This document shows positions 1 through 64,000 of a stretch of DNA of 64,000 nucleotides, piece after piece. The stretch spans positions 1-64,000 of the forward strand of contig WTKN01000066.1 in NCBI GenBank assembly GCA_011524395.1. Reading direction: 5' to 3'. The translations under genes and the position numbers were made by a program. The notes under the pieces are model-generated. The model worked only from the letters and a program-made list of their open reading frames with translations, was not told where the DNA came from and ran no database searches. How positions within the stretch are numbered: the first letter of the stretch is position 1; the number at the start of each line of letters is the position of its first letter. This DNA is from Moorena sp. SS36440bin_2. GTDB taxonomy: Bacteria > Cyanobacteriota > Cyanobacteriia > Cyanobacteriales > Coleofasciculaceae.

Positions 1-22
1 TGATTACTTGATTTTCAGTCTA

Positions 23-619
23 TCAAGTTTTCGGATAATAGTGGGATAGGTTCAAGGGTGGAGTGATCCGGGAAGCATCGGGAACGAAGTCAGTATCCCC
101 ACTCTCATCAATGGGAGTACCAGGGATGAAACGGGGGCCAACTACCATTGGGAAGACAAATTCATAATTACCTCCCTGGAACTGTAGCTGATCGGTATAG
201 CGAAGGGTGACCTCAATTTGCTCCCCTGGTTTAATGTGAGCTAGAGATTGAGTAAAAATATTATCCCGTTCTTGCTCTAAGAGTCCCGCAGTGCGCCCTT
301 GACTGCAAGCTTCCTCGTAGATAGTTTGAGCGTCTTCCCGTTTTTTGATATTGCCCTCAATTATGCGATCGCTTAATTTAATCTCCATCTCATCCACCGC
401 CGCTTGATCCGGTAGTGGAAATATATACACTGCTTCTAAGGGTTCGCTGAAAGGATTATCAAAGGTCTGTGTCACCTCTACCCGTGACATGTGACCGGTA
501 ATTTTGGCGTAAACGTCTGTATGTTTCAGAGGAAATACCGAGTGTTCCTCCTCTTCGTTAACGTATAGTCCCCCTAGCAACTGCTTGGAGCATAATAGTG
601 CATGAGTGGGCATGGGCAT
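23..619 (-). CDS. VIT-domain protein, truncated after the VIT domain
   Basis: This encodes 198 aa, almost all of it one VIT (vault/inter-alpha-trypsin) domain. Visible family signatures include VEVTQTFDNPF near residue 48, VYIFPLPDQAAVDEMEI near 64, and ERDNIFTQSLAHIKPGEQI near 117. Cyanobacterial relatives are usually several hundred residues long and continue into a von Willebrand A domain. Here the frame ends at ASRITPPLNLSHYYPKT, where full-length relatives carry on, and two stops follow (TGA at 23-25, then TAG). Only 22 bases lie beyond, so I cannot tell a frameshift from a real truncation. The family is cell-surface or secreted, with an adhesion-like role presumed. There is no signal peptide at the chosen ATG. 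The call of the domain is firm; that the gene is broken is inference. Confidence 0.72.
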   Translation of the reverse strand: MPMPTHALLCSKQLLGGLYVNEEEEHSVFPLKHTDVYAKITGHMSRVEVTQTFDNPFSEPLEAVYIFPLPDQAAVDEMEIKLSDRIIEGNIKKREDAQTIYEEACSQGRTAGLLEQERDNIFTQSLAHIKPGEQIEVTLRYTDQLQFQGGNYEFVFPMVVGPRFIPGTPIDESGDTDFVPDASRITPPLNLSHYYPKT

Positions 620-758
620 TTACCTTAAGATTGAGCAAATGGGTGAGCTTCGCTACTGTCCATATCAGTAGCAAGGTTCTGGGTAGACGCACCATGCTAG
701 CCACAAATCTAATGATAAATCCTTACCAAGAGTGAACTTGGCTCAATCTGCTTTTTAG

Positions 759-947
759 TTAGCCATCATAATCGCTGTCAATCTCAATATCGAGAGTTTC
801 TTGATCCACCCTTACATACAAAATGTTTGGACGACAGCACACTTGACAATCTTCGATATAGGATTGCTGTTCACCAGCGCTTAGATCTACAAAGGTCAAA
901 ATGGTTTCACCACAATAGGCACAGGAATATTGAGCAGTCTCTTGCAT
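759..947 (-). CDS. CPXCG-motif cysteine-rich small protein
   Basis: This 62-aa protein carries paired cysteines CAYC (residues 9-12) and CQVCC (34-38), followed by the acidic tail typical of the CPXCG (Cys_rich_CPXG) family. These are small zinc-ribbon-like proteins of unknown function, common in cyanobacteria and proteobacteria. The length fits the family. The first motif reads CAYC rather than CPxC, a minor variation. It is a single gene with a 139-base spacer to the VIT gene start, and nothing in the sequence suggests a partner. Confidence 0.75.
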   Translation of the reverse strand: MQETAQYSCAYCGETILTFVDLSAGEQQSYIEDCQVCCRPNILYVRVDQETLDIEIDSDYDG

Positions 948-1170
948 TCAGTCAGAATTTTATTTGAGTGTAGCAATTATTCTACTGGGTCAGGGCTGAC
1001 GGAGATCACAACTGACCTATGAAATTGGTAACTGATAAATTTACAGACTAACGGTCTGTTGTGGAGTCGTTTTTTGTGGAGTCGTTTTTTGTTGAGGTTT
1101 TACGGTTGATGGTTGACTGTTTACGGTTGATGGTCAACCATGAACAAAAATTCAATTTTTACAACAGCTG

Positions 1171-1650
1171 ATGAGTAAACCATCTCCATCGTTACCACCA
1201 GGATGCATTTTCCGGCCTGCCTGTGCTAAGGATACCTGGGCAATTCTTAAATTAATTCTGATGGCTAAACTAGAGCCTACCCAGTTACGTTGGACTCAGT
1301 TTCGGGTGATTGAATTTGAGGGGCGTGTGGTGGCTTGTGGACAATTGCGCAACTTTCCCGATGCCCAAGAATTGGGGAGTTTGGTTGTGGCACCTAAGTG
1401 GCGCAATCGGGGCTTGGGGAGTTATCTTATGAAAAATCTAATCAAAGAGGCAACTCAGCCTGCCGGTGCGCTTTATCTCGAATGTATGGGTTGGCTGACG
1501 GGATTTTACACTCGTTTCGGTTTTGTGTCAGTATCCTGGCAAGACTTACCCAAATCCCTTAAAGTTAAGTTTGGCTTGTCCAAACTAGCAACTACACTAT
1601 TCCGTATTCCTCTATCCATCATGATCTACCAACCAAAGGATGAAGGATGA
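1171..1650 (+). CDS. GNAT family N-acetyltransferase
   Basis: This 159-aa protein fits one GNAT fold. Residues about 65-90 (LGSLVVAPKWRNRGLGSYLM) contain the V-x-P-x-x-R-x-x-G-x-G acetyl-CoA pyrophosphate loop, and ALYLECMGWLTGFYTRFGF near 115-133 is the usual beta5/alpha4 motif with a Tyr-Phe pair. The acceptor cannot be deduced. It uses an ATG start just after an AT-rich leader containing two copies of a TGGAGTCGTTTTTTG repeat (about 1060-1090). The final codons and stop lie in a short GATGAAG repeat, a pattern seen at several gene ends here. It is monocistronic as far as can be seen. Confidence 0.85.
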   Translation: MSKPSPSLPPGCIFRPACAKDTWAILKLILMAKLEPTQLRWTQFRVIEFEGRVVACGQLRNFPDAQELGSLVVAPKWRNRGLGSYLMKNLIKEATQPAGALYLECMGWLTGFYTRFGFVSVSWQDLPKSLKVKFGLSKLATTLFRIPLSIMIYQPKDEG

Positions 1651-1681
1651 AGGCAGCTTAAGTAGCTTGGCCAAAAGTTAA

Positions 1682-2262
1682 GGTTGTTGGCCTAGGGTGG
1701 CCAATGGTGGTTTCCTAGGCCAACCTGTCTCTAGTCGTCGCTATTTAATTGGCGTTGCTGATTATGCGTATGGTTTTGCCCCCCTAGCCCCCCAGCGAGC
1801 AATCCCTCGCTGGGCAGGGCTGTTTCTTGCGTCGGACTAAAATGCGATTGGTGGGGAGGTGGGGAGATAAGGAGATAGGGAGATAGGGGGAATTTTTATT
1901 CATAATTTGGTATTTTTCACCTTAAAAAAACCTTCTCTCCAGCACCGCACCTGCCTTTCACCCGTAGAAAAAGACAATTTATTCATGAGCAATGTTACAG
2001 CCCTGCCTCGCTCGGGGGAACAAAACTATCAAAGTCCCCCGAGCGAGCAATACCTCGCTCGGGGGATTTAGGGGGCTTTAGTAAAACCAAATGATCGCGC
2101 ATTCATTCCTTAATTCAGCAACGCTATTTAATTGAACATACTCATGAACAGGTATCCGATGTACTCAATCCCATTGCCCACGTCGAGGTGATGCAAAATA
2201 TTCCCTCTCAGGAAAAGGACGCTATTGTTCCCTACCTCTCACATTTTTTATGTCATCAATGA
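1682..2262 (+). pseudogene. Gene remnant of unknown identity, split by a MITE
   Basis: If the element at 1752-2124 and one copy of its 10-bp target duplication are removed, an open frame joins exactly across the junction. It runs from after a stop at 1679-1681, through SSRRYLI, into EHTHEQVSDVLNPIAHVEVM and on to a TGA at 2260-2262. The C-terminal half has a protein-like composition, but I do not recognise the family and see no good start codon upstream. It is therefore treated as a decayed or 5'-truncated gene that the element entered. The frame continuity is observed; former coding function is inferred. Confidence 0.35.
1752..2124. mobile_element. 373-bp MITE with 10-bp TIRs and 10-bp target duplication
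   Basis: The ends are perfect inverted repeats: GCGTTGCTGA at 1752-1761 and TCAGCAACGC at 2115-2124. The same 10 bases, TATTTAATTG, flank both sides (1742-1751 and 2125-2134), as expected of a target-site duplication. There is no transposase frame inside. The interior holds two strong hairpins built on CAGCGAG/CTCGCTG (1791-1814) and GAGCGAG/CTCGCTC (about 2037-2064), plus a purine-rich GGGAGATA run near 1860-1890. A non-autonomous element moved by a transposase elsewhere in the genome is the simplest reading. Confidence 0.8.
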
Positions 2263-2342
2263 GCTGAGTCCTGAATTCTGAATTCCTGAATTTCGCTATT
2301 GATTGGTTTTTAATTTTGCCTTCAACCTTTAACCTTGGCCTT

Positions 2343-2400
2343 AATGCCGTAGGCCACGCTGCGCGAACGGCCACGCGTGCGCGTTCAACCTTTAACCTTC
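2343..2400. repeat. GC-rich interspersed repeat flanked by CAACCTTTAACCTT copies
   Basis: A GC-rich block (CCACGCTGCGCGAACGGCC and a neighbour) lies between two copies of TTCAACCTTTAACCTT. A related block with the same CACGCTGCGCGAACGG core occurs at about 36203-36247. The second TTCAACC copy runs into the stop codon of the kinase gene at 2392. It resembles the short palindromic repeats dispersed in cyanobacterial genomes. Confidence 0.55.
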
Positions 2401-3909
2401 TGCATTTGGTGATGAATCACTAGATTTGATATCTAACCAAGCTCGGATTTCTTCAACTAACCAATTCAATTCAGCTTCTGGTAATTGTTCACCAAAGATG
2501 TAGGTTTGAGATTTTTGACCAAACGGTGATGGTCGTTCTACCTGAGTAGTAATCGCAATCCCCCGATGGTATCGACCTTGTACATCCCGATAGGCAGTAA
2601 TATAAACTTCTTTAATTTGTGAGTTTTCTCCTCGATCCCATTTTTTCCGGCTCAAGGATGCCTTAGTAATTTCAAATTTTTTGTTATCAAAAGAAATACG
2701 AACTGCCTCAGAAAAATCTTTTTCCGAGTTTAATGATGTTATCCACATCACTAAAAAAATTGGTATAGCTAAAGGCAATAATGATACTGGAATTGCTAAT
2801 AATATTACTAATATTTGAACAATAAGGTGCTTAAATAAATCCAGTAAAATTGCTACAACTGCTCCCAAAGCAAGACCAACTACTAGCCGGCGTTGCCTAG
2901 ACTTTTCTAAAGTCTTGAATCGCTGTAGGGAGTAAGAAAATACCCCCTTTACCACCCCTCTAGCTTGTTTTAGGGTATGTTTGAAGGGTTTCATCACTAT
3001 CATTTCCCAGTGGGAGGGGATATCAATGATTAGTTGTTCTGCTGATTTATGGATACGGACAACAGTGTCTGGCAAACCAGTTGGGGAGGTGTTGTTTGAT
3101 GGAACCACTGGGTTAGTGTATAGCGCTTCAGTAGCTTGTTTAGCATCACTGAAGCGACGCTCCACAGCTGGTTCTGTAATTTTCTCTAACCAGGTAACCA
3201 AGCCAGGCTCAACAGTAGAACCGAGTAGTTGACGAAATTGAATCCGCAAATTTTCCTGAGGTAACTCAGCAGGTGCCACTCCAGTCAGAAGTTCAATCAA
3301 GGTCACCCCTAAGGCATACAAATCAGAAGCAGGCACAGCTTGACCCCCAAACTGTTCCATGGGAGTATAACCATAGGTTCCCACCACTGTAAATGTCGCA
3401 CCCGCAGTAGTTGGTTGAGCCTGCACTGCTCCAAAATCAATTAAATATACCTGCTCATCCTCACCCCAAATTAGATTGCTTGGCTTGATATCTCGGTGTA
3501 AGACTGGGGGGTTAAGCTGATGTAAGTACTGAAGAATTTCTAAAATATCAGCTGCGATAGTATTTACCTGCTGCTGAGAGAATCTAAACCCTTGAGACTT
3601 TTGCTGTTTCAGGGATAGACCAGGGATATACTCCTGAACCAGTCCAAACCACAGGATACTCTCATCAAGGGAAAAATAATCCCGATACTTGGGAATCCGA
3701 GGATGATCGAGTTGTTTGAGAACTTGCGCTTCCCGCTCAAATAGTTTCAAATCGTCCCATTGTACGGGACCACCTAAAGCCAAAAGCTTGACTACGACTT
3801 GTGTGTCAGACTCCGAATCCTGAGCTAGCCAAGTCTGGCGCACTGGATTGTCATTCAGCTTCTGCTGGAGGTAATAGCGATTTTGGAGGACTTTACCAGA
3901 TTCTAGCAT
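2392..3909 (-). CDS. Membrane-anchored serine/threonine protein kinase
   Basis: This 505-aa Hanks-type kinase phosphorylates Ser/Thr; its substrate is unknown. The kinase domain covers about residues 11-265. Visible elements are the VAIK-equivalent lysine K41 (VVVKLLALGG), catalytic loop HRDIKPSN at 138-145 (Asp140, Lys142, Asn145), DFG at 158-160, and an activation segment ending GTYGYTPMEQF. The glycine-rich loop is weak (QKLNDNPVRQ), as in many cyanobacterial members. Two hydrophobic segments follow (about 341-358 and 363-392), then a soluble C-terminal domain of about 110 aa that I cannot name. The stop overlaps a short repeat. There is no neighbouring phosphatase or operon partner. Confidence 0.9.
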   Translation of the reverse strand: MLESGKVLQNRYYLQQKLNDNPVRQTWLAQDSESDTQVVVKLLALGGPVQWDDLKLFEREAQVLKQLDHPRIPKYRDYFSLDESILWFGLVQEYIPGLSLKQQKSQGFRFSQQQVNTIAADILEILQYLHQLNPPVLHRDIKPSNLIWGEDEQVYLIDFGAVQAQPTTAGATFTVVGTYGYTPMEQFGGQAVPASDLYALGVTLIELLTGVAPAELPQENLRIQFRQLLGSTVEPGLVTWLEKITEPAVERRFSDAKQATEALYTNPVVPSNNTSPTGLPDTVVRIHKSAEQLIIDIPSHWEMIVMKPFKHTLKQARGVVKGVFSYSLQRFKTLEKSRQRRLVVGLALGAVVAILLDLFKHLIVQILVILLAIPVSLLPLAIPIFLVMWITSLNSEKDFSEAVRISFDNKKFEITKASLSRKKWDRGENSQIKEVYITAYRDVQGRYHRGIAITTQVERPSPFGQKSQTYIFGEQLPEAELNWLVEEIRAWLDIKSSDSSPNAEG

Positions 3910-4302
3910 AGTTTAGTAGGCGTTGAAGCCAGTTCTTTTACTATAGCTTTTGGTGAATACAACTTACTAAGCACCATTACAAAATTAATTTCCTACTACC
4001 AATCTCTGTAACCCTTACATCGTAAGGCTTTGAGTTTTATAAAATGTGTAATTAATTTTGTGCACCTGCTTATAAAGAAAGAGCGTTGTGAATAAGAGCA
4101 AGCAACCATATCCTGTAGAACTTACAGAAGCATCAGGGGTGTTGCTAATAGATTGTTTTTCAAAAAATTATGATTACCCTAAATCCCTCTGCCTGAGTAA
4201 ACCCCTTCCGTATTCGTTAAAAAACCATATAGCAATCCTAAATCATTTGTAAAATTTTAAAAATTGAAAATCCTTGCTCTACAAGACTTATGGTGATTCA
4301 GC

Positions 4303-4410
4303 AGAGCCGACGCTACGCGAGCGATCGCAAAGCGTGGCCTTTGGCTATGGCTTCAGCTTCCGCGCTTATGCGATTAGCCCTTCTGGCTACGCTACGCGAT
4401 CGCTATGGCC
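4303..4410. repeat. GC-rich palindromic HIP1-bearing interspersed repeat
   Basis: A GC-rich island in AT-rich DNA with two GCGATCGC octamers and the dispersed unit that begins AGCTTCCGCGCTTATGCG (4355-4380). The same 26-base unit recurs at 7160-7185 and 7214-7239, so this is a genome-dispersed repeat rather than a gene. Confidence 0.7.
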
Positions 4411-5618
4411 AAAATATTTCACGAATCAGATAGGATTGCTATAGCTGTTTCAAGGGGTGCGAGTGCGGTTAAAATAATAGATAGGAAGCGCTTATAGCGT
4501 TTATTATAGCTATGAGGTACACAGGATTTTTTATCTCTTGCTTATTAGCTTATCCCTGCTCCCTGCTGCCTAAAAAAAACTCATCAACATGATAATCTAT
4601 ATAGTTTTTAAAATTGGCTTTATACACAGGAGTTAATTTTAATACAATTAACTCCTTTATTTATATATACAACGGTTTACAATTCAATCATGTACAAAAT
4701 ATTGGTGGGATTTTAGGGAGCAGCAAGTAGGGAGATTCGGAGCAGGTAAGTGGTTAAAAAATTGTGTACTTGAAATTGTGTACTTGATAGTTATGCAAAC
4801 CGCCGTATTTTTATGATTTAAACTTACCTTTTAATTATCAATATAAAAAACCAAAATATTTAAACATTAAATTATTGTTTAAGCAAATATTAATAAATTA
4901 TTATTGTAATGAATCACGGCAGATTGGCAATCAGACTTTTTACCAAGGCTAGCGATTATCTAGAGAAAGCATAACACATTGAATTTGCTTTAATAAAGAA
5001 AGTTGACAGTCTAGATATGTAGTTATAAAAACCACCGGTTTTGGAAATCATGACAAAACTATAATGGCATTAAAATTAATCAATTATTTCAAGCTGTAAG
5101 TGTTTACAATATCGATAAAATAATTTGGTTATGGTAAACTAAGTTGATTATATTTTTTACGAATCATGATATCCAATAATGAAGTTTAAACTATTTACCA
5201 GAGTAGCTTTTTGGTTGGATTTATCTAACTATAAACTCTGTTGATGAGATGTAGCAACTCTTGTGCAGCATAATCCTTTAGCAGACCGATACTATAGTTA
5301 TACTCTCAAGGAGTTTAAAGCAGTAGGTGTGGCAATTGGCCTTGTTATAGTTGCCCAATCCCAGTGGTTGCTCAATCCCAACTTGAACCTTTTCTGTAAT
5401 CGAGGAAGACTATCACCAGCCTGTGATGGCACAAAGTCTTCCCCATCGCTGTTTTTGGCGAAATGCTTTTTGAGCTGGTGTAGCTGTTCCTTGAATAGTT
5501 CTATCTGTTGTGTTCTATCGGTTGTTGCTGGGGATAGATTTGTTTTTTCTGTGGTTCAGTCAGTGAGCTAGTTGAGGCGATATAACCTAGACCTTCTTTT
5601 GATAGTGGCTAAAACGAA

Positions 5619-5648
5619 CATGAACCAGGTAACGGTACCTGGTTCATG
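5619..5648. other. Perfect 13-bp hairpin, 4-nt loop
   Basis: CATGAACCAGGTA at 5619-5631 pairs perfectly with TACCTGGTTCATG at 5636-5648 around the loop ACGG. No T-tract follows on either strand, so it is not a standard intrinsic terminator. It could be an RNA structural element, a protein-binding palindrome or a terminator relic. Confidence 0.6.
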
Positions 5649-6540
5649 GTTATACTTATTCAACAAAATATCTAGCTAGGGTTTACAGAGTCTTACAGCC
5701 GACGCTCAACAAAAAAGTATATTCCTCCATTACTTACTTTCCTGAGTGGTTTGGCTTTTGATGTTTTAACAGTTTGGCTAGCCAAAGACCATGAACAAAG
5801 ATGCTTCATATCATGACCACTAGCGACTTAAAACACCCCAGTGCGCCTGATCTAGGCTAATCAAAATCCCCACGGGTCGCACTGCTACCAATTAGGGCTA
5901 GACATGGCTTTACTGGTCTCAGGTAGGTGGTAATTAAACTCAATTAGTTCCATTCATGCTGATTTAACCCCTACCTTACCCTACATGTCTTATTAATCTC
6001 TACGACGAAGTTTCTAGGGCTGTAAGTTTTTCAGGACAGGAGGCACAGTCCTGAATTCCGATTGGTTTGTGTGCCTATGATTAATGTATCAACTTGGCTG
6101 AATTTTTGGTAGACTCTGTTCAGAGAAATTTGCTTAACTTAAAATTTGTTTAAAAAGCCGATCAATTCGTAACGTTTGACAAATGCTATAGGATTTACGC
6201 CGCAAATCCGGTGATTGAAGGTCATTACACCGATTTCAGCCTTTGACTTATCAGAAAAACCTGGTTTGAAGGGTCTTGGTTTATAAGCCTTGTACTAATT
6301 ATTGATTCGAGAATATTCCACTGTCAGTAACTCTTGCGGAATCGAATTTGATCCTAGATATAGGGATAAATGTGTAAATTAGGGCATTGAATAATATAGA
6401 TTTTATTTTGATTTATATGTGAAGCATTTTGTTAGCTTGTTTTACTTGAGCAATGCTTTAGATCTGATGTGCATTCGGTATTTATTGCGACTATACTCGA
6501 AGAAAATCTTAGAGCTGACTTAGGGATTAAAAAGAATCTG

Positions 6541-6960
6541 ATGAAGAAGTTGTTAATTACGCTATTGGTAGCACTGTCTTTGGTTACAACACTATTTCTA
6601 ACCAGCCCTGCCACTGCACTAGCTAAAAGTACACTTTACCCAGGTGAAGAACTCAGAAGAGGTGATTTCATAACCTCTCCGAATGGTCAATACAAGTTCA
6701 TTCAGCAAGAAGATGGAAACCTCGTTCTCTACAACGGTTCTGGAGTGCCTTTGTGGAATAACGAGCAAAAGGGCAAAGCCGTGAGTAGAACGATCATGCA
6801 GGATGATGGCAATCTTGTTACCTATGGATACCCTGAGGCACTTTGGTCTTCTGGTACTAGTGGCAGTCTAGGTGCTTACCTCATGCTCCAGGATGATGGC
6901 AACATTGTAATTTATCAGCCCCATCCCGATGCAATATGGACTACTAATACTGTTGAGTAA
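6541..6960 (+). CDS. Secreted bulb-type mannose-binding (B-) lectin
   Basis: I chose the ATG at 6541 (139 aa) over upstream starts because it begins a textbook signal peptide: KK, a hydrophobic core, then TSPATALA before KSTLYPGEEL. The mature protein is a single B-lectin domain of about 110 aa with three copies of the Q-x-D-x-N-x-V-x-Y mannose pocket: QEDGNLVLY, QDDGNLVTY and QDDGNIVIY. All three pockets keep Gln, Asp, Asn, Val and Tyr, so sugar binding is likely intact. Such proteins act outside the cell in aggregation, defence or toxin-like roles. It is a single gene with its own terminator downstream (7039). Confidence 0.88.
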   Translation: MKKLLITLLVALSLVTTLFLTSPATALAKSTLYPGEELRRGDFITSPNGQYKFIQQEDGNLVLYNGSGVPLWNNEQKGKAVSRTIMQDDGNLVTYGYPEALWSSGTSGSLGAYLMLQDDGNIVIYQPHPDAIWTTNTVE

Positions 6961-7038
6961 ATTACTTCTTAATATGAGGGGTGACACCCCTCAATAAATC
7001 TGCTATATTGTGATTATGTAGATGCACCCTGATGATCA

Positions 7039-7071
7039 AGAGAGCTTGAAGACGGCTCTCTGATTTTTTTT
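7039..7071 (+). terminator. Intrinsic terminator after the lectin gene
   Basis: AGAGAGC (7039-7045) pairs with GCTCTCT (7055-7061) across a 9-nt loop and is followed by GA and a run of eight or nine T. It lies about 80 bases downstream of the lectin stop. Confidence 0.75.
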
Positions 7072-7159
7072 AGGGAAAGGGATCGATGAACGAGATCTCC
7101 CTGTGTGTACTCATTCACAAACAAGGCAAAATTAGAGTATGCGATTGGCCTTAGGCCTA

Positions 7160-7259
7160 AGCTTCCGCGCTTATGCGATTAGCCCGAAGGGCGTTGGCTA
7201 GCAAATCAAGCGTAGCTTCCGCGCTTATGCGATTAGCCCGAAGGGCGTTGGCTAGCAAA
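7160..7259. repeat. Two direct copies of a GC-rich dispersed repeat
   Basis: A unit of about 46 bases starting AGCTTCCGCGCTTATGCG and ending GGCGTTGGCTAGCAAA occurs at about 7160-7205 and again at 7214-7259. Its first 26 bases also occur at 4355-4380. It is not coding. Confidence 0.8.
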
Positions 7260-7279
7260 CGCATACTCTTTCCAAGATG

Positions 7280-7334
7280 ATATTAAATCAATATTAAATC
7301 AATATTAAATCAATATTAAATCAATATTAAATCA
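7280..7334. repeat. Five tandem copies of an 11-bp unit
   Basis: ATATTAAATCA is repeated five times without interruption (7280-7334). The last copy includes the stop codon of the CheA gene (7327-7329), so the array begins exactly at the end of that frame. Confidence 0.9.
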
Positions 7335-10300
7335 ATAGGTCTTCTACAATAATTTCATTTAACGTTTTCAATAACTCGCGCTCATTGTAAGGCTTAGAAA
7401 AATAGCCAGATGCACCTAAAGTCATAGCTAGTTTGCGATGCTTAGAACCACTCCGGGAGGTGAGCATAATAATGGGTAAGGTCTTTAAGCTTAGGTCTCC
7501 TTTGACCCGAGTTAAAAAGCCATAGCCATCCAGCCTAGGCATTTCGATATCACAAATAATGGCTTTAACCTCTAACCCCCGAAGGAGTTTTTCTATCCCA
7601 TCCTGACCATCTTTGGCGTGTTCTACAATATACCCAGCTTTTTCTAACCCCAATGCCAACATCCGGCGCACGTTAATCGAGTCGTCAATGATTAAGATGG
7701 TGTCTTTGGTACTTGGTTGTATCCCCATGGAGGGAGGTTGTTGCTCCACAAATCCCTTTGAGGTGGAGTAATGTTGTGGGGATAAACTCTCTAGGTTACT
7801 AGTGCGCTGACAACTGATTATCCAGCGTACCATGGCATTTGCGTCTACCAGGGGAACCACTCGACCGTTGCCGAGAATGGTACAGCCGCTAAATCCATCA
7901 GGTAACCCTAGGGTTCCTTCTACTTGACGCACGGTAACTTCTCGCTCTCCCCAGGAGCGGTCTACACACAGGCCGATTAATTGCTCGGCTTGATTGATAA
8001 TTAGAATAGTAGGTTCATTAATGTTCGGAGTTTCTTCTAGGGTGGTGACCCGACGGCGACAGTAAAATTTCAGCCACTTTTTCAGGCGAATTAGGGACAC
8101 CATTTTCCCTTGCCAGTTGATAACTTCGTTGCCTAGGGTAGTTAATATTTGCTGGGATTTCAGCATCAACATCTCTTGAATTACATCGATGGGAAATGCC
8201 AAAAGCATGCCGTTACTTTCCACTAGCAGGATGCGTGCTACCGATAGGGTAAAGGGGACGGTGAGGGTAAAGGTCGTTCCCCAGCCGGGTTGGGTATCGA
8301 CTCGGATATCCCCCCGGATTTGCTTGAGGTTGTTACGCACTACATCCATTCCCACACCACGACCAGATAGGTCGGTGACTTGATCAGCTGTACTAAATCC
8401 GGGTTCAAAAATCAGGGACAACAATTCCTGGTCACTGGCGCTGGCGAGCAGCTCCTGGTCTAATCCCATTTCCTCTGCTCTGGCTCGGATTTTGGTTAAA
8501 TTAATGCCTTTGCCATCATCACGAAGGGTAAGCTGGGTCTGGTTTCCCCTTTGGGTAGCTTTGATTTCAATAGTTCCCTTCGGCGGTTTCCCCATAGCCT
8601 GACGGGTGCTAGGGTCTTCAATGCCATGGTCGAAGGCATTGCGCAATAAATGCATTAGGGGGTCACTCAGGGTTTCCAAGATGGTGCGGTCAATCAGGGT
8701 ACCTTTCCCCACTACCTTAAGTTCTACTTGTTTGCCATGCTCCACACACAAGTCCCGCAAAGCTCGGGAAAATCGTCCCACTAAATCAGATAAAGGACGC
8801 ATCCGAACCTGAGTGAGATTGGTTTGCAGCTGCTTGGCGGTTTTGTTTAATTCATGGGCAATGCTATCAGTATCGTCTAGGGTCAATTCCAAGTCACTGG
8901 TGACTTCTTCGATTTGAACAATGGTTTCCATCACCTCCCTTGATAGCAGGTGCAAGTCGCTGTAGGAATCCATCTCTAAGGCATCAAACCCTTCAACAGT
9001 AATAGCTAGGGGAGCAGGGGGAGCAGGGGAAGCAGGGGAAGCGTCAAAAGATACCGAAGATGGCAGGAAAAGTCCCTCAGGTTTGTTGGTTTCCCCATCC
9101 CCCTGTCTTCCTGTCATTCCTTTTGGGGTGGCAATCTGGTCATAAGATGTGCGGAGCTTGTGATTGGAAGCTTCGAGAATATTGACCCGGCGGCTGAGGT
9201 TGTCTACTAGGGTGCGCAGTCGTCCCAGTTGCAGCGAAAGACCATTGCGCTCGATAGTCAGTTCTCCAAACAAGTCATTGAGTCGATCCAACTGTCGCAC
9301 AGGAATGCGCACAGTATTTTCCTGGTGTGGGTCTTTTGAGGAGTCTTCCTGATTGTTTTCCCTAAGGAAGATGGGTTCAGGGGAAGGGGGAGAAGACAAA
9401 GCAGAGGGGGAACAGAAGGCAGAGGGGGAAGAGATGTGGAGATTGCTATCCACCCATTGAAATACGTTTACTTCCCCTTGCTCTTGCTGGTCTTGCTGGT
9501 CTTGCTGGTCTTGCTGGTCTTGCTGGTCTTGCTGGTATGCCTCATCCCCTTGTCCGACTAGTTCTGGCTGATCGGTTTCCAATTCCCCAACTAATATAGC
9601 TTCCTCTGCCACCCCTGGGTCTGTAGCTCCTCCTTGATTCTCTTGAAACTCCTTAGCTTCTAGGCAGCGGGGTAAATGAGTCAGTTGGCCTACCAGTACC
9701 AACGCCTGGGATTGCCGCCACACCATTAGAGCTTGTTGGGCAATCGCTTCGACTTGGTCTGGGGCAGCTTCTAGCTGGTGATTGATGTCTTCGCACAACT
9801 GAATAAAAGCCTCGAGCTGCAGCATTTCCCCTAAACCGCCTAATTCTTGAGCCATGATGGACACTTCTTCAAGCAAGCAGGGTTTTTCAGGGTCTGCTAA
9901 TACCCCTTCTAGGCGAGCTAGACACCCTTCCACTTCTGTTTCAAAGAGCATGGCAGTCACATTAGTACCATCCTCTGCTCCTAGCATAGTGGTAGCATCA
10001 TCTGCTACCGGATCCCCTAGAATCTCGTGCAGTTGATCAAATACTGGGTTAGCTATGGTTTCTAGCCATTGGGAGTCTACCCGATTCCCCTGGCGGTTGA
10101 TATCGAGTACCTGGCGCAGACAGTCTACCCCCTGTAGGAGTAGACTTTCGAGTTGGTTTTCGATTGCGATCGCATTTTTCTTAGCCTTGAGAACTTTAAA
10201 TGAATCCTCTAAGCGGTGAGTGAGGTGACTCAAGGTGCCATATCCCATCATCCCAGCTCCCCCTTTGACAGAATGAACCGCTCGCAGAATCCCATCCATT

Positions 10301-10419
10301 TTCTGACTATCAATGGGAGCGGTGGCTAAACCCAGCAGCACCGATTCAATGGTATCTAAGTATTCCTTTGCCTCTTCCAGAAACTGTAGCTGAATTTCCA
10401 GTTCTTTGTCCTGTGACAT
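7327..10419 (-). CDS. pixL: Hybrid CheA-type histidine kinase with C-terminal receiver (PixL-like)
   Basis: This 1030-aa kinase is expected to phosphorylate receivers in response to the co-transcribed receptor. In order it has an N-terminal Hpt domain with phospho-acceptor His49 (AVHSVKGGAGMMG), a second helical region, and a low-complexity linker with QQD repeats near 295-312. Then come a dimerisation domain, a CheA ATPase (HLLRNAFDHGIED near 590, DDGKGIN, GRGVGMDVV near 690), a CheW-like regulatory domain, and a C-terminal receiver (IIDDSINVRR, CDIEMPRLDGYGF with the acceptor Asp near 955, a later Thr-Ser pair and SKPY). It sits 30 bases downstream of the receptor gene. The architecture matches PixL/PilL/HmpE kinases; pix is favoured by the bilin-type receptor. 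Confidence 0.88.
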   Translation of the reverse strand: MSQDKELEIQLQFLEEAKEYLDTIESVLLGLATAPIDSQKMDGILRAVHSVKGGAGMMGYGTLSHLTHRLEDSFKVLKAKKNAIAIENQLESLLLQGVDCLRQVLDINRQGNRVDSQWLETIANPVFDQLHEILGDPVADDATTMLGAEDGTNVTAMLFETEVEGCLARLEGVLADPEKPCLLEEVSIMAQELGGLGEMLQLEAFIQLCEDINHQLEAAPDQVEAIAQQALMVWRQSQALVLVGQLTHLPRCLEAKEFQENQGGATDPGVAEEAILVGELETDQPELVGQGDEAYQQDQQDQQDQQDQQDQQEQGEVNVFQWVDSNLHISSPSAFCSPSALSSPPSPEPIFLRENNQEDSSKDPHQENTVRIPVRQLDRLNDLFGELTIERNGLSLQLGRLRTLVDNLSRRVNILEASNHKLRTSYDQIATPKGMTGRQGDGETNKPEGLFLPSSVSFDASPASPAPPAPLAITVEGFDALEMDSYSDLHLLSREVMETIVQIEEVTSDLELTLDDTDSIAHELNKTAKQLQTNLTQVRMRPLSDLVGRFSRALRDLCVEHGKQVELKVVGKGTLIDRTILETLSDPLMHLLRNAFDHGIEDPSTRQAMGKPPKGTIEIKATQRGNQTQLTLRDDGKGINLTKIRARAEEMGLDQELLASASDQELLSLIFEPGFSTADQVTDLSGRGVGMDVVRNNLKQIRGDIRVDTQPGWGTTFTLTVPFTLSVARILLVESNGMLLAFPIDVIQEMLMLKSQQILTTLGNEVINWQGKMVSLIRLKKWLKFYCRRRVTTLEETPNINEPTILIINQAEQLIGLCVDRSWGEREVTVRQVEGTLGLPDGFSGCTILGNGRVVPLVDANAMVRWIISCQRTSNLESLSPQHYSTSKGFVEQQPPSMGIQPSTKDTILIIDDSINVRRMLALGLEKAGYIVEHAKDGQDGIEKLLRGLEVKAIICDIEMPRLDGYGFLTRVKGDLSLKTLPIIMLTSRSGSKHRKLAMTLGASGYFSKPYNERELLKTLNEIIVEDLLI
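9482..9535. repeat. 9-bp tandem repeat inside pixL
   Basis: TCTTGCTGG occurs six times in a row. On the coding strand it encodes repeated Asp-Gln-Gln in the flexible linker. Copy number probably varies by slippage without breaking frame. Confidence 0.9.
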
Positions 10420-10422
10420 GTG

Positions 10423-10465
10423 TAGTGGTTAGTGGTTAGTGGTTAATGGTTAGTGGTCAGTGGTC
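10423..10465. repeat. GTTAGTG minisatellite between pixJ and pixL
   Basis: Imperfect copies of GTGGTTA fill the 30-base spacer and run into the last codons of pixJ (LTTDH and stop). A related GTTAGTGGTTAG tract occurs near 27950-27990. Confidence 0.75.
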
Positions 10466-13400
10466 AAAGCGTCATAATTCTGATCAACTTTAAACTTGCC
10501 AACCGATGTTTGTAATTCTTCAGCAATACTTACAGTGTCTTGGAGGGAGTGGGAGATATGTTCTGTTGACTGGTAGGTGCGTTCTGAGATTTGGGCAATG
10601 TCTTTCATTACGTTTGTCACAGCCCTTGAGGTTTCCGCTTGGGAAACTGTAGCTTGGGATATGGATTGAATGAATTGGTCGATTTGGGTGGAGACGTTGA
10701 GGATTTGACCAAAACTGTCTTTGGCTTCTTGAACTAGATAGGTACCTTCGACCACTTGGGTAGTACCCAGTTCCATCGCTTCCACCACTTCGGAGGTGCC
10801 TTGTTGGATGTTGTCTACAATTTGTTCAATTTCTTTGGTGGCGGTGGCGGCCCGAGCAGCGAGTTCACCAACTTCTTCGGCAACCACGGCAAATCCTTGC
10901 CCCTCTTCCCCAGCCCGGGCGGCTTCTATGCCAGCGTTGATGGATAATAGGTTGGTTTGCAGGGCAATTTGGTTAATAAATGCCACCACTTGGGAAATTT
11001 GCTGGGAGGATTCCCCGAGTCGCTTGACTTTTTTTGCAGTTTCTGCTATTGTATCCCGCAATATTATAATACTGACAACAGAGCGCTCAATAGCGTGGGT
11101 GCCGCTTTGGGCGGTATTGGCAGCAGTATGGGCGACGGCAGCGGCTTGGCGGGCGTTGAAGGCTACCTCTTGAATAGAACTAGTCATTTGAGCCACAGAA
11201 TCTAGGGTGTGGGTGATTTCCTGGGTTTGTTGGAGTGCGGCTTCAGACAGTTGAGCAATAGCTCCGGCATTGTCCCCAACCGACTGGTTTACCTGAGTGG
11301 CAGCAGTTTTGACTTGGGTAACAATCCCTCGTAGACTTTCGATGACGGCATTGAAGAAGTCAGCCACAGTGCCAATTTCCCCACTGAGGATCTCAGCCCT
11401 TACCGTTAGGTCACCTTGGGCAGCTCCTTCCACTTTATTCACCAGTTCTAACAGTTGCAACTGTAGTGCTTCCCGTTGTTGCTGTTGTTCGTGGGAAACT
11501 ACTTCTGCAGCAGTGCGCGCTTGTTTGAGTTGCTCTACTAGCTTGGCTTGCTCAAGGGCAAAGCCCAATTGAATTGCCATCTGCCTGAAAAAGTTGATGT
11601 CTGATTCTTGCCAATGCCGGGTACCAGAACACTGATGGGTCACCAACAGTCCCAATAATTTGTCCTCCGCTAAGATGGGGGCGACTAGGTTAGCTTTGAC
11701 TTTAAATGGTTCCAGTTGACCCAAGTAACACTCACTCAAGCCTGCCTGGTAAATGTTACCCAAGGCACTCACTCTACCCTGCTGATACTTTTCGAGATAT
11801 TGGTGGGCAAAACAGGGGTCAGCAATTTCTGCTCCTAGGGATTTCGGCCAGCCATGACCTACGGATTCGGCGACAATAGTTCCTTCCCAATTTTCGTCAA
11901 ACAGATAGACTACGACTCGGTCGGTTTTCAGAGCTTCTTGGATGCCACTGGTGGCTGACTGGTAGATTTCCTCGACTGTGAAAGATTGCCGGATACGGGA
12001 GGTAATCTCAATAACTTGCCCAGCTCGGTCGGCTTCAGCGGTTTTCAATGTGGCGAGACTGGCACTGCTTAAGGCTAGTCCTAAGTGGGTGGCTAATTCC
12101 TGTAGAAAGTCAATTTCATCAGTGCGCCATACCCGAGTCCCAGAACACTGATGAGCTACCAATAAGCCAATTAGATGATCGACCCCTACAATTGGGACAA
12201 CCAGGTTTGCCTTCACTTGCAGTCGGTTCAACAACTGCATATGGCCCGAGGAATATTTCTGTGCTTGGACATCACTGGTGGGCACCACCCTGCCCTTGCG
12301 GTAGGCTTCCAGCAATTTTCTGGGAATACAAGCATCAGTGATTTCGTGGGCGATCGCCTTTGGCCAAGGGGAGTCTACCGCTTCAGCCACAATGGTTCCC
12401 CGATAGCCTGGGTCAAAATAATAGATCACCACCCGCTCAGCAGCTAACTTTTCCTTAGCAGCATTAACCACTAAATCAAAAGCATGGGCTTTCTCATCAG
12501 GTTTGGCAGCATGGGTGACAATATCAGCAAATAACTGGGCCTTATTTAGGGAAGCTTGTTGGTTAGCAACTAGGGTCTGTAGCTGAGATGCCATGCGATT
12601 GATATTTGACCCAAGTACCCCTAGCTCATCAGTTCCCACTAGATCCAAACGGGTATCCAGTTCCCCTTCACCGAGGGCTTTCACTGCCTTGGTAGCTGCT
12701 AACAGGGGATTGGTCAAACGATTAGCGAGATAGACAGCTACTGCAGCAACTAATAAGGTAGTCAGGGAGGTTCCGAGGGTCAGGGTCAGGAGTAATTGCC
12801 GCTGGGGCAGAAATGCGTTCCCGTAGCCTAGCCCACGGCCAATCGCATCTGGGGTGGCCATGACTGCTACCCAGGGCAGGTCGGGTAAGTCGTTGATTTT
12901 ACGAAAGGGGGTATAGGCTAGTAGATCCTGATGCTTTTTGACCCGATTAGATGTGACGAGAGTATTTGGTTTATCAGCAGTTAGCAGTTCTTTGGCGTCC
13001 GGGAATACCTTGGTTAGGGGCTGATTAACGATCTTGCTTTGGTTGGAGAGAAAAATTTTACCGTTGGTGGTATTGATTAAGTAAAGTTCTTCGCGTCCGC
13101 TGCCCATCAGGTTGATCGAATCTTGAAAGTATTGGATGGGCATCCGGGATTGGATAATTGCGACCAGCTTTTTTGTATTTTCGTCAAGTACCGGTGCAGC
13201 TAAGTAAAGGGATAACTGACCAGACGCATCCGACTGTATCGGTTGACTAATCGCCGCTTGTTTGGTCTTGATCACTTGCTCAAAATAAGACCGGGAGCTG
13301 GGATTATCTACAGGAGTCTGATTAGATTTGGCAATGACTTTGCCGGTTAAGTCGAAAACAGCTATACTGTCGTAGACTTGGTAAATGTCTAGGTAGCGGT

Positions 13401-13896
13401 TTAATAATAGGGCTTGTCTTTCCGAAAGGGAGGTTTTCCGCTGTTGACTGGAATTAGTAAAAACTGGGAGCGTAGCTAGAAATCGAATATCAGCATAGCG
13501 GTCTTTTATGAAGCCCTTGAGGTTGTCTTCTAGGCTAACTACCCTGGCAATGTTGTTTTGATAAATTTCTTCGGTAATAGATTGGTTGGCTAAGTGATAG
13601 GCAATAGAGCCAATCAGTAGTACAGGAATAGTGCCTAGGGTGATAAATAATGATGTTACTTTAGTTTTTAAGCTGAGTTTAAGACCCCCAGAGCTTTTAG
13701 AGCTGCTAGGTGTTTTAGTGGAGCCTATAAGCTCAACCCCATCCTGATTGGAGTTTTCGGTTACTTCTGTCCTAGTCACATTTATAACTGAGTCCAATTC
13801 GGCATGGTGACGATACCTGTCTTTGCTTACACCCTGACTCTTGAAATCCTTATTAATTTGACTATTATATATTGATTTATCAAATTCTTTCACCAT
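10450..13896 (-). CDS. pixJ: Methyl-accepting receptor with dCACHE, HAMP and two phytochrome-type GAF domains (PixJ-like)
   Basis: This 1148-aa membrane receptor is predicted to control the PixL kinase. It has a 79-residue cytoplasmic N-terminus, TM1 (about 81-103), a periplasmic CACHE-like sensor (about 104-365), TM2 (about 367-392), HAMP (392-443), GAF1 (about 450-615), GAF2 (about 630-785), and an MA signalling domain with the tip sequence [20 protein letters not shown]2 has DPCF at 693-696 and Cys723 (SECYLGQL) before VKANLVAPI: the two cysteines of DXCF cyanobacteriochromes, with Tyr in place of the usual His after the second. GAF1 keeps a related DACI (521-524), but the chromophore cysteine is Gly551 (SSGHMQLL), so it probably binds no bilin. 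Light sensing by GAF2 is inferred from motifs. Confidence 0.85.
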
Positions 13897-14046
13897 AAAA
13901 AAGCACCATTACCTGGCTACTAACTTATTTTTTATAAAAACATTTATATATCTATTATCTAAAAAAAAATGTCGGCTTTAGGATAGTATTAAATTAACAA
14001 TCAACAATTAACAGCTGCCATTGAGCTTAAGTCAATTCCCGTTAAA

Positions 14047-14595
14047 TTAGGTGTTGTGTAAAAGAGATGAAGCCATAATTGCCAAACCATCTAGTACTAA
14101 CAAAATTTCTTGTTCTTGCAAAGCGCATCCCCTTAAGTAGGGAACCAAACCCGATGACACTTGTCCCAGTGGAGATTGAATACAATCGGGTGTTAGTCGC
14201 AACACCCCTTCAATGCTTTGGACGGCAACCCCTAAAGACGCTGACTGATTACGGAGCGTCACTATGTTGTACTGTTGAACATTGGTTTCTAGGGTCGGTA
14301 AACCTAGCATTTGAGCTAGATCAATTACCCACAACACACGAGAACGCCGATTCATCAACCCCTGTACGTAGAAGGGCATATTTGGCATGGGAGTCAGACG
14401 CTCCTGGGGCAAGACTAGAACTTCCTGGGCTTGATGCATAGATATAACCGCAGGGGTTTGTTCATTTAACAAAAATTTGAGATAAGCATCCCCGATATTC
14501 TTGTGTTCTTCAGATGGTTTGGTTATACTAGCTAACTGAGACCAGGTCTGAGGGGTATGGGCAAGTGCTGGCGTATTCATTAATTCACAAGTCAA
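14047..14595 (-). CDS. pixI: CheW-type adaptor (PixI-like)
   Basis: This 182-aa protein has one CheW domain (about residues 40-180), recognisable from MPNMPFYVQGLMNRRSRVLW followed by VIDLAQMLGLP, then SLGVAVQSIEGVLRL. It should couple the receptor to the CheA-type kinase. The first 40 residues are an unassigned extension. It lies 150 bases upstream of the receptor gene and 208 bases downstream of pixG; that second gap is where pixH sits in the Synechocystis tax1 operon, and it is empty here. Confidence 0.85.
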   Translation of the reverse strand: MTCELMNTPALAHTPQTWSQLASITKPSEEHKNIGDAYLKFLLNEQTPAVISMHQAQEVLVLPQERLTPMPNMPFYVQGLMNRRSRVLWVIDLAQMLGLPTLETNVQQYNIVTLRNQSASLGVAVQSIEGVLRLTPDCIQSPLGQVSSGLVPYLRGCALQEQEILLVLDGLAIMASSLLHNT

Positions 14596-14803
14596 CCTAT
14601 GTAATCAGACCAATAATTGGTGAGTTTATAATTGGTGAGTTTCTAAAAGTATTGCTTAGGTAAACTATAACCAATAGAATAATATATAAAAATAACCTAT
14701 AGAGGGATATGTATTTATAATACCACCCTAAATGTCTTAATAAATCAACACCGAATTCAGCTTTTTATCCTTCATCGATATAAGCGATATAGTTACCAAA
14801 CGA

Positions 14804-15874
14804 TTATTTAAGATGTTTAAACACTATCTTGAGGAGATCGGATTGGTTAAACGGTTTAGTCAAGTAACCAGATGCTCCAACAAGTTTAGCCTTAGCTCGG
14901 TCTAGGAAACCAGTATTGCCAGTTACCATAATAATTGGGGTATGTTTAAAAAGTGAATGCTTTCGTAGCAGAGAACATAGCTCATAACCATCTAAGTTTG
15001 GCATGGCAACATCAAGCAAAATTAGGTCAGGCTTAATACGGATAATTTGCATTAATGCCCTAACTGGGTCATTAATCATGACAACAGAGAAACTTTTATC
15101 TTCCAAGAAGGAGTTGATGGCATTTAAAACACTTGTACTATCATCAATGCAAGCAATTTTGTAAGTTTTACTGGTAGACGTTGGTTTTTGATTAACCGAT
15201 GTATTATACTGGAAGCTCTGCTCTAATTTAGCGGACTTATTTAGAGAGGGTTCGTGAATTGAGTTCAATTGTGTAGAATTTCCGATGGGGACTACAGAAT
15301 GAGAGCTATAGGGATTATTCACTGGCTTTGAGTTAGAAGAGTGCTGATGTTGTAACTGCTCGTAACAGTGTTCAACAATTGTGCGAAGGTCAAGCCTACA
15401 AAATTTAGGCAAATCCTCAGATGGATTAGTTTCTAGTAATTGGTAAGTTCCTTCTTTCTCTGACAGCAGAGAACCTATTACGTCTTCAGCCAATTCTTCG
15501 ATCAGACTTGCTGCCTGAACGGAATTAAGATAATGTTGATTAACCAACCAACAAATTGCTTGGTAATCTGAAGGATAATTTGAATGACTGTTTAAGTTGG
15601 CTTCAAAGATCAGGCGAACCTGAACCCGAACGGCACTAACAAGAGTAGGAATTCTACGACTTAGACGAGATAAGTAATGATCTAGGCGATCAAATGGGTT
15701 GATGGAGTTTGAAGCATAGACTAATTTACCATTTTCTAGATAAATTGACCAAGAAACTGAACCACTAGATACTTGTAAACATCCATTGGCATGACGACTG
15801 GATAATTGAGCCAATAAGGAAAGAGGGTTTAGTTTTTTATCATGTCTGTAGCTATTGATGTAGGTGGAGTTCAT
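14804..15874 (-). CDS. pixG: PatA/PixG-type response regulator
   Basis: This 356-aa protein has an N-terminal DUF4388/PATAN region (about 10-170, starting LNPLSLLAQLSSRHANGCLQ, with VSWSIYLENGKLVYASN), a Ser/Asn-rich linker, and a C-terminal receiver (about 237-356). Receiver features are IACIDDSTSV, acceptor Asp in LILLDVAMPNLDGYEL, MVTGNTG and the final LTKPFNQSD. PatA-family regulators head pix, hmp and pil operons; in PixG the output bears on pilus or motility machinery. It is first in the minus-strand operon with a long leader upstream, so the promoter probably lies in 15875-16000. Confidence 0.85.
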   Translation of the reverse strand: MNSTYINSYRHDKKLNPLSLLAQLSSRHANGCLQVSSGSVSWSIYLENGKLVYASNSINPFDRLDHYLSRLSRRIPTLVSAVRVQVRLIFEANLNSHSNYPSDYQAICWLVNQHYLNSVQAASLIEELAEDVIGSLLSEKEGTYQLLETNPSEDLPKFCRLDLRTIVEHCYEQLQHQHSSNSKPVNNPYSSHSVVPIGNSTQLNSIHEPSLNKSAKLEQSFQYNTSVNQKPTSTSKTYKIACIDDSTSVLNAINSFLEDKSFSVVMINDPVRALMQIIRIKPDLILLDVAMPNLDGYELCSLLRKHSLFKHTPIIMVTGNTGFLDRAKAKLVGASGYLTKPFNQSDLLKIVFKHLK

Positions 15875-17201
15875 TTTTCTCTAATCCGCTGTAAATCAAT
15901 TGATGAAAAAAAATCAATACTAATGATTGATTGACTTGGCTTAATAGTTAGCTACATCTTAGCTAAAGGATATTCCGGAAAGTTTTCTTGAAGTGAAATT
16001 ATTTTTTTAACTAAAAATCGATTTTCAAAACAAATAACAGCCATACCCAAACTCAAACTGTACAATAGGTCATGTGACTAGTAAAGATTACCTAATCAAC
16101 TTAGGTAGTAGCTGCTTCCCTGAATTTGATATCTCAGAAATGAATGGAACCTGAGATTCAAAAATTAAACCGTTTTAAGTTATTTAAAAAAAAATGAGGG
16201 GTGGATAGTCATTTGCATTGCAGCATGACTTCCAAGAGTGAAGGGTAACTATAGTAAACTTCGATACACCCTTTAGGGAAAGAAAAACTTTCCCAACCCT
16301 AAATTTACCAAAAATTCACTCGTTGCCCATTATCTTAACAAGTTTGTCGATCATTATGTGTAAAGCTTACATAAATTAGTTTTCACCATGGATGAAGTTA
16401 GTGTAATTACTGAGTGACTATTTAGTGCCTGGTAGAGAATATTACCAAACAATGGACATGGGAAAACTTTCGTAATTTATCCTGATAGTCGGCAGTACTG
16501 CCCTAATAAATAACAAGCGTAGCTAAAATTACTTTAAGATTTGTCTAATTACATTAACCACAAGTTAGTTACTATAACCAAAATTGCACTTGTCAATAGC
16601 ATTATTTTTAAGTTATAATTGACGGAGCTCGAATAAGCTGTTACACACTGAACTTGCACAGAGAAGTAGGACTAGCCTAGGGAAAGTCGAAGAAAGCGTC
16701 TACGTTTATATAGCTCCTATATAACCCTACTATGCAGGGGTTTGGGGGGTTAGTGCAAGATATGAGGTATAATTGTATACTACTATCGTAATTACTTTGT
16801 ATGATTACCAGGAAAGAAGTGCTTGCCATCAGCAGGGTGATTTGGTAAAGACTTTTTCCGCTCTACAGGGAAACGCAAAACAATAGTTAAGTTAAATAAG
16901 ACGTTACTTCGGCAGTCTAGTCTGGGAGGAATTATCTCCCACTCTAGGAATAACGTTAGGAATAAACTCATCTGGATGCTAGCTACCGTTAACACTTAAC
17001 AATCAAGGCTAGGAATGCTGCGGAATCAGTTCCAACGGCCTTTCTTGTCATTTTATCGATTGGTTAGACACGTATGGGAAGCTATTGATCCCTTACAAAG
17101 CCAGTTTAGGTTGCATTAAATCGTGATTTTTTTATCAAGTGCTATTAAATCATAATATAGCTATAAACTCTCTTAAAATTATATTTTATTTATAAAATAA
17201 A
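15875..17201. other. Intergenic region between divergent pixG operon and glycosyltransferase array
   Basis: About 1.3 kb, AT-rich, presumably carrying promoters for both directions. A short hairpin GGGAAAG/CTTTCCC (16276-16294) is visible without a T-tail. Frames at 16792-16995 (minus) and 17015-17119 (plus, 34 aa) have no recognisable features. I see no gene or mobile element I can defend. Confidence 0.6.
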
Positions 17202-18485
17202 ATGACTCACTTTGGCATCATTTCTCTTCCTGCTTCTGGTCATCTTAACCCTATGACTACTTTAGGTTATGAACTGAAACAGCGTGGTCATATCGTTACT
17301 GTATTAGGAGTTGAAGACGTTCAAAGGAAAGTTTTAGCCGCAGGATTAGAATTTCAGTTGATTGGCAAGTCAGATTTTCCCAAAGGAACAATCAAAAAAA
17401 TCTTTACTGAACAAGGTCATCTCAGTGGATTTAAGGCATTAAGATATACAATCTATAAGTGGAATTTAAGATTAGTAAAAATGTCTCTTCGGGATGCTCC
17501 AGAAGTCATTAAAAAAGCAGGAATAGAGGTATTATTAGTCGATCAAGCTTGTTCAGAAGCAGGAAGTATCGCTGAATATCTAGACATTCCTTTTGTCACT
17601 GTTTGCAATTCTTTAATGATGAATCCAGAAATAAGTATTCCTCCCTTTGTTACGTCCTGGAATTATGACCCTTCATGGTGGGGCATTCTACGCAACATAG
17701 TGGGGTATGTAGTGTTTCTTTTTCCGTCTTTATCTATACGAAAAGTTATTGAGAAGCATCGTAAGCAGTGGAATTTATCTCCATATCGTAAATTGATTCA
17801 ATTGTATTCCCAGTTGGCTCAAGTTAGTCAACATCCTGCTGAATTTGAATTTCCTAGAATAAAACTACCGTCTTGTTTTCATTTTACAGGTCCCTATAGC
17901 AACCCAGAGAGTCGAGAACCTGTATCTTTTCCTTATGAAAAGCTGACTGGACAACCACTCATTTATGCTTCCATGGGGACTGTACAAAATCGGCTTCTCT
18001 GGATTTTTCCAAGGATTGCAGAAGCTTGTATGGGATTAGATGCGCAATTAGTGATTGCTTTAGGTGGGGGTGCTAGTCCAGAATCTTTGCCAGAATTACC
18101 TGGAAATGCCATAGTTGTTGGCTATGCACCTCAATTAGAACTTTTACAAAAAGCGACCCTTACCATCACTCACGCAGGACTGAATACGACTCTAGAATCG
18201 TTGAGTAATGGAGTACCAATGATAGCTATTCCTATTGCCAACGATCAACCTGGAGTGGCAGCACGAATTGCTTGGACAGGAACAGGGGAGGTAATACCTT
18301 TGGGAAAAGTCAGTGTGAAGAAGTTACAAAAAGCTATCAAACGAGTTTTAACGGAAGATTCCTATAAAAAGAATGCCTTGAGGTTACAAGAGGCAATTAG
18401 ACGAGCAGGGGGAGTGAGTCGAGCTGCTGATATTATCGAGCAGGTTGTTGCTACAGGTAAACCTGTTCTTTCAGAGCAATCCTAA
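17202..18485 (+). CDS. GT1/MGT-family glycosyltransferase, copy 1
   Basis: This 427-aa GT-B enzyme is predicted to transfer a sugar from an NDP donor to a small lipid or natural-product acceptor. The N-terminal acceptor half opens with HFGIISLPASGHLNPMTTLG, and the C-terminal donor half has the UGT signature around HAGLNTTLESLSNGVP followed by IANDQPGVAARI. His13 in the GHLNP motif is the likely catalytic base. The closest functional classes are macrolide and carotenoid (CrtX) glycosyltransferases. The first half differs from the next copies, while the second half is identical in DNA to copy 2, which points to gene conversion. The acceptor cannot be named. Confidence 0.88.
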   Translation: MTHFGIISLPASGHLNPMTTLGYELKQRGHIVTVLGVEDVQRKVLAAGLEFQLIGKSDFPKGTIKKIFTEQGHLSGFKALRYTIYKWNLRLVKMSLRDAPEVIKKAGIEVLLVDQACSEAGSIAEYLDIPFVTVCNSLMMNPEISIPPFVTSWNYDPSWWGILRNIVGYVVFLFPSLSIRKVIEKHRKQWNLSPYRKLIQLYSQLAQVSQHPAEFEFPRIKLPSCFHFTGPYSNPESREPVSFPYEKLTGQPLIYASMGTVQNRLLWIFPRIAEACMGLDAQLVIALGGGASPESLPELPGNAIVVGYAPQLELLQKATLTITHAGLNTTLESLSNGVPMIAIPIANDQPGVAARIAWTGTGEVIPLGKVSVKKLQKAIKRVLTEDSYKKNALRLQEAIRRAGGVSRAADIIEQVVATGKPVLSEQS

Positions 18486-18690
18486 ATCATACCTAAAATA
18501 GGCAAAATCGTAAATATTTACTGGGTAATGGTTTCGGCCAATATATTTTACTAAATATATAAGATGGCTATACTTGTGACAAGTCAGAGGCTTAAAACCT
18601 AGGTATTGTAAAGATAACACTTATGAAAATTACCACAAGATATTTAGGGATGCTATAGTCAAATTTATTAACAAATGTTTCTATGCTTAT
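17805..18690. repeat. Segment identical to 19830-20715 (about 886 bp)
   Basis: Read by eye with a fixed offset of 2025, these two segments match from the TATTCCCAGTTGG point in the middle of the glycosyltransferase gene, through the stop codon, and about 200 bases into the spacer; the first difference is at 18691/20716. The glycosyltransferase N-terminal halves differ clearly. A third, shorter near-identical patch lies in copy 3 (about 21862-22213). Confidence 0.85.
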
Positions 18691-18840
18691 CCTAAATATA
18701 ATTTAGTATAGTCAGGTTTTCAATGAAATGAAAATATTTTGCCTGTGGTAACAAAAAATGCCAGTTATGTAGAAAAAAATTCAAGAATAAATTAAATAGG
18801 GAATTGATCTGTACGAAGGTGATGTCGAATCCAATGGCAA
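18676..18840 (+). pseudogene. Decayed 5' end of an FkbM methyltransferase gene (spacer 1)
   Basis: This spacer aligns with the start of the intact FkbM gene at 22548. Shared landmarks include TTATTAACAAATG before the start, AAAATATTTTGCCTG (18731-18745; matching intact sequence near 22590-22604), a TAAATTAAATAGGGAATTGA-like stretch, and GTACGAAGGTGAT. Frameshifts and the loss of the remaining roughly 690 bases leave no product. It shows that the tandem unit was once glycosyltransferase plus methyltransferase. Confidence 0.78.
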
Positions 18841-19226
18841 ATTAAAATTATTAATTGGTAAAGCGCACTTTTATAATTAGTTACCGTAGTGCTAAAAATT
18901 TTAAAAACATTTTTAAGATCGTCACCGTTGCGTTTACAATCGTCGAATTAAATTTGCCACTGATAGCACGGCGATGTTGGCATAGCTTTTGGTATGTCAC
19001 TGATAAATATATTGTTTATAAACCGTTTATTAATGATATTGCTTATTGAATAAATATAGATAGATTTACTAGAGATTAATACAACATTAATAGACTCTTT
19101 GTTAGGCAATATAGATGCAGTATTTACTACTATAAATATTAATAAAATACTCGTTGAATACGATTAATTATATATTTAAATAGTTTTATGTATAATTTTA
19201 AAAACACGTTTTTTTTATAAAGTTAA

Positions 19227-20510
19227 ATGACTCATTTTGGCATCATTTCTCCTCCTGCTTCTGGTCATCTTAACCCTATGACTACTTTAGGTTATGAACT
19301 TAAAAAGCGTGGTCATCGCGTCACCGTATTAGGCATTGAAGATGCTCAACCAAAAGTTCTAGCCGCAGGATTAGAATTTCAGTTAATTGGGAAGTCAGAT
19401 TTTCCCAAAGGAACAATCAAAAAAAAGTTTACTGAACTAGGTTATCTCAGTGGTTTTAAGGCATTAAACTATACAATCAATAATTGGGTTTTACTTTTAG
19501 TAAAAATGTCCCTTCGGGATGCTCCAGAAGTCATTAAAACAGCAGGTATAGAGCTATTAATAGTCGATCAAACTTGTCCAGAAGGAGGGACTATTGCTGA
19601 CTATCTAGACATACCTTTTGTCACTGTTTGTAATTCTTTAATGCTGAATCGAGAAATAAATATTCCTCCCTCTAGCACGTCCTGGAATTATGACCCTTCA
19701 TGGCGGGGCATTCTACGGAATAGACTGGGTTTTGCACTGATTTATCCTCTGATTTTATCTATACGAAAAGTTATTCAGGAGCATCGTAAGCAATGGAATT
19801 TATCTCCATATTATAAGCCGAATCAACACTATTCCCAGTTGGCTCAAGTTAGTCAACATCCTGCTGAATTTGAATTTCCTAGAATAAAACTACCGTCTTG
19901 TTTTCATTTTACAGGTCCCTATAGCAACCCAGAGAGTCGAGAACCTGTATCTTTTCCTTATGAAAAGCTGACTGGACAACCACTCATTTATGCTTCCATG
20001 GGGACTGTACAAAATCGGCTTCTCTGGATTTTTCCAAGGATTGCAGAAGCTTGTATGGGATTAGATGCGCAATTAGTGATTGCTTTAGGTGGGGGTGCTA
20101 GTCCAGAATCTTTGCCAGAATTACCTGGAAATGCCATAGTTGTTGGCTATGCACCTCAATTAGAACTTTTACAAAAAGCGACCCTTACCATCACTCACGC
20201 AGGACTGAATACGACTCTAGAATCGTTGAGTAATGGAGTACCAATGATAGCTATTCCTATTGCCAACGATCAACCTGGAGTGGCAGCACGAATTGCTTGG
20301 ACAGGAACAGGGGAGGTAATACCTTTGGGAAAAGTCAGTGTGAAGAAGTTACAAAAAGCTATCAAACGAGTTTTAACGGAAGATTCCTATAAAAAGAATG
20401 CCTTGAGGTTACAAGAGGCAATTAGACGAGCAGGGGGAGTGAGTCGAGCTGCTGATATTATCGAGCAGGTTGTTGCTACAGGTAAACCTGTTCTTTCAGA
20501 GCAATCCTAA
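19227..20510 (+). CDS. GT1/MGT-family glycosyltransferase, copy 2
   Basis: This 427-aa paralogue of the gene at 17202 has the same GT-B layout: GHLNP near residue 13 and the donor-site signature HAGLNTTLESLSNGVP. From about residue 202 to the end it is identical to copy 1 in protein and apparently in DNA. The acceptor-binding N-terminal half differs at scattered positions (for instance TCPEGGTIADYLD against copy 1 ACSEAGSIAEYLD). Divergent acceptor halves with a shared donor half would fit three enzymes using one sugar on related acceptors. It starts ATG after an AT-rich leader ending in a run of T, similar in all three copies. Confidence 0.88.
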   Translation: MTHFGIISPPASGHLNPMTTLGYELKKRGHRVTVLGIEDAQPKVLAAGLEFQLIGKSDFPKGTIKKKFTELGYLSGFKALNYTINNWVLLLVKMSLRDAPEVIKTAGIELLIVDQTCPEGGTIADYLDIPFVTVCNSLMLNREINIPPSSTSWNYDPSWRGILRNRLGFALIYPLILSIRKVIQEHRKQWNLSPYYKPNQHYSQLAQVSQHPAEFEFPRIKLPSCFHFTGPYSNPESREPVSFPYEKLTGQPLIYASMGTVQNRLLWIFPRIAEACMGLDAQLVIALGGGASPESLPELPGNAIVVGYAPQLELLQKATLTITHAGLNTTLESLSNGVPMIAIPIANDQPGVAARIAWTGTGEVIPLGKVSVKKLQKAIKRVLTEDSYKKNALRLQEAIRRAGGVSRAADIIEQVVATGKPVLSEQS

Positions 20511-20700
20511 ATCATACCTAAAATAGGCAAAATCGTAAATATTTACTGGGTAATGGTTTCGGCCAATATATTTTACTAAATATATAAGATGGCTATACTT
20601 GTGACAAGTCAGAGGCTTAAAACCTAGGTATTGTAAAGATAACACTTATGAAAATTACCACAAGATATTTAGGGATGCTATAGTCAAATTTATTAACAAA

Positions 20701-20865
20701 TGTTTCTATGCTTATGCTAACTATAATTTAGGATATTCAGGTTTTCAATCAAATGAAAATATTTTGCCTGCGGTAACAAAAAATGCCAGTTATGTAGGAA
20801 AATATTAAAGAATAAATTAAATAGGAAATTGAGCTGCACAAAGGTGATATCGACTCCAATGGCTA
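20701..20865 (+). pseudogene. Decayed 5' end of an FkbM methyltransferase gene (spacer 2)
   Basis: A second remnant matches the intact gene at 22548 and the remnant in spacer 1: AAAATATTTTGCCTG occurs at 20756-20770, and GAGCTGCACAAAGGTGATAT parallels the intact GAGCTCCACGAAGGTGATAT. Stops and frameshifts abolish the frame. The sequence after it (to about 21090) is homologous to spacer 1 but has no recognisable coding content. Confidence 0.78.
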
Positions 20866-21230
20866 CTTAAATTTTCAATTGTTAAAGCTTACCTTTATAA
20901 TTGGTTGCCCTAGTGAGTGCAAAAATTTGAAAAAGATTAGTAATATCGTTATCAGTGCGCTTACATTCGTCGAATTAAATTCGCCACTGGTTCCACCGCA
21001 ATCTTGGCATATATTTTAGTATATCACTGATAACTATATTGTTGATAAACTGTTTATTGATGATATTGCTTATTGAATAATAATATATGACTATAATAGA
21101 GAATAAAATACAACATTGAGACACTATTGAGTATGGCCATATCAATTAACTATATACTAATTTAAATAAATTTTGAAAAAAAATATTGAATTTATTAATA
21201 TATAAAAAAACGTTTTTTTTATAAAAAAAA

Positions 21231-22517
21231 ATGACTCATTTTGGCATAATGTGTCCTGCTGCTTCTGGTCATCTTAACCCTATGACTACTTTAGGTTACG
21301 AACTGAAACAGCGTGGTCATCGCGTCACCGTATTAGGCATTGAAGACGCTCAACCAAAAGTTCTAGCCGCAGGATTAGAATTTCAGGTTATTGGCAAGTT
21401 AGATTTTCCCAAAGGAAGCACAAAGGACTCATTTACTCGACTAGGTAATTTGAGTGGATTTAAGGCATTCCAGTATACAATGAATAGGATGGTCAATGTA
21501 GCAAAAATATTACTTCGGGATACTCCAGAAGTAATTAAAGCAGCAGGTATAGAGGTATTGTTAGTCGATCAAGCTTCTCCAGAAGGAGGAACTATCGCTG
21601 AGTATCTAGACATTCCTTTTGTTAGTGTATGCAGTGCCTTAATGCTGAATCGGGAAATAAGTATTCCTCCTTTTTTCAGCTCCTGGAATTATGACCCTTC
21701 ATGGCGGGGACTTCTACGGAACAGAGTGGGTTATGCACCGCTTGATCTTATGGCGATACAATCTCTGAAAAAAGTTGTTAATGAGTATCGCAAGCACTGG
21801 AATTTATCTCCCTATCATAAGCCCAATCAAAACTATTCCCAGTTGGCTCAACTTAGTCAACAACCTGCTGAATTTGAATTTCCTAGAATAAAACTACCGT
21901 CTTGTTTTCATTTTACAGGTCCCTATAGCAACCCAGAGAGTCGAGAACCTGTATCTTTTCCTTATGAAAAGCTGACTGGACAACCACTCATTTATGCTTC
22001 CATGGGGACTGTACAAAATCGGCTTCTCTGGATTTTTCCAAGGATTGCAGAAGCTTGTATGGGATTAGATGCGCAATTAGTGATTGCTTTAGGTGGGGGT
22101 GCTAGTCCAGAATCTTTGCCAGAATTACCTGGAAATGCCATAGTTGTTGGCTATGCACCTCAATTAGAACTTTTACAAAAAGCGACCCTTACCATCACTC
22201 ACGCAGGACTGAATACTACCTTAGAATCATTAAGTAATGGGGTACCAATGGTAGCTCTTCCCATTGCTAACGATCAACCTGGAGTGGCGGCGCGGATCGC
22301 TTGGACAGGAACAGGGGAGGTAGTACCTGTAGGCAAAGTCAGGGTGGAGAAGTTACAAAAAGCTATCAAACGAGTCTTAACTGAAGATTCCTATAAAAAG
22401 AATGCCTTGAGGTTAAAAGAGGCAATTAGACGATCAGGAGGAGTGAATCGAGCTGCTGATATTATCGAGCAGGTTGTTGCTTCAGGTAAACCTGTTCTTT
22501 CTCACATCACTACCTAG
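21231..22517 (+). CDS. GT1/MGT-family glycosyltransferase, copy 3
   Basis: This 428-aa third paralogue is the most diverged at both ends (MTHFGIMCPAASGHLNP; C-terminus GKPVLSHITT). The centre, about residues 211-330, is identical to copies 1 and 2, while later residues differ again (MVALPIAND, VEKLQKAI). It keeps the UGT donor signature. It is the only copy still followed by an intact FkbM methyltransferase, starting 30 bases after its stop, so copy 3 plus that gene may represent the ancestral pair. Confidence 0.88.
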   Translation: MTHFGIMCPAASGHLNPMTTLGYELKQRGHRVTVLGIEDAQPKVLAAGLEFQVIGKLDFPKGSTKDSFTRLGNLSGFKAFQYTMNRMVNVAKILLRDTPEVIKAAGIEVLLVDQASPEGGTIAEYLDIPFVSVCSALMLNREISIPPFFSSWNYDPSWRGLLRNRVGYAPLDLMAIQSLKKVVNEYRKHWNLSPYHKPNQNYSQLAQLSQQPAEFEFPRIKLPSCFHFTGPYSNPESREPVSFPYEKLTGQPLIYASMGTVQNRLLWIFPRIAEACMGLDAQLVIALGGGASPESLPELPGNAIVVGYAPQLELLQKATLTITHAGLNTTLESLSNGVPMVALPIANDQPGVAARIAWTGTGEVVPVGKVRVEKLQKAIKRVLTEDSYKKNALRLKEAIRRSGGVNRAADIIEQVVASGKPVLSHITT

Positions 22518-22547
22518 TAAAACTTATTAACAAATGGTTCTATCCTT

Positions 22548-23372
22548 ATGGGAAATATAATTAAAGAAACTAAGCTTCCTAATGGTAACAAAATATTTTG
22601 CCTGCGGGAAACAGAAGTACCAATTCTGTACGAACAGATTCAAGGGTACATTAAATATGGAATTGAGCTCCACGAAGGTGATATAGTGTTTGATGTAGGA
22701 GCTAACATTGGTTTGTTTGCCTTATGGGCATATCAAAACTGTCATAAAAATGTTAATATTTATGCTTTTGAACCTATTCCAGCAGTTTTTAATGTACTAC
22801 AAGCTAACGCTCAACGCTTTGATTCAGATAAAATTAAAGCCTTCTCCTGTGGACTTTCTCAGGAATCTAAGAGTATAACATTCGCTTATAACCCCAACGC
22901 TAGCATGTTATCTAGTGCATATCCAGAGGATTCAAATGAGATAAAAAATCAACTTAATCAGTCTATTTTTCGTAATCTTAAATACGCTCAAAAAAACTTT
23001 CATTGGCTTTTTTTATTTCCGAAGTTTATGCGGCCATTTTTTATCGAAAAACTAATGGAAAGAACTTTTAAAATCGAGCGGATAACTTGCCAGTTAAAAA
23101 CTCTCTCAGAGATGATAAGGGAACAGAATATCGAAAAGATTGATTTGCTTAAGATAGATGTCGAGAAAAGCGAGTTGGATGTACTTTTAGGCATCGAAGC
23201 TCAGGATTGGCAAAAAATCAAGCAAATTGTTGTTGAAGTTCACGATCTAGAGGATCGACTCCAAACAATTACGAATTTGCTCAAAGAACAGGGCTTAAGC
23301 GAAATTCAAGTCGAACAAGAACCTCTGTTTCAGGGTTCTAATATTTTCAATGTGTATGCCTGGCGAGGATAA
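22548..23372 (+). CDS. FkbM-family SAM-dependent methyltransferase
   Basis: This 274-aa protein has the SAM-binding motif VFDVGANIGLFAL at about 47-59, then IYAFEPIPAVFNVLQAN and the later LLKIDVEKSELDVLLGIE. These are the hallmarks of FkbM enzymes, which O-methylate sugars or polyketide hydroxyls. The 30-base gap to the third glycosyltransferase suggests co-transcription and a role on the sugar or on the same acceptor. Its 5' end survives as remnants in both upstream spacers, so this is the last working copy. The palindrome-based terminator at 23627 probably ends the transcript. Confidence 0.88.
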   Translation: MGNIIKETKLPNGNKIFCLRETEVPILYEQIQGYIKYGIELHEGDIVFDVGANIGLFALWAYQNCHKNVNIYAFEPIPAVFNVLQANAQRFDSDKIKAFSCGLSQESKSITFAYNPNASMLSSAYPEDSNEIKNQLNQSIFRNLKYAQKNFHWLFLFPKFMRPFFIEKLMERTFKIERITCQLKTLSEMIREQNIEKIDLLKIDVEKSELDVLLGIEAQDWQKIKQIVVEVHDLEDRLQTITNLLKEQGLSEIQVEQEPLFQGSNIFNVYAWRG

Positions 23373-23419
23373 TACTGAGATTTCCAAGCTTAAATAGAAA
23401 CAGCTGATGGGGTGAAAAC

Positions 23420-23548
23420 TCAGGGCAAACGCATATTATTTTTGTGCATGCTGGCAGGGTCAGGAGTGTAGCGATCGAGTCCTGTTTTTCATGAATTGAT
23501 GAAATCCTTACTAGATAAGGCTTGTGGAATTTAGATGCGTTTGCCCTG
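23420..23548. mobile_element. 129-bp MITE with 14-bp TIRs and 9-bp target duplication
   Basis: CAGGGCAAACGCAT (23421-23434) is the exact inverse of ATGCGTTTGCCCTG (23535-23548). Both sides carry GGTGAAAAC (23411-23419 and 23549-23557), a 9-bp target duplication. There is no coding capacity. GATGCGTTTGCCCTG-type ends occur on cyanobacterial DDE insertion sequences as I recall them, so a full-length parent elsewhere in the genome is likely. Confidence 0.8.
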
Positions 23549-23626
23549 GGTGAAAACCCCGTTAAAAAGCTGATGGCATTGTAGTCTGAATACAGTTAAT
23601 TTGTTAAGAATGACACGGTTTTTTTA

Positions 23627-23653
23627 TCAATAAGCCTAGGCTTATTGATTTTT
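23627..23653 (+). terminator. Palindromic intrinsic terminator
   Basis: A perfect 22-bp palindrome centred on CCTAGG (23627-23648; arms TCAATAAGCC and its inverse) is followed by TTTTT on the plus strand. It lies about 255 bases after the FkbM gene and would end the glycosyltransferase transcript. There is no T-run on the opposite strand. Confidence 0.6.
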
Positions 23654-23818
23654 GCGCTTACCCTGCTTCCTCCCCCTCTTTCCACTCTCCTCCTAGTAGC
23701 CCTGATCGAGATTTACTTAAGATAGCGGGGCAATCGCTATATGAATAGTTGATAGGTAGCAAGGTAAGCGTTTCAAGTAGCGCGTTAACTGACAGCTAAT
23801 ATTTACGTCTATTGTTAT

Positions 23819-24934
23819 TTATAGTTTGTTGGCGATTTTATCAAACTTGTACTCCTGATAAACAAATGAAAGATCTTTGAGAATCTGCTCTCTTGTTAAA
23901 TTAAATTCTTCAAGATTTCTGACACGATGTTTGCGTTTATATTTTTTTTGTTTTTGCGCTTGTTTTTGAATAGCTTCTTTTAATTGATTACTGGGATTAA
24001 TTCCAGTAAAATTTACTATTTCTTCCCAGGCTTTATCTAAATCGGATATTAATAAATCATAACGCATAATTCTGACGTTGCTTTCTGGTATCTCTTGATT
24101 TTTTTGAAGCTGATAAAAATAGCGATAAAGGTCTACATTATAGCGATATCGCCTTTCATCATATCGTTTAATTTTCTCGGGTGGTATATTTTTTAGACCC
24201 CATTGGTTATCCAGAAAGTTTCTATCCAGGGAAAGATGAGAAGGAATTGTTTCGTGAGGTGGACGAACTAAATAGATAAATTTGGCATCTGGAAATATTT
24301 CTAGCAATGTTTTAATGCGGTGAGTAGAAAAATGAATTTGCGCAACTACTTGTTTGTTACCTGTGTAATAGATATGCCGCTTTAAACAACTTTCAAAAAA
24401 TTTTACTGAATTTCGACGACGAGATGCTGGTTGTTGATCATGGAAGCGAAGCTCCGGATGCTCCTGATCATCAAAGGCTAAGGGTGTGGTTAAAAGCACA
24501 AATTGAGTATCGGCTTGGTGAAGGAATAATAGTTCTTCTTCTTCTACTCTATCAAGAGAAATTCCATGTCCAATATCATCAGGTATCACGGAGTTGAGAT
24601 TGTGTTTAACTAAATAGTCAACCAGAGGTTTAACTAAAATACGTGCTGTCAGAGATGGCACAAAAATATGCCAAGTTTTGAATGTACTAAATTCTTCTGT
24701 CTGAGTTAATACATGATGGAGAAAAGTAGTACCACTGCGAGGGTGTCCAATGATAAATATTGGTTTCACCACCTTAATGTCACGATACTTAGAAAAGAAA
24801 ATTTCATCTAAAGCCAGGCTTAGTCTAAGCAAAATAAAAGCTAAGGGTGGCAGAAATACCCATAAAAAAAACCAGTGGCTAAACCCAAATGTTTTCCAAC
24901 AGGAAATAATAATTCTGTAATAAATCTTTAACAT
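23819..24934 (-). CDS. PAPS-dependent sulfotransferase
   Basis: This 371-aa protein is predicted to move sulfate from PAPS to a hydroxyl. The 5'-phosphosulfate loop HPRSGTTFLHHVL spans about 64-76. The 3'-phosphate region is seen in KFIYLVRPPHETIPSHLSL near 210-230, and IMRYDLLISD follows. An N-terminal hydrophobic segment (about 20-42) suggests membrane attachment, fitting a lipid substrate. It is last in the minus-strand array, 113 bases after the O-methyltransferase. A sulfotransferase at the end of a type III PKS operon suggests sulfation of a phenol or pyrone hydroxyl, but this is inference. Confidence 0.85.
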   Translation of the reverse strand: MLKIYYRIIISCWKTFGFSHWFFLWVFLPPLAFILLRLSLALDEIFFSKYRDIKVVKPIFIIGHPRSGTTFLHHVLTQTEEFSTFKTWHIFVPSLTARILVKPLVDYLVKHNLNSVIPDDIGHGISLDRVEEEELLFLHQADTQFVLLTTPLAFDDQEHPELRFHDQQPASRRRNSVKFFESCLKRHIYYTGNKQVVAQIHFSTHRIKTLLEIFPDAKFIYLVRPPHETIPSHLSLDRNFLDNQWGLKNIPPEKIKRYDERRYRYNVDLYRYFYQLQKNQEIPESNVRIMRYDLLISDLDKAWEEIVNFTGINPSNQLKEAIQKQAQKQKKYKRKHRVRNLEEFNLTREQILKDLSFVYQEYKFDKIANKL

Positions 24935-25047
24935 GTTTTATATTAAAAATATTGATGATAAATATTTTTTAGCAATTAGAAACATATATAGCAGTTCTCA
25001 ATTTGAGAACTGCTATAATAACTAATAAGTGTATCTGTCCAACAGAC

Positions 25048-26085
25048 TTAGGGCTTTACTGCCACCTGTTGACCACTAGCTGGTGTTTGCCGGAACTCAA
25101 TGGGTTTGCGGGGAACTAAACCTGCCTTTTGTTGCCATTGAGCTATGTCAGAGAAAGACCAGTTACTACCAGCACTGGTCAAAGAGAAAAACAAATTCCC
25201 TAATGCACCCAGTTGTCCATTTTCTTTGGAAGGAAATATAGTTTTCTGAACGACAAGATGGCCTCCAGGTCGCAGAGCTTGAGCCAAACGCTGAAATAGC
25301 TCAATATTAGTTTTTTCATCAAAGTGGTGTATTAGGTTAGCCATAAAGATTAAGTCATAGGCATTGGTGCCTAGATCGTCTTTAAGAACATTCCCAGCTT
25401 TGTACACCACGCGATCTCCCATGCCTTCCTTGGCAAGGAGTGGTGCTGCATATTCAATGCCCTCAGGTAAATCGAAGATGACCGCTTGAAGATCAGGGTA
25501 GCGGCGGCAGAGGGCTACTGAAAAATAGCCGTGAGAACCACCAACATCTAGCATTTTCTGAGCACCATTTGGTACAGGTGTGTATTGGACTACCTCAGGA
25601 GCAGCTACACTAGCTATTGAGCGCATACCCCGATGATAAAGTTCCCAGTGATGGGGGGACATTTTATCGTGAGATTCCAGAGGGTCTCCAGTGCGGATGA
25701 ACTCTTCTAAGTGGGTGAGCCATTCCCACGCCAAAACCCGGCTAATGGTATAATCGTAAAGTGATGACTCATTCTCACGTAGTAGCCATTTACGGGCAAC
25801 TGGAGCCAAAGTATAGCTCTCCCCCTTTTTAGCAAGGTAATTTGTAGCAACAAGAGCATCTAAAAGCTGAGTTAAAGCATGCTTGTTGAGATTACAACGC
25901 TCAGCAATTTCTTGGGCGGAAAGTGGACTTGACCCTAGGGCTTCAAACACACCTAGCTGTGTTCCTGCTATCAGAGATCGGGCTAAAATCAGGCAGGCTT
26001 GAGTTTCAATCGCAGGTTGGGGTAGTTGCCCCAAGGCGAGGGCACTCTTTTCGAGGAAGTTTTCAGGATTAATACCAACTCTCAT
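25048..26085 (-). CDS. SAM-dependent O-methyltransferase (plant/hydroxyneurosporene type)
   Basis: This 345-aa enzyme has an N-terminal winged-helix dimerisation domain (about 25-105: TQLGVFEALGSSPLSAQEIA, NLNKHALTQLLDAL) and a C-terminal Rossmann domain. The SAM loop is MLDVGGSHGYFSV (178-190), and DLIFMANLIHHFDEK supplies the catalytic-histidine region. The family methylates phenolic or enolic oxygens. Its start overlaps the stop of the upstream ICMT-like gene by four bases (ATGA), so the two are translationally coupled. A type III PKS product is the obvious substrate. Confidence 0.9.
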   Translation of the reverse strand: MRVGINPENFLEKSALALGQLPQPAIETQACLILARSLIAGTQLGVFEALGSSPLSAQEIAERCNLNKHALTQLLDALVATNYLAKKGESYTLAPVARKWLLRENESSLYDYTISRVLAWEWLTHLEEFIRTGDPLESHDKMSPHHWELYHRGMRSIASVAAPEVVQYTPVPNGAQKMLDVGGSHGYFSVALCRRYPDLQAVIFDLPEGIEYAAPLLAKEGMGDRVVYKAGNVLKDDLGTNAYDLIFMANLIHHFDEKTNIELFQRLAQALRPGGHLVVQKTIFPSKENGQLGALGNLFFSLTSAGSNWSFSDIAQWQQKAGLVPRKPIEFRQTPASGQQVAVKP

Positions 26086-26678
26086 CTAGAACTATTAGCT
26101 CCTTTAATAAATCCAATGACTGGAATAAAACGGGGTTGATTGGCAAAGACATCAGCATAGTTGGTGTCTTCGCTTAAGGCTTGTTCTTCAGTGGGAATAC
26201 GCCGACTCATTAATAGAGCATTGGCGATGCTGAAAACGATAGTGGTGAGATATGCACTATGGATCAGGGGTAAAGCGGCAATTTCGAGAATTACTCCTAG
26301 CCAATTCGGATGCTTTAGGTAACGGTAAATTCCTGAGTTAACTACAGGCAAGCCTGGAAAGGTAATGATGGGAAGAGTCCAACGCTTTAAGAGCGATCGC
26401 ATTGATAAATATCGCAAGCCTTGACCAGCTAAAGTAAGCATCAGTGCGATCGCTGCCAATCCTGGGATAAAGGGGCGGTTGAGCCACCAAACCTCGTTAA
26501 TCATTGCTGCAAACCAGCTCACCTGCAATACTTTCACTATCCAAAGGGAATTTGATCCATATTCCCTTCCTCCGTTAGTAAGCAAGTATGCTGCATTTTT
26601 TTTGCTAATACGAAGTTCAATCAGTCGCTGTAAAATGACCGCAACTACAACAAGCGTGAAGATAACCTTAGTAATCAT
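26082..26678 (-). CDS. ICMT-like membrane methyltransferase
   Basis: This 198-aa protein belongs to the isoprenylcysteine carboxyl methyltransferase family. It has four or five hydrophobic segments and the conserved C-terminal region GIYRYLKHPNWLGVILEIAALPL, followed by RIPTEEQAL. Bacterial members often sit next to type III PKS genes; Bacillus BpsB, which methylates alkylpyrones made by BpsA, is the known example. Here it starts 10 bases after the type III PKS stop. Methylation of an alkylpyrone or alkylresorcinol in the membrane is therefore a well-supported guess. Confidence 0.85.
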   Translation of the reverse strand: MITKVIFTLVVVAVILQRLIELRISKKNAAYLLTNGGREYGSNSLWIVKVLQVSWFAAMINEVWWLNRPFIPGLAAIALMLTLAGQGLRYLSMRSLLKRWTLPIITFPGLPVVNSGIYRYLKHPNWLGVILEIAALPLIHSAYLTTIVFSIANALLMSRRIPTEEQALSEDTNYADVFANQPRFIPVIGFIKGANSSR

Positions 26679-26688
26679 TGACCACTTA

Positions 26689-27810
26689 CTACCATTGGAA
26701 TAGCAGAATTTCCTGGGAGAAACCTGGTCCCATTGCCACCATCAAGCCATAACTACCTGGACTGGGCTGCTCTTGAGATAAAACTTCATTGAGCATATAG
26801 AGCACAGTGGATGAGGACATATTGCCAACTTTTTCTAAGGTGTCCCAGCTAAGCTGTACTGCCTCCTGAGTCAGTCCAAACTCTTCTTGTACAGTTTTAA
26901 TTACCTTCGGTCCACCTGGATGCACAATCCAGGTGGATATATCATCTGTTGATAAGTTATGCTTGTTCAGCAGTGGGTCAATCACCTCTCGCAGTCCTCC
27001 TTTGAGATGGTCAGACACTTCAGGTCTGAGAATATTCTTGAACCCGGTATCGGCAATATCCATTCCCATCAAGTGAGTGGTATTGGGAAGCAACATTGAG
27101 GCAATATCAATTACCCGAGGTTGACCTGGCTTGGCTAAGGGATGATCGCGACCTACCATTAAAACTGCTCCCATCCCATCAGCAAACAGTGCAGCAGTAA
27201 CGATAGAGCAAATGATTTCGCTGTAGAGAGAGGGGTCGTCTGGTAGTTTAGAAATCATTGTTTGCAATTCCATTTGCAAGGAACCCTGCCACAGAGTAGA
27301 GGAGAGTTCACCAGCAAAGAAAATTGCAGCATCCTTGGGGTGTCCCTCTAGGTACTCTGTCACTCGCGCTATACCTGCTGCTCCACCCATACAGCCATAG
27401 CCAAACATTGGTAGTCGTTTAATGTACCGTGAAAAAGGAATGCGATTCATTAACCGAGCTTCCAGGGAGGGAACCGAAATGGTTAGTGTAGAGGAAGCGA
27501 TTAATCCGATCTCCTGGGGGTCGATGCCGGTTGAAGATAACAATGACCCCACAGTTTTTTCAAAGTTATCGAGAGCAAGGTTTATAGACCGCTCAGCAGT
27601 AACTCCGGGAGTCGATGGGTCAAAGAAGAAATCTAGGGAGTGGGTGAAATAACGGCCTTTGATATTGACATTGTTGAAAAAGCGGTCGATGGTATCTAGA
27701 TCAAAATCTAGATTCATAGCGATGCAAAACTTTTTGACCGCTGTGGCTAGCACTTCTTGAGGATAGTAGTGCTCGGGAAACGTAAAGGCAGTACCAGCAA
27801 TAACAGGCAT
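26689..27810 (-). CDS. Type III polyketide synthase (chalcone/alkylresorcinol-synthase family)
   Basis: This 373-aa homodimeric ketosynthase-like enzyme uses malonyl-CoA to extend an acyl starter and cyclise it, typically to alkylpyrones, resorcinols or phloroglucinols. The catalytic triad is clear: Cys140 (FGYGCMGGAAG), His297 (VHPGGPKVI) and Asn330 (VGNMSSSTVL). The C-terminal GPGFSQEILLFQW is the usual GFGPG-like motif (AMGPGFS). The order type III PKS, ICMT-like, O-methyltransferase is compact. A starter may be passed from the adjacent ACP-bearing type I PKS, as ArsA hands chains to ArsB in Azotobacter. Ring type cannot be predicted. Confidence 0.93.
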   Translation of the reverse strand: MPVIAGTAFTFPEHYYPQEVLATAVKKFCIAMNLDFDLDTIDRFFNNVNIKGRYFTHSLDFFFDPSTPGVTAERSINLALDNFEKTVGSLLSSTGIDPQEIGLIASSTLTISVPSLEARLMNRIPFSRYIKRLPMFGYGCMGGAAGIARVTEYLEGHPKDAAIFFAGELSSTLWQGSLQMELQTMISKLPDDPSLYSEIICSIVTAALFADGMGAVLMVGRDHPLAKPGQPRVIDIASMLLPNTTHLMGMDIADTGFKNILRPEVSDHLKGGLREVIDPLLNKHNLSTDDISTWIVHPGGPKVIKTVQEEFGLTQEAVQLSWDTLEKVGNMSSSTVLYMLNEVLSQEQPSPGSYGLMVAMGPGFSQEILLFQW

Positions 27811-28132
27811 GATAATTTTAGTCTTAAATAGCTGAAAAGTTAGTGGGTTGAAAGTTAGTTGTTTTAAGGTTGCAAGTTAGTCGGTTTTTCGCTTAGCGTG
27901 GCCTTTTAGCCAAGGTTTATTTAAGGATTTTGCTGCTTTGTCAAAATAGTGGTTAGTGGTTAGTAATTAGTAGTGACTAGTTAGTAGTTAGCACTTAGAT
28001 TAGGAAAATTGTTATTCTTTGTTCTGAGGAATAGTATCTTGGTGGTAGGCCATTTTCGATCAGGGAGTGGGATTTGACACCATCCCATCACCCCATCACC
28101 CCATCACCCCATCACCCCATCACTCCATCACC
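27811..28132. repeat. Spacer with GTTAGT tract and CATCACCCC minisatellite
   Basis: The roughly 310-base spacer between the two PKS genes holds a GTTAGTGGTTAGTAATTAG-type tract (about 27950-27990) and a 9-bp CATCACCCC array (28079-28132). The array overlaps the last codons and stop of the type I PKS gene. No gene is seen. Confidence 0.75.
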
Positions 28133-31100
28133 TTGACAAGTTGGCTAAGTTGGGTAGCGATCGCTTCCAATAAAAGCTGGTCATGGCTCTTCAGGAAGAA
28201 GTGGTCGCCGGGAAACATTTGCATGGTGAAGTCTCTCTGGGTCTGCTTGCGCCAAGCCTCAAGTTGCGAATCACTGACTTTGGGGTCGGATTTGCCACCA
28301 AACACTGTGATTGGGCAATCGAGGGGATCTGCACTAGAGTAGAAGTAAGTTTCCAAAATCGCAAAGTCTGCTCGCAACACCGGGAGGAATAGCTCCATCA
28401 GCTCAGGGTTTTGTAATGTTTCCTCTGGTGTTCCATTTAAGCGACCTAGTGACTCGATAAACTCATCATCAGGCAGTCGATGGATGGGTAGATTCAGATC
28501 CGGTACCTGAGGAGCAGGGCTTGCAGAAACAAATAGATGAACTGGGCTCGGTAAGTTCTGTTTGCGTAACTCACGGGCAAGCTCAAAGCTGATTAACGCT
28601 CCTAAACTGTGACCGAAAAAGGCAAAAGGAATGTCTAAGTAAGAACGCAAAACAGGTGTTAGCGCCTGAATCAAAGCTGAAAGGCGAGTAAATGGCTCTT
28701 CTTGGAGTCGGTTCTCTCGCCCAGGCAGTTGAATTGAACAAACCTCAATGTCTGGTGGTAGAAATTCTAACCAAGAGCGGAAGATAGAAGCACCAGCTCC
28801 GGCATAGGGAAAGCAAAATAGACGTAGTTTTGCGTGAGAATTCAGCTTTGGACGGGTGACCCAAAGATTGGCTTGAGCTACTACCTTCTCTGAAGAGGTG
28901 ATTTTCCCTAAAGACTCATTAGTTGAATCCATCGAGTCCGTACTGCTTGGTTTGCCTTCAGTTCCTTCATTAGGTGATGAGTTGGCTTCTTTAACAACCA
29001 GCAGGAGAACTTGGGTGATAAAATCCTCAATGCTCAAACCAATGAAGTATTCTAGAGGAACAAGCACCTCTAGATCAGTCTCAATTTGATTCCTGAGCTC
29101 AACACCCACTATGGAGTCAAGTCCTATGCTATGAAGGGGCTGCTGTAAGTCCAGTTGGCTGACACCAATTCCCATAACCCTGGCTAATAATTCTGTCAAG
29201 TAAGACCCCAACAGTCCCTGGCGTTCTTCTGGTTCTGCTGCCAGCAATTTAGCGCGGGTTAGACTTGGCTTAGCTTCTGGTGCGACACCATCATTAGGGG
29301 TGGATTTCCCATTAAGTTCTGATGGCATGCTCACGGTTAGGGTTACCCCTGAACTCTCCTGTTCAGTTGAGTTAGAAACTACATCCAACCAGTAACGCGA
29401 TCGCTGCCAAGGATAAGAGGGCAAGGAAACACACTGACCCCCAGATGGATAGCGTCGGCTCCAGTCTACTGAGTAGCCCTGGGTGTAGAGAGTACCCAAA
29501 GAACCCAACATAACTGCTGTTTCCGGTTGCTGTCGCCGTAGAGAAGGCAATACTGTTCCGTTTTTGTCTGAGTTTTTCAGACACTGGGAGATATTTATCC
29601 CTAGGACTGGGTGGGGGCTAATCTCTAGAAATAGATTATGCTTAGTCTTGATAAGTTGATCAATGGCAGCGGCAAAACGCACGGGCTCTCTGATATTGCG
29701 TCCCCAGTAGGCAGCATCAAAATTTTCACCCTGATGAGCTAGACCTGTAACGGTTGAGATGATTGGAATAGATGCAGTTTGAGGTGTAATTCCTTGAAGC
29801 GATCGCACTAATTGATCTTGATACGGCTCCATCTGGGGACTGTGGAAAGCATAATTCACCCGCATCATCTTACAGAAAATCTGTCGCTGCTCAAGGGACT
29901 CAAGCACTTCTTCCAGGGCTGCTGCTTCACCTGATAGAACCAGTGAGGTAGGACTATTGATGGCAGCAATAGAAAGACGACCGGCATACTTAGCTAAGAG
30001 TTCTTCTGCCTCAGCTACGGACAACTCCACAGCTGCCATTTTCCCAAAACCTGTTCCCTGCTGCATTAAGCGAGCACGGTGGAAAACAACTTGGATTGCA
30101 TCCTCCAAGCTAAGAGCTCCGGCAACATGAGCTGCTGCTACTTCTCCCACGCTATGGCCGATAATGGCTTTAGGTTCTATTCCCCAAGACCGCCACAAAG
30201 CAGCTAAAGCAACTTGCAAGGCAAAAATAGCTGGCTGAGCAATCTCAGTTTCTGCTAAGCGGGATGTAGCCTCATTAGCAGTCAGTTCTTCTAGGAGTGA
30301 CCAGTTGGCATAAGAACGTAGTAGCTGATCGCACTTCTCTATAGTGGAGGAAAAGACCGGTTCAGTAGATAATAATTCACGCCCCATCCCCCACCATTGG
30401 GGTCCTTGACCAGAAAAGACAAAAACTAGCTTAGGACGCCGGTTCCGTTGCTTACGACCCCAAGACAGACCAGAGTAAGTTTCTCCAGAGCAAAATGCTT
30501 TAAGGCCCTCGGTCAGTTCCTGACAGTTTTGAAATACCAGGTACAAACGGTGGTCATGATTAGAACGTCGTACACTAGCTGTATAACAAATGTCTGATAA
30601 TGAGGCAGTGCTACCAGACGCTGCTGGTGTTACGAATTCCTGATACTGCTTAGCTAAAGCTATCAGAGCTTCTGGACTGCGAGCAGATAAGGGAAGCAGA
30701 TAAGGTAACGAGGAGACCTCAGGAGAAACAACTGTGTTTTTCTCCAACTCCTCATCCCCTTGGGGAGCTTGCCCTAGAATGATATGGGCGTTAGTTCCGC
30801 CAAAACCAAAGGAACTCAATCCAGCCAAAGCTAGACCATCGGTTTCTGGCCAAGGGGTCAGGGTTTGCTGTACCTGAAGCAGAAGTTTGTCGAAGGCAAT
30901 ATAGGGATTCGCTGTTTGGAAATGCAGGCTCGGTGGTATCTTGCCATGATATAACGATAGCGCTACCTTAATTAGACCAGCAATGCCAGCGGCAGATTCT
31001 AGATGACCGATATTGGTTTTAGCGGAACCGATAATACAGGGGTTATCCGGGGAACGGTCTTGACTCAAAACAGCCCCTAGTGCTTCGGCCTCAATTGGGT

Positions 31101-32046
31101 CTCCTAAGGGAGTTCCTGTACCGTGAGCTTCGACATAGTTAATTTGAGCTGGTGCCACTCCAGCATTTGCCAAGGCTTGGCGGATAACTGCTTCTTGAGA
31201 CGGACCATTGGGAGCGGTAAGTCCGTTGCTACGGCCATCTTGGTTAAGGGCTGAACCCTTGATCAGAGCAATGATATTGTCATTGTCTCTAATCGCATCC
31301 TCCAGACGTTTGAGTACTACAACACCACAGCCTTCTCCCCGAACATAACCGTTGGCTCTAGCATCAAAAGTTTTACAACGCCCATCTGTAGCCATCATTT
31401 GTGCCTGAGAGAAAATGATGGTCAACTGTGGAGACAGCAGCAGATTAACTCCACCCGCCAAGGCTAAATTAGACTCTCCACTCTGCAGACTTTGACAGGC
31501 AAGATGTACAGCCACCAATGAAGAGGAACAGGCTGTGTCAATCGCCATACTCGGCCCTCGAAAATCAAATAAGTAGGAGAGGCGGTTAGCAGCAATACTT
31601 AAAGCATTACCAGTCCCCATGTAGGCATTTATGGCATTATACCCTCCTTCCTGAAAGCGCTGGTGGTAATCGCCGGCAGAAATACCAACAAAAACACCTG
31701 TGTTACTGTGGGCTAGTTTTTCTAATACCTGCCCAGAATTTTCCAGAGCTTCCCAAGCTACCTCTAGCAATAGTCGCTGCTGCGGGTCGATATAAACTGT
31801 CTCTCTCGGAGTAATTCCAAAAAATTGGGGGTCAAATTGATCTACTTGTTCTAAAAAGCCACCCCACCGAGTACTCATTTTGCCTGGAGTACCAGGTTTA
31901 GGATCGTAGAACGCATCGATATCCCACCGATCGGCTGGTACTTCTGTAATGGCATCTACCCCGTTACATAGGACCCGCCAATACTCCTCCGGGTTTCTGG
32001 CACCAGGAAAACGACAACCTAGACCAATAATTGCGATCGCATCCAT
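28120..32046 (-). CDS. Single-module type I polyketide synthase, KS-AT-ACP-TE
   Basis: In this 1308-aa protein the KS (1-425) has Cys173 (DTACSSSL), His308 ([12 protein letters not shown]) and His348 ([10 protein letters not shown]). The AT (about 540-830) has [10 protein letters not shown], Ser632 in GHSVGE, and YAFHS at 732-736, a hybrid of the usual HAFH (malonyl) and YASH (methylmalonyl) motifs. After the LPSYPWQR linker comes an ACP with Ser978 ([10 protein letters not shown]), then a RifR-like thioesterase (about 1073-1300) with Ser1147 (GHSLG). No KR, DH or ER is present, so one pass would add an unreduced beta-keto unit. The free ACP gene is 55 bases upstream. It could load a carrier-bound acyl chain and release or transfer a beta-ketoacyl product to the type III PKS. 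Confidence 0.93.
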
Positions 32047-32101
32047 TTCTTAACCTTCATCTGAACTTTGGTCATGATTACCACTACTGGCTGCTTGATG
32101 T

Positions 32102-32383
32102 TTAACTATTGGGATCTTCAGCTAAACGTTCTGCTAGGGCTTCGATGTTGGGATAGTTCCACAACAGAGTGGGAGATACCTCACGGCCAAGATAGTTTTC
32201 TAATCTACTTAAAAGAATCAAAGCATCCGCTGATTCTAGGTTGTAGCTTTCAAATGGTTCCTGGATATCTATCTCTTCAGGATCAACCTCCAGTCCTTCG
32301 GCGAGTTGAGAAACTAACCAGGCTTGAATAGCTTCTTCAGTATGACATTCTTGATCGATTTGATCAGGGATAGTTTCAAGCAT
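32102..32383 (-). CDS. Free-standing acyl carrier protein
   Basis: I start this 93-aa protein at the ATG (32383) rather than an upstream TTG, because the residues before it are low-complexity and the ACP fold begins at MLETIPDQ. The carrier motif is YNLESADALILLSRLENYLG, with the phosphopantetheine Ser in ESADAL, then SPTLLWNYPNIEALAERL. This is the pattern of stand-alone ACPs that serve FAAL-type loading systems, but no FAAL is present here. It sits between the exporter genes and the type I PKS, spaced 97 and 55 bases, so it probably delivers the starter acyl chain. Confidence 0.87.
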   Translation of the reverse strand: MLETIPDQIDQECHTEEAIQAWLVSQLAEGLEVDPEEIDIQEPFESYNLESADALILLSRLENYLGREVSPTLLWNYPNIEALAERLAEDPNS

Positions 32384-32480
32384 TTTGTTGACTTTTTTAG
32401 TTATTTTTAATTTGTAATTTTTTGAAAAAAATGTCAATTACTAATTGGTAATTGCAGTTAATTGATGTTAATAGCAATTT

Positions 32481-33221
32481 TCAATTTTCAATTTGTCTTT
32501 CGACTTTTGCATTTTCTACTTCGTTATTAGCTGGTGACTGTGGTGTGACTAGATACCCGTCTTCCATACGAAGGATGCGATCAGCAACATCCAAAATTCT
32601 GTTATCGTGAGTCACCATCAAAATAGCGCATTCTTGCTCAAGAGCTAGTCGTTGCATAATATCAACCACATCTCGACCTGTCTTACTATCTAAAGCAGCA
32701 GTTGGTTCATCTGCTAAGACCAATTTGGGCTGATTGACTAAAGCACGGGCAATGGCTACCCGTTGTTTTTGACCCCCAGAAAGGTTTTGAGGGAAGTGAT
32801 TAACTCGATCCCCGAGCTTAACTAGTTTGAGCATGGCTTCAGATCTAGTGCGAGCTTCCCGCTTAGAGATGCCTCGATGCAGTTCAATCGCCATTTGAAC
32901 ATTTTCCCGAGCTGTCAAGAACTCTAGTAAATTGTGAGCTTGAAAAATATAACCAATGTGGCTACGCACTGATACTAATTGAGCAGGACTAGCGCCATAC
33001 AATTCTCGGTCTATAATTTTTAGACTTCCTTCTTGTACAGAACGCAATCCTCCAATTAACGTCAACAACGTTGTTTTACCTGACCCCGATGGCCCCGTTA
33101 GAATTACAATTTCTCCAGATTTTATTTCGAGATTAATGTCAAATAAAATTTGGCTCCGTAATGACTGTTGACCCAAGTAATGATTCAGTTTTTTTATATC
33201 AATCACAATTTCTTGGGACAT
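32481..33221 (-). CDS. devA: ABC exporter ATPase, DevA type
   Basis: This 246-aa nucleotide-binding subunit powers export through the adjacent permease. It has Walker A GPSGSGKT (43-50), signature LSGGQ (147-151), Walker B LVLADEP (167-173) and the switch His in MVTHD. It belongs to the MacB/LolD-like DevA class. The DevBCA system moves heterocyst glycolipids in Nostoc with a TolC-like outer membrane protein; no tolC is in this window. Its place at the head of a PKS operon suggests it exports that lipid product. Confidence 0.9.
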   Translation of the reverse strand: MSQEIVIDIKKLNHYLGQQSLRSQILFDINLEIKSGEIVILTGPSGSGKTTLLTLIGGLRSVQEGSLKIIDRELYGASPAQLVSVRSHIGYIFQAHNLLEFLTARENVQMAIELHRGISKREARTRSEAMLKLVKLGDRVNHFPQNLSGGQKQRVAIARALVNQPKLVLADEPTAALDSKTGRDVVDIMQRLALEQECAILMVTHDNRILDVADRILRMEDGYLVTPQSPANNEVENAKVERQIEN

Positions 33222-33290
33222 CGGGTTTTTTGATTATACTCTAGTAATTATCAAGTTTATAATCTGGCTATCAAATTTATAAAAATAAAA

Positions 33291-34463
33291 TTAAAAAATA
33301 TCAGCTGGATCGGCAGACCGCATTTTGTTAACAGCTAATACACCAGAAGCAAAACACATTAAAATTGTTACTATTAAAACTAGAAAGGATTGATTAAGTC
33401 TCATTTCCATTGGTAACCCAGTAGCATCATAGACAACATCATACAGAGCTATAGAGATTGCTAATCCTGGGATATAGCCTAAAACAGCTAATATAACAGA
33501 CTGTTGAAATACTAAAAATAATAAGTATTGATTTGGATAGCCAATTGCTTTTAGAGTGGCATAGGCAACTAAGTTAGTAGAAATATTACTATGAAGAATT
33601 TGATAGACAATCACTACCCCAACCACTGCTGCCATAACGAGCATCAGACTAAGTATAAATCCAATCGGAGTTCTTGTCTTCCAATAGTCTTTTTCCAAGT
33701 CAATAAATTCTTGATAAGAAAAAACTAGAACATCTTTAGATAAGTGGTTTTGCAAATTTTTTAAAACCATTTCCTTATCGGCATCAGGTTTGAGGTTAAT
33801 GACTCCTACATCAATCATTTCTGAATTGACATTGAATATCCGGAACAATGTTGAGTCGCCAACTACCAAATTACCGTCCACCCCAAAAGAAGGTCCTAGA
33901 GTAAACAAGCCTCGAACCTTAACTCGATAACCTTTTCTGGCTGCAAAGCCAAATATTTCAATAGTTTGTTCCGTGTTTCCCTGCTCAAAGTTCTCAGCAA
34001 TTGGACCAAAATCAGGTCTAGACCCCCGGTCAAATAAAACTACATTAGGAAGTTTTAGAATATCCAGGTTTTGATTGATTTCCGGGGAACTAAGCACAGG
34101 CTTTCCCGGATCAAACCCAATAACATAGATTGAGAACTTTTGATCAGTAATGGGATTTTTGAATTTCGCAAATCTTAGATATAATGGACTAACTGATTCT
34201 ACTCCATTAAATCCTCGAGCCTGATATAAACGCTCTCTAGGAAAGCTCTGCTTAGCGGTCAATGATTTATATTGGGAACTAATTAAAAATAAATCCCCTT
34301 TGATAATTTGATGCACCTTGACAGCACTAGTATAAAGAGAATCGTTAAACCCAAGTTGCATAAAAATAAGAACAACGATAAACGAAATACCAGCTAGAGC
34401 AACCAGAAACCGAACTCTTTGTCTCGCTAGTTGTAACCAGGCAATAGGCAGTTGGAGAATCAT
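33291..34463 (-). CDS. devC: ABC exporter permease, DevC type
   Basis: This 390-aa permease has TM1 at about 17-37 (FLVALAGISFIVVLIFMQLG), a large periplasmic domain (about 40-265), and three C-terminal membrane segments (about 270-295, 310-345, 355-380). This is the MacB-fold topology of FtsX-like DevC proteins. It ends with the conserved NKMRSADPADIF, typical of DevC. It is encoded between the membrane-fusion subunit and the ATPase, spaced 202 and 69 bases. Confidence 0.9.
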   Translation of the reverse strand: MILQLPIAWLQLARQRVRFLVALAGISFIVVLIFMQLGFNDSLYTSAVKVHQIIKGDLFLISSQYKSLTAKQSFPRERLYQARGFNGVESVSPLYLRFAKFKNPITDQKFSIYVIGFDPGKPVLSSPEINQNLDILKLPNVVLFDRGSRPDFGPIAENFEQGNTEQTIEIFGFAARKGYRVKVRGLFTLGPSFGVDGNLVVGDSTLFRIFNVNSEMIDVGVINLKPDADKEMVLKNLQNHLSKDVLVFSYQEFIDLEKDYWKTRTPIGFILSLMLVMAAVVGVVIVYQILHSNISTNLVAYATLKAIGYPNQYLLFLVFQQSVILAVLGYIPGLAISIALYDVVYDATGLPMEMRLNQSFLVLIVTILMCFASGVLAVNKMRSADPADIF

Positions 34464-34665
34464 TTTTTAAGCATTTTAGGAAATGATATGTCTGGGGAAT
34501 TTAATATATAATTTATCAATGGTTTAAGGGACTTTCGTTCTGGGTTAATGGGAGTAGGGAGTAGGAATGCGCCCCTGCATCGCTTGACAACAACAATATA
34601 AATACATCAACTATTTTGGTAAACGTGTATTGCGGATTGAACAATTATGAATGTGTTTAACCGAG

Positions 34666-35970
34666 TTACAAGTTAATCGTAGCCTCTACTTGTAAGTTGG
34701 TAAATGCTGCAACTCGTTGACTTTCTACGGAATCATCAATGCGGATTTTAACTTGCACCACTTTACGATCCGTATCTGCTCCAGGATTAACATCAAAAAC
34801 CTGTTGTCTGTCAATTTGGAAACCAATCTCAGCCACTGTTCCCTGTATTTCACTATCAAAAATAGTACTATAAATAGTAGATTTTTGACCCAGATAGACT
34901 TTGCTAATATCCGTTTCATGGACTTCTGCAATTACGTACATATTGTCGGTTTGACCTAGCTCAACAATTCCGTCAGTGCCAATAATTTCTCCAGATTTAG
35001 TGTTAACTTTCAGGACTTGTGCATCGATAGGAGAACGGATGTAGCTTAAATTCAATTCAGCTTGAGCGAGCTTGACAGCAGCGATCGCACTCTCAATTTC
35101 TCCCTGAGCTATTTGTACATCTACTGGACGAATCTCAGTAATACGGTTTAGATTGGCTTTAGCTTGAGTGATCTGTTCTTGACCAGTGTCCATAGTCCGT
35201 CGCAGAGTAGCTTTTCCTTCATTAATTTGTTCTTCAATGGTTTTCACAATTCGTTTCAGAGCAGCATTTGCTTCATTAATTTGCTCTTGAATCGTTTCCA
35301 CTTGCAGACGTTTACTATCAAAAAGAGAGGCGGAAATTGCACCTTCTTCATAGAGTTGTTGATTACGTTTATACTCTGCTTGAGCATTACGCAATTGGGC
35401 TTGTAAGCGAGCCACGGTTGCTTCCTGTGCCGCTACTTCCCATTGCAACTGAGCTCGTAAGCGAGCTAGGGTTGCTTCCTGTGCCGCCACTTCCCCTCGT
35501 AACTGAGCTTGTAAGCGAGCGATCGTTGCCTCTTGTGCCGAAATTTCTCCTGCCTGAGCCCCAGCTTTTACCTTGTCCAGACGAGCTTTCGCAACTTTAA
35601 CCTGTTGCTTAGCTTGTTCTAAAGTAGCAAAACGAAGAGCATAAGTGTCGAGCAGAGCAACGATTTGCCCTGCCTTAATCTTGTCTCCTTCCTTCACTAA
35701 AAGTTGTTCAACTCGGCTACCTCCTACAGAATTAGGGGCAGACAAACGAGTCACTCCTCCTTGAGGCTCTAGACGTCCAAGGGCAGTGATCCCAACTATG
35801 GGAATGCTATTTTCTGGGGAATTGGAATTTGATATAGAACCTTGACGTTTAGATTCAAATTGGGGTAAACCATAGAGATAAATCCCCCCAGTAGCTAAAG
35901 CCATAGCTGCTGATAAAATCAGATAGCGCTGACTTATAGGGTTTGTAAATGATTGACTTTCCTTATGCAC
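34666..35970 (-). CDS. devB: Periplasmic membrane-fusion protein, DevB type
   Basis: This 434-aa HlyD-like adaptor has an N-terminal membrane anchor (about 14-32), a lipoyl half (LLVKEGDKIKAGQIVALLDT), a very long coiled-coil hairpin (about 105-285), then the second lipoyl half (SYIRSPIDAQVLKVNTKSG) and a beta-barrel domain. The hairpin contains three near-identical units of AAQEATLARLRAQLQ type (about 141-195), which lengthen the coiled coil and look like recent tandem duplications. It should bridge DevCA to an outer-membrane TolC. It is the first gene of the minus-strand array. Confidence 0.9.
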   Translation of the reverse strand: MHKESQSFTNPISQRYLILSAAMALATGGIYLYGLPQFESKRQGSISNSNSPENSIPIVGITALGRLEPQGGVTRLSAPNSVGGSRVEQLLVKEGDKIKAGQIVALLDTYALRFATLEQAKQQVKVAKARLDKVKAGAQAGEISAQEATIARLQAQLRGEVAAQEATLARLRAQLQWEVAAQEATVARLQAQLRNAQAEYKRNQQLYEEGAISASLFDSKRLQVETIQEQINEANAALKRIVKTIEEQINEGKATLRRTMDTGQEQITQAKANLNRITEIRPVDVQIAQGEIESAIAAVKLAQAELNLSYIRSPIDAQVLKVNTKSGEIIGTDGIVELGQTDNMYVIAEVHETDISKVYLGQKSTIYSTIFDSEIQGTVAEIGFQIDRQQVFDVNPGADTDRKVVQVKIRIDDSVESQRVAAFTNLQVEATINL

Positions 35971-36987
35971 GATAATCGTTATTTAGCAATAGTAGTGGAT
36001 AAGTGCATTGCACCTTTGTCAATGGTTTTAGTGTATAATCAATTCTGTTGTACATTAACCTCATTTAAGAACATGAGGCAGAAAGTATGGATGGTTTGAA
36101 GTGGCTAAAATTGGTATTGATTCAGCAATAAAACCAAATCATAGATATATAGCATTTATTAATTCGCTGAGGTAATTTCGTCCTTGGTTTTAGGAAACTA
36201 ATGCCGTGGGCTACGTTTTCGCCAAAGCCCACGCTGCGCGAACGGAGTAGGGAGTAGCGATGCAGAGGTGCGACAATCACGCGAATTTAATTACGGGTCA
36301 AACATACCATTTCGGTCTTGGGGAGGCAGCACTGAACCTATAGATTTTTTAAAAAACCGGTAATTATCCTAAATTAAACTTTATTTTTTGGGTAAAATAA
36401 CTCTATTTATATACCTTTAAATAGTATGTCATGGTTGACAAATTATCGCAAGGGAATTTTAGGAATATTTTTTAAAGATTATTTAAAGCATATCTAATTA
36501 AAAATACTACTAATTGTAGTATTATTTTTAATAGATATTTTTATAAATGTAATCGTGAAATTTTCTAGATAATAAAAAAACGTTTTGGGGCTGTAAGCAA
36601 AGTCCCAGGAGTTAAGCAGTGAACCTAACAATCAATGTTCCAATTTTGCTTACTCAACTCGACACCCTATAGCCCACAACCAGTCTATATAAATAAGCTT
36701 AGAGCCTAAGTACTAAATCTCAGAAAGTGGTAGAAGACACCCTCAAGCAAGACCGCTCAGATTTCAGCTACTCGGTTTTAGCTACTCTCAATAGATCACA
36801 AAGTGACGAAATCATAAGGTTTTGCTGGTGTTAGCTTAATGGTTTGAGATTAAACGTGTTAGGTACTTTTTCCTGTAACGTATATATTATCAATCCTATC
36901 AATGCCAACGTTAAAGGCGATATCAACATTGGCACTTCCCAACTGCTGAGTACTTGGTAGAAAAATTATGCTCCCAGGGGGCTTTGG
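35971..36987. other. Intergenic region with repeat and paralogue debris
   Basis: About 1 kb. It holds the probable promoter for devB, a GC-rich interspersed repeat (36203-36247), and near 36873-36986 a fragment copied from or related to the SBBP gene. I see no intact gene. Confidence 0.6.
36873..36986 (-). pseudogene. Fragment of a second SBBP-repeat gene
   Basis: The stretch containing GCCAACGTTAAAGGCGATAT (36904-36923) matches the interior of the intact gene near 38150-38170 with few changes. The following CTTGGTAGAAAAATT and GGCTTTGGTCAAAAC match the upstream leader of that gene at about 38941-38990. Interior and leader are joined with most of the gene missing, so this is the scar of a deleted tandem paralogue. 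Confidence 0.65.
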
Positions 36988-38853
36988 TCAAAACCCTGAA
37001 GGCACAGATCCATCAGAAAGGCTGGAACTAGCTACCCAGGCATCAAAGGATCCCGCATTGGCTCCTCCCAAAGACCCATCAGTAAATCCGGCTGAGTAAA
37101 CCTTATCCGGCTGCTGGGCATCAATACCAAAAAAGGCGAAGTCATCTTCGGGGGTTCCAAACTGCTCAGTCATCAACAGCTCACCGTCAGTGTTGAACTG
37201 GGCAATAAAGACATCATTGAGTCCGGCATTGGTTCCTTCTAAATCACCATCAGTGATTCCTGAAATATAGATCAAATCCTCACTGTCGATGTCAATAGCG
37301 AAGGCGGTCTCAGAACCAGAAGTTCCAATCTGTTGACTCCATAGCTGGTTACCATCCGTGTCATATTTAACCAAGAAAGCATCATAATACCCAGCATTCG
37401 GTCCCCCTAAAGAGCCCAAGGTAAATCCTGTGCTATAGACATTTCCAGAGCTATCCAGAGCAAGATCCCAGGCAAAATCATAATTAGAAGTACCAAACTG
37501 CTCAATCCACAACTGGTTGCCGTTACTATCAAACTTTGTCAACCAGCCATCATACAACCCAGCATGCTCTTCGCCTAATTTATCAGTAGTGAATCCTGTC
37601 GCAAAGACATTACCATTGTTGTCGGCGGCAACACCATAAAGTTCGTCAAAGTCAGGAGTACCAAACTGTCTAGCCCACAACTGGTTGCCATTACTATCAA
37701 ACTTGGCAACATAGGGATCATCATATAGGGGAATGGGCTGATCTGATCCAGCATTTACTCCCCCTAAGTCACCTGTAGTATATCCGCCAGTGTAGATATT
37801 ACCATCATTGTCAACGTCAATGGCAAAGGCAGTGTCGAATTGGGAAGTTCCATACTGTTGACTCAAAAGCGTATTGCCATTACTGTCTAACTTAATAAAA
37901 TAAGCATCATCTCCTCCAACAACCGGCCCCCCTAAGTTACCCGTGGTGGTGCCTGCAATGTAAACATTGTCATTGCTATCAAAGCTAATATCAAAGGAGC
38001 GGTCTTCACCAGAAGTCCCCAACTGTTTAAGCCACTGTTGTTGACCTTGGCTATTGTATTTAGCTACGTAGGCATCTTGAGATCCAGCATTGGATTGCCC
38101 CAAGTCCCCTTGAGTCCATCCTGTAACATATACATTACCAACGCTATCAGTGCCAACGTTAAAGGCAATATCAACACCAGCACTTCCCAACTGCCGAGCA
38201 TTATCGAAAGCTGGTTCTTGGGATGGGGGAGTATTATCGTACTCAAAGTAGTCACCATCTAGACTCAGACCAGAAGTTCCTGGCAAAACAGCGATCAGAT
38301 CAGGTCTAGGATTATTCAGAAATATAGCTGTGCGATTTTTTCTCGGTCCGATCGATTTCAGAGTATAGTTACTTGAGTCGCCGTGAAGCCGAATAGTATC
38401 TTCGTTGGGATCGAAGTCTGGAATTAGAGCATAGTCTTTCTTCCCTCGGAATCCAGTACCGCCAGCGTAGTAGGGATTCTTATAATCCCCCAACAAAAAT
38501 CGGTCTCTGGTAGGGGCGTTGATGTTCGCTCCTTCACTATTACTATCAGGACCACCAATTAAGATATCAATTTCTCCTTTACCAGGTATAGGAGAACCAG
38601 GATCGACACCCAGTAAAATATCATTACCAGTACGAGTGAAAATGATATTATTCCCTGAATCCCCTACAAAAGCCTCGGGACCTGGGGTGCCTACTTTCAG
38701 GACAGTAATAAAATCCGCTAGTATATTATCTGAGCTTTGACTACTACCTGATATTCCCCTGTTGACTCTGGGGAAAGGCAATAGTCTTTTCAAGAATAAA
38801 TTATTATTGGAAAATGTTCGATTGTTTGAGGATAGGCGGCTCAAAAAATTCAT
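36988..38853 (-). CDS. SBBP beta-propeller repeat protein with RTX-like N-terminal region
   Basis: This 621-aa protein probably works outside the cell. Residues about 45-205 resemble cyanobacterial RTX/calcium-binding modules (GDSGNNIIFTRTGNDILLG, DFDPNEDTIRLHG). Residues about 220-615 are seven or more SBBP repeats of about 57 aa, each with the pattern QLGTSGxDxAFxIxxDSxGNVYxTGxTxGxLGG and AxVAKYDSNGNQLW, predicted to form a beta-propeller. There is no signal peptide, as usual for RTX-type secretion. Function is unknown; similar proteins are common in large cyanobacterial genomes. Nothing ties it to the PKS genes except position. Confidence 0.82.
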   Translation of the reverse strand: MNFLSRLSSNNRTFSNNNLFLKRLLPFPRVNRGISGSSQSSDNILADFITVLKVGTPGPEAFVGDSGNNIIFTRTGNDILLGVDPGSPIPGKGEIDILIGGPDSNSEGANINAPTRDRFLLGDYKNPYYAGGTGFRGKKDYALIPDFDPNEDTIRLHGDSSNYTLKSIGPRKNRTAIFLNNPRPDLIAVLPGTSGLSLDGDYFEYDNTPPSQEPAFDNARQLGSAGVDIAFNVGTDSVGNVYVTGWTQGDLGQSNAGSQDAYVAKYNSQGQQQWLKQLGTSGEDRSFDISFDSNDNVYIAGTTTGNLGGPVVGGDDAYFIKLDSNGNTLLSQQYGTSQFDTAFAIDVDNDGNIYTGGYTTGDLGGVNAGSDQPIPLYDDPYVAKFDSNGNQLWARQFGTPDFDELYGVAADNNGNVFATGFTTDKLGEEHAGLYDGWLTKFDSNGNQLWIEQFGTSNYDFAWDLALDSSGNVYSTGFTLGSLGGPNAGYYDAFLVKYDTDGNQLWSQQIGTSGSETAFAIDIDSEDLIYISGITDGDLEGTNAGLNDVFIAQFNTDGELLMTEQFGTPEDDFAFFGIDAQQPDKVYSAGFTDGSLGGANAGSFDAWVASSSLSDGSVPSGF

Positions 38854-39566
38854 AATTTTAGATTCTTGCTAATCAGAAAATTTTGCGGTAGCAAAAATAG
38901 AGGCTTTAACGAAAATTAGAACTCTCTATTTTTCCTTGTACTTGGTAGAAAAATTCTGCTCCCAGGTAGGTGGCTTTGGTCAAAACTATGACTGTTTCTG
39001 AAATCATATAGGGTGATTGAGGCTAAAGTTTGTCATCCCTATTAGAGATAACGGTAAGGTAGTGGTCAAGGCATTAGTTATAACCAAGACAAATATTTAT
39101 TCTGAGATAATTAACTCAAGTTACCTAAGCAGGCGCTAGCTTCTACAGTAATTGTTGCATACCCCGACTAGATCCAACCACAGATTTTGGATATCTTTAT
39201 TGAAACAACATAGTGAATTATCAATCATATAATGATTCCCTAAAACTGTCAATTAATTTGCCATGGAATTAACTCTAGATAAATTAAAAATAAAAAATTG
39301 CCTTTGCAGAAAATTACTCTGTATCAAATAGATATTATTATGCTAATAAAATTTGAAGTTAATTTATTAATAATTTAAAAAAATAGACTTTTTTATTTTT
39401 AGGTACTTTTTAATGTTATAGGCACGATATCGGCTTTACTGTGCCGGTAAATTCTAGATATTCACCAATTTTTTACCATTACTTGATCTTGATTTTTCGG
39501 AATTTCATTCACAGTTTTTGAATGATTGAATAGAAGTTATGTATAAATCAATGACGAATCAGTCAT
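38854..39566. other. AT-rich intergenic region
   Basis: About 700 bases. It contains the leader of the SBBP gene, including the segment duplicated at 36945-36986, and AT-rich DNA ahead of a truncated SDR gene. No other feature is recognised. Confidence 0.5.
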
Positions 39567-39755
39567 ATGAGTCATTTACAAGAAGCCGTTGTACTCCTTA
39601 TGGGAGCAGTTGGTGCTTTTGGACAGGAGTTAACCCGACAGTTATTCAAGGCTGGCAGCCGATTAATTCTATCTGATCTCGAAGAAGTCATTGTCGGTAA
39701 ACGGGCTGAGGTGATTTGGCGTGAAGTGGGGACAGGGGATGTGACCCATCCCTAG
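39567..39755 (+). pseudogene. N-terminal fragment of a short-chain dehydrogenase
   Basis: The 62-aa frame begins with an SDR nucleotide-binding start: AVVLLMGAVGAFGQELTRQL in place of the usual TGxxGGxG, then KAGSRLILSDL, the beta2 acidic residue that selects NAD(H). An SDR needs about 230-260 aa; this one stops after WREVGTGDVTHP and no continuation is found in any frame nearby. The first glycine motif is also altered (LMGAVGAFG). It is the relic of an oxidoreductase just upstream of the lipid synthase. Confidence 0.72.
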
Positions 39756-40739
39756 GAGCTGATCTTTATTCTTGTGAGGGATCTCAAAGCCTAAGACCAT
39801 TAACCATGAACCATTAACCTTGGCCTAACCCTCAAAAGTAAATTGACAGAGTTCTAGTGCTTGAAGGCTTAAAGCTATACCTAAGGCTATAATCGCCATG
39901 ATCTTAATAAATAATTTATACAAAATTTATCAAATAGATTTCTGATATTTATAAAATTGTATGATTATTGTATTTAAGTGCTCGATCAACCTGTAACTCT
40001 GGATTTATTTGTCAAACTACATGGCTAATTAAAACTAATTTTACGATGCTAACCCTAGTTTAGCTCAACATAAAAAAACGGTGACAGGCGAGACTCCTAT
40101 GCTACTAGTTGAGACAAACTTATTTTATTTATTGAATTTTTATTGCTTTCAAAGTGTCAAACCGTAGAGATTGGCTAGGTTAAATCCAGATAATTTTTAT
40201 ACGAACAATGTGGTTGATTTTGTCATTTACACCAACTATATTACTGCTATCGTTCTAGATAAATAGACTTGGTATTGATAAAAAAATACGATTTTAGGGT
40301 AAGCATTCACCTCTTAACTCCTGAGCTAACGCGCTACGGGCATGCTGTACAAACTAGCTAATTTAATCCAAAATATGATCAATAAAGAGAGTTGCCCCAT
40401 AAGCTTGTTTTCGTGAGCGACACGCTTCGTGATGGCCTGCTCCTTCCCTACTTTTATCTCTTCCTCTACGTCCCTCTATTGGGAGTTTTTTATGTCTCTT
40501 TACAAACAGTCAATAATCAACATTAAGGACATGAAACTTGTGAAAAGATCATACCCTAGGGCAATCGATGCTATTTACAATAGCTTAAATAGCAGTAATG
40601 CTTGAAAAATATAATTATTATTTGTTTGTTTTTTATTTAAATTAGTTATAAATTATCAATTAATCAAGTCAGTGCATAAAACTAGTTTTAGATTTACCAT
40701 AACATGAAAATAATTACAAATTCAGTTAACTAGTTTATC
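39756..40739. other. Promoter-proximal non-coding region of the lipid-synthase array
   Basis: About 1 kb, AT-rich, with no coding frame. It presumably carries the promoter for the genes from 40740 on. A GAACCATTAACC-type short repeat occurs near 39800-39825. Confidence 0.5.
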
Positions 40740-43700
40740 GTGGTTAAGAATCAGTCTATGTCTAATTCTAAACTTGACATGGCATTGGCCCAGCTCCAAG
40801 ACGACTTGGATAGCTTTGAAAAGAATCTGATCCAACGTATCCAAGGGAAAGACACGATGTCGGATAAATTCACAGAATTAAGCAATATAAACCAAAAACT
40901 GGCACAAACTCCTATCGCCATTATTGGCATGGCATCGCTTCTACCGAAAGCCAGAAATTTGCAGGAATACTGGACGAATATTCTTGAAAAAATCGACTGC
41001 ATTACTGATGTTCCTGCCTCCCACTGGAATGCAGACGACTACTACGATCCAGACCCCAGGGCACCGGACAAAACCTACTGCAAAAGAGGCGGATTTATCC
41101 CACATATCGATTTTAACCCGATGGAGTTTGGGCTCCCTCCGAATATCCTCGAAGTAACAGATGTTTCCCAGCTGTTAAGTCTAGTAGTGGCAAAGGAAGC
41201 GATCGCAGATGCCGGCTATGGCAAATCCCGGGAGTTTAACCGAGAGCGTACTGGGGTTATCCTAGGCTCGGCACTTGCAAAACAACTATCTACACCACTT
41301 TCAGTTAGATTGGAGTATCCGATTTGGGAGAAAGTTCTAAAAAGTAGTGGGTTATCGGATCAGGATACTAAAAAAATTGTCGAAAAGATAAAGCTAGCCT
41401 ATGTGCAGTGGAATGAAAATGCTTTTCCCGGGATGCTAGCTAATGTGATTGCTGGACGAATTGCCAACCGTCTAGATTTGGGGGGAACAAACTGTGTAGT
41501 GGATGCCGCCTGTGCTAGCTCATTAGGTGCTTTAAAAATGGCAATTAGTGAGCTGAGTGAGCATCGCGCTGACATGATGCTCACTGGAGGAGTTGACACC
41601 GATAACTCCCTTGCGGTCTATATGTGTTTCAGCAAAACCCCTGCCCTCTCCCCAAACCAGACTATTAAGCCTTTCGATGCTGAGTCGGATGGGATGATGC
41701 TGGGTGAAGGCATCGGAATCCTGGTACTCAAACGTCTGGAGGATGCTAAGCGAGATAATGACAGAATTTATGCTGTGATCAAAGGTATTGGCACCTCCAG
41801 TGATGGTCGATTTAAAAGCATTTACGCTCCTCGCCCAGAAGGACAAGCGAAAGCGTTGAAGCGTGCTTACGAAGATGCAGGTTTTTCTCCTACCAGTATT
41901 AGCCTGATTGAAGCACATGGTACAGGGACTAGGGCTGGGGATCCCAGTGAATTCCAGGCTCTAAAAGACGTTTTTAGTGAAAACAACCCCAAAAAGCAGT
42001 ATGTTGCTCTCGGTAGTGTTAAATCCCAGATTGGGCATACCAAAGCTGCGGCTGGTGCAGCTAGTCTAATCAAAACTGCCTTGGCTCTACACCACAAAAT
42101 CTTACCACCTACGATTAACATCACCAACCCCAACCCAGCACTGGATATTGATAATTCACCATTTTATTTGAATACTGAAACCCGACCCTGGATTCGCGCT
42201 GAAGGAGATGGGCCAAGGCGTGCTGGTGTGAGTTCCTTTGGCTTTGGTGGCACCAATTATCATGTTGTTCTGGAAGAATATGAACCCGAACATAATAATG
42301 CTTATCGTTTACACCACACTTCCGAGTCTATTCTCCTTTCTGCGCCAACACCGGAGCAATTGTTAGCTCGTTGTGAAGATACCTTACAAAAGTTGCAATT
42401 TAAAACTGGAGAGCAGCACTACCAGAAACTAATTGATAGCTGTAAAGTTGAAGAAATTCCGGTCACTGAAGCCAGAGTGGGATTTGTGGCGGATTCTCTA
42501 ATACAAGCTTGCAGATGCTTACAAACCACTATTAACTGGCTAAAAAAGAAACCACAAGCACAATCGTGGAATCATCCCCAAGGGATCTACTATCGTCAAA
42601 GTGCCATAGAGCTGAAAGGAAAAGTCGTTGCTCTATTTTCAGGGCAAGGTTCCCAGTATCTAGAAATGGGGCGGGAACTAGTGATGAATTTCCCTTGTTT
42701 GCGCGAGACCTATGGTTATATCGATAGTCTGTTCCTCAAGGATAGTTTGAAGCCCGTTTCAGAAACGGTTTTTCCTGCCCCTGTGTTTGATACAGCTCAA
42801 CGGCATATCCAGACTGAAGCACTGCAACGTACAAATTATTCTCAGCCAGCCATCGGAGCCTTCAGTGTTGGTCTTTATAAGATTCTGCAACAAGCAGGAT
42901 TTAAGCCTGATTTTATTGCTGGACACAGCTTTGGAGAACTCACTGCTCTCTGGGCTGCTGAAGTTTTGAGTGATCAGGATTACTTTTTCCTAGTTAAAGC
43001 TAGAGGCCAGGCCATGGCAACCCCAGATGATCCAAATTTTGATCCGGGAGCCATGTTGGCGGTGAACGAAGACTTTAATCGAGTCCAAGAGGTTATTGAT
43101 AGTTTTCCTCAAGTTACCATTGCCAATTTCAATTCCAATTGCCAAGTAGTCTTAGCCGGTTCAACAGCAGAAATTGCGAAGGTACAGCAAGTATTTACTG
43201 AAAAAGGGTATTCTGCTACTTTGCTGCCAGTTTCCGCTGCCTTCCATACTCCTCTGATTGGACATGCCCAAAAAGCGTTTGCTCAAGCCACTGAAGCAGT
43301 TACGTTCAAAAAAGCAAAAATTCCTGTTTATACCAATGTGACTGGGGAGCGTTATCCCACTGAACCCCAAGACATTAAAAACATTTTGGGAGTACATTCA
43401 AGCAAGTCAGTACTGTTCAAGCAGGAAATCGAAACTATTTACAATGCAGGGGGGTATTGCTTTGTTGAGTTTGGACCTCGGAGCATCCTGACCCACTTAG
43501 TAAAGGATATCCTTGGTGATAAACCCCATGTCGCCGTAGCCTTAAACGCGAGTCGTCAACAGGATAGCGATCGCCAATTGCGTCAAGCAGTTATGCAGTT
43601 GCGCGTGGCAGGTTTGCCGTTGAAAAACCTCGACCCCTACCAAATTGAGCCTCCAGCACCCAAGACTGAGGAGAAAAAAGTCCTCAAGTACCGGTTAAAT

Positions 43701-46700
43701 TGCGCTAATTATGTGTCAGAAAAGACGAAAAAGGCTTTTGAACAGGCTTTGCAGGATGGACATCAAGTGACATCTCTTGGTCAGGATAATGGGGCAAGTC
43801 ATGGATCGAAAGTTGAAACTCAACAGACACAAATGGTCAGCAATGGAAATGGGTCTAGCCAGAGCAATGGTCACACAGCTAAGGCCAATGATCAGGGGAG
43901 TTCTTCAACTAAGCTTGTCACTCCGAAACCATTGGTGAGTAATGGAAATGGGTCTAGCCAGAGCAATGGTCACACCCCTAAGGCCAATGATCAACGGAGT
44001 TCTTCAACTAAGTTTGTCACTGCGAAACCATTGGTGAGTAATGGAAATCCGTCTAGCCAGAGCAATGGTCACACCGCTAAGGCCAATTATCAACGGAGTT
44101 CTTCAACTAAGTTTGTCACTGCGAAACCATTGGTGAGTAATGGAAATGGCTCTAGCCAGAGCAATGGTCACACCGCTAAGGCCAATTATCAGGGAAGTTC
44201 TTCAACTAAGCTTGTCACTGCGAAACCATTGGTGAGTAATGGAAATGGCTCTAGCCAGAGCAATGGTCACACCGCTAAGGCCAATGATCAGGGGAGTTCT
44301 TCAACTAAGCTTGTGACTCGATCGACACCATTGGTGAGTAATGGAAATCCGTCTAGCCAGAACAATGGCTTCTGGGCGATCGCCCAGAAGCCAGGAAACA
44401 GGATTGCACTCTCCCCATTCATCCAGCCCACATCTCGGTTACGTCCCATGGAGACTTCTCAGACTAAACCAACATCAAATCCCACTGAACTTACCCAGAA
44501 GCCAAGTGAGCATCTTATGACCTCCTCTGGAAGTAGCACCAATCACAAGTCTGATGCTAAACCAGCACTAGCTCTTACTCAACCGGCTCTTGAATCGAAA
44601 ATGCCCTCAACACCAACCCTATCTCTAAATTCCCAACGTATTTTAGAGAGCTTAGAGCATAGCTTGAAGTTGTTTAGTCAGCATCAAGGTGAAACGTTAC
44701 ATGTTCACGGACAATATCTGAACAATCAGCTGGAATATGCCAAAACCTTTTTCCAACTGATGCAGCAGCAGCATTCCTTGTTTGGCAACAGCAACGGAAC
44801 TGATCAACAAGCGCAAACGAAGCAAGTTGTGATAAAGAGCTTAGAGCGCACTATGATGCAGTTTCACCAGCATCAAGGTCAGACTCTCAACGTCCATGAG
44901 CAATATTTAAACCATCAGCTAGAGTATACCAAGAACTTTTTCCAACTGGTAAAACAGCAGTATCAAGAGGTTCTCAAAGGTGAGGTTGTTGATCAACCAG
45001 GGCTAGAAGCTGGTAATGGTAATCAATTGCTGGGGAAGGAGTTAAACACACAAGCTACTTCTACAACGGTGACAACATCGGTTACTAGTGTTCAGGATAG
45101 TCTCAATAATTTACCATCCACTCCTAAACTGACTACAGAGACCAAAGAAACAAATAAGTTAGTAGAGCAGCAGGATAGCCAAACCTCTGACAATGGGCAA
45201 GTTGTCAACCAAGAGGAAACAGTTAAACCGAATCTCTCTGATAGCTCTAGTAACACAAGTGGATCTATAACTGTTCCTGCTGCTACCCTGGTGAAGGAGC
45301 CAGAGCCAGAGCCAGCTTTAAGCAATGTCTCAAAACCCGTTCAGGAAAGTTTAGAAACTGAAGTCAAGCTTGAGCCAACAGCAAAAGTAGCATCTTCACC
45401 ATCAGCAGCCACGGATATTAATGAGATTAGCCAAACTCTGCTAGATGTGGTTAGCGAGAAAACCGGCTATCCAGCGGAAATGTTAGAGCTGGATATGGAC
45501 ATGGAAGCGGATTTAGGGATTGACTCCATCAAACGGGTGGAAATTCTAGGTGCTTTGCAGGAGCTGAATCCTGATTGGCCTGAAGCTAATCCAGAGCAAC
45601 TTGGAGAACTGCGTACCCTTGGTCAAATCGTGGAGTACCTACAGTCCCATGCTTCCAAGGTTCTCCCTGTCGAAGCTGAAATAACAACTAACACCTCACC
45701 TGAGATAGAAACAATCCAATCTGAGTCAGTAGAGAGTAATGATGTTAAACCAGTTGTAGAAAATCCAGCCGTAGAAACTTCAACTATAGATGTTGAGGCC
45801 ATCAGTCAAACTCTGCTAGATGTGGTTAGCGAGAAAACCGGTTATCCAGCAGAAATGTTAGAGCTGGATATGGACATGGAAGCGGATTTAGGGATTGACT
45901 CCATCAAACGGGTTGAAATTCTAGGTGCTTTGCAGGAGATGAATTCTGATTTGCCTGAAGCCAATCCAGAGCAACTTGGAGAACTGCGTACCCTTGGTCA
46001 AATCGTGGAGTACTTACAGTCGCAGGCTTCCAAGGTTCTCCCTGTCGAACCTGAAATAACACCTAACACCTCAGCTGAGATAGAAACAATCGAATCTGAG
46101 TCAATCGAATCTGAGTCAATCGAATCTGAGTCAGTAGAGAGTAATGATGTTAAACCAGTTGTAGAAAATCAAGCCCTAAACACTTCAACACCATTAACAG
46201 CTATAGATGTTGAGGCCATCAGTCAAACTTTGCTAGATGTGGTTAGCGAGAAAACCGGCTATCCAGCGGAAATGTTAGAGCTGGATATGGACATGGAAGC
46301 GGATTTAGGGATTGACTCCATCAAACGGGTGGAAATCCTAGGCGCTCTACAGGAGATGAGCCCTGATTTGCCTGAAGCGAATCCAGAGCAACTTGGAGAA
46401 CTGCGCACTCTTGGTCAAATTGTTGAGTATCTTCAACAGCAGACAGTTACGACTGAAAAAAAAGAGTTCCAGAACCAGCCTTTTAATGAGCAACTTGACC
46501 TAGATCATAATATTCCACGCTGTTTAGTAAAACTGAAAGCTCTGCCTGATCCAGATAGTTTGGATTTCACTTTACCTGACAAACATATTGTTTTGTTAAC
46601 CGATGATGGTTCACTAACTACATCGAAACTGGCTCAATCCCTAACAGAGCGTGACTGGAAAGTGGTGGTCTTAAGTTTTCCCCAATCCCTAATTGCAGAA

Positions 46701-47234
46701 CAAGCATCTTTACCCAAAGCAGTTAGTCGTATTGTGTTGAACGATTTGAGTGAGGAGCATTTGAAACAACAATTGGCAGCCATTACTGCTAACTATGGTT
46801 CCGTTGGTGCATTCATTCATCTCAATCCTGCGATTCAGATCCAGCCCAATCATGGGATTGGCTTTCTTGAGCTAGAAAAAGCTCTTCTTAAGCAGGTTTT
46901 TTTGATTGCCAAACATCTCAAACCATCACTGAATGAAGCCGCACGTCAAGGACGGAGTTGTTTCATGACTGTTGCTCGTCTTGATGGAGCGTTTGGTTTA
47001 GCACAAAACGTGAACTTTGGTGCAATTGGTGCAGGTCTATTTGGATTGACTAAAACCCTCAACCTTGAATGGGAATCGGTATTTTGCCGGGGCATTGACC
47101 TAAGTCCTGACCTAAATGCTGAGGAGTCGGCTGAGTATATCATGGCTGAACTTCATGATCCCAACCGTTATATTGCCGAAGTTGGATATAGTTCACAGGG
47201 GCGAGTCACCCTGGGTACTGAACAATCTATCTGA
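40740..47234 (+). CDS. hglE: Hgl/Pfa-type lipid synthase: KS-AT-ACP-ACP-ACP-KR structural half
   Basis: This 2164-aa iterative synthase numbers from a GTG; an ATG six codons on (40758) is equally plausible. KS (about 57-515) has Cys258 (VDAACASS), His393 (EAHGTGTRAGDP) and His433 (QIGHTKAAAG). AT (about 628-960) has Ser730 in GHSFGE. A long linker contains 33-aa repeats (about 1035-1210) and two related 45-aa helical repeats (about 1300-1405). Three nearly identical ACPs carry the arm on Ser1596, Ser1721 and Ser1860 (each GIDSIKRVEILGALQE). The C-terminal 250 aa are the non-catalytic half of a ketoreductase, ending GRVTLGTEQSI. The KS resembles HglE of heterocyst glycolipid synthesis and PfaA of PUFA synthases. 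The catalytic KR half is in the next gene. Confidence 0.92.
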   Translation: MVKNQSMSNSKLDMALAQLQDDLDSFEKNLIQRIQGKDTMSDKFTELSNINQKLAQTPIAIIGMASLLPKARNLQEYWTNILEKIDCITDVPASHWNADDYYDPDPRAPDKTYCKRGGFIPHIDFNPMEFGLPPNILEVTDVSQLLSLVVAKEAIADAGYGKSREFNRERTGVILGSALAKQLSTPLSVRLEYPIWEKVLKSSGLSDQDTKKIVEKIKLAYVQWNENAFPGMLANVIAGRIANRLDLGGTNCVVDAACASSLGALKMAISELSEHRADMMLTGGVDTDNSLAVYMCFSKTPALSPNQTIKPFDAESDGMMLGEGIGILVLKRLEDAKRDNDRIYAVIKGIGTSSDGRFKSIYAPRPEGQAKALKRAYEDAGFSPTSISLIEAHGTGTRAGDPSEFQALKDVFSENNPKKQYVALGSVKSQIGHTKAAAGAASLIKTALALHHKILPPTINITNPNPALDIDNSPFYLNTETRPWIRAEGDGPRRAGVSSFGFGGTNYHVVLEEYEPEHNNAYRLHHTSESILLSAPTPEQLLARCEDTLQKLQFKTGEQHYQKLIDSCKVEEIPVTEARVGFVADSLIQACRCLQTTINWLKKKPQAQSWNHPQGIYYRQSAIELKGKVVALFSGQGSQYLEMGRELVMNFPCLRETYGYIDSLFLKDSLKPVSETVFPAPVFDTAQRHIQTEALQRTNYSQPAIGAFSVGLYKILQQAGFKPDFIAGHSFGELTALWAAEVLSDQDYFFLVKARGQAMATPDDPNFDPGAMLAVNEDFNRVQEVIDSFPQVTIANFNSNCQVVLAGSTAEIAKVQQVFTEKGYSATLLPVSAAFHTPLIGHAQKAFAQATEAVTFKKAKIPVYTNVTGERYPTEPQDIKNILGVHSSKSVLFKQEIETIYNAGGYCFVEFGPRSILTHLVKDILGDKPHVAVALNASRQQDSDRQLRQAVMQLRVAGLPLKNLDPYQIEPPAPKTEEKKVLKYRLNCANYVSEKTKKAFEQALQDGHQVTSLGQDNGASHGSKVETQQTQMVSNGNGSSQSNGHTAKANDQGSSSTKLVTPKPLVSNGNGSSQSNGHTPKANDQRSSSTKFVTAKPLVSNGNPSSQSNGHTAKANYQRSSSTKFVTAKPLVSNGNGSSQSNGHTAKANYQGSSSTKLVTAKPLVSNGNGSSQSNGHTAKANDQGSSSTKLVTRSTPLVSNGNPSSQNNGFWAIAQKPGNRIALSPFIQPTSRLRPMETSQTKPTSNPTELTQKPSEHLMTSSGSSTNHKSDAKPALALTQPALESKMPSTPTLSLNSQRILESLEHSLKLFSQHQGETLHVHGQYLNNQLEYAKTFFQLMQQQHSLFGNSNGTDQQAQTKQVVIKSLERTMMQFHQHQGQTLNVHEQYLNHQLEYTKNFFQLVKQQYQEVLKGEVVDQPGLEAGNGNQLLGKELNTQATSTTVTTSVTSVQDSLNNLPSTPKLTTETKETNKLVEQQDSQTSDNGQVVNQEETVKPNLSDSSSNTSGSITVPAATLVKEPEPEPALSNVSKPVQESLETEVKLEPTAKVASSPSAATDINEISQTLLDVVSEKTGYPAEMLELDMDMEADLGIDSIKRVEILGALQELNPDWPEANPEQLGELRTLGQIVEYLQSHASKVLPVEAEITTNTSPEIETIQSESVESNDVKPVVENPAVETSTIDVEAISQTLLDVVSEKTGYPAEMLELDMDMEADLGIDSIKRVEILGALQEMNSDLPEANPEQLGELRTLGQIVEYLQSQASKVLPVEPEITPNTSAEIETIESESIESESIESESVESNDVKPVVENQALNTSTPLTAIDVEAISQTLLDVVSEKTGYPAEMLELDMDMEADLGIDSIKRVEILGALQEMSPDLPEANPEQLGELRTLGQIVEYLQQQTVTTEKKEFQNQPFNEQLDLDHNIPRCLVKLKALPDPDSLDFTLPDKHIVLLTDDGSLTTSKLAQSLTERDWKVVVLSFPQSLIAEQASLPKAVSRIVLNDLSEEHLKQQLAAITANYGSVGAFIHLNPAIQIQPNHGIGFLELEKALLKQVFLIAKHLKPSLNEAARQGRSCFMTVARLDGAFGLAQNVNFGAIGAGLFGLTKTLNLEWESVFCRGIDLSPDLNAEESAEYIMAELHDPNRYIAEVGYSSQGRVTLGTEQSI
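43842..44372 (+). repeat. 99-bp tandem repeat, five to six copies, in the synthase linker
   Basis: Units begin at 43842, 43941, 44040, 44139, 44238 and 44340 (period 99, last step 102). Each encodes a Ser/Asn/Gly-rich unit around SNGNGSSQSNGHTAKAN. The period is a multiple of three, so copy changes keep frame. It forms a flexible spacer between AT and ACPs. Confidence 0.9.
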
Positions 47235-47845
47235 ATATAGTGTTTGAGTACTGAGTGCTCAGTTTGACTAGTGGCAAAAATTAGGGTGCATCTTACCAAA
47301 CTGGAACAATCAACCAACACGTTGAAGATGTTACGGCGGTTTGCATATAGCAATTCTACGACTTGTGAGGTACAAATCTCTGGGAGGGAGCAGGAAGCAG
47401 GGAGCAGGGAATAGGGAGCAGGGAGCAGGGAGCAGGGAGCAGGGAATAGGGAGCAGGGAATAGGGAGCAGGGAATAGGGAGCAGGGAATAGGGAATAGCG
47501 AAAAAATAATGTGTACCTCATAGCTACGATAAACGCTATCTTACGCTTTGTTAAATAGAATGAATAAGCTTTAAAGCAGGCAAGATAGCCCGTTATATAA
47601 GTGAAGTTTATTGTTTAAAATACGGCAAAAAATAATTAAAAGTTCCTGTTTTTAGGTTAATAAGTCAGTAATAATACGATAGGATTATTTGCTTAAACTG
47701 TCCTATCGTGTCTTATGGATGCTTGCTTTAAAAATGTGGCTTGCTCCCTAACCAAGTGCCACAAACTATAGTTTTACACCCCTGACAATAAAAGTTAAAA
47801 ATAGTAACTATTTATCAATTAAATATAAAATTATTGGAAAATTTT
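47235..47845. other. 600-bp spacer splitting the ketoreductase, with GGAGCAGG minisatellite
   Basis: The stretch between the two halves of the KR contains a GGGAGCAGGGAATAG-type array (about 47393-47500) and AT-rich DNA. It has no gene and no clear mobile-element ends. The TTG at 47834 and ATG at 47846 restart the frame. Confidence 0.7.
47393..47500. repeat. GGGAGCAGGGAATAG minisatellite
   Basis: Roughly a dozen copies of GGGAGCA and GGGAATA alternate. A sister array of GGGAGCAGGGACCAG occurs at about 55650-55750. Confidence 0.85.
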
Positions 47846-49567
47846 ATGTTCGAAACAGCTCAAATCAGTCAATCATCAGTGTTTCTTGTCAGTGGCGGAG
47901 CAAAAGGGATTACCGCTGAGTGCGTGATTCGGATAGCACAGCAGCAACCATGCAAATTTATTCTACTGGGTCGTTCATCAATCATGACAGATGAACCAGC
48001 TTGGGCAAAGGATTGTTTTCATGAATCTGAATTGAAAAAACGGATTATGGAAAATATCCTTGCCCAAGGACAGAAGCCTACCCCGATGGAAGTACAACGG
48101 ATATTTAAGACAATTGTTTCGAGTCGAGAAATTCACAAAACTCTCTTGGCAATTGAACAGGCAGGCGCTCAGGCAGACTATATTGATGTTGATGTAACCG
48201 ATGCTCTAGCCTTACAGGAAAAGGTGGCAACTGTCGTTGAGCGCATGGGTCCAATTACCGGTATTATCCACGGAGCAGGGGTTTTAGCGGATAAATTAAT
48301 TGAAAAGAAATCGGAACAAGATTTTGAGACCGTTTATGCTACCAAAGTAAAGGGTTTGGAAAATCTGCTGAGTTGCTTCAGCCCAGGTCAACTGGATTAT
48401 TTAGTTCTATTTTCTTCTGTAGCTGGTTTTTACGGAAATATCGGTCAGTCGGACTATGCGATCGCAAATGAAATTCTCAACAAATCAGCTCATCTGGTCA
48501 AGCAACACCATCCCTCCTGCCATGTGGTTGCCATAAATTGGGGACCTTGGGACAGTGGTATGGTGACTGCGGAACTAAAGAAGGCGTTTGCTAAGCGCAA
48601 CGTTGAAATTATTCCGATCCCAGTGGGGACAAACATGCTAGTTAAGGAACTGGATACTGCCAATCAGGAAACGGCGCAAGTAGTGATTGGCACTCCAATG
48701 GAACCGGTATTCCGGGAGTTAAACCCTGAGTTACAAACCTATCGTATTCGCCGCAAGTTGACACTGGAAGCTAATCCCTTTTTACAAGATCACGTGATTG
48801 GGGGTTATCCAGTATTGCCAGCTACTTGTTGCGTAGGATGGATTATTAATGCCTGTGAACAACTGTATCCGGGTTACAAATTCTTCAGTTACACAAATTT
48901 CAAGGTCTTGAAAGGGATTATTTTCAATGATAATCTCGCAAGCGAATATGTTCTAGATCTAAAAGAAATTGCTAAGAACGACGATTCAATAGAATTTGAA
49001 GGAAAGATCTGGACTAAAAAAGAACAAAGTAAAATTCCTTATCATGAGCATTATCGGGCTACTATTAAGCTAGTCAGAGAAATCCCTAGTGCTCCCACTT
49101 ATGAGGACGTTAACATTGAAGAAGATCCGAGAATTGCTGAACAGGTTGAATACCCATTATATCAAACTGGAAAATACACGTTATTTCATGGTCCTTCCTT
49201 TTGGGGAGTGAACAAGATATTGAATCTGACTCCTGAAAAAGTGACTACAGAATGTGCTTGGCAATCTATTAGTTATCGACAACAAGGACAGTTTAAAGTT
49301 CAAACTTTCAATCCCTATATTGCTGATCTTCAGACACACTCTAATGGGATTTTAATTTATGCTTTTCATCAAGAGCAGTTGTTACCTTCCCAATCGGAAA
49401 AGTTTGAACAATTTGCCATGATTCCACCCGACGAAACGTTTTATATATCTACCGAACTACGATCTAAAATCAGTAATAAAGTTCAGGCTGATATCATAGC
49501 CCATAATCGTGAAGGAAAAATGTACTCCCGTTGGGTTGGCTGGAAAGGAACAATTTTTCCTCTATAG
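47846..49567 (+). CDS. Ketoreductase catalytic half plus dehydratase (KR-DH)
   Basis: I start at ATG 47846 (573 aa); an upstream TTG adds four residues. Residues about 8-270 are the NADPH-binding catalytic KR half: FLVSGGAKGITAECVIRIAQ, the catalytic Ser/Tyr/Asn set in LFSSVAGFYGNIGQSDYAIANEIL, and INWGPWDSGMV. From about 310 on comes a PUFA-synthase-type double-hotdog dehydratase with catalytic His316 (DHVIGGYPVLPATCC) and a second hotdog half (PLYQTGKYTLFHGPSFWG). In PfaA-type proteins the KR halves are one polypeptide; here the break falls exactly between them. It must act with the product of the upstream gene. Confidence 0.9.
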   Translation: MFETAQISQSSVFLVSGGAKGITAECVIRIAQQQPCKFILLGRSSIMTDEPAWAKDCFHESELKKRIMENILAQGQKPTPMEVQRIFKTIVSSREIHKTLLAIEQAGAQADYIDVDVTDALALQEKVATVVERMGPITGIIHGAGVLADKLIEKKSEQDFETVYATKVKGLENLLSCFSPGQLDYLVLFSSVAGFYGNIGQSDYAIANEILNKSAHLVKQHHPSCHVVAINWGPWDSGMVTAELKKAFAKRNVEIIPIPVGTNMLVKELDTANQETAQVVIGTPMEPVFRELNPELQTYRIRRKLTLEANPFLQDHVIGGYPVLPATCCVGWIINACEQLYPGYKFFSYTNFKVLKGIIFNDNLASEYVLDLKEIAKNDDSIEFEGKIWTKKEQSKIPYHEHYRATIKLVREIPSAPTYEDVNIEEDPRIAEQVEYPLYQTGKYTLFHGPSFWGVNKILNLTPEKVTTECAWQSISYRQQGQFKVQTFNPYIADLQTHSNGILIYAFHQEQLLPSQSEKFEQFAMIPPDETFYISTELRSKISNKVQADIIAHNREGKMYSRWVGWKGTIFPL

Positions 49568-49601
49568 TAAAAAGCTATATAGTTAACTAGTAGCAATCAA
49601 G

Positions 49602-49701
49602 ACCAAATCCGGTTTAATAAGACTATATTTAAAATAATCAATATCTTTACAAATTTTTGATTTTATGATTTAGCTAAGCAACCTATCTAACCGGATTTGG
49701 T
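49602..49701. repeat. 100-bp element with 13-bp inverted ends
   Basis: ACCAAATCCGGTT (49602-49614) is inverted as AACCGGATTTGGT (49689-49701) in the spacer between the KR-DH and KS-CLF-AT genes. No target duplication is visible, so it may be an old MITE or a structured intergenic element. Confidence 0.65.
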
Positions 49702-49768
49702 ATAATTTAATGTCTTAAATAAAAATAATTTTTCAAGTAATTATTTATTATTTTTTTATATTTTTTCA

Positions 49769-52700
49769 ATGAATAAAATAGCAATAATTGGATTTTCTTG
49801 CCTTTTTCCAGATGCCAAAAATCCAGAAGAATTCTGGAATAATCTGATTAACGGAAAAGATTCAACTTCAGTATTAAGTGAGGATGACATAGGACTTGAC
49901 CCGGCAATTTTTTTTAATCCATTAAAAAATCAACCGGATAAAACATACTCCTTAAGGGGAGGATATATCCGAGATTTTACGTTTGATGCCACTGGATACA
50001 ACTTGCCTTCAGAAGTCCTTGAAGGGTTAGATCCTCTCTTCCAAGGGTGCCTGTATGTTACCAAACAAGCACTGCAACATAGTAATTATTTGAGCAATGA
50101 CAGGGTGCTGTCAAAGTCGGGTGTAATTCTTGGTAATGTCTCAACCCTTACTCAACTCTCGAATCAACTATTTATATCGATTTATGAGCAGACCATTGAA
50201 GCTGCACTTCGGGAGCTTTTGCAGAATGAAAACTTCCAGTTAGCAAAATTACCGAAATCTGCCAAATTATCTCTGTATAATGGCATGAGCTATGGTGCGG
50301 TATCAGCCTTAGTCGCTCAAGCTTTTTCTCTATCCGATATTAACTATACCCTAGACTCTACCTGTTCCTCATCACTGTATGCAGTGAAATTGGCAAGTCA
50401 TTACCTACTCTCCCACAAAGCTGATTTGATGTTAGCGGGAGGGGTTAGTTATAGCGATCCAATTTTCGCTCGGATGCTATTTTCTGGTATTCACGCTTAC
50501 CCGGAAAATGATGTCAGCCGACCATTAGATCAATCTTCCCAAGGTCTAACCCCAGCAGATGGGATTGGTATGGTGGTGCTCAAGCGATACAGTGATGCGA
50601 TTCGAGATGGCGATCAAATTTATGGGACAATCTGTGGTAATGGATTATCTAATGATGGTCGGGGAAAGCACCTGCTGAGTCCGAACCCCCGAGGGCAAAT
50701 GTTAGCCTATGAACGAGCCTATACTGAGGCACAGATTAGTCCAAAGAGCATCGATTATTTAGAATGCCATGCTACTGGTACTCCCCTTGGTGATACCACT
50801 GAACTTGGCTCTGTTGATAGCTTCTTTGGTCCGCATCAAGCTTCTATGCTGGTGGGTTCTGTGAAGTCTAATCTGGGTCATTTGGTCACTGCTTCTGGCA
50901 TGGCTAGCATCATTAAAGTCATTTTGAGTATGTCTAAGGGTGTAATACCCCCGACCATTAATATCACGAATCCCCTCAGCTCTCCTAATAATGTGATTGC
51001 AGCGGACCAAGTGGTTCGAACTGCAACTCCCTGGCCGAGCAATAGACCGCTTAAACGGGCAGCCATTAATACCTTCGGTTTTGGCGGAAATAATGCTCAT
51101 TTGATTCTTGAGCAATCCACTCAGGTCGAAGAAATCCCTGATGTTGAAGCGGAACCCTCTACACCCGTGCCAGCTACTAAGATAGCGATTGTGGGCATGG
51201 ACAGCTTTTTTGGCTCCTGTGATGGTTTGGATCAGTTTGAGCGCAGTATTTATGATGGAACCCAGCATTTTATCCCCGTTCCTAACCAGCGCTGGAAGGG
51301 AATTGACGAGGAAGAGCAATTGCTCAAGGACTATGGCTTTACAGACGGTAAAGCACCCATAGGCGCTTACATCCAAGATTTTGACATTGACTCATTACGG
51401 TTTAAGATACCGCCCAATGAAGCAGACACACTCAACCCTAAACAACCGCTAATGCTTAAGGTAGCGGATCGTGCCTTGAAAGACGCAGGACTAAGTGAGG
51501 GGGAAAATGTGGCAGTGATTATCGCTGCAGAAAGCGAACTTACTGGTCACCAGCTTCAGGAGCGATGGCATTTGTCTTGGCAACTCAAAAAAAGTTTTGT
51601 TGACACGAATGAATCCTTAGTCTCTGAAGCTATCGATACCCTAGAAGGCATTGTTAAAGATAGCATGCACGAGCAGGCAAAAAGCAGTGACTATCTAGGT
51701 TACCTGGGTGCGATCACAGCCAGTCGTATTTCTGCTCTGTGGGATTTCAACGGACCTTCCTTCACCCTCGGTGTTGGGGAAAATTCCACCTTCAAAGCTC
51801 TAGAAACAGCACAACTATTACTCGCTGCTGGGGAGGTAGATGCGGTAGTTGTGGGTGCTGTTGACCTAGCTGGGGGCGCGGAAAATGTTTTGTTGCGAAA
51901 CCAATTGGCTAAGGTCAACACAGGAGTCAATACCCTAAGTTACGACCAAAACACTAATGGCTGGATGGTTGGTGAAGGGGCTGGCGCTGTGGTTTTAAAG
52001 CGTCTTGATACAGCCAAGCAAGACCAAGACCGTATTTATGCAGTGATTGATGCCATCAGTTTGGTACAACGCCGTAGCACATCAGACCAGGCCAATACTT
52101 TCCCGCAACCGCCTCTGGCTGAAACTGTTATACAAGCCTGTGAACAGGCTCATACTCAAGCAGAAATCACACCTGGGGATATTGGCTATTTAGAAGTGTT
52201 TGGTAGTGGAGTCGCTCAGGAGGATGAGGCAGAGATTCGCGGATTAACCCAAGCGTATCAAACTCCCAAGCCTGATTTAAGCTGTGCAATAGGTAGTGTC
52301 AAGGCAAATATTGGTCATACCTATGTTGCTTCAGGAATTGCTAGCTTAATCAAAACTGCACTCTGTGTCTATCACCGGTATATTCCAGGAACACCTCAAT
52401 GGACTGCTCCTAAAATGCCCGAGGTTTGGCAAGGTAGTCCATTTTATGTGGCAAGTGCATCAAGACCTTGGCTTTTACCACCAGAGAGCACTAAACGAGT
52501 AGCAGCAATTAACGGTATGGGACTGGAGGGGACTTATGCCCATATAGTTTTGTCAGAGGAACAGAGTCAGTGCGATCGCAAGAGCAGCTATTTGGAACAA
52601 ACACCGTTTTATCTGTTTCCCATTGCTGCTGATGGTCAATCGGAGTTATTCGAGCAGCTGCATAATTTAGAACAAACTATCGAAAATTGTGTTTCTCTAT

Positions 52701-54520
52701 CTACTGCTGCTCGCCAAACCTTTGCCACGTTTAAAAAACGTTCTCAGGCCACTTATACCCTAGCAATTCTGGGACACAACAACGATGAATTAAAACGAGA
52801 GATCCAGCGTGCAATTAAGGGGATTCCCAAGGCTTTTGATACAGGTAAAGACTGGCAAACCCCTGTGGGAAGCTATTTTACAGCTAAACCACTGGCTAAA
52901 CGAGGTACCGTTGCATTTGTTTATCCCGGTGCTTTCAATTCCTATATCGGACTAGGTCAGAATATTTTTCGACTGTTTCCCAAAGTCTACAACGAGGCAG
53001 ATCAACATATCACCAATATCGCTTTGCTCCTGAGGGAAAAACTTTTTTATCCAAGGAGCTTAAATGCCTTATCCAGAAAGCAACTGGAAGTCCTTGAACA
53101 GCGACTGTTAGATGATTCCCATAGCATGCTCACATCTGGAATTTGCTTTGTTAGAATCTTGACCATCATCATGAGGGATTATTTCAAAGTTCAGCCTGAA
53201 TCTACCTTTGGGTACAGCCTAGGGGAACTTAGTATGATGATTGGTCAGTCAGTCTGGACTAACTATGAAGAGGCGATCGATGGCTTAAGCTCCTCTGAGA
53301 TATTTCGCAAAAGACTATCTGGTCCTAAAAACGCAGTTCGCGACTATTGGGGATTACCCCAAGGCAACGATGATCAGCACAAACAAATTTGGAGTACCTA
53401 TGTTCTGATCACTCCGGTAGCCCAAGTTGTGGAATATCTCAAACATGAGAATCGGGTCTATCTTACTCATATCAATACGCCAAAAGAAGTGGTAATTGCT
53501 GGTGATCCTCAAGCTTGTCGGAGGCTGATTGACACTCTCAAATGCGATGCCTTCCGTGCTCCTGCCGATGATGTACTTCATTGTGACGCCATGGCTTCTG
53601 AATACCATGAACTTGCCAGACTCACCAGTTTACCTATCGGCAACCAACCAGAGACTATTTTTTATTCTGCAGCCGACTACAAACCCATTACCCTTGAAAG
53701 CCATGCCATTGGCCATGCTATCGCCAAGGGTCTTTGTCAGCCCCTCGATTTTCCTCGGCTAATTAACCAAGTCTACGACAATGGAGCCAAGATCTTTGTG
53801 GAGATAGGCGCTGGCAGTACTTGTTCTAGATGGATTCGTGAAAACCTCAAGGATAAGGAAAATGTCACCGTTTCCCTCAATAAAAGAGGTTCAAATGACC
53901 ATACCTCTATTGTCAAAGCCTTGGCCAAGCTAGTTAGTCATCAAGTCTCTCTGGATTTGTCTGCGCTGTATACTCAGGAAGCAGAAAATGCGGGTCAGCG
54001 GCGCTCAATGGTTAAAACCATAACCTTGGGTGGGAGCCGGATTAAGTCCAGCATTTTGAGCAATACTAACCAGGAAATTGCTGAAACTTTATCGTCAAAT
54101 GTCTTAATTCATAAGACTTGGGAACAGCCACAAACTTTACCCAATTTTGAAGCATCTGAACCCATAACTTCATCAAACTTTCAAAGTACTGTCCTAAACG
54201 ATGAAAATAGTGATAAGTGTGCTTTAAATTACAGCCTTGCAAGCACTAAAAAAATAAACTATGGCCAGGCTATTAAAATCCCCCTAGAGAATAAAAAATA
54301 CAGTCTAGAATTAGACAAAGAAAGTAATAATTTTGGCCTGGAAGTAACCCTAAGCGAATTACACAAGACTCAGTATAAAAACCTGAGTTATAATACATCT
54401 CGCATCACCAAAAACCATTCTGCTTTTTTAAGGAATCAAGAAGAATCCTTGAAGCAAATTGGTGACATTATTCAGCACCAAGTAACGTTTTCAAAGCAGT
54501 TACTTGATTCTGAATCATAA
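49769..54520 (+). CDS. KS-chain length factor-acyltransferase (PfaC N-terminus plus PfaB-like)
   Basis: In this 1583-aa protein the KS (1-455) has Cys199 (DSTCSSSLYAVK), His334 (ECHATGTPLGD) and a later NLGHLVTASG. A chain length factor (about 470-935) follows; its nucleophile is replaced by Glu671 (LGVGENSTFK) and its first histidine motif is lost (FGSGVAQED). An AT domain (about 1045-1390) has Ser1150 in GYSLGE rather than GHSxGE. The tail (about 1430-1583) is Asn/Ser-rich and ends in a helical motif, HSAFLRNQEESLKQIGDI. Pfa/Hgl systems use KS-CLF to set chain length. The dehydratases that follow KS-CLF in PfaC are absent; DH is supplied by the previous gene. Confidence 0.9.
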   Translation: MNKIAIIGFSCLFPDAKNPEEFWNNLINGKDSTSVLSEDDIGLDPAIFFNPLKNQPDKTYSLRGGYIRDFTFDATGYNLPSEVLEGLDPLFQGCLYVTKQALQHSNYLSNDRVLSKSGVILGNVSTLTQLSNQLFISIYEQTIEAALRELLQNENFQLAKLPKSAKLSLYNGMSYGAVSALVAQAFSLSDINYTLDSTCSSSLYAVKLASHYLLSHKADLMLAGGVSYSDPIFARMLFSGIHAYPENDVSRPLDQSSQGLTPADGIGMVVLKRYSDAIRDGDQIYGTICGNGLSNDGRGKHLLSPNPRGQMLAYERAYTEAQISPKSIDYLECHATGTPLGDTTELGSVDSFFGPHQASMLVGSVKSNLGHLVTASGMASIIKVILSMSKGVIPPTINITNPLSSPNNVIAADQVVRTATPWPSNRPLKRAAINTFGFGGNNAHLILEQSTQVEEIPDVEAEPSTPVPATKIAIVGMDSFFGSCDGLDQFERSIYDGTQHFIPVPNQRWKGIDEEEQLLKDYGFTDGKAPIGAYIQDFDIDSLRFKIPPNEADTLNPKQPLMLKVADRALKDAGLSEGENVAVIIAAESELTGHQLQERWHLSWQLKKSFVDTNESLVSEAIDTLEGIVKDSMHEQAKSSDYLGYLGAITASRISALWDFNGPSFTLGVGENSTFKALETAQLLLAAGEVDAVVVGAVDLAGGAENVLLRNQLAKVNTGVNTLSYDQNTNGWMVGEGAGAVVLKRLDTAKQDQDRIYAVIDAISLVQRRSTSDQANTFPQPPLAETVIQACEQAHTQAEITPGDIGYLEVFGSGVAQEDEAEIRGLTQAYQTPKPDLSCAIGSVKANIGHTYVASGIASLIKTALCVYHRYIPGTPQWTAPKMPEVWQGSPFYVASASRPWLLPPESTKRVAAINGMGLEGTYAHIVLSEEQSQCDRKSSYLEQTPFYLFPIAADGQSELFEQLHNLEQTIENCVSLSTAARQTFATFKKRSQATYTLAILGHNNDELKREIQRAIKGIPKAFDTGKDWQTPVGSYFTAKPLAKRGTVAFVYPGAFNSYIGLGQNIFRLFPKVYNEADQHITNIALLLREKLFYPRSLNALSRKQLEVLEQRLLDDSHSMLTSGICFVRILTIIMRDYFKVQPESTFGYSLGELSMMIGQSVWTNYEEAIDGLSSSEIFRKRLSGPKNAVRDYWGLPQGNDDQHKQIWSTYVLITPVAQVVEYLKHENRVYLTHINTPKEVVIAGDPQACRRLIDTLKCDAFRAPADDVLHCDAMASEYHELARLTSLPIGNQPETIFYSAADYKPITLESHAIGHAIAKGLCQPLDFPRLINQVYDNGAKIFVEIGAGSTCSRWIRENLKDKENVTVSLNKRGSNDHTSIVKALAKLVSHQVSLDLSALYTQEAENAGQRRSMVKTITLGGSRIKSSILSNTNQEIAETLSSNVLIHKTWEQPQTLPNFEASEPITSSNFQSTVLNDENSDKCALNYSLASTKKINYGQAIKIPLENKKYSLELDKESNNFGLEVTLSELHKTQYKNLSYNTSRITKNHSAFLRNQEESLKQIGDIIQHQVTFSKQLLDSES

Positions 54521-54537
54521 TTCTTTATCAACAAAAT

Positions 54538-55416
54538 ATGAAGCGTAAAACACTATTTGTATTGACTTGGGTATCTACCATCGTTCTAATTCTATGCTGG
54601 GTGTTACCTACAAATGCCTTCAACGAGTTCTACCGCAACGGACTCAGAGGACACAGTACCTTTCATTACGAATTTACTCGCACCTTAATGCGGGGAGCGG
54701 GTTTCTCGCCAGAATTGGCAGAACAGATTGCAGTTACCAATCAAGCTGTGGACTCAGTTAACTTTACAGGTTACACCGGCACTAACGTGCGTCTCAGGAA
54801 AACCCTTCGTCAGGGTCAGTACAGTAAATACTGGCACTTTCCCCGACGGGGTTGCAATGATTCATTCGGTGTGTCCTATCCCACTGAGGCCAGCGAATGC
54901 AACACTTGCAACTACTTCACCGACAGTTCCGACTCCTGTCCAAGGGGAATCCCAGAGTTAAAGACCATGGACCAGTGGGCTCTTTACGGCAATTCTGACG
55001 ATCTGCTGGTAACGCCTAAATACTCTTTGAATCGTCGGAGATTCAAAACTGTACCGGCAAGCTCTATCACGGCTTTAGCGATTTTTCTCCATTCCCTTGC
55101 TGATTCCTATTCCCATGAAGCCTGTATGGAAAGCATGCAGCTGCGGGAGCACAAACCATCTCCTGCAGAGTGCAATGTCTTGCTCTGGCATCTGGATTTA
55201 GAGTTTGGTGGTGGTGATGCAGGTGTGCCCTATACCAAAAATGCTGGTCGTGCTGTCTTTAAGGCGGCCGTACAGTATATAGCCCAGAACCGAGAAGGTG
55301 GTGATCAGCTGTGGAGCTTTGATGAGGCGAACCACTTTATTGAGAAGTTTGCTGAAATCGAATCTCCTGATGAGCGTGCCCAATTTGCTATAGACACCTA
55401 CAATAATCTCTTATAA
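54538..55416 (+). CDS. Secreted zinc phospholipase C / P1-nuclease-like protein
   Basis: This 292-aa protein begins 17 bases after the KS-CLF-AT stop, so it is almost certainly co-transcribed with the synthase. A signal peptide covers about 1-27 (KRK, hydrophobic core, PTNA). The mature part is helical with spaced metal ligands: His39 and His43 (GHSTFHYEF), His185-x3-Asp189-x3-His193 (HSLADSYSHE) and His218-x3-Glu222 (HLDLE). These resemble the trinuclear zinc site of bacterial phospholipase C and P1 nuclease. Four cysteines (about 106-134) could form disulfides. I do not know the exact family. An extracytoplasmic hydrolase acting on the lipid product or on its acceptor is the working idea; a catalytic role is unproven. 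Confidence 0.6.
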   Translation: MKRKTLFVLTWVSTIVLILCWVLPTNAFNEFYRNGLRGHSTFHYEFTRTLMRGAGFSPELAEQIAVTNQAVDSVNFTGYTGTNVRLRKTLRQGQYSKYWHFPRRGCNDSFGVSYPTEASECNTCNYFTDSSDSCPRGIPELKTMDQWALYGNSDDLLVTPKYSLNRRRFKTVPASSITALAIFLHSLADSYSHEACMESMQLREHKPSPAECNVLLWHLDLEFGGGDAGVPYTKNAGRAVFKAAVQYIAQNREGGDQLWSFDEANHFIEKFAEIESPDERAQFAIDTYNNLL

Positions 55417-55473
55417 CCTGAGAAAACTATTAATAGGGTAAACTTCTGTAGCAATTAACTAGTCTAATTTGAG

Positions 55474-55524
55474 ATCAAGTCTGGTAGCGCTAAAACCAAA
55501 TTAAAATAAGCTATCAGACTTGAT
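55474..55524. other. 15-bp imperfect hairpin after the PLC-like gene
   Basis: ATCAAGTCTGGTAGC (55474-55488) pairs with GCTATCAGACTTGAT (55510-55524) with one mismatch around a 21-nt AT-rich loop. No T-tract follows; it may slow transcription or stabilise the upstream mRNA. Confidence 0.55.
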
Positions 55525-55649
55525 ATTACCAAAGTTTTGATAGGTAAAGCGATTTGCAATTCAGTTAGGTAAAAACTTCTAGGTTTTTAGGAAGCAGCGA
55601 TGCAGCGCGGTCTTGGGGGTTTCCCCCATGAGCGACTGCATCAAGACGG

Positions 55650-55750
55650 GAGCAGGGAGCAGGGACCAGGGACCAGGGACCAGGGACCAGGGAGCGGGGA
55701 AGTGGGAAGTGGGAAGTGGGAAGTGGGAAGTGGGAAGTGGGAAGTGGGAA
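55650..55750. repeat. GGGACCA / GTGGGAA minisatellites
   Basis: An array of GGGAGCA and GGGACCA units (about 55650-55697) passes into about seven copies of AGTGGGA (55699-55750). The 432-base spacer (55417-55848) holds this, the hairpin at 55474, and otherwise AT-rich DNA with no gene. Confidence 0.85.
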
Positions 55751-55848
55751 AACAATCCTGTATACCTGATAGTTATGCAAACCACCGTAACTATAATATA
55801 ACTGTCACATAAATTAATAATTAATTAACAATAATTAGCTGTATTATA

Positions 55849-57543
55849 ATGACTCAAACTAGCTCTAAACCAATAAAAGCTTTAGATAAAAATCTAAGTA
55901 AAAATAATAATGAAACTAATAAAATCGGATTTTTAAATTGTTTTTATGGTCAAAATCAAGGTTGGCAAGGGTCTTTGGATGGGATAGCATTTGATGATCG
56001 AGGCATTAAGGCTAAACTGCTAGATTTAGATAAATCCTGTTATATTGTTAGATCCCAAGGACAGATTGGCGTAACCCAAGAAGGGTACTGGTATCCTTCC
56101 GAAAATGGCAAAAGCTCTCAAATAGAACTGCTGATGGCAGTTCCACCAATACAAATTCAACAGTTAGGCGATCCCAGTTTTTTATCCTTTCATGGGGTAA
56201 AATCTGCCTATGTTACTGGAGCGATGGCTGGTGGAATTGCATCCGAGGAAATGGTCATTGCTCTCGGCAAAGAGAAAATTTTGAGTTCATTTGGTGCTGG
56301 GGGATTAAGTCCTTCCCGCCTGGAAGCAGCTATTAAACGTATTCAACAAGCCTTACCCCAAGGTCCCTACGCCTTTAATTTAATTCATAGTCCCAGTGAA
56401 CCTGCCATTGAACGCCATGCTGTTGATCTATTTATCAAATATGGTGTTCACACTGTAGAAGCGTCTGCATTTCTAGATTTAACTCCCAACATTGTTTATT
56501 ATCGAGCTGCTGGATTAGGACTGAATACAGCTAATCAAATCGAAATCAAAAACAAAGTTATTGCTAAAATTTCCAGAAGAGAAGTTGCTGTAAAATTTCT
56601 CCAGCCTGCTCCAAAACAAATCCTTAAAAAACTTGTTGAGCAGGGATTAATCAGTGAGCTACAGGCAACTTTGGCAGAAAAAGTTCCCATGGCAGACGAT
56701 ATCACCGTAGAAGCTGATTCAGGTGGTCATACAGATAATCGGTCTTTGGTTTGTCTGTTACCTTCTATCTTGGAATTGAGGGATGAAATTCAGGAAAAAT
56801 ATGGTTATCAAAACCCGATTCGAGTTGGAGCTGCTGGTGGTATTGGTACGCCACAATCAGCCTTAGCTGCTTTTATGATGGGTGCGGCTTATGTTATGAC
56901 TGGATCTATTAATCAGTCTTGCCTTGAAGCTGGAACATCTCAACATGCTAAGGAAGTGTTGGCTAAAGCTGATATGACTGATGTCACCATGGCTCCAGCA
57001 GCAGATATGTTTGAAATGGGGGTAAAACTTCAAGTCCTCAAAAAAGGCACCCTCTTCCCCCTACGGGCCCAGAAACTATTTGAGTTATATAGAAGCTATG
57101 ACTCGATTGAAGCTATTCCTATCGAGGAAAGAGAAAAACTGGAAAAACAAATTTTCAAGAGAAAAATCGAAGCTATCTGGGAGGATACAATAGCTTATAT
57201 ATCCAAACGAAATCCTGATAAAATAAAACAAGCTGCCAATAATCCTAAGGTAAAAATGGCTCTGATTTTTCGCTGGTACCTAGGATTGTCATCGCGTTGG
57301 TCCAAGTCAGGGGAGAACGGCAGAGAAATCGATTATCAGATTTGGTGCGGACCTGCAATGGGCAGCTTTAATAACTGGGTGCAAGGGTCTTACCTCGCTG
57401 CTCCAAATAATCGCAGTGTGGTTGATGTGGCTCACCACATCATGAATGGGGCTGCATTTTTACACCGAATACAGAGTTTAAAAATTCAAGGACTCCAAAT
57501 GCCAGATTACTACAGTCAGTATCGCCCAGTTCCTCTTTCCTAA
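55849..57543 (+). CDS. pfaD: PfaD-type enoyl reductase
   Basis: This 564-aa FMN-dependent TIM-barrel protein (2-nitropropane dioxygenase-like) reduces enoyl intermediates for the synthase in trans. Family signatures are plain: FHGVKSAYVTGAMAGGIASE near 120, GAGGLSPSRLEAAIKRIQ, HSPSEPAIERHAVDLFIKYG, the FMN-phosphate region RVGAAGGIGTPQSALAAFMM near 325, and VMTGSINQSCLEAGTS. Length fits PfaD. It follows the PLC-like gene by 432 bases and is followed by a diiron oxygenase. With PfaD present the chain can be partly or fully reduced, as in PUFA and heterocyst-type lipids. Confidence 0.93.
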   Translation: MTQTSSKPIKALDKNLSKNNNETNKIGFLNCFYGQNQGWQGSLDGIAFDDRGIKAKLLDLDKSCYIVRSQGQIGVTQEGYWYPSENGKSSQIELLMAVPPIQIQQLGDPSFLSFHGVKSAYVTGAMAGGIASEEMVIALGKEKILSSFGAGGLSPSRLEAAIKRIQQALPQGPYAFNLIHSPSEPAIERHAVDLFIKYGVHTVEASAFLDLTPNIVYYRAAGLGLNTANQIEIKNKVIAKISRREVAVKFLQPAPKQILKKLVEQGLISELQATLAEKVPMADDITVEADSGGHTDNRSLVCLLPSILELRDEIQEKYGYQNPIRVGAAGGIGTPQSALAAFMMGAAYVMTGSINQSCLEAGTSQHAKEVLAKADMTDVTMAPAADMFEMGVKLQVLKKGTLFPLRAQKLFELYRSYDSIEAIPIEEREKLEKQIFKRKIEAIWEDTIAYISKRNPDKIKQAANNPKVKMALIFRWYLGLSSRWSKSGENGREIDYQIWCGPAMGSFNNWVQGSYLAAPNNRSVVDVAHHIMNGAAFLHRIQSLKIQGLQMPDYYSQYRPVPLS

Positions 57544-57578
57544 ATTGTGAATTTTTAATTGTCGATATTCTCAAGATT

Positions 57579-57636
57579 GGTAATTGGTAATTGGTAATTG
57601 TGAGGACTCTTGCTCCATTACCAATTACCAATTACC
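57579..57636. repeat. 20-bp inverted repeat of GGTAATT units
   Basis: Nearly three GGTAATT units (57579-57598) face the exact inverse (57617-57636) across an 18-nt loop. It is a strong hairpin in the 183-base spacer between pfaD and the diiron oxygenase, with no T-tract. Confidence 0.75.
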
Positions 57637-57726
57637 ACGTTTACTATGAAAACTAGTACAGGGTGCTGGAGACCATCTAACTTATAGATTACGTAGATTA
57701 CGTAATTTTTAGCTAAGGATAATAGT

Positions 57727-58953
57727 ATGCTAAAAACCCATAAAGCACCAGAAAAAGGAAGTCAATTTTCAACTCCATCAGACAAGGTTGTCCATGGTCG
57801 CAAGAATCTTAAGCTGATGGATGTTAATTATCGGCGTAACACTGAGTCAGATTACACCGAAAAAATAGAGGAGTTGTATAAAAACTTTGATTATAGCAGC
57901 AATAGCGATTATTACTGGGGTGAACCTGAGCTTTCACTGCTGTACGGTAGCCCCCTCTATGAAGCGGCTTCACCCTCACAACAAAAAGCTCTAAATCATC
58001 TCTATTGGGCTTTGAATTACTATTTAATTGCTGCGACTGAAACGAATACAATTTTATTCAATGAAGTGACAGCAAATGCGTTCTTTCCCTTTGATGATTA
58101 CGAAGTTCTCTGCCATGCCCTAGACGTTGAAACTAATCAAGAACGTTACCATGTTCGTGCCTTTAACACTATTGGTAGTAAGACAGAGTTAGCCCTAATG
58201 GGCGAAACAGTTTTTCATTGTGCTAGGTCAACCAAACCTAAGGATATAGATAAAACCTTAGCTGCCTTCAAAGGGATGGGTGGACGTACAAGCTTTCCTT
58301 TGGCAATGCAAGTGTACACCATCAGTATCAGTAATTCTCCTTTTCTAGCGAGCCAGTACTATACTGCCCGTGGGATTGGCAATTTAAATCTCAAAAATAA
58401 GGAATATACTTTTTCCCAGTTATATAAGAGATTAGAGAAAAATGGTGAGTTTATTCCGGCTCCCACAGCAGTTTCTCGTTATCATCTACTAGACGAAAGT
58501 TTCCACACCGCAACGTCTCAGTTAATGTCCCACGAAATCTATAAGGATTTCCCTGAGCCAAACCTGTGGGAGAAGCACATTGGTAATCAAACAATCTACA
58601 GGTTACAAATCGATGTGTTTAATGGGCTATCTACTACACTCCCTGGTACCTTTGGTGGAAATCTTATGCCTATGGTGTATAAGCTCTTGCAAACACCTCT
58701 ATTTGGGATGTCTAAGCAAGACGCACTACTGATGATGGAGAAGTGTTTCTGTCAGGAACATGAAGGCTTACATGTGGCAGCTAAATATCACCAGCGTCTT
58801 CTATCGGATATCCGCAAGTTTCTCGAAGGTCTAGACTATTTGTCACCTGTTAATCGCGAGATGCGTCTGATGGCTTCATCCGGTTCACTTGAAAAAGCTG
58901 TCGCAAATAACATTCGAGAGTTTAAACAGTTCTCGAGATCCGTTAAGCGTTAG
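57727..58953 (+). CDS. AurF-like diiron oxygenase
   Basis: This 408-aa helical ferritin-like enzyme has a two-iron ligand set visible as Glu105, Glu135, Glu139-x2-His142 (ERYH), Glu257-x2-His260 (ESFH) and Glu346-x2-His349 (EGLH). The pattern is that of the AurF family, which oxidises amines to nitro groups, although members with other substrates are known. It lies 61 bases before a [2Fe-2S] ferredoxin, the natural electron donor, and 183 bases after pfaD. Its likely substrate is the acyl chain on a carrier or the released lipid; hydroxylation, desaturation or chain cleavage are all possible. I do not claim N-oxygenation. Confidence 0.78.
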   Translation: MLKTHKAPEKGSQFSTPSDKVVHGRKNLKLMDVNYRRNTESDYTEKIEELYKNFDYSSNSDYYWGEPELSLLYGSPLYEAASPSQQKALNHLYWALNYYLIAATETNTILFNEVTANAFFPFDDYEVLCHALDVETNQERYHVRAFNTIGSKTELALMGETVFHCARSTKPKDIDKTLAAFKGMGGRTSFPLAMQVYTISISNSPFLASQYYTARGIGNLNLKNKEYTFSQLYKRLEKNGEFIPAPTAVSRYHLLDESFHTATSQLMSHEIYKDFPEPNLWEKHIGNQTIYRLQIDVFNGLSTTLPGTFGGNLMPMVYKLLQTPLFGMSKQDALLMMEKCFCQEHEGLHVAAKYHQRLLSDIRKFLEGLDYLSPVNREMRLMASSGSLEKAVANNIREFKQFSRSVKR

Positions 58954-59014
58954 GTCCAACTTCTGTTAGCTCCTACTCCAGTAATGTTATAAATGAGAGA
59001 CCCAAATTGTTGCT

Positions 59015-59302
59015 ATGGTGAGTATTCACGTTGAGGACGATCAAAAAATCATTGAGGTTGCACCGAACCAAAACCTAGCTGATATCTGCGATGATCATCC
59101 CATTTCCCTGCTTTTTGGTTGTCGGGAAGCATCCTGTGGAACCTGTCTAATCGAGGTAGTGAAAGGCATTGAAAACCTTTCACCTATCACACCTGATGAG
59201 CAGGATTTGCTTGATGTGTTAGCTCCAGAAAATCCTCACGCACGTCTAGCTTGCCAGTGTGTTGTGATGGGCGATATTAGTATCAGTAGTCTACAGGGGT
59301 GA
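59015..59302 (+). CDS. [2Fe-2S] ferredoxin
   Basis: This 95-aa plant-type ferredoxin has its cluster ligands at Cys36-x4-Cys41-x2-Cys44 (FGCREASCGTCLIEV) and Cys80 (RLACQC). The length is standard. It follows the diiron oxygenase by 61 bases and presumably reduces it. The stop codon lies inside a GTGAGGGGAT repeat. Confidence 0.9.
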   Translation: MVSIHVEDDQKIIEVAPNQNLADICDDHPISLLFGCREASCGTCLIEVVKGIENLSPITPDEQDLLDVLAPENPHARLACQCVVMGDISISSLQG

Positions 59303-59492
59303 GGGGATGAATAGGTGAGGGGATAAACAGGTGAGTAAAATTCCCTTTCCACAATATCTTTTGTCCAAGCACAAGAACTGAGGGATGGAGTGAACACTCG
59401 ATCACACCATCCCTCCATCACTCGGTCACCCGATCACCCGATCACCCGATCACTCCATCACTCCATCACTCCATCACTCTTTAAACCAGATA
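59303..59492. repeat. GTGAGGGGAT tract and CCATCACT/CGATCACC minisatellite
   Basis: After the ferredoxin stop, two GTGAGGGGATRAA-like units are seen. Further on (59400-59480) about nine units of CCATCACTC and CCGATCACC follow. A sister CATCACCCC array sits at 28079-28132. No gene is seen. Confidence 0.8.
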
Positions 59493-60248
59493 TCATTGTA
59501 AAAACTCAGGAGTTGAGAGGGGAGCATCGATGCGACGTTGATTAGGCTTGTCAAGTTTATAAATAATCGGTGGTTCTGGTAGCAGCAGATACCGCTTGCC
59601 CCAGCCATCATTAATATCCTCAGCTCTAGGTTCAGGTGGTTTGGTCTGACCGGTGGGTAAGGCAACGGACAAAACTTCACGTGCCTGGACATACCGTTGA
59701 CCATCGGATGTATTGTTGATCAGGCTACTTGCTAGGGTTATTCGCTGCTTCTTTAATTGCTCTTCTATTTCCCAGATGGACTCTTTGGGGGCGAGGGTAG
59801 CTAGGAAGGTTACTTCCTCTGCTGGTGTTAGAGATAACCCAAGTTTGGACTGATCCATTTGCCAGACTTCTTGAAACTTACCGTCTGGTGCAATTTGCCA
59901 GAGTTCCAAGTCGGTGTGCCATCTTCCCTTCTTTACATCGACATTTTCATAAGCCAGAATTGAATAGATAAAATTTGCCTCTCTGTTGAAAGAGAGCTGT
60001 TGATTAGGGTGCAAATAGCGAATCGCTGCTACCGTGATGGGAATTTCCTCGGGAAGATTCGTGGTTCCTGCTACGGTGTAGATCCCTGGACGGTCTGATT
60101 TGGTTACCCTAAGCTGAAAAGTTGCTTCGGAAGGTTGACCAAGTAATCGATTAGTTAATTGCCGTCCTGGTAATGGAAGCTGGGTGCATCCAGTACTTAA
60201 TAATAAGAGTATAACGATGCTAAATAACCCTTTTAAACAATGGGTCAT
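59493..60248 (-). CDS. Lipoprotein of unknown function
   Basis: I start at the ATG at 60248 (251 aa), because a lipobox signal peptide follows directly: MTHCLKG, a run of Ile/Leu, then LLLSTGC with the lipid-attachment Cys21. The mature part is predicted soluble and beta-rich. It contains FQLRVTKSDRPGIYTVAGTTNLPE and a region on experimental-style phrases I cannot assign (VDVKKGRWHTDLELWQIAPDGKF). It resembles conserved cyanobacterial lipoproteins without a known role. It is transcribed away from the porin gene across an AT-rich 512-base spacer. Confidence 0.75.
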   Translation of the reverse strand: MTHCLKGLFSIVILLLLSTGCTQLPLPGRQLTNRLLGQPSEATFQLRVTKSDRPGIYTVAGTTNLPEEIPITVAAIRYLHPNQQLSFNREANFIYSILAYENVDVKKGRWHTDLELWQIAPDGKFQEVWQMDQSKLGLSLTPAEEVTFLATLAPKESIWEIEEQLKKQRITLASSLINNTSDGQRYVQAREVLSVALPTGQTKPPEPRAEDINDGWGKRYLLLPEPPIIYKLDKPNQRRIDAPLSTPEFLQ

Positions 60249-60760
60249 ATTTTGTTCGACTATTTTTTTTGTAAAAATAAAAATAAAGGTTTTGTCCATA
60301 GCCGATAGTTGCATAAAATTGTGATTAAATAAAATTTTAACAGCTTAAATTTTATTTTGCTCAATTTTTTTATGATTAAGTATTCCTAGATTTATTTTTT
60401 ATTAATTTATAGGTTTTTGTGTTATGGTTTGATTCAGCTATTTAAACTATTTATAGTATTTAGATGATAAATAATTTGGCTTGAACTATCCCCTGATAGG
60501 TAATTATTATGTTTTTAGTGTATGAATTTAAGAGTGACATTAAGTCCAGTAGCCTTGGGGTTCAATAACATTGATAAATTTCAAAACCTTGCTTGGTAGA
60601 TCGGATTAAACCTAATATTTTTAACAAAGTAATCAAGCCTAATCCTATGACATAATTAGCCCCAATAAAAAAAAATGTAGCAGCTTTTATCGGCTCAAAA
60701 AAAAATGATTTGCCATAAATATTAACTAAGCACAGTTATATTTTATTGATTGTGGTGCTC
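60249..60760. promoter_or_regulatory. Divergent AT-rich promoter region
   Basis: About 500 bases, very AT-rich, lying between the divergent lipoprotein and porin genes, so both promoters should be here. I see no clear operator. Confidence 0.4.
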
Positions 60761-62395
60761 ATGAGAGACATAAAGAAAATCCCTATTGCTATTGATACTA
60801 ATAATCAACCAAGTATGAGCGCCTCAAAGCGTTCGGTTGGGCTAAGTTACTTATTATCCATTGCCTCGACTTCCGCCTTAGCCCAATGGGGTTTTATAGC
60901 CCCGATCACCCTATCACTCTTGTTAGGTGTTGCTAGTCTGAAAACAGAACCAGCCCATGCTCATTTTTCGGGTCTATGTCCTAGTCTTCCGGATAAAATT
61001 CTTTCGGAAAAACCTCTTAGTCCTAAGAGCGAAACGTCGAAAGCATCACAGAATAATGTCTTGAGCAACACAGACCAAGACCGGTTGGACAGGTTCAACT
61101 CTACCAATTTGTCTGAAAAGCCTCAGGAGGACTGGGCTGTTAAGGATTCATGCACGAGGATGACGGCTAGGTTTCAAGCAAACCCGAAGAGCCAATTCTA
61201 CTCGGTTAGTAGCGCACAAGAATTTGGTTGTGGCTACACAAACGAAAGCTGCCTGAGGGACTTTGATAGGACTGTAGGTTTATCCAAGCAATATGACCCT
61301 AAGAGCTTCGAGCCCAGTGAAGATAATTGGGTATCGATTGAGCCTAAGAAGCTGGCACAAATGAAGTTTGAGGAAGCACCAGAGCGTCCATTAATTCCAG
61401 AGATTGAGCCTAAGGATGATAACCCGTTAGCTCCGACCCTAAACGTACAAGGTGCCTTTCTGAATCAGGTAGACACATCAGCCAGACTAAGGCTTCAAGG
61501 AACTTATCCCCTTTCTCCCCATGCTTTGTTTGGTGCCACAGTTGACCTCACCACTGGGGATGGCTTTTCCGACACCGAGGAAACGGGATTAAGTCTCAAT
61601 GAACTTTACTTTACGACTTCTGTGCCTAGCTATTCTAATCTGCGCTTTGTGGTTGGTCTAATGGATTTGACATCTTATTTTGACCGCAATAGCTTTGCTA
61701 AAGATAGTACGACCCATTTCTTTAACCCGGTGTTTCAGACGAATCCTGCTCTGGCAGCAGCTGGTATAGCCTCCCGTCCGGGGGTGCTGCTCAACTGGAA
61801 TTTAACCGACAACCTGGAAGTAAGAGCTGCGGGCTTTTCTTCAGACCGAGACCTGGATAATTTTGCCTTTGATGGGTTTTCTTCCGAGCTAGCTTTCCGG
61901 GTAGGTACAGCAATCATTCGGGGGACTTACCTATCGGCTCGGGATGCTCAGAAAGATGGATTCCAGGAAATTTTTTCTTTGAACCGAGGGGATAACGAGT
62001 TTGGTCCGAAGTCTTCTGACCGCGAAGAAGCTTACGGGATTAATGGAGAACTATATATTCCTGCCCTCAAGATGGGACTGTTTGGGCGCTATGGTTGGTA
62101 CGAAAATCTTGATTTAGATGAAAGCGGGGATACCTACAGTGTGGGTCTGAACCTCTTAGATTTGTTTATGGATGATGACCGACTAGGGCTTGGCTATGGT
62201 AGGCAATTGTCTAATGATGACTTGCGCCAGGACGAAGGTAATAAAGTACCAGATGTTTGGGAATTGTTCTATGACATGCGTGTTTCACCTAATGTGCGTG
62301 CAGGTGTGACTTTGCAAGGACGAGATGAGTTTTCAGATACAATTCTTGGTGTTCGAGTCAGGGCTGATTTTGATGTGAGTAATCTGTGGGATTGA
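60761..62395 (+). CDS. Outer-membrane beta-barrel porin
   Basis: I start at ATG 60761 (544 aa) rather than a TTG 15 bases earlier. A long N-terminal export signal ends near EPAHAHF. A Ser/Lys-rich, disordered stretch with four cysteines follows (about 75-190). The last 330 residues are a barrel of alternating strands (LNVQGAFLNQVDTSARLRLQ, LRFVVGLMDLTSYFDRNSF, GLFGRYGWYENLDLDESGDT, RAGVTLQGRDEFSDTILGVR) and end in VRADFDVSNLWD. It resembles the cyanobacterial carbohydrate-porin and HpsJ-like proteins; a TPR protein follows at 194 bases, as in AlgE-AlgK-type secretion pairs. Confidence 0.78.
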   Translation: MRDIKKIPIAIDTNNQPSMSASKRSVGLSYLLSIASTSALAQWGFIAPITLSLLLGVASLKTEPAHAHFSGLCPSLPDKILSEKPLSPKSETSKASQNNVLSNTDQDRLDRFNSTNLSEKPQEDWAVKDSCTRMTARFQANPKSQFYSVSSAQEFGCGYTNESCLRDFDRTVGLSKQYDPKSFEPSEDNWVSIEPKKLAQMKFEEAPERPLIPEIEPKDDNPLAPTLNVQGAFLNQVDTSARLRLQGTYPLSPHALFGATVDLTTGDGFSDTEETGLSLNELYFTTSVPSYSNLRFVVGLMDLTSYFDRNSFAKDSTTHFFNPVFQTNPALAAAGIASRPGVLLNWNLTDNLEVRAAGFSSDRDLDNFAFDGFSSELAFRVGTAIIRGTYLSARDAQKDGFQEIFSLNRGDNEFGPKSSDREEAYGINGELYIPALKMGLFGRYGWYENLDLDESGDTYSVGLNLLDLFMDDDRLGLGYGRQLSNDDLRQDEGNKVPDVWELFYDMRVSPNVRAGVTLQGRDEFSDTILGVRVRADFDVSNLWD

Positions 62396-62459
62396 GTGTT
62401 TAGTGTGTGAGTGCGTGAGTAATGAGTAATAGGTTTTTCAAGCTACTCGCTAATAGAAT

Positions 62460-62580
62460 TGCTGACATATATAGAACATAGACACTGATTCATCCTTGAT
62501 AGTTAATCCTTGATAGTTAATCCTTGATAGTTTATCCTTCATCCTTGATAGTTAATCCTTGATAGTTCATACTTCATCCT
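62460..62580. repeat. TCCTTGATAGTTAA tandem repeat
   Basis: About five units of ATCCTTGATAGTTAAT with small changes fill the spacer between the porin and TPR genes (about 62490-62575). Confidence 0.8.
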
Positions 62581-62588
62581 TTTGACCA

Positions 62589-64000
62589 ATGAATAACAAT
62601 TCTCTTGGCAAAAAAAATTTCCACTGGCAGCGTTGGTGGGTCTTTTTGATGGTTTTTGGGTTAGCAGGAGTATTAATCTTCAGCCCAGTTGAATCGGTGG
62701 TACCAGCGCTCCAAGCACAAGTGACTTCTGCAGTACGCCGAGGTTACTCTCTGTTGAAAAAAGGATGGGTGGATAATGCGATCGCAACCTTTGAACAAGC
62801 TCTAAAAGGCTCTCCCCAATCCAAGGAAGGGAGGTTAGGTCTAGCGATAGCGTATCAGCGAGCAGGCCGAGATGCAGATGCTTGGGCTGCTTATCAACAA
62901 GTCTTAGCCATGGACCCAAATAATAAAGAGGCTCTCGAAGCGGTAGGAGAATTGGGAAGTTATCGTCCTGAATGGCAGACGGATGGGATTGAAGCCCTAA
63001 CTACTTTATTAAACCTAACTCCTAATGATACTGGTGCTCGTGCTCAGCGGGCTTTACTGCTTGGCTACCAAGGTCGTTTTCCGGAAGCCCTAGATGATTA
63101 TGAAATTGTGCTGGAGAGCAATCCTACACCAGAAATCATTGTTGGTGCTGCTCAAATCTATACCTATAGTGGTGACTATCAGCAAGGGCTGGAGCTATTT
63201 GATCGTTACCAAGCTAGCGGTAAGCCGATTCCGGGAAATGCAGCGGGAGCCTATGCTCTGGCTCTACGAGAAACTGGCAATCCTGTTCAGGCGGTACAGG
63301 TATTGGAAGCTCAACTCAATCAATTTTCCCAATCCTATGGCAATGATACCTATATACGGGCTGATTTAGCTCAAGCTTATCAAGCCTCTGGGCAACTGAC
63401 AGAAGCTTTGTCTGTCCTAGAACCTTTGCGAGGAAGGGATGAGGCGGCTTTACCCTTAGCCCGGGCTCTTTCACAAATTGGTCGTCGTGAGAGTCGCTCT
63501 GACCTAACCGAAGACGCGGTTACTCTCTACCGTCAGGTACTGGCCTCAACACCAAACCCATCTTCTGCTTTAGTCAGGGAAGTGGCTGATGTGATGAGTG
63601 AGCTACCAAGCCAGTGGGCATCAGCTCTACAGCTTTATCAGCAGTTGACCGAGGAGCAGTCGAATAACCAAAGTTTTTTGGTGAAGTCGAATAACCACAG
63701 CTTGTTGGTGAAGCAGATTATTCTAGAAGGTAAATTGGGTCAGTTATCCCGAACTCAACGGCGACAGCGGCTGCTTGAGATAACCCAAACCCTACCGAGT
63801 GAAGCAGCTCAGCAACGAGATTTAGCCCAAGCTTTGTTGCGTCTAGACCCTCCTGACCCAGAACTGCTTAGTGTTTACCAAGATTTGCTGGCTACAGGGG
63901 TAGATGTACCGTTTTTGAATTTCCGTGTTGCTCAGATTTTGATAAAGCAGAATCGACTAGCCCAGGCAACAAGTGCCATTGATAGTTACAGGGCAACGTC
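62589..64000 (+). CDS. TPR-repeat protein, start of gene, runs off the window
   Basis: An ATG at 62589 opens a frame of at least 470 codons with no stop before the window end. It begins MNNNSLGKKNFHWQRW, then one hydrophobic anchor (about 16-36), then tandem TPRs (AIATFEQALKGSP, AWAAYQQVLAMDPNNKEA, ALDDYEIVLESNP). A 27-bp direct duplication (63659-63712) adds nine residues late in the frame. With the upstream barrel it recalls AlgK/PelB/BcsC scaffolds for exopolysaccharide export. The 3' part is missing, so length and any C-terminal domain are unknown. Confidence 0.85.
   Translation, partial: MNNNSLGKKNFHWQRWWVFLMVFGLAGVLIFSPVESVVPALQAQVTSAVRRGYSLLKKGWVDNAIATFEQALKGSPQSKEGRLGLAIAYQRAGRDADAWAAYQQVLAMDPNNKEALEAVGELGSYRPEWQTDGIEALTTLLNLTPNDTGARAQRALLLGYQGRFPEALDDYEIVLESNPTPEIIVGAAQIYTYSGDYQQGLELFDRYQASGKPIPGNAAGAYALALRETGNPVQAVQVLEAQLNQFSQSYGNDTYIRADLAQAYQASGQLTEALSVLEPLRGRDEAALPLARALSQIGRRESRSDLTEDAVTLYRQVLASTPNPSSALVREVADVMSELPSQWASALQLYQQLTEEQSNNQSFLVKSNNHSLLVKQIILEGKLGQLSRTQRRQRLLEITQTLPSEAAQQRDLAQALLRLDPPDPELLSVYQDLLATGVDVPFLNFRVAQILIKQNRLAQATSAIDSYRAT

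Follow-up and report, generated by a model that had tools for sequence, protein, structure and literature searches.

Apparent gene conversion of C-terminal halves in a tandem glycosyltransferase array with duplicated FkbM methyltransferase relics in Moorena

The window analysed here, a 64,000-nucleotide stretch of DNA, comes from a draft genome of Moorena, a marine cyanobacterium (7.75 Mb in 441 contigs), whose closest named relatives are Moorena SIO3H5 and SIO3I8. Positions 17202-23372 hold three GT-B glycosyltransferase genes and one FkbM-family methyltransferase gene, all head to tail on the plus strand. The glycosyltransferase genes GT1 (copy A1; 17202-18485, 427 amino acids), GT2 (copy A2; 19227-20510, 427 amino acids) and GT3 (copy B; 21231-22517, 428 amino acids) are intact open reading frames with start-to-start distances of 2025 and 2004 nt, and the FkbM gene (22548-23372, 274 amino acids), also intact, begins 30 nt 3' of GT3. 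A sequence-only reading of this stretch had described a unit repeated at about 2.0 kb, with three glycosyltransferases and one methyltransferase kept, and we found both the period and the gene count to be correct. An Rfam search found no structured RNA in the region, and a promoter scan returned AT-rich hits too numerous for use. A neighbouring PKS/type III KS/sulfotransferase/DevBCA-type export cluster lies at 23819-35970. Most of this cluster, from the sulfotransferase to DevBCA, is also kept in Moorena genomes that do not have these glycosyltransferases, so a functional tie between the two is not established.

The glycosyltransferases match the profiles of glycosyltransferase family 1 (MGT-type UDP-glycosyltransferases), with 78-86 bits for PF00201 (UDPGT; cutoff 19.5; 9e-23 for GT1) and 59 bits for PF06722 (EryCIII-like_C; cutoff 31.7). 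Against the NCBIfam macrolide glycosyltransferase (MGT) model TIGR01426 they reached 203.5 and 200.7 bits (5e-60 for GT1), under the cutoff of 260; by the NCBIfam rule they are relatives, not members. An AlphaFold2 model of GT3 (pLDDT 91.6) has the GT-B fold and matches 2iya and 7vm0, with OleI (2iya) as the top PDB match and YojK, CalG2 and YjiC among the other fold matches. His14, Asp113 and the C-terminal donor-site motif HAGLNTTLESLSNGVPM are intact in GT1, GT2 and GT3. The methyltransferase matches PF05050 at 74 bits (cutoff 22.7; 1.9e-20) and TIGR01444 at 103 bits (cutoff 37.7; 1.5e-29).

Each of the two spacers between the glycosyltransferase genes retains the 5' end of an FkbM gene on the plus strand, as had been proposed. 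Relic 1 (18661-18826; DNA match 18661-18823) is 75.5% identical to the intact gene (E 1.6e-29) and relic 2 (20686-20851; DNA match 20686-20850) is 76.4% identical (E 1.0e-31), over 163-165 nt. The 15-mer AAAATATTTTGCCTG occurs exactly at 18731, 20756 and 22590, the coordinates given in the sequence-only reading. That reading had staked its claim on spacer similarity to the gene at 22548 above background, and the Smith-Waterman scores of 126 and 135 lie far above the best of 300 dinucleotide shuffles (37), whereas the region upstream of GT1 scored only 22. Both relics, each with five stops, were also recovered by an independent translated search (E 5.4e-6 and 6.4e-5). The relics (METHYLTRANSFERASE) begin about 30 nt 5' of the start of FkbM and reach roughly codon 46, ending just before the SAM-binding motif FDVGANIG, and we found no similarity to the remainder of FkbM in the spacers beyond about 165 nt. 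The two relics are 91.6% identical to each other, have the same end point and carry five stop codons in the FkbM frame at coinciding positions.

The rest of each spacer consists of an IS1 relic, a nested repeat and glycosyltransferase upstream DNA. Using as query a protein assembled from Moorena copies, which itself matches PF03400 at 52 bits, we found the decayed 3' portion of an IS1-family transposase (PF03400, DDE_Tnp_IS1) directly behind FkbM relic 1 (18867-19181, plus strand; translated match 18972-19181, E 6.6e-11; DNA alignment with a copy from the same genome) and a similarly decayed relic behind FkbM relic 2 (20880-21181, plus strand; translated match 20999-21181, E 5.7e-6; DNA alignment). 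Both match the IS1 DDE transposase. Each of the four Moorena genomes searched contains multiple copies of this family, most of them decayed. Inside each IS1 relic, at the same position, lies an unstranded 55-bp multicopy Moorena repeat (18925-18980, 82-85% identical to its matches L143-L147; 20954-21007, 86-92% identical to them). A decayed methyltransferase duplicate alone is ordinary. Because the two relics share five stops, an end point, an IS1 relic and a nested repeat, we conclude that a single decay event was later copied. The simplest reading of these sequences is one IS1-linked break in FkbM, followed by decay and then duplication of the broken unit. Alternatively, one broken copy may have overwritten another by conversion; in that case, too, a single history of decay survives. 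Adjacency suggests that the IS1 insertion was itself the cause of the break in FkbM; the ends of the insertion can no longer be read.

At the syntenic site SIO3H5 has one glycosyltransferase and SIO3I8 has two, in both cases with no FkbM gene; two further Moorena genomes have no glycosyltransferase at that site, nor relics of a glycosyltransferase or of FkbM, and other genes lie there between conserved flanks. An intact glycosyltransferase-FkbM pair is present on a second SIO3H5 contig (L038), and similar pairs were found in other cyanobacteria, namely Calothrix MO_167.B12 (L039, also intact) and loci L026 and L058. In Xenococcaceae MO_188.B29 (L037) the cassette is at least partial at a contig end, with FkbM running to residue 113. 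These comparisons agree with the sequence-only reading in taking the two-gene cassette as the unit, and they indicate that the cassette is old and that FkbM loss beside these glycosyltransferases is recurrent in the genus Moorena. The spacer relics are closer to FkbM of L038 (80-81%) than to the FkbM gene of the window (75-76%), which suggests a possible affiliation with L038, although a tree of 166 nt leaves their placement unsettled.

A tree of the N-terminal domains grouped GT3 with the single glycosyltransferase at the SIO3H5 site (L035; 100/99) and with the second SIO3I8 glycosyltransferase (L036_8001; 98/87), both of which are its orthologues by this tree. GT1 and GT2 joined each other (100/99) and grouped with the first SIO3I8 glycosyltransferase (L036_6585; 100/90), and monophyly of GT1-GT3 was rejected (AU p 1.5e-5). 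From these groupings, we conclude that copies A and B predate the split from SIO3I8 and that A was doubled afterwards. The sequence-only reading had proposed that the whole cassette was triplicated and that two methyltransferase copies were lost, which we take as independent decay. Such a history would leave three units spaced 2.0 kb apart and FkbM relics in both spacers, as observed, and duplication of an old glycosyltransferase-FkbM unit survives from that proposal. Simple triplication does not, since GT3 stands apart from GT1 and GT2 in the N-domain tree; nor do separate losses, which the stops and IS1 relic common to both spacers rule out. Only if conversion had replaced one separately broken copy by the sequence of the other could the proposal still hold, and we consider it very unlikely.

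Most of the strong similarity between the units reflects gene conversion of the C-terminal half, which the sequence-only reading had missed. GT1 and GT2 share an identical stretch of 886 nt (17805-18690 and 19830-20715), which runs from codon 202 to codon 427 and on through 205 nt beyond the stop codon; the DNA on either side differs by about 10-20%. All three genes are identical over 353 nt covering codons 212-329 (17835-18187, 19860-20212 and 21864-22216; 0 of 20,000 in a silent-codon permutation test). Because the 441-contig draft has to span the perfect repeat of 886 nt, the order of the neighbours or the exactness of the identity may be in error. The N-terminal halves differ at 13-20% of bases (80-87% identity). 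Among codons for residues conserved between GT1 and GT2, 21 of 153 (14%) differ in the N-terminal half and none of 210 in the C-terminal half (p 5.6e-9), and dS falls from 0.21 to 0. The C-domain tree groups the trio (100/99) that the N-domain tree rejects (p 1.5e-5). Three marks of gene conversion are present: paralogues that are locally alike at silent sites, trees that disagree, and flanks that have diverged. The 353-nt tract is nearer to B-type genes (L036_8001, 90.8%) than to A-type genes (L036_6585, 83.8%), which makes copying from GT3, the probable donor, into GT1 and GT2 the likelier direction.

Residues that vary among GT1-GT3 lie mostly in helices 63-72, 76-105 and 158-189 (47-66% variable, as against 2% in 207-330). 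The dN/dS ratio is about 0.6 in the N domain versus about 0.2 in the C half, and in some pairs codons 156-200 include patches where it approaches or exceeds 1; the N-domain value is compatible with relaxed constraint and with diversification alike. In each of eight comparisons the best change point fell within codons 202-215. On the AlphaFold2 model this segment follows the last long helix of the N domain (158-189) and precedes the first strand of the C domain (253-257). According to the model, the switch falls in the interdomain linker. Since a conserved motif in the linker (203-219) helps to set the apparent breakpoint, its position should not be taken as too exact. In GT-B enzymes the N domain provides the acceptor side and the C domain binds the sugar donor (PMC8795383). 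Together, these sequence and structural comparisons show GT1-GT3 as complete and catalytically plausible enzymes, with predicted acceptor domains that have diverged and predicted donor domains that have been homogenised.

The same pattern was found in tandem pairs from other genera, with its breakpoints at a similar position. N- and C-terminal amino-acid identities were 57 and 95% in Xenococcaceae MO_188.B29, 53 and 94% in Calothrix MO_167.B12, 55 and 86% in Okeania SIO3I5 and 54 and 87% in Trichodesmium MAG_R02. Among the loci analysed, we took the expected C identity from cross-locus pairs matched for N identity (70-72%, SD 4), and these four tandem pairs lie about 4 to 6 SD above it. Okeania and Trichodesmium are related, and part of their history may be common. 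Differing codons for conserved residues were more frequent in the N than in the C half at L037 (52 versus 17%, p 1.6e-10), L039 (60 versus 15%, p 3e-15), L101 (30 versus 12%, p 2.5e-4) and L106 (33 versus 15%, p 5e-4); dS fell from 1.94 to 0.29 at L037 and from 2.57 to 0.26 at L039. Orthologue pairs used as controls showed no such drop, with silent divergence in C equal or higher. In one cross-genus comparison (L037_9324 and L039_9324) the trend was the opposite, 12% of silent codons differing in N and 27% in C, and these genes, sisters in the N-domain tree (100/100), were rejected as such by the C domain (p 1.6e-65). Pairs at L036, L093 and L057 and in genomes G421 and G080 did not have this pattern at silent sites. 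C-half homogenisation is therefore recurrent among cyanobacterial tandem glycosyltransferases but not universal, some older pairs lacking it. In the open-access literature we found nothing about this locus or about gene conversion in glycosyltransferases of bacteria, which does not prove that no such work exists.

The account that we favour, and consider probable, is that a tandem GT-B family arose from an old glycosyltransferase-FkbM cassette, with a broken FkbM duplicated and C halves converted, leaving a common donor and different acceptors. Duplication of the cassette would have produced copies A and B before the Moorena strains split. An IS1-family insertion would then have broken the FkbM gene of copy A, which decayed, and doubling of the A unit, broken FkbM included, would have given GT1 and GT2. 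The donor-binding C half would have been copied repeatedly, from a GT3-type gene into GT1 and GT2 and then between GT1 and GT2, while the acceptor-binding N halves kept diverging. The three enzymes would then draw on one sugar donor but differ in the acceptor or position that they glycosylate, an expectation drawn from the general division of labour in GT-B enzymes, and the remaining FkbM enzyme may methylate their product.

Could the C halves be alike with no conversion at all, through strong purifying selection on the donor domain? The lower dN/dS of this half is in keeping with such selection, but it cannot explain the identity because silent codons behave in the same way: dS falls along with dN in the window and at L037 and L039, and in orthologue pairs the silent divergence of C is as high as that of N or higher. 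With the N- and C-domain trees in conflict and the GT1-GT2 identity running 205 nt past the stop codon, we regard this explanation as scarcely credible. It is somewhat less improbable, though still unlikely, that the 886-nt and 353-nt identities are short-read assembly or consensus artefacts over near-identical repeats, given a 441-contig draft and a perfect repeat that exceeds typical short reads; on both sides each tract gives way sharply to diverged DNA, and a strong, though imperfect, form of the same pattern occurs in four other independently assembled genomes. A much more serious rival departs from our favoured account only in the last, functional step: conversion was real but neutral, driven by tandem proximity and C-half similarity, with no selected shared-donor function. 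Gene conversion between bacterial tandem repeats is commonplace, and pairs that are inverted or more diverged (L097, G421 and G080) are not homogenised. On the other side, several genera have their breakpoints grouped at a single linker and not scattered, although the conserved motif there explains part of this. We give the neutral version a chance only a little short of even.

Among known systems, the closest to the window glycosyltransferases are the MGT/YjiC-type enzymes of glycosyltransferase family 1 (OleI, OleD, BsYjiC, YojK and CalG2), GT-B enzymes that are the best PDB matches by fold and sequence and have the position of the catalytic His and the donor-site motif in common with them. 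The window genes differ from these in their low identity (about 24%), in falling under the NCBIfam MGT cutoff and in forming three tandem copies with converted C halves. The cyanobacterial pairs at L038, L039, L037, L026 and L058 have the same gene order, with FkbM downstream, but comprise one or two glycosyltransferases, and no decayed FkbM relic was found there. The window and the tandem pairs with the same pattern show that GT-B enzymes have recombined repeatedly in nature, in several genera, at the interdomain linker at which engineers have attempted domain swaps. Whole-gene glycosyltransferase trees mislead here because the N and C halves differ in history, and the locus offers ready-made N/C combinations for testing whether N determines the acceptor and C the donor.

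Domain-limited concerted evolution, a variant of a known process, is the interesting part of this locus; its functional reading is unproved but testable. In the vertebrate UGT1 locus, variable first exons are joined to common C-terminal exons, with little gene conversion (PMC1885805). The likeness, many N-terminal acceptor domains behind one C-terminal donor domain, is an analogy only: in UGT1 the C domain is common through splicing, whereas in the window separate, complete genes share their C half through gene conversion. It is a tentative and rather doubtful idea that cyanobacterial tandem arrays are a bacterial counterpart of UGT1, in which selection would re-copy one donor domain and hold crossovers at the linker while acceptor domains diversify and sugar specificity stays constant. 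PKS/NRPS domains in biosynthetic clusters also undergo concerted evolution, in which internal recombination homogenises particular catalytic domains (PMC4256081). The window resembles these clusters in the homogenisation of domains within a cluster, but there the domains belong to multimodular synthases, and here they form one half of free-standing glycosyltransferases.

The IS1-family relics in the glycosyltransferase (GT) spacers carry a nested Moorena repeat (18925-18980 and 20954-21007) whose 44-50 bp core occurs many times in Moorena, with copies from different genomes up to 100% identical (fetched loci L143-L147). In other IS1 relics, a different Moorena repeat, GCGATGCAGCGCGGTCTTGGGG...CCCCCATGAGCGACTGC, lies close to the corresponding point (L140:1000-1450 and L141:1020-1120), which suggests that this point of the relics is an insertion hotspot.

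The DNA that separates a response-regulator gene (14804-15874) from a sulfotransferase gene (23819-24934) is a variable island in Moorena. These two flanks are conserved, and the genes of the island are unlike in each Moorena genome examined, its contents including GTs, a fucosyltransferase-like gene, a 934-aa HAD/ACP-like protein and a second sulfotransferase. A short way downstream of the FkbM methyltransferase gene is an inverted repeat (23409-23560) with 33-nt arms, 76% complementary and 86 nt apart. The neighbouring cluster (23819-35970) comprises sulfotransferase, O-methyltransferase, ICMT-like methyltransferase, type III-like ketosynthase and KS-AT-ACP-TE polyketide synthase genes, followed by DevA/DevC/DevB-type exporter genes. 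Its presence in both Moorena genomes that lack the GTs suggests a conserved product, predicted to be a lipid or polyketide.

What the first reader, a model, noticed from the sequence alone, without database searches (positions are those of the whole stretch)
40740..59302. Hgl/Pfa lipid synthase joined to an AurF-like diiron oxygenase and its own ferredoxin
Observed: KS-AT-3ACP-KR, KR-DH, KS-CLF-AT, PfaD, then an oxygenase with three ExxH motifs and a plant-type ferredoxin, all on one strand. Known: PUFA and heterocyst-glycolipid synthases use the first set; the usual Hgl partners HglA/HglB (thioester reductase) are not in the window. Inference: chain release or tailoring runs through diiron oxidation instead, giving a hydroxylated, desaturated or chain-shortened lipid not described for these systems.
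Basis: partly seen in the sequence, partly recalled or inferred. Interest (0 to 1): 0.85.

Follow-up and report, generated by a model that had tools for sequence, protein, structure and literature searches.

The report
Cyanobacterial lipid synthase with chlorinating enzyme

Summary
In detail: 40740-59302 encodes a complete Hgl/Pfa-type lipid synthase, then a diiron protein and a [2Fe-2S] ferredoxin. The interpretation does not. The 'AurF-like oxygenase' carries equivalents of all nine residues essential in the diiron halogenase NocO, including the Gln that replaces an AurF Asp, and groups with the ACP-associated CylC halogenases. The set is kept in all five Moorena genomes examined; the window genome has one CylC and one CylK homolog, both here. 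Most likely the synthase makes a long acyl chain, the halogenase (fed by its own ferredoxin) chlorinates it, the PKS module and CylI turn it into an alkylresorcinol, and the CylK homolog displaces chloride, giving an exported phenolic lipid. Each part is known; their union was not found in the papers read, though Eusebio 2021 lists an orphan CylC class with 'nitronate monooxygenase', PKS and ferredoxin that may overlap. New variant of a known kind; product unknown.

The parts
40740..47234 (+). HglE/PfaA-like KS-AT-3xACP with a partial (structural) KR at the C-terminus; 99-bp tandem repeats in the linker (43834-44368)
47271..47741 (+). remnants of a PapA5-like acyltransferase gene that is longer (386-472 aa ORFs) in three other Moorena genomes; not a working gene here
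47834..49567 (+). HglF-like catalytic KR plus dehydratase (HxxxGxxxxP)
49769..54520 (+). HglC-like KS-CLF-AT (active KS DSTCSSS, CLF without Cys, PfaB-type AT)
54538..55416 (+). DUF6765 protein, role unknown; ORF cut to 99-109 aa in three of the other four Moorena
55849..57543 (+). PfaD/HglG enoyl reductase (shares the nitronate monooxygenase Pfam domain)
57727..58953 (+). CylC-type diiron (dimetal-carboxylate) halogenase homolog: E105, Q138, E139, H142, E226, H253, D256, E257, H260
59015..59302 (+). [2Fe-2S] ferredoxin, proposed dedicated electron donor of the halogenase
36988..38853 (-). CylK homolog (alkyl-halide-using coupling enzyme); Arg105 and Tyr473 kept, Asp440 replaced by Glu as in BrtB
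34666..35970 (-). DevB/HgdB-type membrane fusion protein
33291..34463 (-). DevC/HgdC-type permease
32481..33221 (-). DevA/HgdA-type ATPase
32102..32383 (-). free-standing CylB-type ACP (Ser in YNLESADALILL); the listed TTG start at 32437 is probably too early
28120..32046 (-). type I PKS module KS-AT-ACP-TE without reductive domains
26689..27810 (-). CylI-type type III PKS (resorcinol-forming family), Cys-His-Asn present
26082..26678 (-). ICMT-like methyltransferase
25048..26085 (-). O-methyltransferase
23819..24934 (-). sulfotransferase

Best explanation
The locus is one Moorena biosynthetic cluster with two divergent arms that makes an exported long-chain phenolic lipid by way of a chlorinated intermediate. 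(1) The HglE/F/C/G-like synthase builds a long acyl chain on its ACPs. (2) The CylC-type diiron halogenase, reduced by the adjacent ferredoxin, puts chlorine on an unactivated carbon of an ACP-bound acyl chain. (3) The KS-AT-ACP-TE module and the CylI-type type III PKS extend and cyclise the chain to an alkylresorcinol, which is methylated and perhaps sulfated. (4) The CylK homolog displaces the chloride, forming a C-C or C-O bond to a second molecule or to the ring. (5) DevBCA exports the product. Shown by sequence: gene content, residue signatures, family placement and conservation in five genomes. Inferred: substrates, order of steps, the resorcinol and all chemistry.
For: Halogenase: the window protein has the QExxH and HxxDExxH motifs plus both further glutamates, i.e. 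equivalents of all nine residues that NocO needs for chlorination; the position that is Asp135 in AurF is Gln here, and Rieske-cluster homologs have Gln where NocO has Glu252. It falls on the side of the ACP-associated CylC clade, which includes the tandem pair of M. bouillonii PNG taken here to be the columbamide halogenases, separated from the Rieske group by a branch with support 100. NocO was assayed with ferredoxin and ferredoxin reductase. CylK homolog: E 1e-140 to PDB CylK with Arg105 and Tyr473 equivalents in 5/5 Moorena; in the literature CylK-type proteins with both residues mostly occur with a CylC (42 of 53 organisms). Type III PKS: full-length match to PDB CylI, E 8e-147. One pathway: the genome has one CylC and one CylK homolog, both here; halogenase, ferredoxin, synthase genes, CylK and DevBCA are kept in all five Moorena genomes, and the type III PKS and sulfotransferase in the four whose contigs reach that far. 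Handing a Pfa-type acyl chain to a type III PKS has a precedent, the Azotobacter ars cluster.
Against: No product, expression or activity data. The CylK homolog has Glu at position 440 and Thr at 374, where paracyclophane-forming CylK has Asp and Glu, so C-C coupling to a resorcinol is not assured. In one genome (G388) the two arms lie on separate contigs, split between the PfaA-like gene and KR-DH. The characterised CylC enzymes act on short FAAL-loaded ACP chains; there is no FAAL in this locus, though several are elsewhere in the genome. The halogenase is the deepest lineage of its clade and about 410 aa instead of about 460. The structure prediction failed.
Confidence: 0.62

Rival explanations
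1. Two neighbouring pathways: the + arm makes a chlorinated Hgl-like lipid, while the - arm separately makes an alkylresorcinol from ordinary fatty acids; CylK either joins the two or serves only one.
For: The arms are divergent with a 1.9-kb gap; G388 has them on different contigs; the - arm has its own ACP and TE; Hgl-like islands with an exporter and no type III PKS occur in other cyanobacteria.
Against: The only CylC and the only CylK of the genome sit in opposite arms, both arms are co-retained in 5/5 Moorena, and the split in G388 runs through the synthase genes, not between the arms.
Confidence: 0.2
2. The CylK homolog makes C-O bonds (ester or ether, as BrtB and NglO do) rather than aryl C-C bonds, so the product is a lipid ester, ether or oligomer and not a paracyclophane. 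This rival concerns only step 4 of the best explanation.
For: Glu at position 440 as in BrtB, and non-CylK residues at 374, 318 and 334; NglO forms ethers from a chlorolipid.
Against: The CylI homolog should supply a resorcinol of the kind CylK alkylates; Glu keeps a carboxylate at that position.
Confidence: 0.45
3. One reading: the diiron enzyme is an oxygenase that hydroxylates, desaturates or cleaves the lipid and so takes the place of HglB in chain release.
For: Ferritin-like diiron family with a ferredoxin next to it; in five Nostoc genomes a distant AurF-like protein holds the same place after PfaD, with a ferredoxin behind it where read; some CylC relatives (Rieske group) have unknown function.
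Against: Halogenase signature and tree place, the CylK partner with alkyl-chloride residues, and a TE plus type III PKS that explain release.
Confidence: 0.1

Closest known systems
Cylindrocyclophane (cyl) and merocyclophane (mer) clusters
   Same: CylC halogenase, CylK, CylI type III PKS, free ACP, type I PKS; mer has a TE-ended PKS (PMC8086630)
   Different: The chain comes from an iterative Hgl/Pfa synthase instead of FAAL plus modular PKS; DevBCA exporter; Glu instead of Asp440 in CylK; ferredoxin gene beside the halogenase
Nostochloroside (ngl) cluster of Nostoc punctiforme
   Same: CylC plus CylK homolog making a chlorinated lipid that is then coupled (PMC10849952)
   Different: FAAL, glycosyltransferase and sugar genes, no CylI; an ngl-like locus read here (G627:C13; its identity with ngl is inferred) has modular KS-AT-KR-ACP PKS and no PfaD
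'Nitronate monooxygenase-containing' CylC clusters of Eusebio et al. 2021
   Same: CylC homolog with NMO-domain protein, type I PKS, ferredoxin, ACP; orphan (PMC8406957)
   Different: Reported only in three Nostocales; type III PKS and CylK not named for the class; maps are in supplements that could not be opened
hgl and hgl-like islands
   Same: HglE/F/G/C parts and the HgdBCA (DevBCA) exporter; a Moorea island is in the published tree (PMC11804610)
   Different: No HglB thioester reductase on the contig; halogenase, CylK and type III PKS added
Azotobacter ars cluster (type P secondary lipid synthase)
   Same: Pfa-type synthase feeding type III PKSs to make phenolic lipids (PMC3098273)
   Different: No halogenase, CylK or DevBCA described for it
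Bartoloside-like locus in G633 (Nostocaceae, found here)
   Same: Hgl/Pfa synthase, PfaD, CylK, CylC, ACP and DevBCA in one locus
   Different: DarB and a putative DarA (dialkylresorcinol) instead of a type III PKS; no ferredoxin adjacent

Membership tests
CylC-type dimetal halogenase | Nine residues essential in NocO (QExxH, HxxDExxH, two further Glu) | tested here: met
   NocO sequence itself not held, columns placed by motif and spacing
CylC-type dimetal halogenase | Groups with ACP-associated CylC, not with the Rieske-cluster group | tested here: met
   no named CylC or AurF sequence in the tree
CylC-type dimetal halogenase | Chlorinates ACP-bound acyl chains | not testable with these tools
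   needs an assay
AurF-type N-oxygenase | Asp (D135) before the first ExxH | tested here: not met
   Gln138; Pfam AurF below cut-off
CylK family | N-terminal Ca2+ domain plus beta-propeller, Arg105 and Tyr473 | tested here: met
CylK family | Asp440 (paracyclophane formers) | tested here: not met
   Glu in 5/5 Moorena, as in BrtB
CylI-type type III PKS | Full-length similarity and Cys-His-Asn triad | tested here: met
hgl island | HglE, F, G, C parts and DevBCA exporter | tested here: met
hgl island | HglB thioester reductase in the cluster | tested here: not met
   none on contig C427
PUFA (Pfa) synthase | FabA-like DH pair on PfaC | tested here: not met
   no such domain in any of the four synthase proteins
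[7.7]paracyclophane cluster | CylC + CylK + CylI + FAAL-loaded ACP | tested here: inconclusive
   first three and an ACP present; no FAAL in the window

The most novel reading that the evidence does not exclude
A PUFA/heterocyst-lipid-type iterative synthase supplies a very long chain that is cryptically chlorinated, made into a resorcinol and coupled by a CylK homolog, giving a new class of exported, possibly macrocyclic or oligomeric phenolic lipid shared by the whole genus Moorena.
Probability: 0.5. Interest if true: 0.75.

Novelty: new variant of a known kind. Interest (0 to 1): 0.6.

Why it matters
Moorena is among the most heavily mined natural-product cyanobacteria, yet this genus-wide cluster has no product that I found. 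It would extend diiron halogenation from short FAAL-loaded chains to a PUFA-type synthase, give a CylC with a ferredoxin gene beside it (a clue to its natural reductant), and offer a CylK homolog with a BrtB-like active site beside a CylI, which makes the C-C versus C-O question directly testable.

Tried and rejected
AlphaFold of the halogenase from four sequences gave mean pLDDT 35 and was not used. PDB searches with the halogenase, alone or as a profile, found only chance matches. A FAAL in the window was sought and not found. I first took the ~620-aa ORFs after the ACP in G633, G500, G380 and others for FAALs; the G633 one has only a TubC docking domain and none matched a FAAL, so that was dropped. 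The ngl cluster was considered as the same system and rejected for lack of a type III PKS and, judged by an ngl-like locus, of a Pfa-type synthase. A single origin of the Hgl-CylC link (Moorena with G633) was tested and not rejected (p-AU 0.56), but it is not shown; the PfaD tree does not pair them. Supplements of the key papers could not be read.

Full report
What is there. The window is bases 1-64000 of a 125.9-kb contig of a 7.75-Mb cyanobacterial genome. Its halogenase gene product is 99% identical to one in Moorena sp. SIO3H5 and 95% to one in M. bouillonii PNG, so the organism is a Moorena. The catalytic residues of the synthase are intact. FabA-like DH domains of true PUFA synthases are absent, which matches the Hgl type (type F of Shulse and Allen, PMC3098273).

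The diiron protein. It has no Pfam family above cut-off. NocO, a CylC homolog shown to be a diiron halogenase, needs nine residues, seven of them in QExxH and HxxDExxH (PMC12101540). All nine have equivalents here: E105, Q138, E139, H142, E226, H253, D256, E257, H260. AurF has Asp where Q138 stands. The homologs of the Rieske-type clusters have Gln at the E226 column. In a tree of 65 homologs the five Moorena proteins are a lineage on the ACP-associated CylC side, whose other members mostly sit beside an ACP and a type I PKS. Identity is about 41-58% per segment to that side and 34-39% to the Rieske side. I therefore call it a CylC-type halogenase; activity is inferred.

The missed arm. Upstream and divergent lie, in order, a CylK homolog, DevB, DevC and DevA (all above NCBIfam cut-offs), a free ACP, KS-AT-ACP-TE, a type III PKS that matches PDB CylI over its full length, two methyltransferases and a sulfotransferase. 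CylK uses Arg105 and Tyr473 to activate the alkyl chloride, and Asp440 and Glu374 to hold the resorcinol (PMC8916777). The Moorena proteins keep the first two and have Glu440 and Thr374; BrtB, which makes C-O bonds, has Glu440 and Arg374.

Conservation. All five Moorena genomes (the window's included) have the halogenase, ferredoxin, PfaD, the KS-CLF-AT and KR-DH genes and the CylK-DevBCA arm; the type III PKS is seen in four, and in the fifth (G389) the contig ends just before it. In G388 the set is split over two contigs, the PfaA-like gene going with the CylK arm. Of 391 genomes of the order, 100 have a PfaD of this type. Of 80 of those searched for the halogenase, 44 have some homolog, but by the listed coordinates only the Moorena genomes and G633 have the two side by side. 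G633 (Nostocaceae) has synthase, PfaD, a putative DarA, DarB, CylK, CylC, ACP and DevBCA together, a dialkylresorcinol version of the same idea. The window genome has no second CylC or CylK homolog.

Ferredoxin. A homologous ferredoxin lies within about 1.5 kb of 25 of the 29 Rieske-group CylC homologs fetched, and beside the halogenase in all five Moorena; a similar one follows a distant AurF-like protein in Nostoc hgl-like loci (whole or first part read in four of five). This fits an electron donor for the diiron site and is not proof of it.

How it works. The best reading is given in the statement field. The hand-over of a Pfa-type chain to a type III PKS is known from Azotobacter (PMC3098273). 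Chlorination before ring formation and coupling is known from cyl (PMC8086630). What is not known here is chain length, site of chlorination, whether the halogenase works on the free ACP or the synthase ACPs, and whether the final product keeps chlorine.

Release. No thioester reductase is on the contig. A PapA5-like acyltransferase stands between the PfaA-like and KR-DH genes in three Moorena, and only fragments remain in the window, so it is not essential to the cluster in this species unless the homolog on C224 (43%) replaces it.

Novelty. Eusebio et al. reported orphan 'nitronate monooxygenase-containing' CylC clusters with PKS and ferredoxin in three Nostocales, and type III PKS CylC clusters in orders that include Oscillatoriales (PMC8406957). 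[quoted passage not shown] The Moorena locus may be in those tables. I found no text that describes the union of an Hgl/Pfa synthase with CylC, CylI and CylK, nor a product.

Noticed in passing
L132:14686-16321 (G658) and L133:14142-15777 (G627); also L079, L082, L084: In five Nostoc genomes PfaD is followed by a 432-433 aa protein distantly related to CylC (hhalign E 5e-10; EExxH instead of QExxH) and, in four where that stretch was read, a ferredoxin similar to the window's (64-65% identical where complete).
   Followed up: partly
L006, L009-L012, L014, L016-L021, L024-L026, L099, L103, L105, L108-L111, L113-L115: A homologous [2Fe-2S] ferredoxin lies next to 25 of 29 Rieske-group CylC homologs, which suggests a general ferredoxin partner for that group; none was seen at the FAAL-type CylC loci.
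   Followed up: partly
window 47271-47741: A PapA5-like acyltransferase gene decayed to two fragments with a GGGAGCA-type tandem repeat (47385-47502) between them; ORFs of 386-472 aa remain in G386, G387 and G388.
   Followed up: yes
window 54538-55416; L121, L123, L127: The DUF6765 gene between KS-CLF-AT and PfaD is full length here and in M. bouillonii but its ORF is only 99-109 aa in three other Moorena.
   Followed up: partly
window 17202-22517: Three tandem paralogous UDP-glycosyltransferase genes (427-428 aa) and an FkbM methyltransferase near the sulfotransferase; two such glycosyltransferases lie there in G388 too, none in the stretch read of G386. They may decorate the product.
   Followed up: partly
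L125 / L126 (G633:C48): Nostocaceae cluster with Hgl/Pfa synthase, PfaD, a putative DarA, DarB, CylK, CylC, ACP, DevBCA and a 622-aa TubC-docking protein of unknown function: a likely new bartoloside-like lipid cluster.
   Followed up: partly
window 7327-15874: A chemotaxis-like set (CheA-type kinase, dCache/GAF receptor, CheW, response regulator) conserved beside the cluster in G386 and G387.
   Followed up: no

Follow-up and report, generated by a model that had tools for sequence, protein, structure and literature searches.

The window, the whole 64,000-nucleotide stretch of Moorena DNA analyzed here, contains two neighboring genes on the forward strand that each encode part of a ketoreductase (KR). 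ORF1 encodes KS, AT, and three ACPs and ends in the KR structural half (KRs), a stretch of 266 residues. ORF2 begins with the KR catalytic half (KRc; Pfam KR, E value, 9.9e-39), which is followed by a PKS dehydratase. The corresponding protein of Moorena sp. SIO3H5 is 98% identical, which identifies the genome of the window as a Moorena. The original prediction read the upstream frame as ending in GRVTLGTEQSI and the next gene as starting with MFETAQISQSSVFLVSGGAKGITAECV, and both termini were found as described. ORF2 had been listed mechanically from a TTG at 47834, but the ATG at 47846 is the likelier start, as the proteins of relatives also begin there. With this ATG, the spacer between the genes has the predicted 611 bases, and the predicted GGGAGCA minisatellite lies within it. 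The features of the locus are as follows.

32481 to 35970, reverse strand: three genes, divergent from hglE, that served as DevA-, DevC-, and DevB-like (export) queries
40740 to 47234, forward strand: hglE homologue (ORF1, 2164 aa) with KS-AT, repeat linker, three ACPs, and KRs; order and naming by comparison with locus L015 and the accessible text of PMC8073705
43834 to 44368, forward strand: in-frame tandem repeat of 99 bp, 5.4 copies, in the AT-ACP linker
46434 to 47231, forward strand: KRs (query range; the conserved part starts at approximately 46508)
46456 to 46463, forward strand: eight consecutive A where ACP and KRs meet (..TEKKEF.., in frame), the proposed slippage site
47235 to 47845, forward strand: 611-nt spacer between the KR halves, the scar of a lost acyltransferase gene
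47385 to 47502, forward strand: GGGAGCA/GGGAATA minisatellite (Tandem Repeats Finder), absent in L002 and L095
47556 to 47741, forward strand: remains of the 3′ end of a PapA-type acyltransferase gene, decayed and with in-frame stops
47846 to 49567, forward strand: hglG homologue (ORF2 from the ATG) with KRc and PKS dehydratase
49769 to 54520, forward strand: hglC homologue with KS, second KS-like (CLF), and AT-like domains
55849 to 57543, forward strand: hglA, a PfaD-type enoyl reductase (TIGR02814, 670.9 bits)

The window thus has the gene order of hgl islands (KS-AT-ACP protein, KRc-DH, KS-CLF, and PfaD-type ER), and DevB/DevC-type export genes (32481-35970) lie divergently upstream of hglE; a DevC/DevB-like pair is arranged likewise in most Nostocales loci. 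Because the cluster order matches that of hgl clusters, including an annotated Nostoc cluster, ORF1 and ORF2 are identified by comparison as HglE and HglG of a heterocyst-glycolipid-type (PUFA-synthase-related) lipid synthase in Moorena. Heterocyst formation is not known in Moorena. The synthase is related to the maker of the envelope lipids of heterocysts in nitrogen-fixing cyanobacteria. The likeness to HglE/HglG, HglC, and HglA of heterocystous cyanobacteria extends to gene order, domain content, the KR split, and the divergent DevB/DevC-like genes. In contrast, the window has three ACP matches, whereas Nostocales loci have two, and it differs further in the 99-bp repeat of its linker, in the DUF6765 gene that separates hglC from hglA, and in the Moorena acyltransferase gene in the spacer (lost in the window). 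According to the accessible text of PMC8073705, the heterocyst glycolipid cluster of Nostoc 'Peltigera membranacea cyanobiont' runs HglE, HglG, HglC, PfaD, HglB, SDR, and HetI, with HglE and HglG as separate neighbors, and in HT-58-2 an unrelated gene sits between these two. The locus whose record names this Peltigera cyanobiont (L015) is split, with a thioester reductase and an SDR downstream. An hgl island is also expected to have an HglB thioester reductase and an HglT glycosyltransferase nearby and to make a long-chain diol or keto-ol, or a glycoside of it; visual inspection of the listed ORFs that follow hglA in the window revealed no HglB.

The position of the cut was determined with the TIGR02813 profile (PfaA, NCBIfam). 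Since the ORF1 tail matches profile positions 1711-1977 and ORF2 matches 1991-2565, the cut lies between stretches that are contiguous in PfaA. The prediction of a KR divided at its structural/catalytic junction, with halves that adjoin in PfaA, was therefore confirmed. PfaA of PUFA synthases likewise has the order KS-AT-ACPn-KR-DH, but the window does not hold it as one polypeptide: a stop (47232-47234) and the spacer intervene. In type I PKS ketoreductases (2fr0, 4j1q, and 5d2e), a structural and a catalytic half likewise make up one fold, there in one polypeptide and here in two. The region spanning both halves was modeled with AlphaFold2 in L066, a homologue that is naturally undivided (21 rows; pLDDT 76.9, pTM 0.79). 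The model aligned over more than 500 columns with such whole PKS ketoreductases, which supports the view that the two pieces together would form one KR fold.

To determine the spread of the split, 388 cyanobacterial genomes were searched. KRc-DH matches were found at 64 places in 43 genomes, comprising 34 split, 27 joined, and three unpaired, so that 34 of the 61 paired places are split. At 28 of the split places, KRs belongs to a frame longer than 800 codons, which presumably includes the ACPs, and at the other six it has a short frame of its own; 18 of the joined places lie in a frame of more than 1,500 codons and nine in a shorter one. Split and joined clusters occur together in 13 of the 43 genomes, and only split ones in 18. 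A second search with named loci yielded 80, with 45 of 77 paired loci split, 32 joined, and three unpaired; L031, L034, L039, and L053 (open frames >2,300 aa) were counted as joined with KS. The split is present across cyanobacteria and also in Chloroflexota. The spacers are unrelated, with gaps of approximately 10 to 1,700 nt and 3.8 kb in L077. The adjacency of hglE and hglG is not strictly kept, because in another Moorena (G003) the two lie on different contigs. These comparisons indicate that the gene boundary inside the KR is an old family trait, ordinary for HglE/HglG, and not recent damage. Of the predicted 'stable fission used by this lineage', the stable fission holds and the restriction to one lineage does not; the same split with unrelated spacers in most Hgl clusters, as found here, is the outcome that had been named beforehand as refuting the proposal.

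The spacer itself has a separate history. In the nearest relative, L001 (SIO3H5), it measures 602 nt and carries the heptamer array. In L002 (M. bouillonii) and G002, spacers of 1,542 and 1,676 nt lack the array and contain a complete ORF, which in L002 encodes 448 aa from the second start, with PapA_C and Condensation matches. In G003, the acyltransferase gene adjoins hglG and carries one TAA. Within Moorena, the spacer gene thus ranges from whole (L002 and G002) through interrupted (G003) to decayed (the window). The first 99 nt of the window spacer are common to L002 (93%), and the last 290 nt align to L003 from inside its acyltransferase gene onwards. Within the spacer, 177 nt match acyltransferase coding DNA of L003 (68%; E value, 3.8e-14), and the translated remnant, stops included, matches the 33 C-terminal residues of the protein from L002 (E value, 1.8e-4). 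Elsewhere in the genome of the window, only a distant acyltransferase relative (43%) was found. Because the spacer ends align to L002 and L003 and the translated match contains stops, we conclude that an acyltransferase gene once stood in the spacer and was lost; the 611 bases are what was left after the Moorena lineage of the window lost a gene that its relatives keep.

It had also been proposed that repeat expansion broke the gene, and the shared array in the window and L001 would fit such a recent break in the Moorena lineage. Yet the array-free L002 and G002, where one continuous gene would have been expected, are split too and hold the acyltransferase gene in full between the two halves, and the split extends across cyanobacteria and into Chloroflexota. 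Minisatellite expansion as the cause of the split was thus refuted, and a recent break of this kind is extremely improbable. By this comparison, the minisatellite sits in the scar of the lost gene and did not cause the split. A scan of the spacer detected two promoter-like sites, compared with 1.7 expected, and no terminator. Co-transcription of hglE and hglG across the spacer is therefore possible.

The order of breaks and joins was analyzed on a tree of 70 KRc-DH proteins with two PfaA-like outgroups; before it was built, 19 of 89 loci had been removed because they were near-duplicates, incomplete, or uncertain. At least five changes between the split and joined states are needed, three of them within cyanobacteria. 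Joined Nostocales genes are nested in split lineages (forks 100/97 and 100/93), and because of this position, the one-piece Nostocales genes are probably re-fusions. This reading depends on the rooting and on the long outgroup branches, which may meet, and the deepest part of the tree is unsure because of these long branches. If genes only break and never re-join, approximately eight separate breaks would be needed (counted by eye on the tree). Linkers were also considered as evidence: 7-nt periodicity (p < 0.01) was detected in 11 of 29 KR linkers of one-piece genes. As the ACP-KRs (6 of 16) and ACP-ACP linkers (4 of 27) of one-piece genes are periodic too, the heptamer repeats were rejected as proof of re-fusion and are suggestive only.

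The NADPH glycine motif and the K-S-Y-N residues mark an active PKS ketoreductase. All of them are present in the window, and none of the 50 split or 36 joined sequences has lost the cofactor-motif glycines or the K, S, Y, and N residues. Between the window and L002, dN/dS was 0.29 for KRs, 0.44 for KRc-DH, and 0.20 for KS-AT. Both KR halves are under purifying selection. Most likely, KRs at the C-terminus of HglE and KRc at the N-terminus of HglG assemble in trans into one ketoreductase, and KRs may thereby dock HglG beside the ACPs. Single-domain reductases of the FabG type work without KRs, so KRs on HglE could instead be a relic without a role while the catalytic half of HglG works alone. 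This seems quite unlikely, given that KRs is kept across families with 38–67% identity to the window and is under purifying selection even where it is out of the ACP frame. In two pairs in which the KRs frame differs from the ACP frame in one or both copies, dN/dS was 0.164 (G132/G393) and 0.088 (G392/G400). Taken as a whole, HglE/HglG with an old KR split, a putative trans-acting KR, and a spacer left by a lost gene is the best explanation of the locus, and we hold it with considerable confidence. A KR cut into structural and catalytic halves would offer PKS engineering a natural two-part KR and possibly a docking device.

The HglE/HglG boundary is thus old and already named; the new and surprising part is the A run just upstream of the split. 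The ACP/KRs junction was readable at 83 loci (three more have no ACP in reach). A run of at least 8 A was found at 57 of these junctions, and 10 A at 34. Other coding DNA of the same loci contained 39 runs of at least 8 A in 949,955 nt and none of 10, so the run is conserved at the junction beyond chance. It is missing at 26 junctions, which counts against a slippage role; most of these are in joined Nostocales genes, and split genes without it are L055 and the Chloroflexota loci L071, L073, L076, and L080. The PfaA-type outgroups L093 and L094, with their one-piece KR, also lack a long A run at the ACP/KR junction. The residues beside the run vary while the run persists. As 53 of the 57 runs share one codon phase, the protein level may have a part in this conservation.

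At 13 of the 83 loci, ACP and KRs lie in different frames, and a run of 8–10 A is present in all 13. In the nine loci where KRs has its own frame, the ACP frame runs on into it, and every such overlap contains 9–10 A. The 388-genome sample gave a similar picture. Of its 66 KRs places, 64 were fetched, all but that of the window and a second copy piece in G286. Of these 64 regions, 63 were readable, 44 had at least 8 A, and 15 were out of frame (12 by −1 and three by +1), each with the run. The two samples overlap, and related sequences are not independent, so that these counts are uncorrected for kinship. On the tree, the in- or out-of-frame state changed at least eight times. G132 has A10 and is out of frame, whereas G110 has A9 and is in frame; the DNA directly behind the run is common to both.

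Slippage by −1 in the window would lead to a stop seven codons later and slippage by +1 to a stop 13 codons later, giving HglE of 1914 or 1920 residues, respectively, instead of 2164. The −1 frame stops after a median of one codon, compared with 11 at control positions; this median is driven by the 26 of 44 loci that stop after one codon, mostly of one Nostoc clade. The +1 frame has a median of 12 codons, compared with nine at control positions. Neither the window (z 0.36) nor L098 has a stem-loop behind the run, and those of L015 (z −1.7) and L057 (z −1.6) are weak. Ribosomal frameshifting with a stem-loop stimulator was therefore not favored.

The presence of the run at every frame change and its rarity in other coding DNA point to programmed slippage, through which one HglE form would carry KRs and another would lack it. 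The slippage would be transcriptional (or ribosomal) and would yield both forms. Because KRs would also dock HglG, with its KRc and dehydratase, their ratio may set how many synthase chains can recruit ketoreduction. We lean towards such a conserved poly-A switch between the last ACP and KRs. The default frame would give the long form in most Nostoc and in Moorena, and the short form in L057, L067, L098, G016, and others.

Alternatively, the run may be nothing but an assembly error or a lysine-rich linker that uses A-rich codons. The frame changes may then mark dead genes or separate, re-initiated ones. The shared codon phase and the lack of RNA structure after the run in the window would suit this explanation. 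Re-initiation would be allowed by an ATG at the run end in L099 and G132 and by a TTG in the b copies of G016, G036, and G075 and in G086, and the one-A difference between L074 and its sister L066 could be an error. Nevertheless, all frame changes in both samples coincide with a run of 8–10 A, and 10-A runs, common at the junction, are absent from the other coding DNA. Several of the genomes have megabase contigs (G132, G400, G016, and G036). The shifted KRs frames are under purifying selection, and in seven of the nine own-frame loci, no start codon precedes the conserved part of KRs. We consider this alternative possible but the less likely one, and programmed slippage remains the preferred reading.

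Frameshifting at A runs of different lengths has been assayed in cassettes, reportedly in E. coli. Cassettes of other genes with runs of 7, 9, and 11 A showed 10, 40, and 63% frameshifting, respectively, in the accessible text of PMC3711429. Poly-A slippage in dnaX (Thermus thermophilus and Chlorobium) yields a long and a short product, according to the parts of PMC3711429 and PMC5009743 available to us; there, too, approximately 7–10 A are combined with a nearby stop in one frame. As in dnaX, the default frame of the proposed HglE switch would give a long or a short form by lineage. In contrast, dnaX encodes a polymerase subunit and HglE is a lipid synthase, for which slippage is proposed here. 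Our literature search, with most subscription papers outside its coverage, found no mention of slippage in hglE. If the run slips, a polyketide/lipid synthase would contain a site of programmed recoding, and the ratio of reduced to unreduced positions in the lipids would be a testable function of run length.

If this reading is true, hglEA and hglF, described as separate genes in the literature, would be a single gene that is read through at the A run. The slipped products of four Nostoc-type loci (L004, L015, L017, and L020) would measure 1536–1568 aa. According to the accessible text of PMC11804610, hglEA of PCC 7120 has 4,626 bp and 1541 aa, a size that falls within this range and is thus indirectly consistent with a slipped product. 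The same source describes hgl-like islands of seven genes in five ORFs, which would correspond to fused hglEA, hglF, and hglG. The strains of L055 and L057, whose hgl islands are split, make C24 1,3-diols, and the authors speculated that the island is their maker (PMC11804610, accessible part).

In a cyanobacterial group with GC-rich flanks, the hgl loci of two sampled genomes, L103 (G036) and L104 (G016), carried KRs-KRc-DH as one frame, which was out of frame with KS-AT-ACP. The junction between ACP and the structural half of the ketoreductase (KRs) contained A runs of 8 or 10 in this group, and a stop directly followed the A run in some copies. Some Moorena genomes also possessed a second, distant hgl cluster with approximately 55% identity, represented by L098 (G002) and by L059 of Moorena sp. 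SIO3H5. In L098, an A9 run was found where the ACP and KRs frames differ. In locus L077 of a Prochloraceae MAG, the KR halves were 3.8 kb apart, and an apparent frameshift of hglG (L077 6737-8448) was observed between residues 402 and 409.

A DUF6765-domain gene (54538-55416) was placed between hglC and hglA in the window; matches to it in L001 (Moorena sp. SIO3H5) and in another compared locus, L003, covered its first third only. Between this gene and hglA, a second GGGA-type heptamer array was identified at 55648-55750, indicating that such arrays are not peculiar to the KR spacer.

Elsewhere in the window, three glycosyltransferase-like genes of 427-428 aa each were arranged in tandem (17202-22517), and their C-terminal halves appeared nearly identical when judged by eye. 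The neighboring minus-strand set at 23819-32046 comprised sulfotransferase-like, methyltransferase, type III PKS-like, and KS-AT-ACP-thioesterase PKS genes, the domain names being assigned by eye from translations.

What the first reader, a model, noticed from the sequence alone, without database searches (positions are those of the whole stretch)
54538..55416. Secreted metal-site protein embedded in the lipid-synthase operon
A signal-peptide protein starts 17 bases after a megasynthase gene and before pfaD. His185-x3-Asp189-x3-His193 and His218-x3-Glu222 match the spacing idea of zinc phospholipase C/P1 nuclease. Secreted hydrolases are not standard members of PUFA or Hgl clusters. It could hydrolyse or transfer the lipid headgroup outside the membrane.
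Basis: partly seen in the sequence, partly recalled or inferred. Interest (0 to 1): 0.7.

Follow-up and report, generated by a model that had tools for sequence, protein, structure and literature searches.

The report
Dispensable DUF6765-like protein in Moorena lipid-synthase island
A small, probably exported, metal-site protein really sits between two lipid-synthase genes of a marine cyanobacterium, but most of it has been deleted in three of the five related genomes compared while the synthase genes stayed whole, so it is an optional extra rather than a needed part of the lipid pathway.

Summary
The gene is real: 292 codons at 54538-55416, 17 bases after a KS-type megasynthase gene and before pfaD, with a signal-like N-terminus, H185-x3-D189-x3-H193 and H218-x3-E222. 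It is a weak but above-cut-off match to Pfam DUF6765, not to the S1-P1 nuclease or zinc phospholipase C models. DUF6765 also gives matching positions H43, D72 and (by eye) H100, so a PLC/P1-like zinc site is plausible. Its spacing is that of DUF6765 (11 of 11 members), not of S1-P1 nucleases (0 of 7). No fold could be established (AlphaFold pLDDT 34 and 37). The link to the lipid pathway is weak: relatives of this protein were found only in the window's genus, Moorena by named records; in 3 of 5 genomes two different deletions leave only the first 94-104 residues while synthase and PfaD stay full length; 7 of 7 other hgl-like islands examined have no gene at this place; none of 12 other DUF6765 loci read lies beside synthase or PfaD genes. 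Most likely it is a genus-specific accessory exported metalloprotein, probably a phosphoester hydrolase, dispensable and being lost. A strain-variable tailoring role stays possible but unsupported.

The parts
49769..54520 (+). KS/CLF/AT-type megasynthase gene (1583 aa) just upstream; full length in all five genomes of the genus compared
   Evidence: Pfam ketoacyl-synthase, weak acyltransferase; TIGR02816 pfaB_fam 154.3 bits over the 144.3 cut-off; comparison
54538..55416 (+). the finding: DUF6765-like, probably exported, putative metalloprotein, 292 aa
54538..54618 (+). signal-peptide-like N-terminus, residues 1-27 (by eye; likely cut after TNA)
   Evidence: no signal-peptide predictor available
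54661..54774 (+). stretch matching DUF6765 positions 5-42, with H43 and D72
55090..55116 (+). H185-x3-D189-x3-H193 metal-type motif, aligned with the invariant DUF6765 motif
55189..55203 (+). H218-x3-E222, possible second half of the site
   Evidence: not matched in DUF6765
55417..55848 (+). 432-base gap to pfaD with 7-base tandem repeats (55648-55750) whose sequence is dispersed in many copies through genomes of the genus; the gap is largely absent where the gene is truncated
55849..57543 (+). pfaD; full length in all five genomes of the genus compared
   Evidence: TIGR02814 670.9 bits

Best explanation
A genus-specific accessory gene, lodged between the synthase gene and pfaD of a Moorena hgl/PUFA-like island, that encodes an exported DUF6765-like protein. 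Inferred: it binds zinc through H43, D72, H100, H185, D189, H193, H218 and E222 or D227, as in the PLC/P1 type of trinuclear zinc site, and hydrolyses a phosphoester in the periplasm or outside the cell. Shown: where it is broken, by two different deletions within the genus, the synthase and PfaD reading frames are still whole. It is therefore best read as a dispensable passenger that shares a locus with the lipid genes, not as a core pathway enzyme.
For: DUF6765 match, 31.4 bits against a cut-off of 26.6. H43, D72, H185, D189 and H193 fall on columns shared with DUF6765; in 11 DUF6765 proteins H, D, H, H-x3-D-x3-H, H and D follow in one invariant order. Deletions: SIO3H5 keeps residues 1-96, SIO3I8 (= G003) 1-94 and G001 1-103 in alignment; junctions differ between SIO3H5 and the SIO3I8/G001 pair. 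Full-length synthase (1583 residues aligned) and PfaD in L002, L003, L004 and in G001. SIO3H5 groups with the window and G001 with SIO3I8 (100 and 99 support, unrooted DNA tree), so at least two losses. Relatives found in 4 of 57 genomes, all of this genus; 0 of 7 other islands have an ORF of 90 codons or more between the synthase-position gene and pfaD. No PfaA, KR-DH, synthase, PfaD or 408-codon-gene relative within the held flanks of 12 DUF6765 loci.
Against: The protein tree with an outgroup does not recover SIO3I8 + G001 as a clade (68 support for another order), so the number and direction of events is not fully settled. The 17-base spacing to the synthase gene is kept in all five genomes, and the remnants keep an open N-terminal frame with dN below dS, which could mean retained translation or simply recent loss. 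The window copy against M. bouillonii has dN/dS 0.37, below 1. SIO3H5 and SIO3I8 are metagenome assemblies. The zinc site, export, enzymatic activity and substrate are untested, and only 38 residues carry the best DUF6765 stretch.
Confidence: 0.68

Rival explanations
1. It is a true, strain-variable tailoring enzyme of the island: strains with the whole gene trim or transfer a phosphate-linked headgroup on the exported lipid, strains with the remnant make the unmodified lipid.
For: Same strand, 17 bases behind the synthase gene, in the same place in all five genomes of the genus; the non-heterocystous hgl islands have variable composition and lack hglT (passages of PMC11804610).
Against: Lost in 3 of 5 genomes without visible damage to synthase or PfaD; absent from 7 of 7 other islands; DUF6765 relatives not near such genes.
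Confidence: 0.15
2. It is a member of the zinc PLC / P1 nuclease fold acting on nucleic acid or phospholipid outside the cell, unrelated to the lipid island.
For: Order of His/Asp positions resembles the PLC/P1 ligand list (recalled, not from a call); low-confidence models are all helix.
Against: No match to the S1-P1 or Zn_dep_PLPC Pfam models; H-x3-D-x3-H instead of the H-x3-D-x5-H of 7 of 7 S1-P1 proteins; likely mature N-terminus F28, not the Trp whose main chain binds zinc in S1 nuclease. The fold itself was not testable here.
Confidence: 0.12
3. The reading frame is a non-functional relic of an acquired gene in every strain, the window included.
For: Repeated loss in the genus; dN/dS 0.37 overall and 0.49 in residues 97-291, not low.
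Against: Whole frame kept in two species with all named metal residues and six cysteines after residue 27 conserved; dN/dS below 1.
Confidence: 0.05

Closest known systems
Pfam PF20551 DUF6765
   Same: 31.4 bits, above the 26.6 cut-off; H-x3-D-x3-H and upstream H and D in register
   Different: Only 21-24% identity in a gapped alignment; match in two short stretches; P0001 has a signal-like N-terminus, a cysteine-rich middle, is shorter, and lacks the G-H-G ... P-D motif
S1-P1 nuclease (PF02265)
   Same: Exported protein with several His/Asp metal-type residues in a similar order
   Different: No Pfam match; spacing x3 not x5; no N-terminal Trp
Zn_dep_PLPC (PF00882)
   Same: H-x3-D motif; one cyanobacterial member (L081) also has H-x3-D-x3-H
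   Different: No Pfam match; profile comparison gave nothing, with a failed control
hgl/PUFA-like islands of non-heterocystous cyanobacteria (PMC11804610)
   Same: Flanking PfaA-like, KR-DH, KS/CLF/AT and PfaD genes
   Different: The intervening gene is absent in 7 of 7 islands compared

Membership tests
DUF6765 (PF20551) | Pfam gathering score | tested here: met
   31.4 against 26.6 bits, two short stretches
DUF6765 (PF20551) | invariant H, D and H-x3-D-x3-H | tested here: met
   H43, D72, H185, D189, H193 aligned; 11 of 11 members have the motif
DUF6765 (PF20551) | G-H-G ... P-D motif after it (G-H-G in 11 of 11 members, with D eight residues after the H) | tested here: not met
   P0001 has W-H218-L-D-L-E222 and D227 instead
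S1-P1 nuclease (PF02265) | Pfam score | tested here: not met
   no match up to E 10
S1-P1 nuclease (PF02265) | H-x3-D-x5-H | tested here: not met
   7 of 7 S1-P1 proteins have it, P0001 does not
S1-P1 nuclease (PF02265) | mature N-terminal Trp as zinc ligand | tested here: inconclusive
   likely mature N-terminus is F28, cleavage site read by eye; feature from PMC5201275 passages
S1-P1 nuclease (PF02265) | shared fold | tested here: inconclusive
   AlphaFold pLDDT 33.9 and 37.1; no fold search run on such models
Zn_dep_PLPC (PF00882) | Pfam score | tested here: not met
   no match up to E 10
Zn_dep_PLPC (PF00882) | three bound zinc ions and phospholipase activity | not testable with these tools
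   needs protein
hgl/PUFA-like island core gene | present and whole wherever the island is | tested here: not met
   whole in 2 of 5 genomes of the genus, absent from 7 of 7 other islands

The most novel reading that the evidence does not exclude
A strain-variable, exported zinc hydrolase of a new DUF6765 branch remodels the headgroup of the island's lipid, so that its repeated loss within one genus produces two lipid types from otherwise equivalent synthases.
Probability: 0.08. Interest if true: 0.6.

Novelty: new variant of a known kind. Interest (0 to 1): 0.25.

Why it matters
It keeps an attractive but unsupported tailoring step out of the model of these hgl-like islands: the gene is optional even within one genus. 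It also places a divergent, exported member next to DUF6765, a family of unknown function for which one full-text search found no paper, and offers natural gene-loss strains in which any effect on the lipid can be tested directly.

Tried and rejected
AlphaFold twice: P0001 with its M. bouillonii relative (pLDDT 33.9) and residues 28-292 alone (37.1); both too poor, so no fold search was run. PDB sequence searches with P0001 (0 matches) and with seven DUF6765 proteins (one chance match, E 1.6). NCBIfam, PADLOC and PHROGs: nothing useful for P0001. Viral contigs, phages and plasmids: no relative of P0001 (one search gave only weak phage tail matches in 11 records, E 0.2-0.9, taken as chance); two viral scans for DUF6765 found none. 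A two-row profile over 386 cyanobacterial genomes gave 16 matches at E <= 0.1, one of them the window itself; the other 15 (best E 0.002) were short partial stretches, several with stops, and dropped as chance. hhalign of P0001/DUF6765 against S1-P1 and PLPC proteins was negative, but S1-P1 against PLPC was negative too, so it decides nothing. For that comparison and for I used 7 of the 8 S1-P1 loci (L079 dropped, my script took the wrong frame) and 2 of the 6 PF00882 loci. The N-terminal Trp pattern was found in 6 of those 7 (L076 was cut at an internal Met). A codon script stopped with an error after printing its main table. Considered and rejected: lipoprotein (no fitting lipobox by eye around C20); chance motif (shared with DUF6765).

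Full report
What is there. The 292-codon frame at 54538-55416 starts 17 bases after a 1583-codon KS/CLF/AT-type gene and 432 bases before pfaD. Upstream lie a PfaA-like gene (40740-47234) and a KR-DH gene (47834-49567). Such hgl-like islands in non-heterocystous cyanobacteria, with the genus Moorea named, are described in PMC11804610 (passages read).

Family. Pfam gives one match, DUF6765, at 31.4 bits against a cut-off of 26.6, in two short stretches. No match to S1-P1 nuclease or Zn_dep_PLPC appeared even at E 10. In alignment with cyanobacterial DUF6765 proteins, H43, D72, H185, D189 and H193 fall on shared columns, and again with a further distant member (L015) and a Vibrio plasmid member. 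Among 11 DUF6765 proteins (seven cyanobacterial, four from plasmids) the invariant His and Asp are D4, H6, D35, D62, H79, H135, D139, H143, H187 and D195. I match H100 (Y-W-H-F-P) to H79 (P-F-H-F-L-P) by eye; the aligners did not place it so. The order resembles the PLC/P1 zinc ligands as I recall them. The spacing does not: H-x3-D-x3-H is in 11 of 11 DUF6765 proteins and in 0 of 7 S1-P1 proteins, which have H-x3-D-x5-H in 7 of 7. The third motif of P0001, H218-x3-E222, resembles PLC/P1 (recalled) more than DUF6765. The fold could not be tested: both AlphaFold runs were poor, and the profile comparison failed its own positive control.

Distribution. P0001 relatives were found in 4 of 57 related genomes, all in the window's genus, and in 3 loci of the genome collection, all Moorena (close relatives only). 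A DUF6765 search rang in 9 of 292 cyanobacterial genomes, the window's included. PfaD was found in 11 of 57 related genomes, 4 of them of this genus.

Loss within the genus. Five distinct genomes were compared: the window's, M. bouillonii (= G002), SIO3H5, SIO3I8 (= G003) and G001; the matches of names to handles rest on equal contig lengths. The gene is whole in two. In SIO3H5 the frame follows the window to residue 96 and ends after four other residues; the deletion runs into the downstream repeats. In SIO3I8 it stops after residue 94, and in G001 the frame is 104 residues; these two share another junction. All three lack H185 to E222. In the same loci the synthase aligns over all 1583 residues and PfaD over its full length. 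A DNA tree of three flanking genes groups the window with SIO3H5 and SIO3I8 with G001 (100 and 99 support); a protein tree with an outgroup does not keep the latter pair together (68 support for another order). That the short form is the derived one follows from DUF6765: its invariant positions lie on both sides of the deletion. Whole copies have dN/dS 0.37 (window against M. bouillonii); the flanking synthase has 0.44 and PfaD 0.20, so the intact copy is no less constrained than the synthase.

Context elsewhere. In seven other hgl-like islands (six related genomes and a second island of G001) no ORF of 90 codons or more lies between the gene in the synthase position and pfaD (in L070 that gene gave no match to the window's synthase, and in L068 and L071 it is split). 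Twelve DUF6765 loci (flanks 1 to 4 kb) hold no relative of PfaA, KR-DH, synthase, PfaD or the 408-codon gene. One of them (L008) has a GMC-oxidoreductase C-terminal domain and an alpha/beta hydrolase beside it, so a lipid context of another kind may exist there.

Verdict. The best reading is an optional, genus-specific, exported DUF6765-like putative metalloprotein that sits in the island without being a core part of it. Export, metal binding, catalysis and substrate are inferred.

Noticed in passing
window 55548-55800: The gap before pfaD holds 7-base tandem repeats (GGGACCA, GGGAAGT) and sequence that recurs dozens of times in each of four genomes of the genus (48 to 67 matches per genome to the gene-plus-gap query).
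   Followed up: partly
L087 3031-5074, L088 3061-5065, L090 60-2065: On Aeromonas, Vibrio and Photobacterium plasmids DUF6765 follows two small genes of unknown function (about 220 and 90 codons), a three-gene cassette; neighbours include ThiF/Mov34 and restriction genes.
   Followed up: partly
L069 (G001:C2:752000-766000): G001 carries a second hgl-like island with a PfaD 68% identical to the window's.
   Followed up: no
window 57727-58953: A 408-codon gene after pfaD, conserved in the genus, matches no Pfam or NCBIfam family.
   Followed up: no
window 54538-54825: Residues 1-96 are identical between the window and SIO3H5 with dS 0.015, against 0.070 in the synthase gene, which may mean recent exchange.
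   Followed up: no
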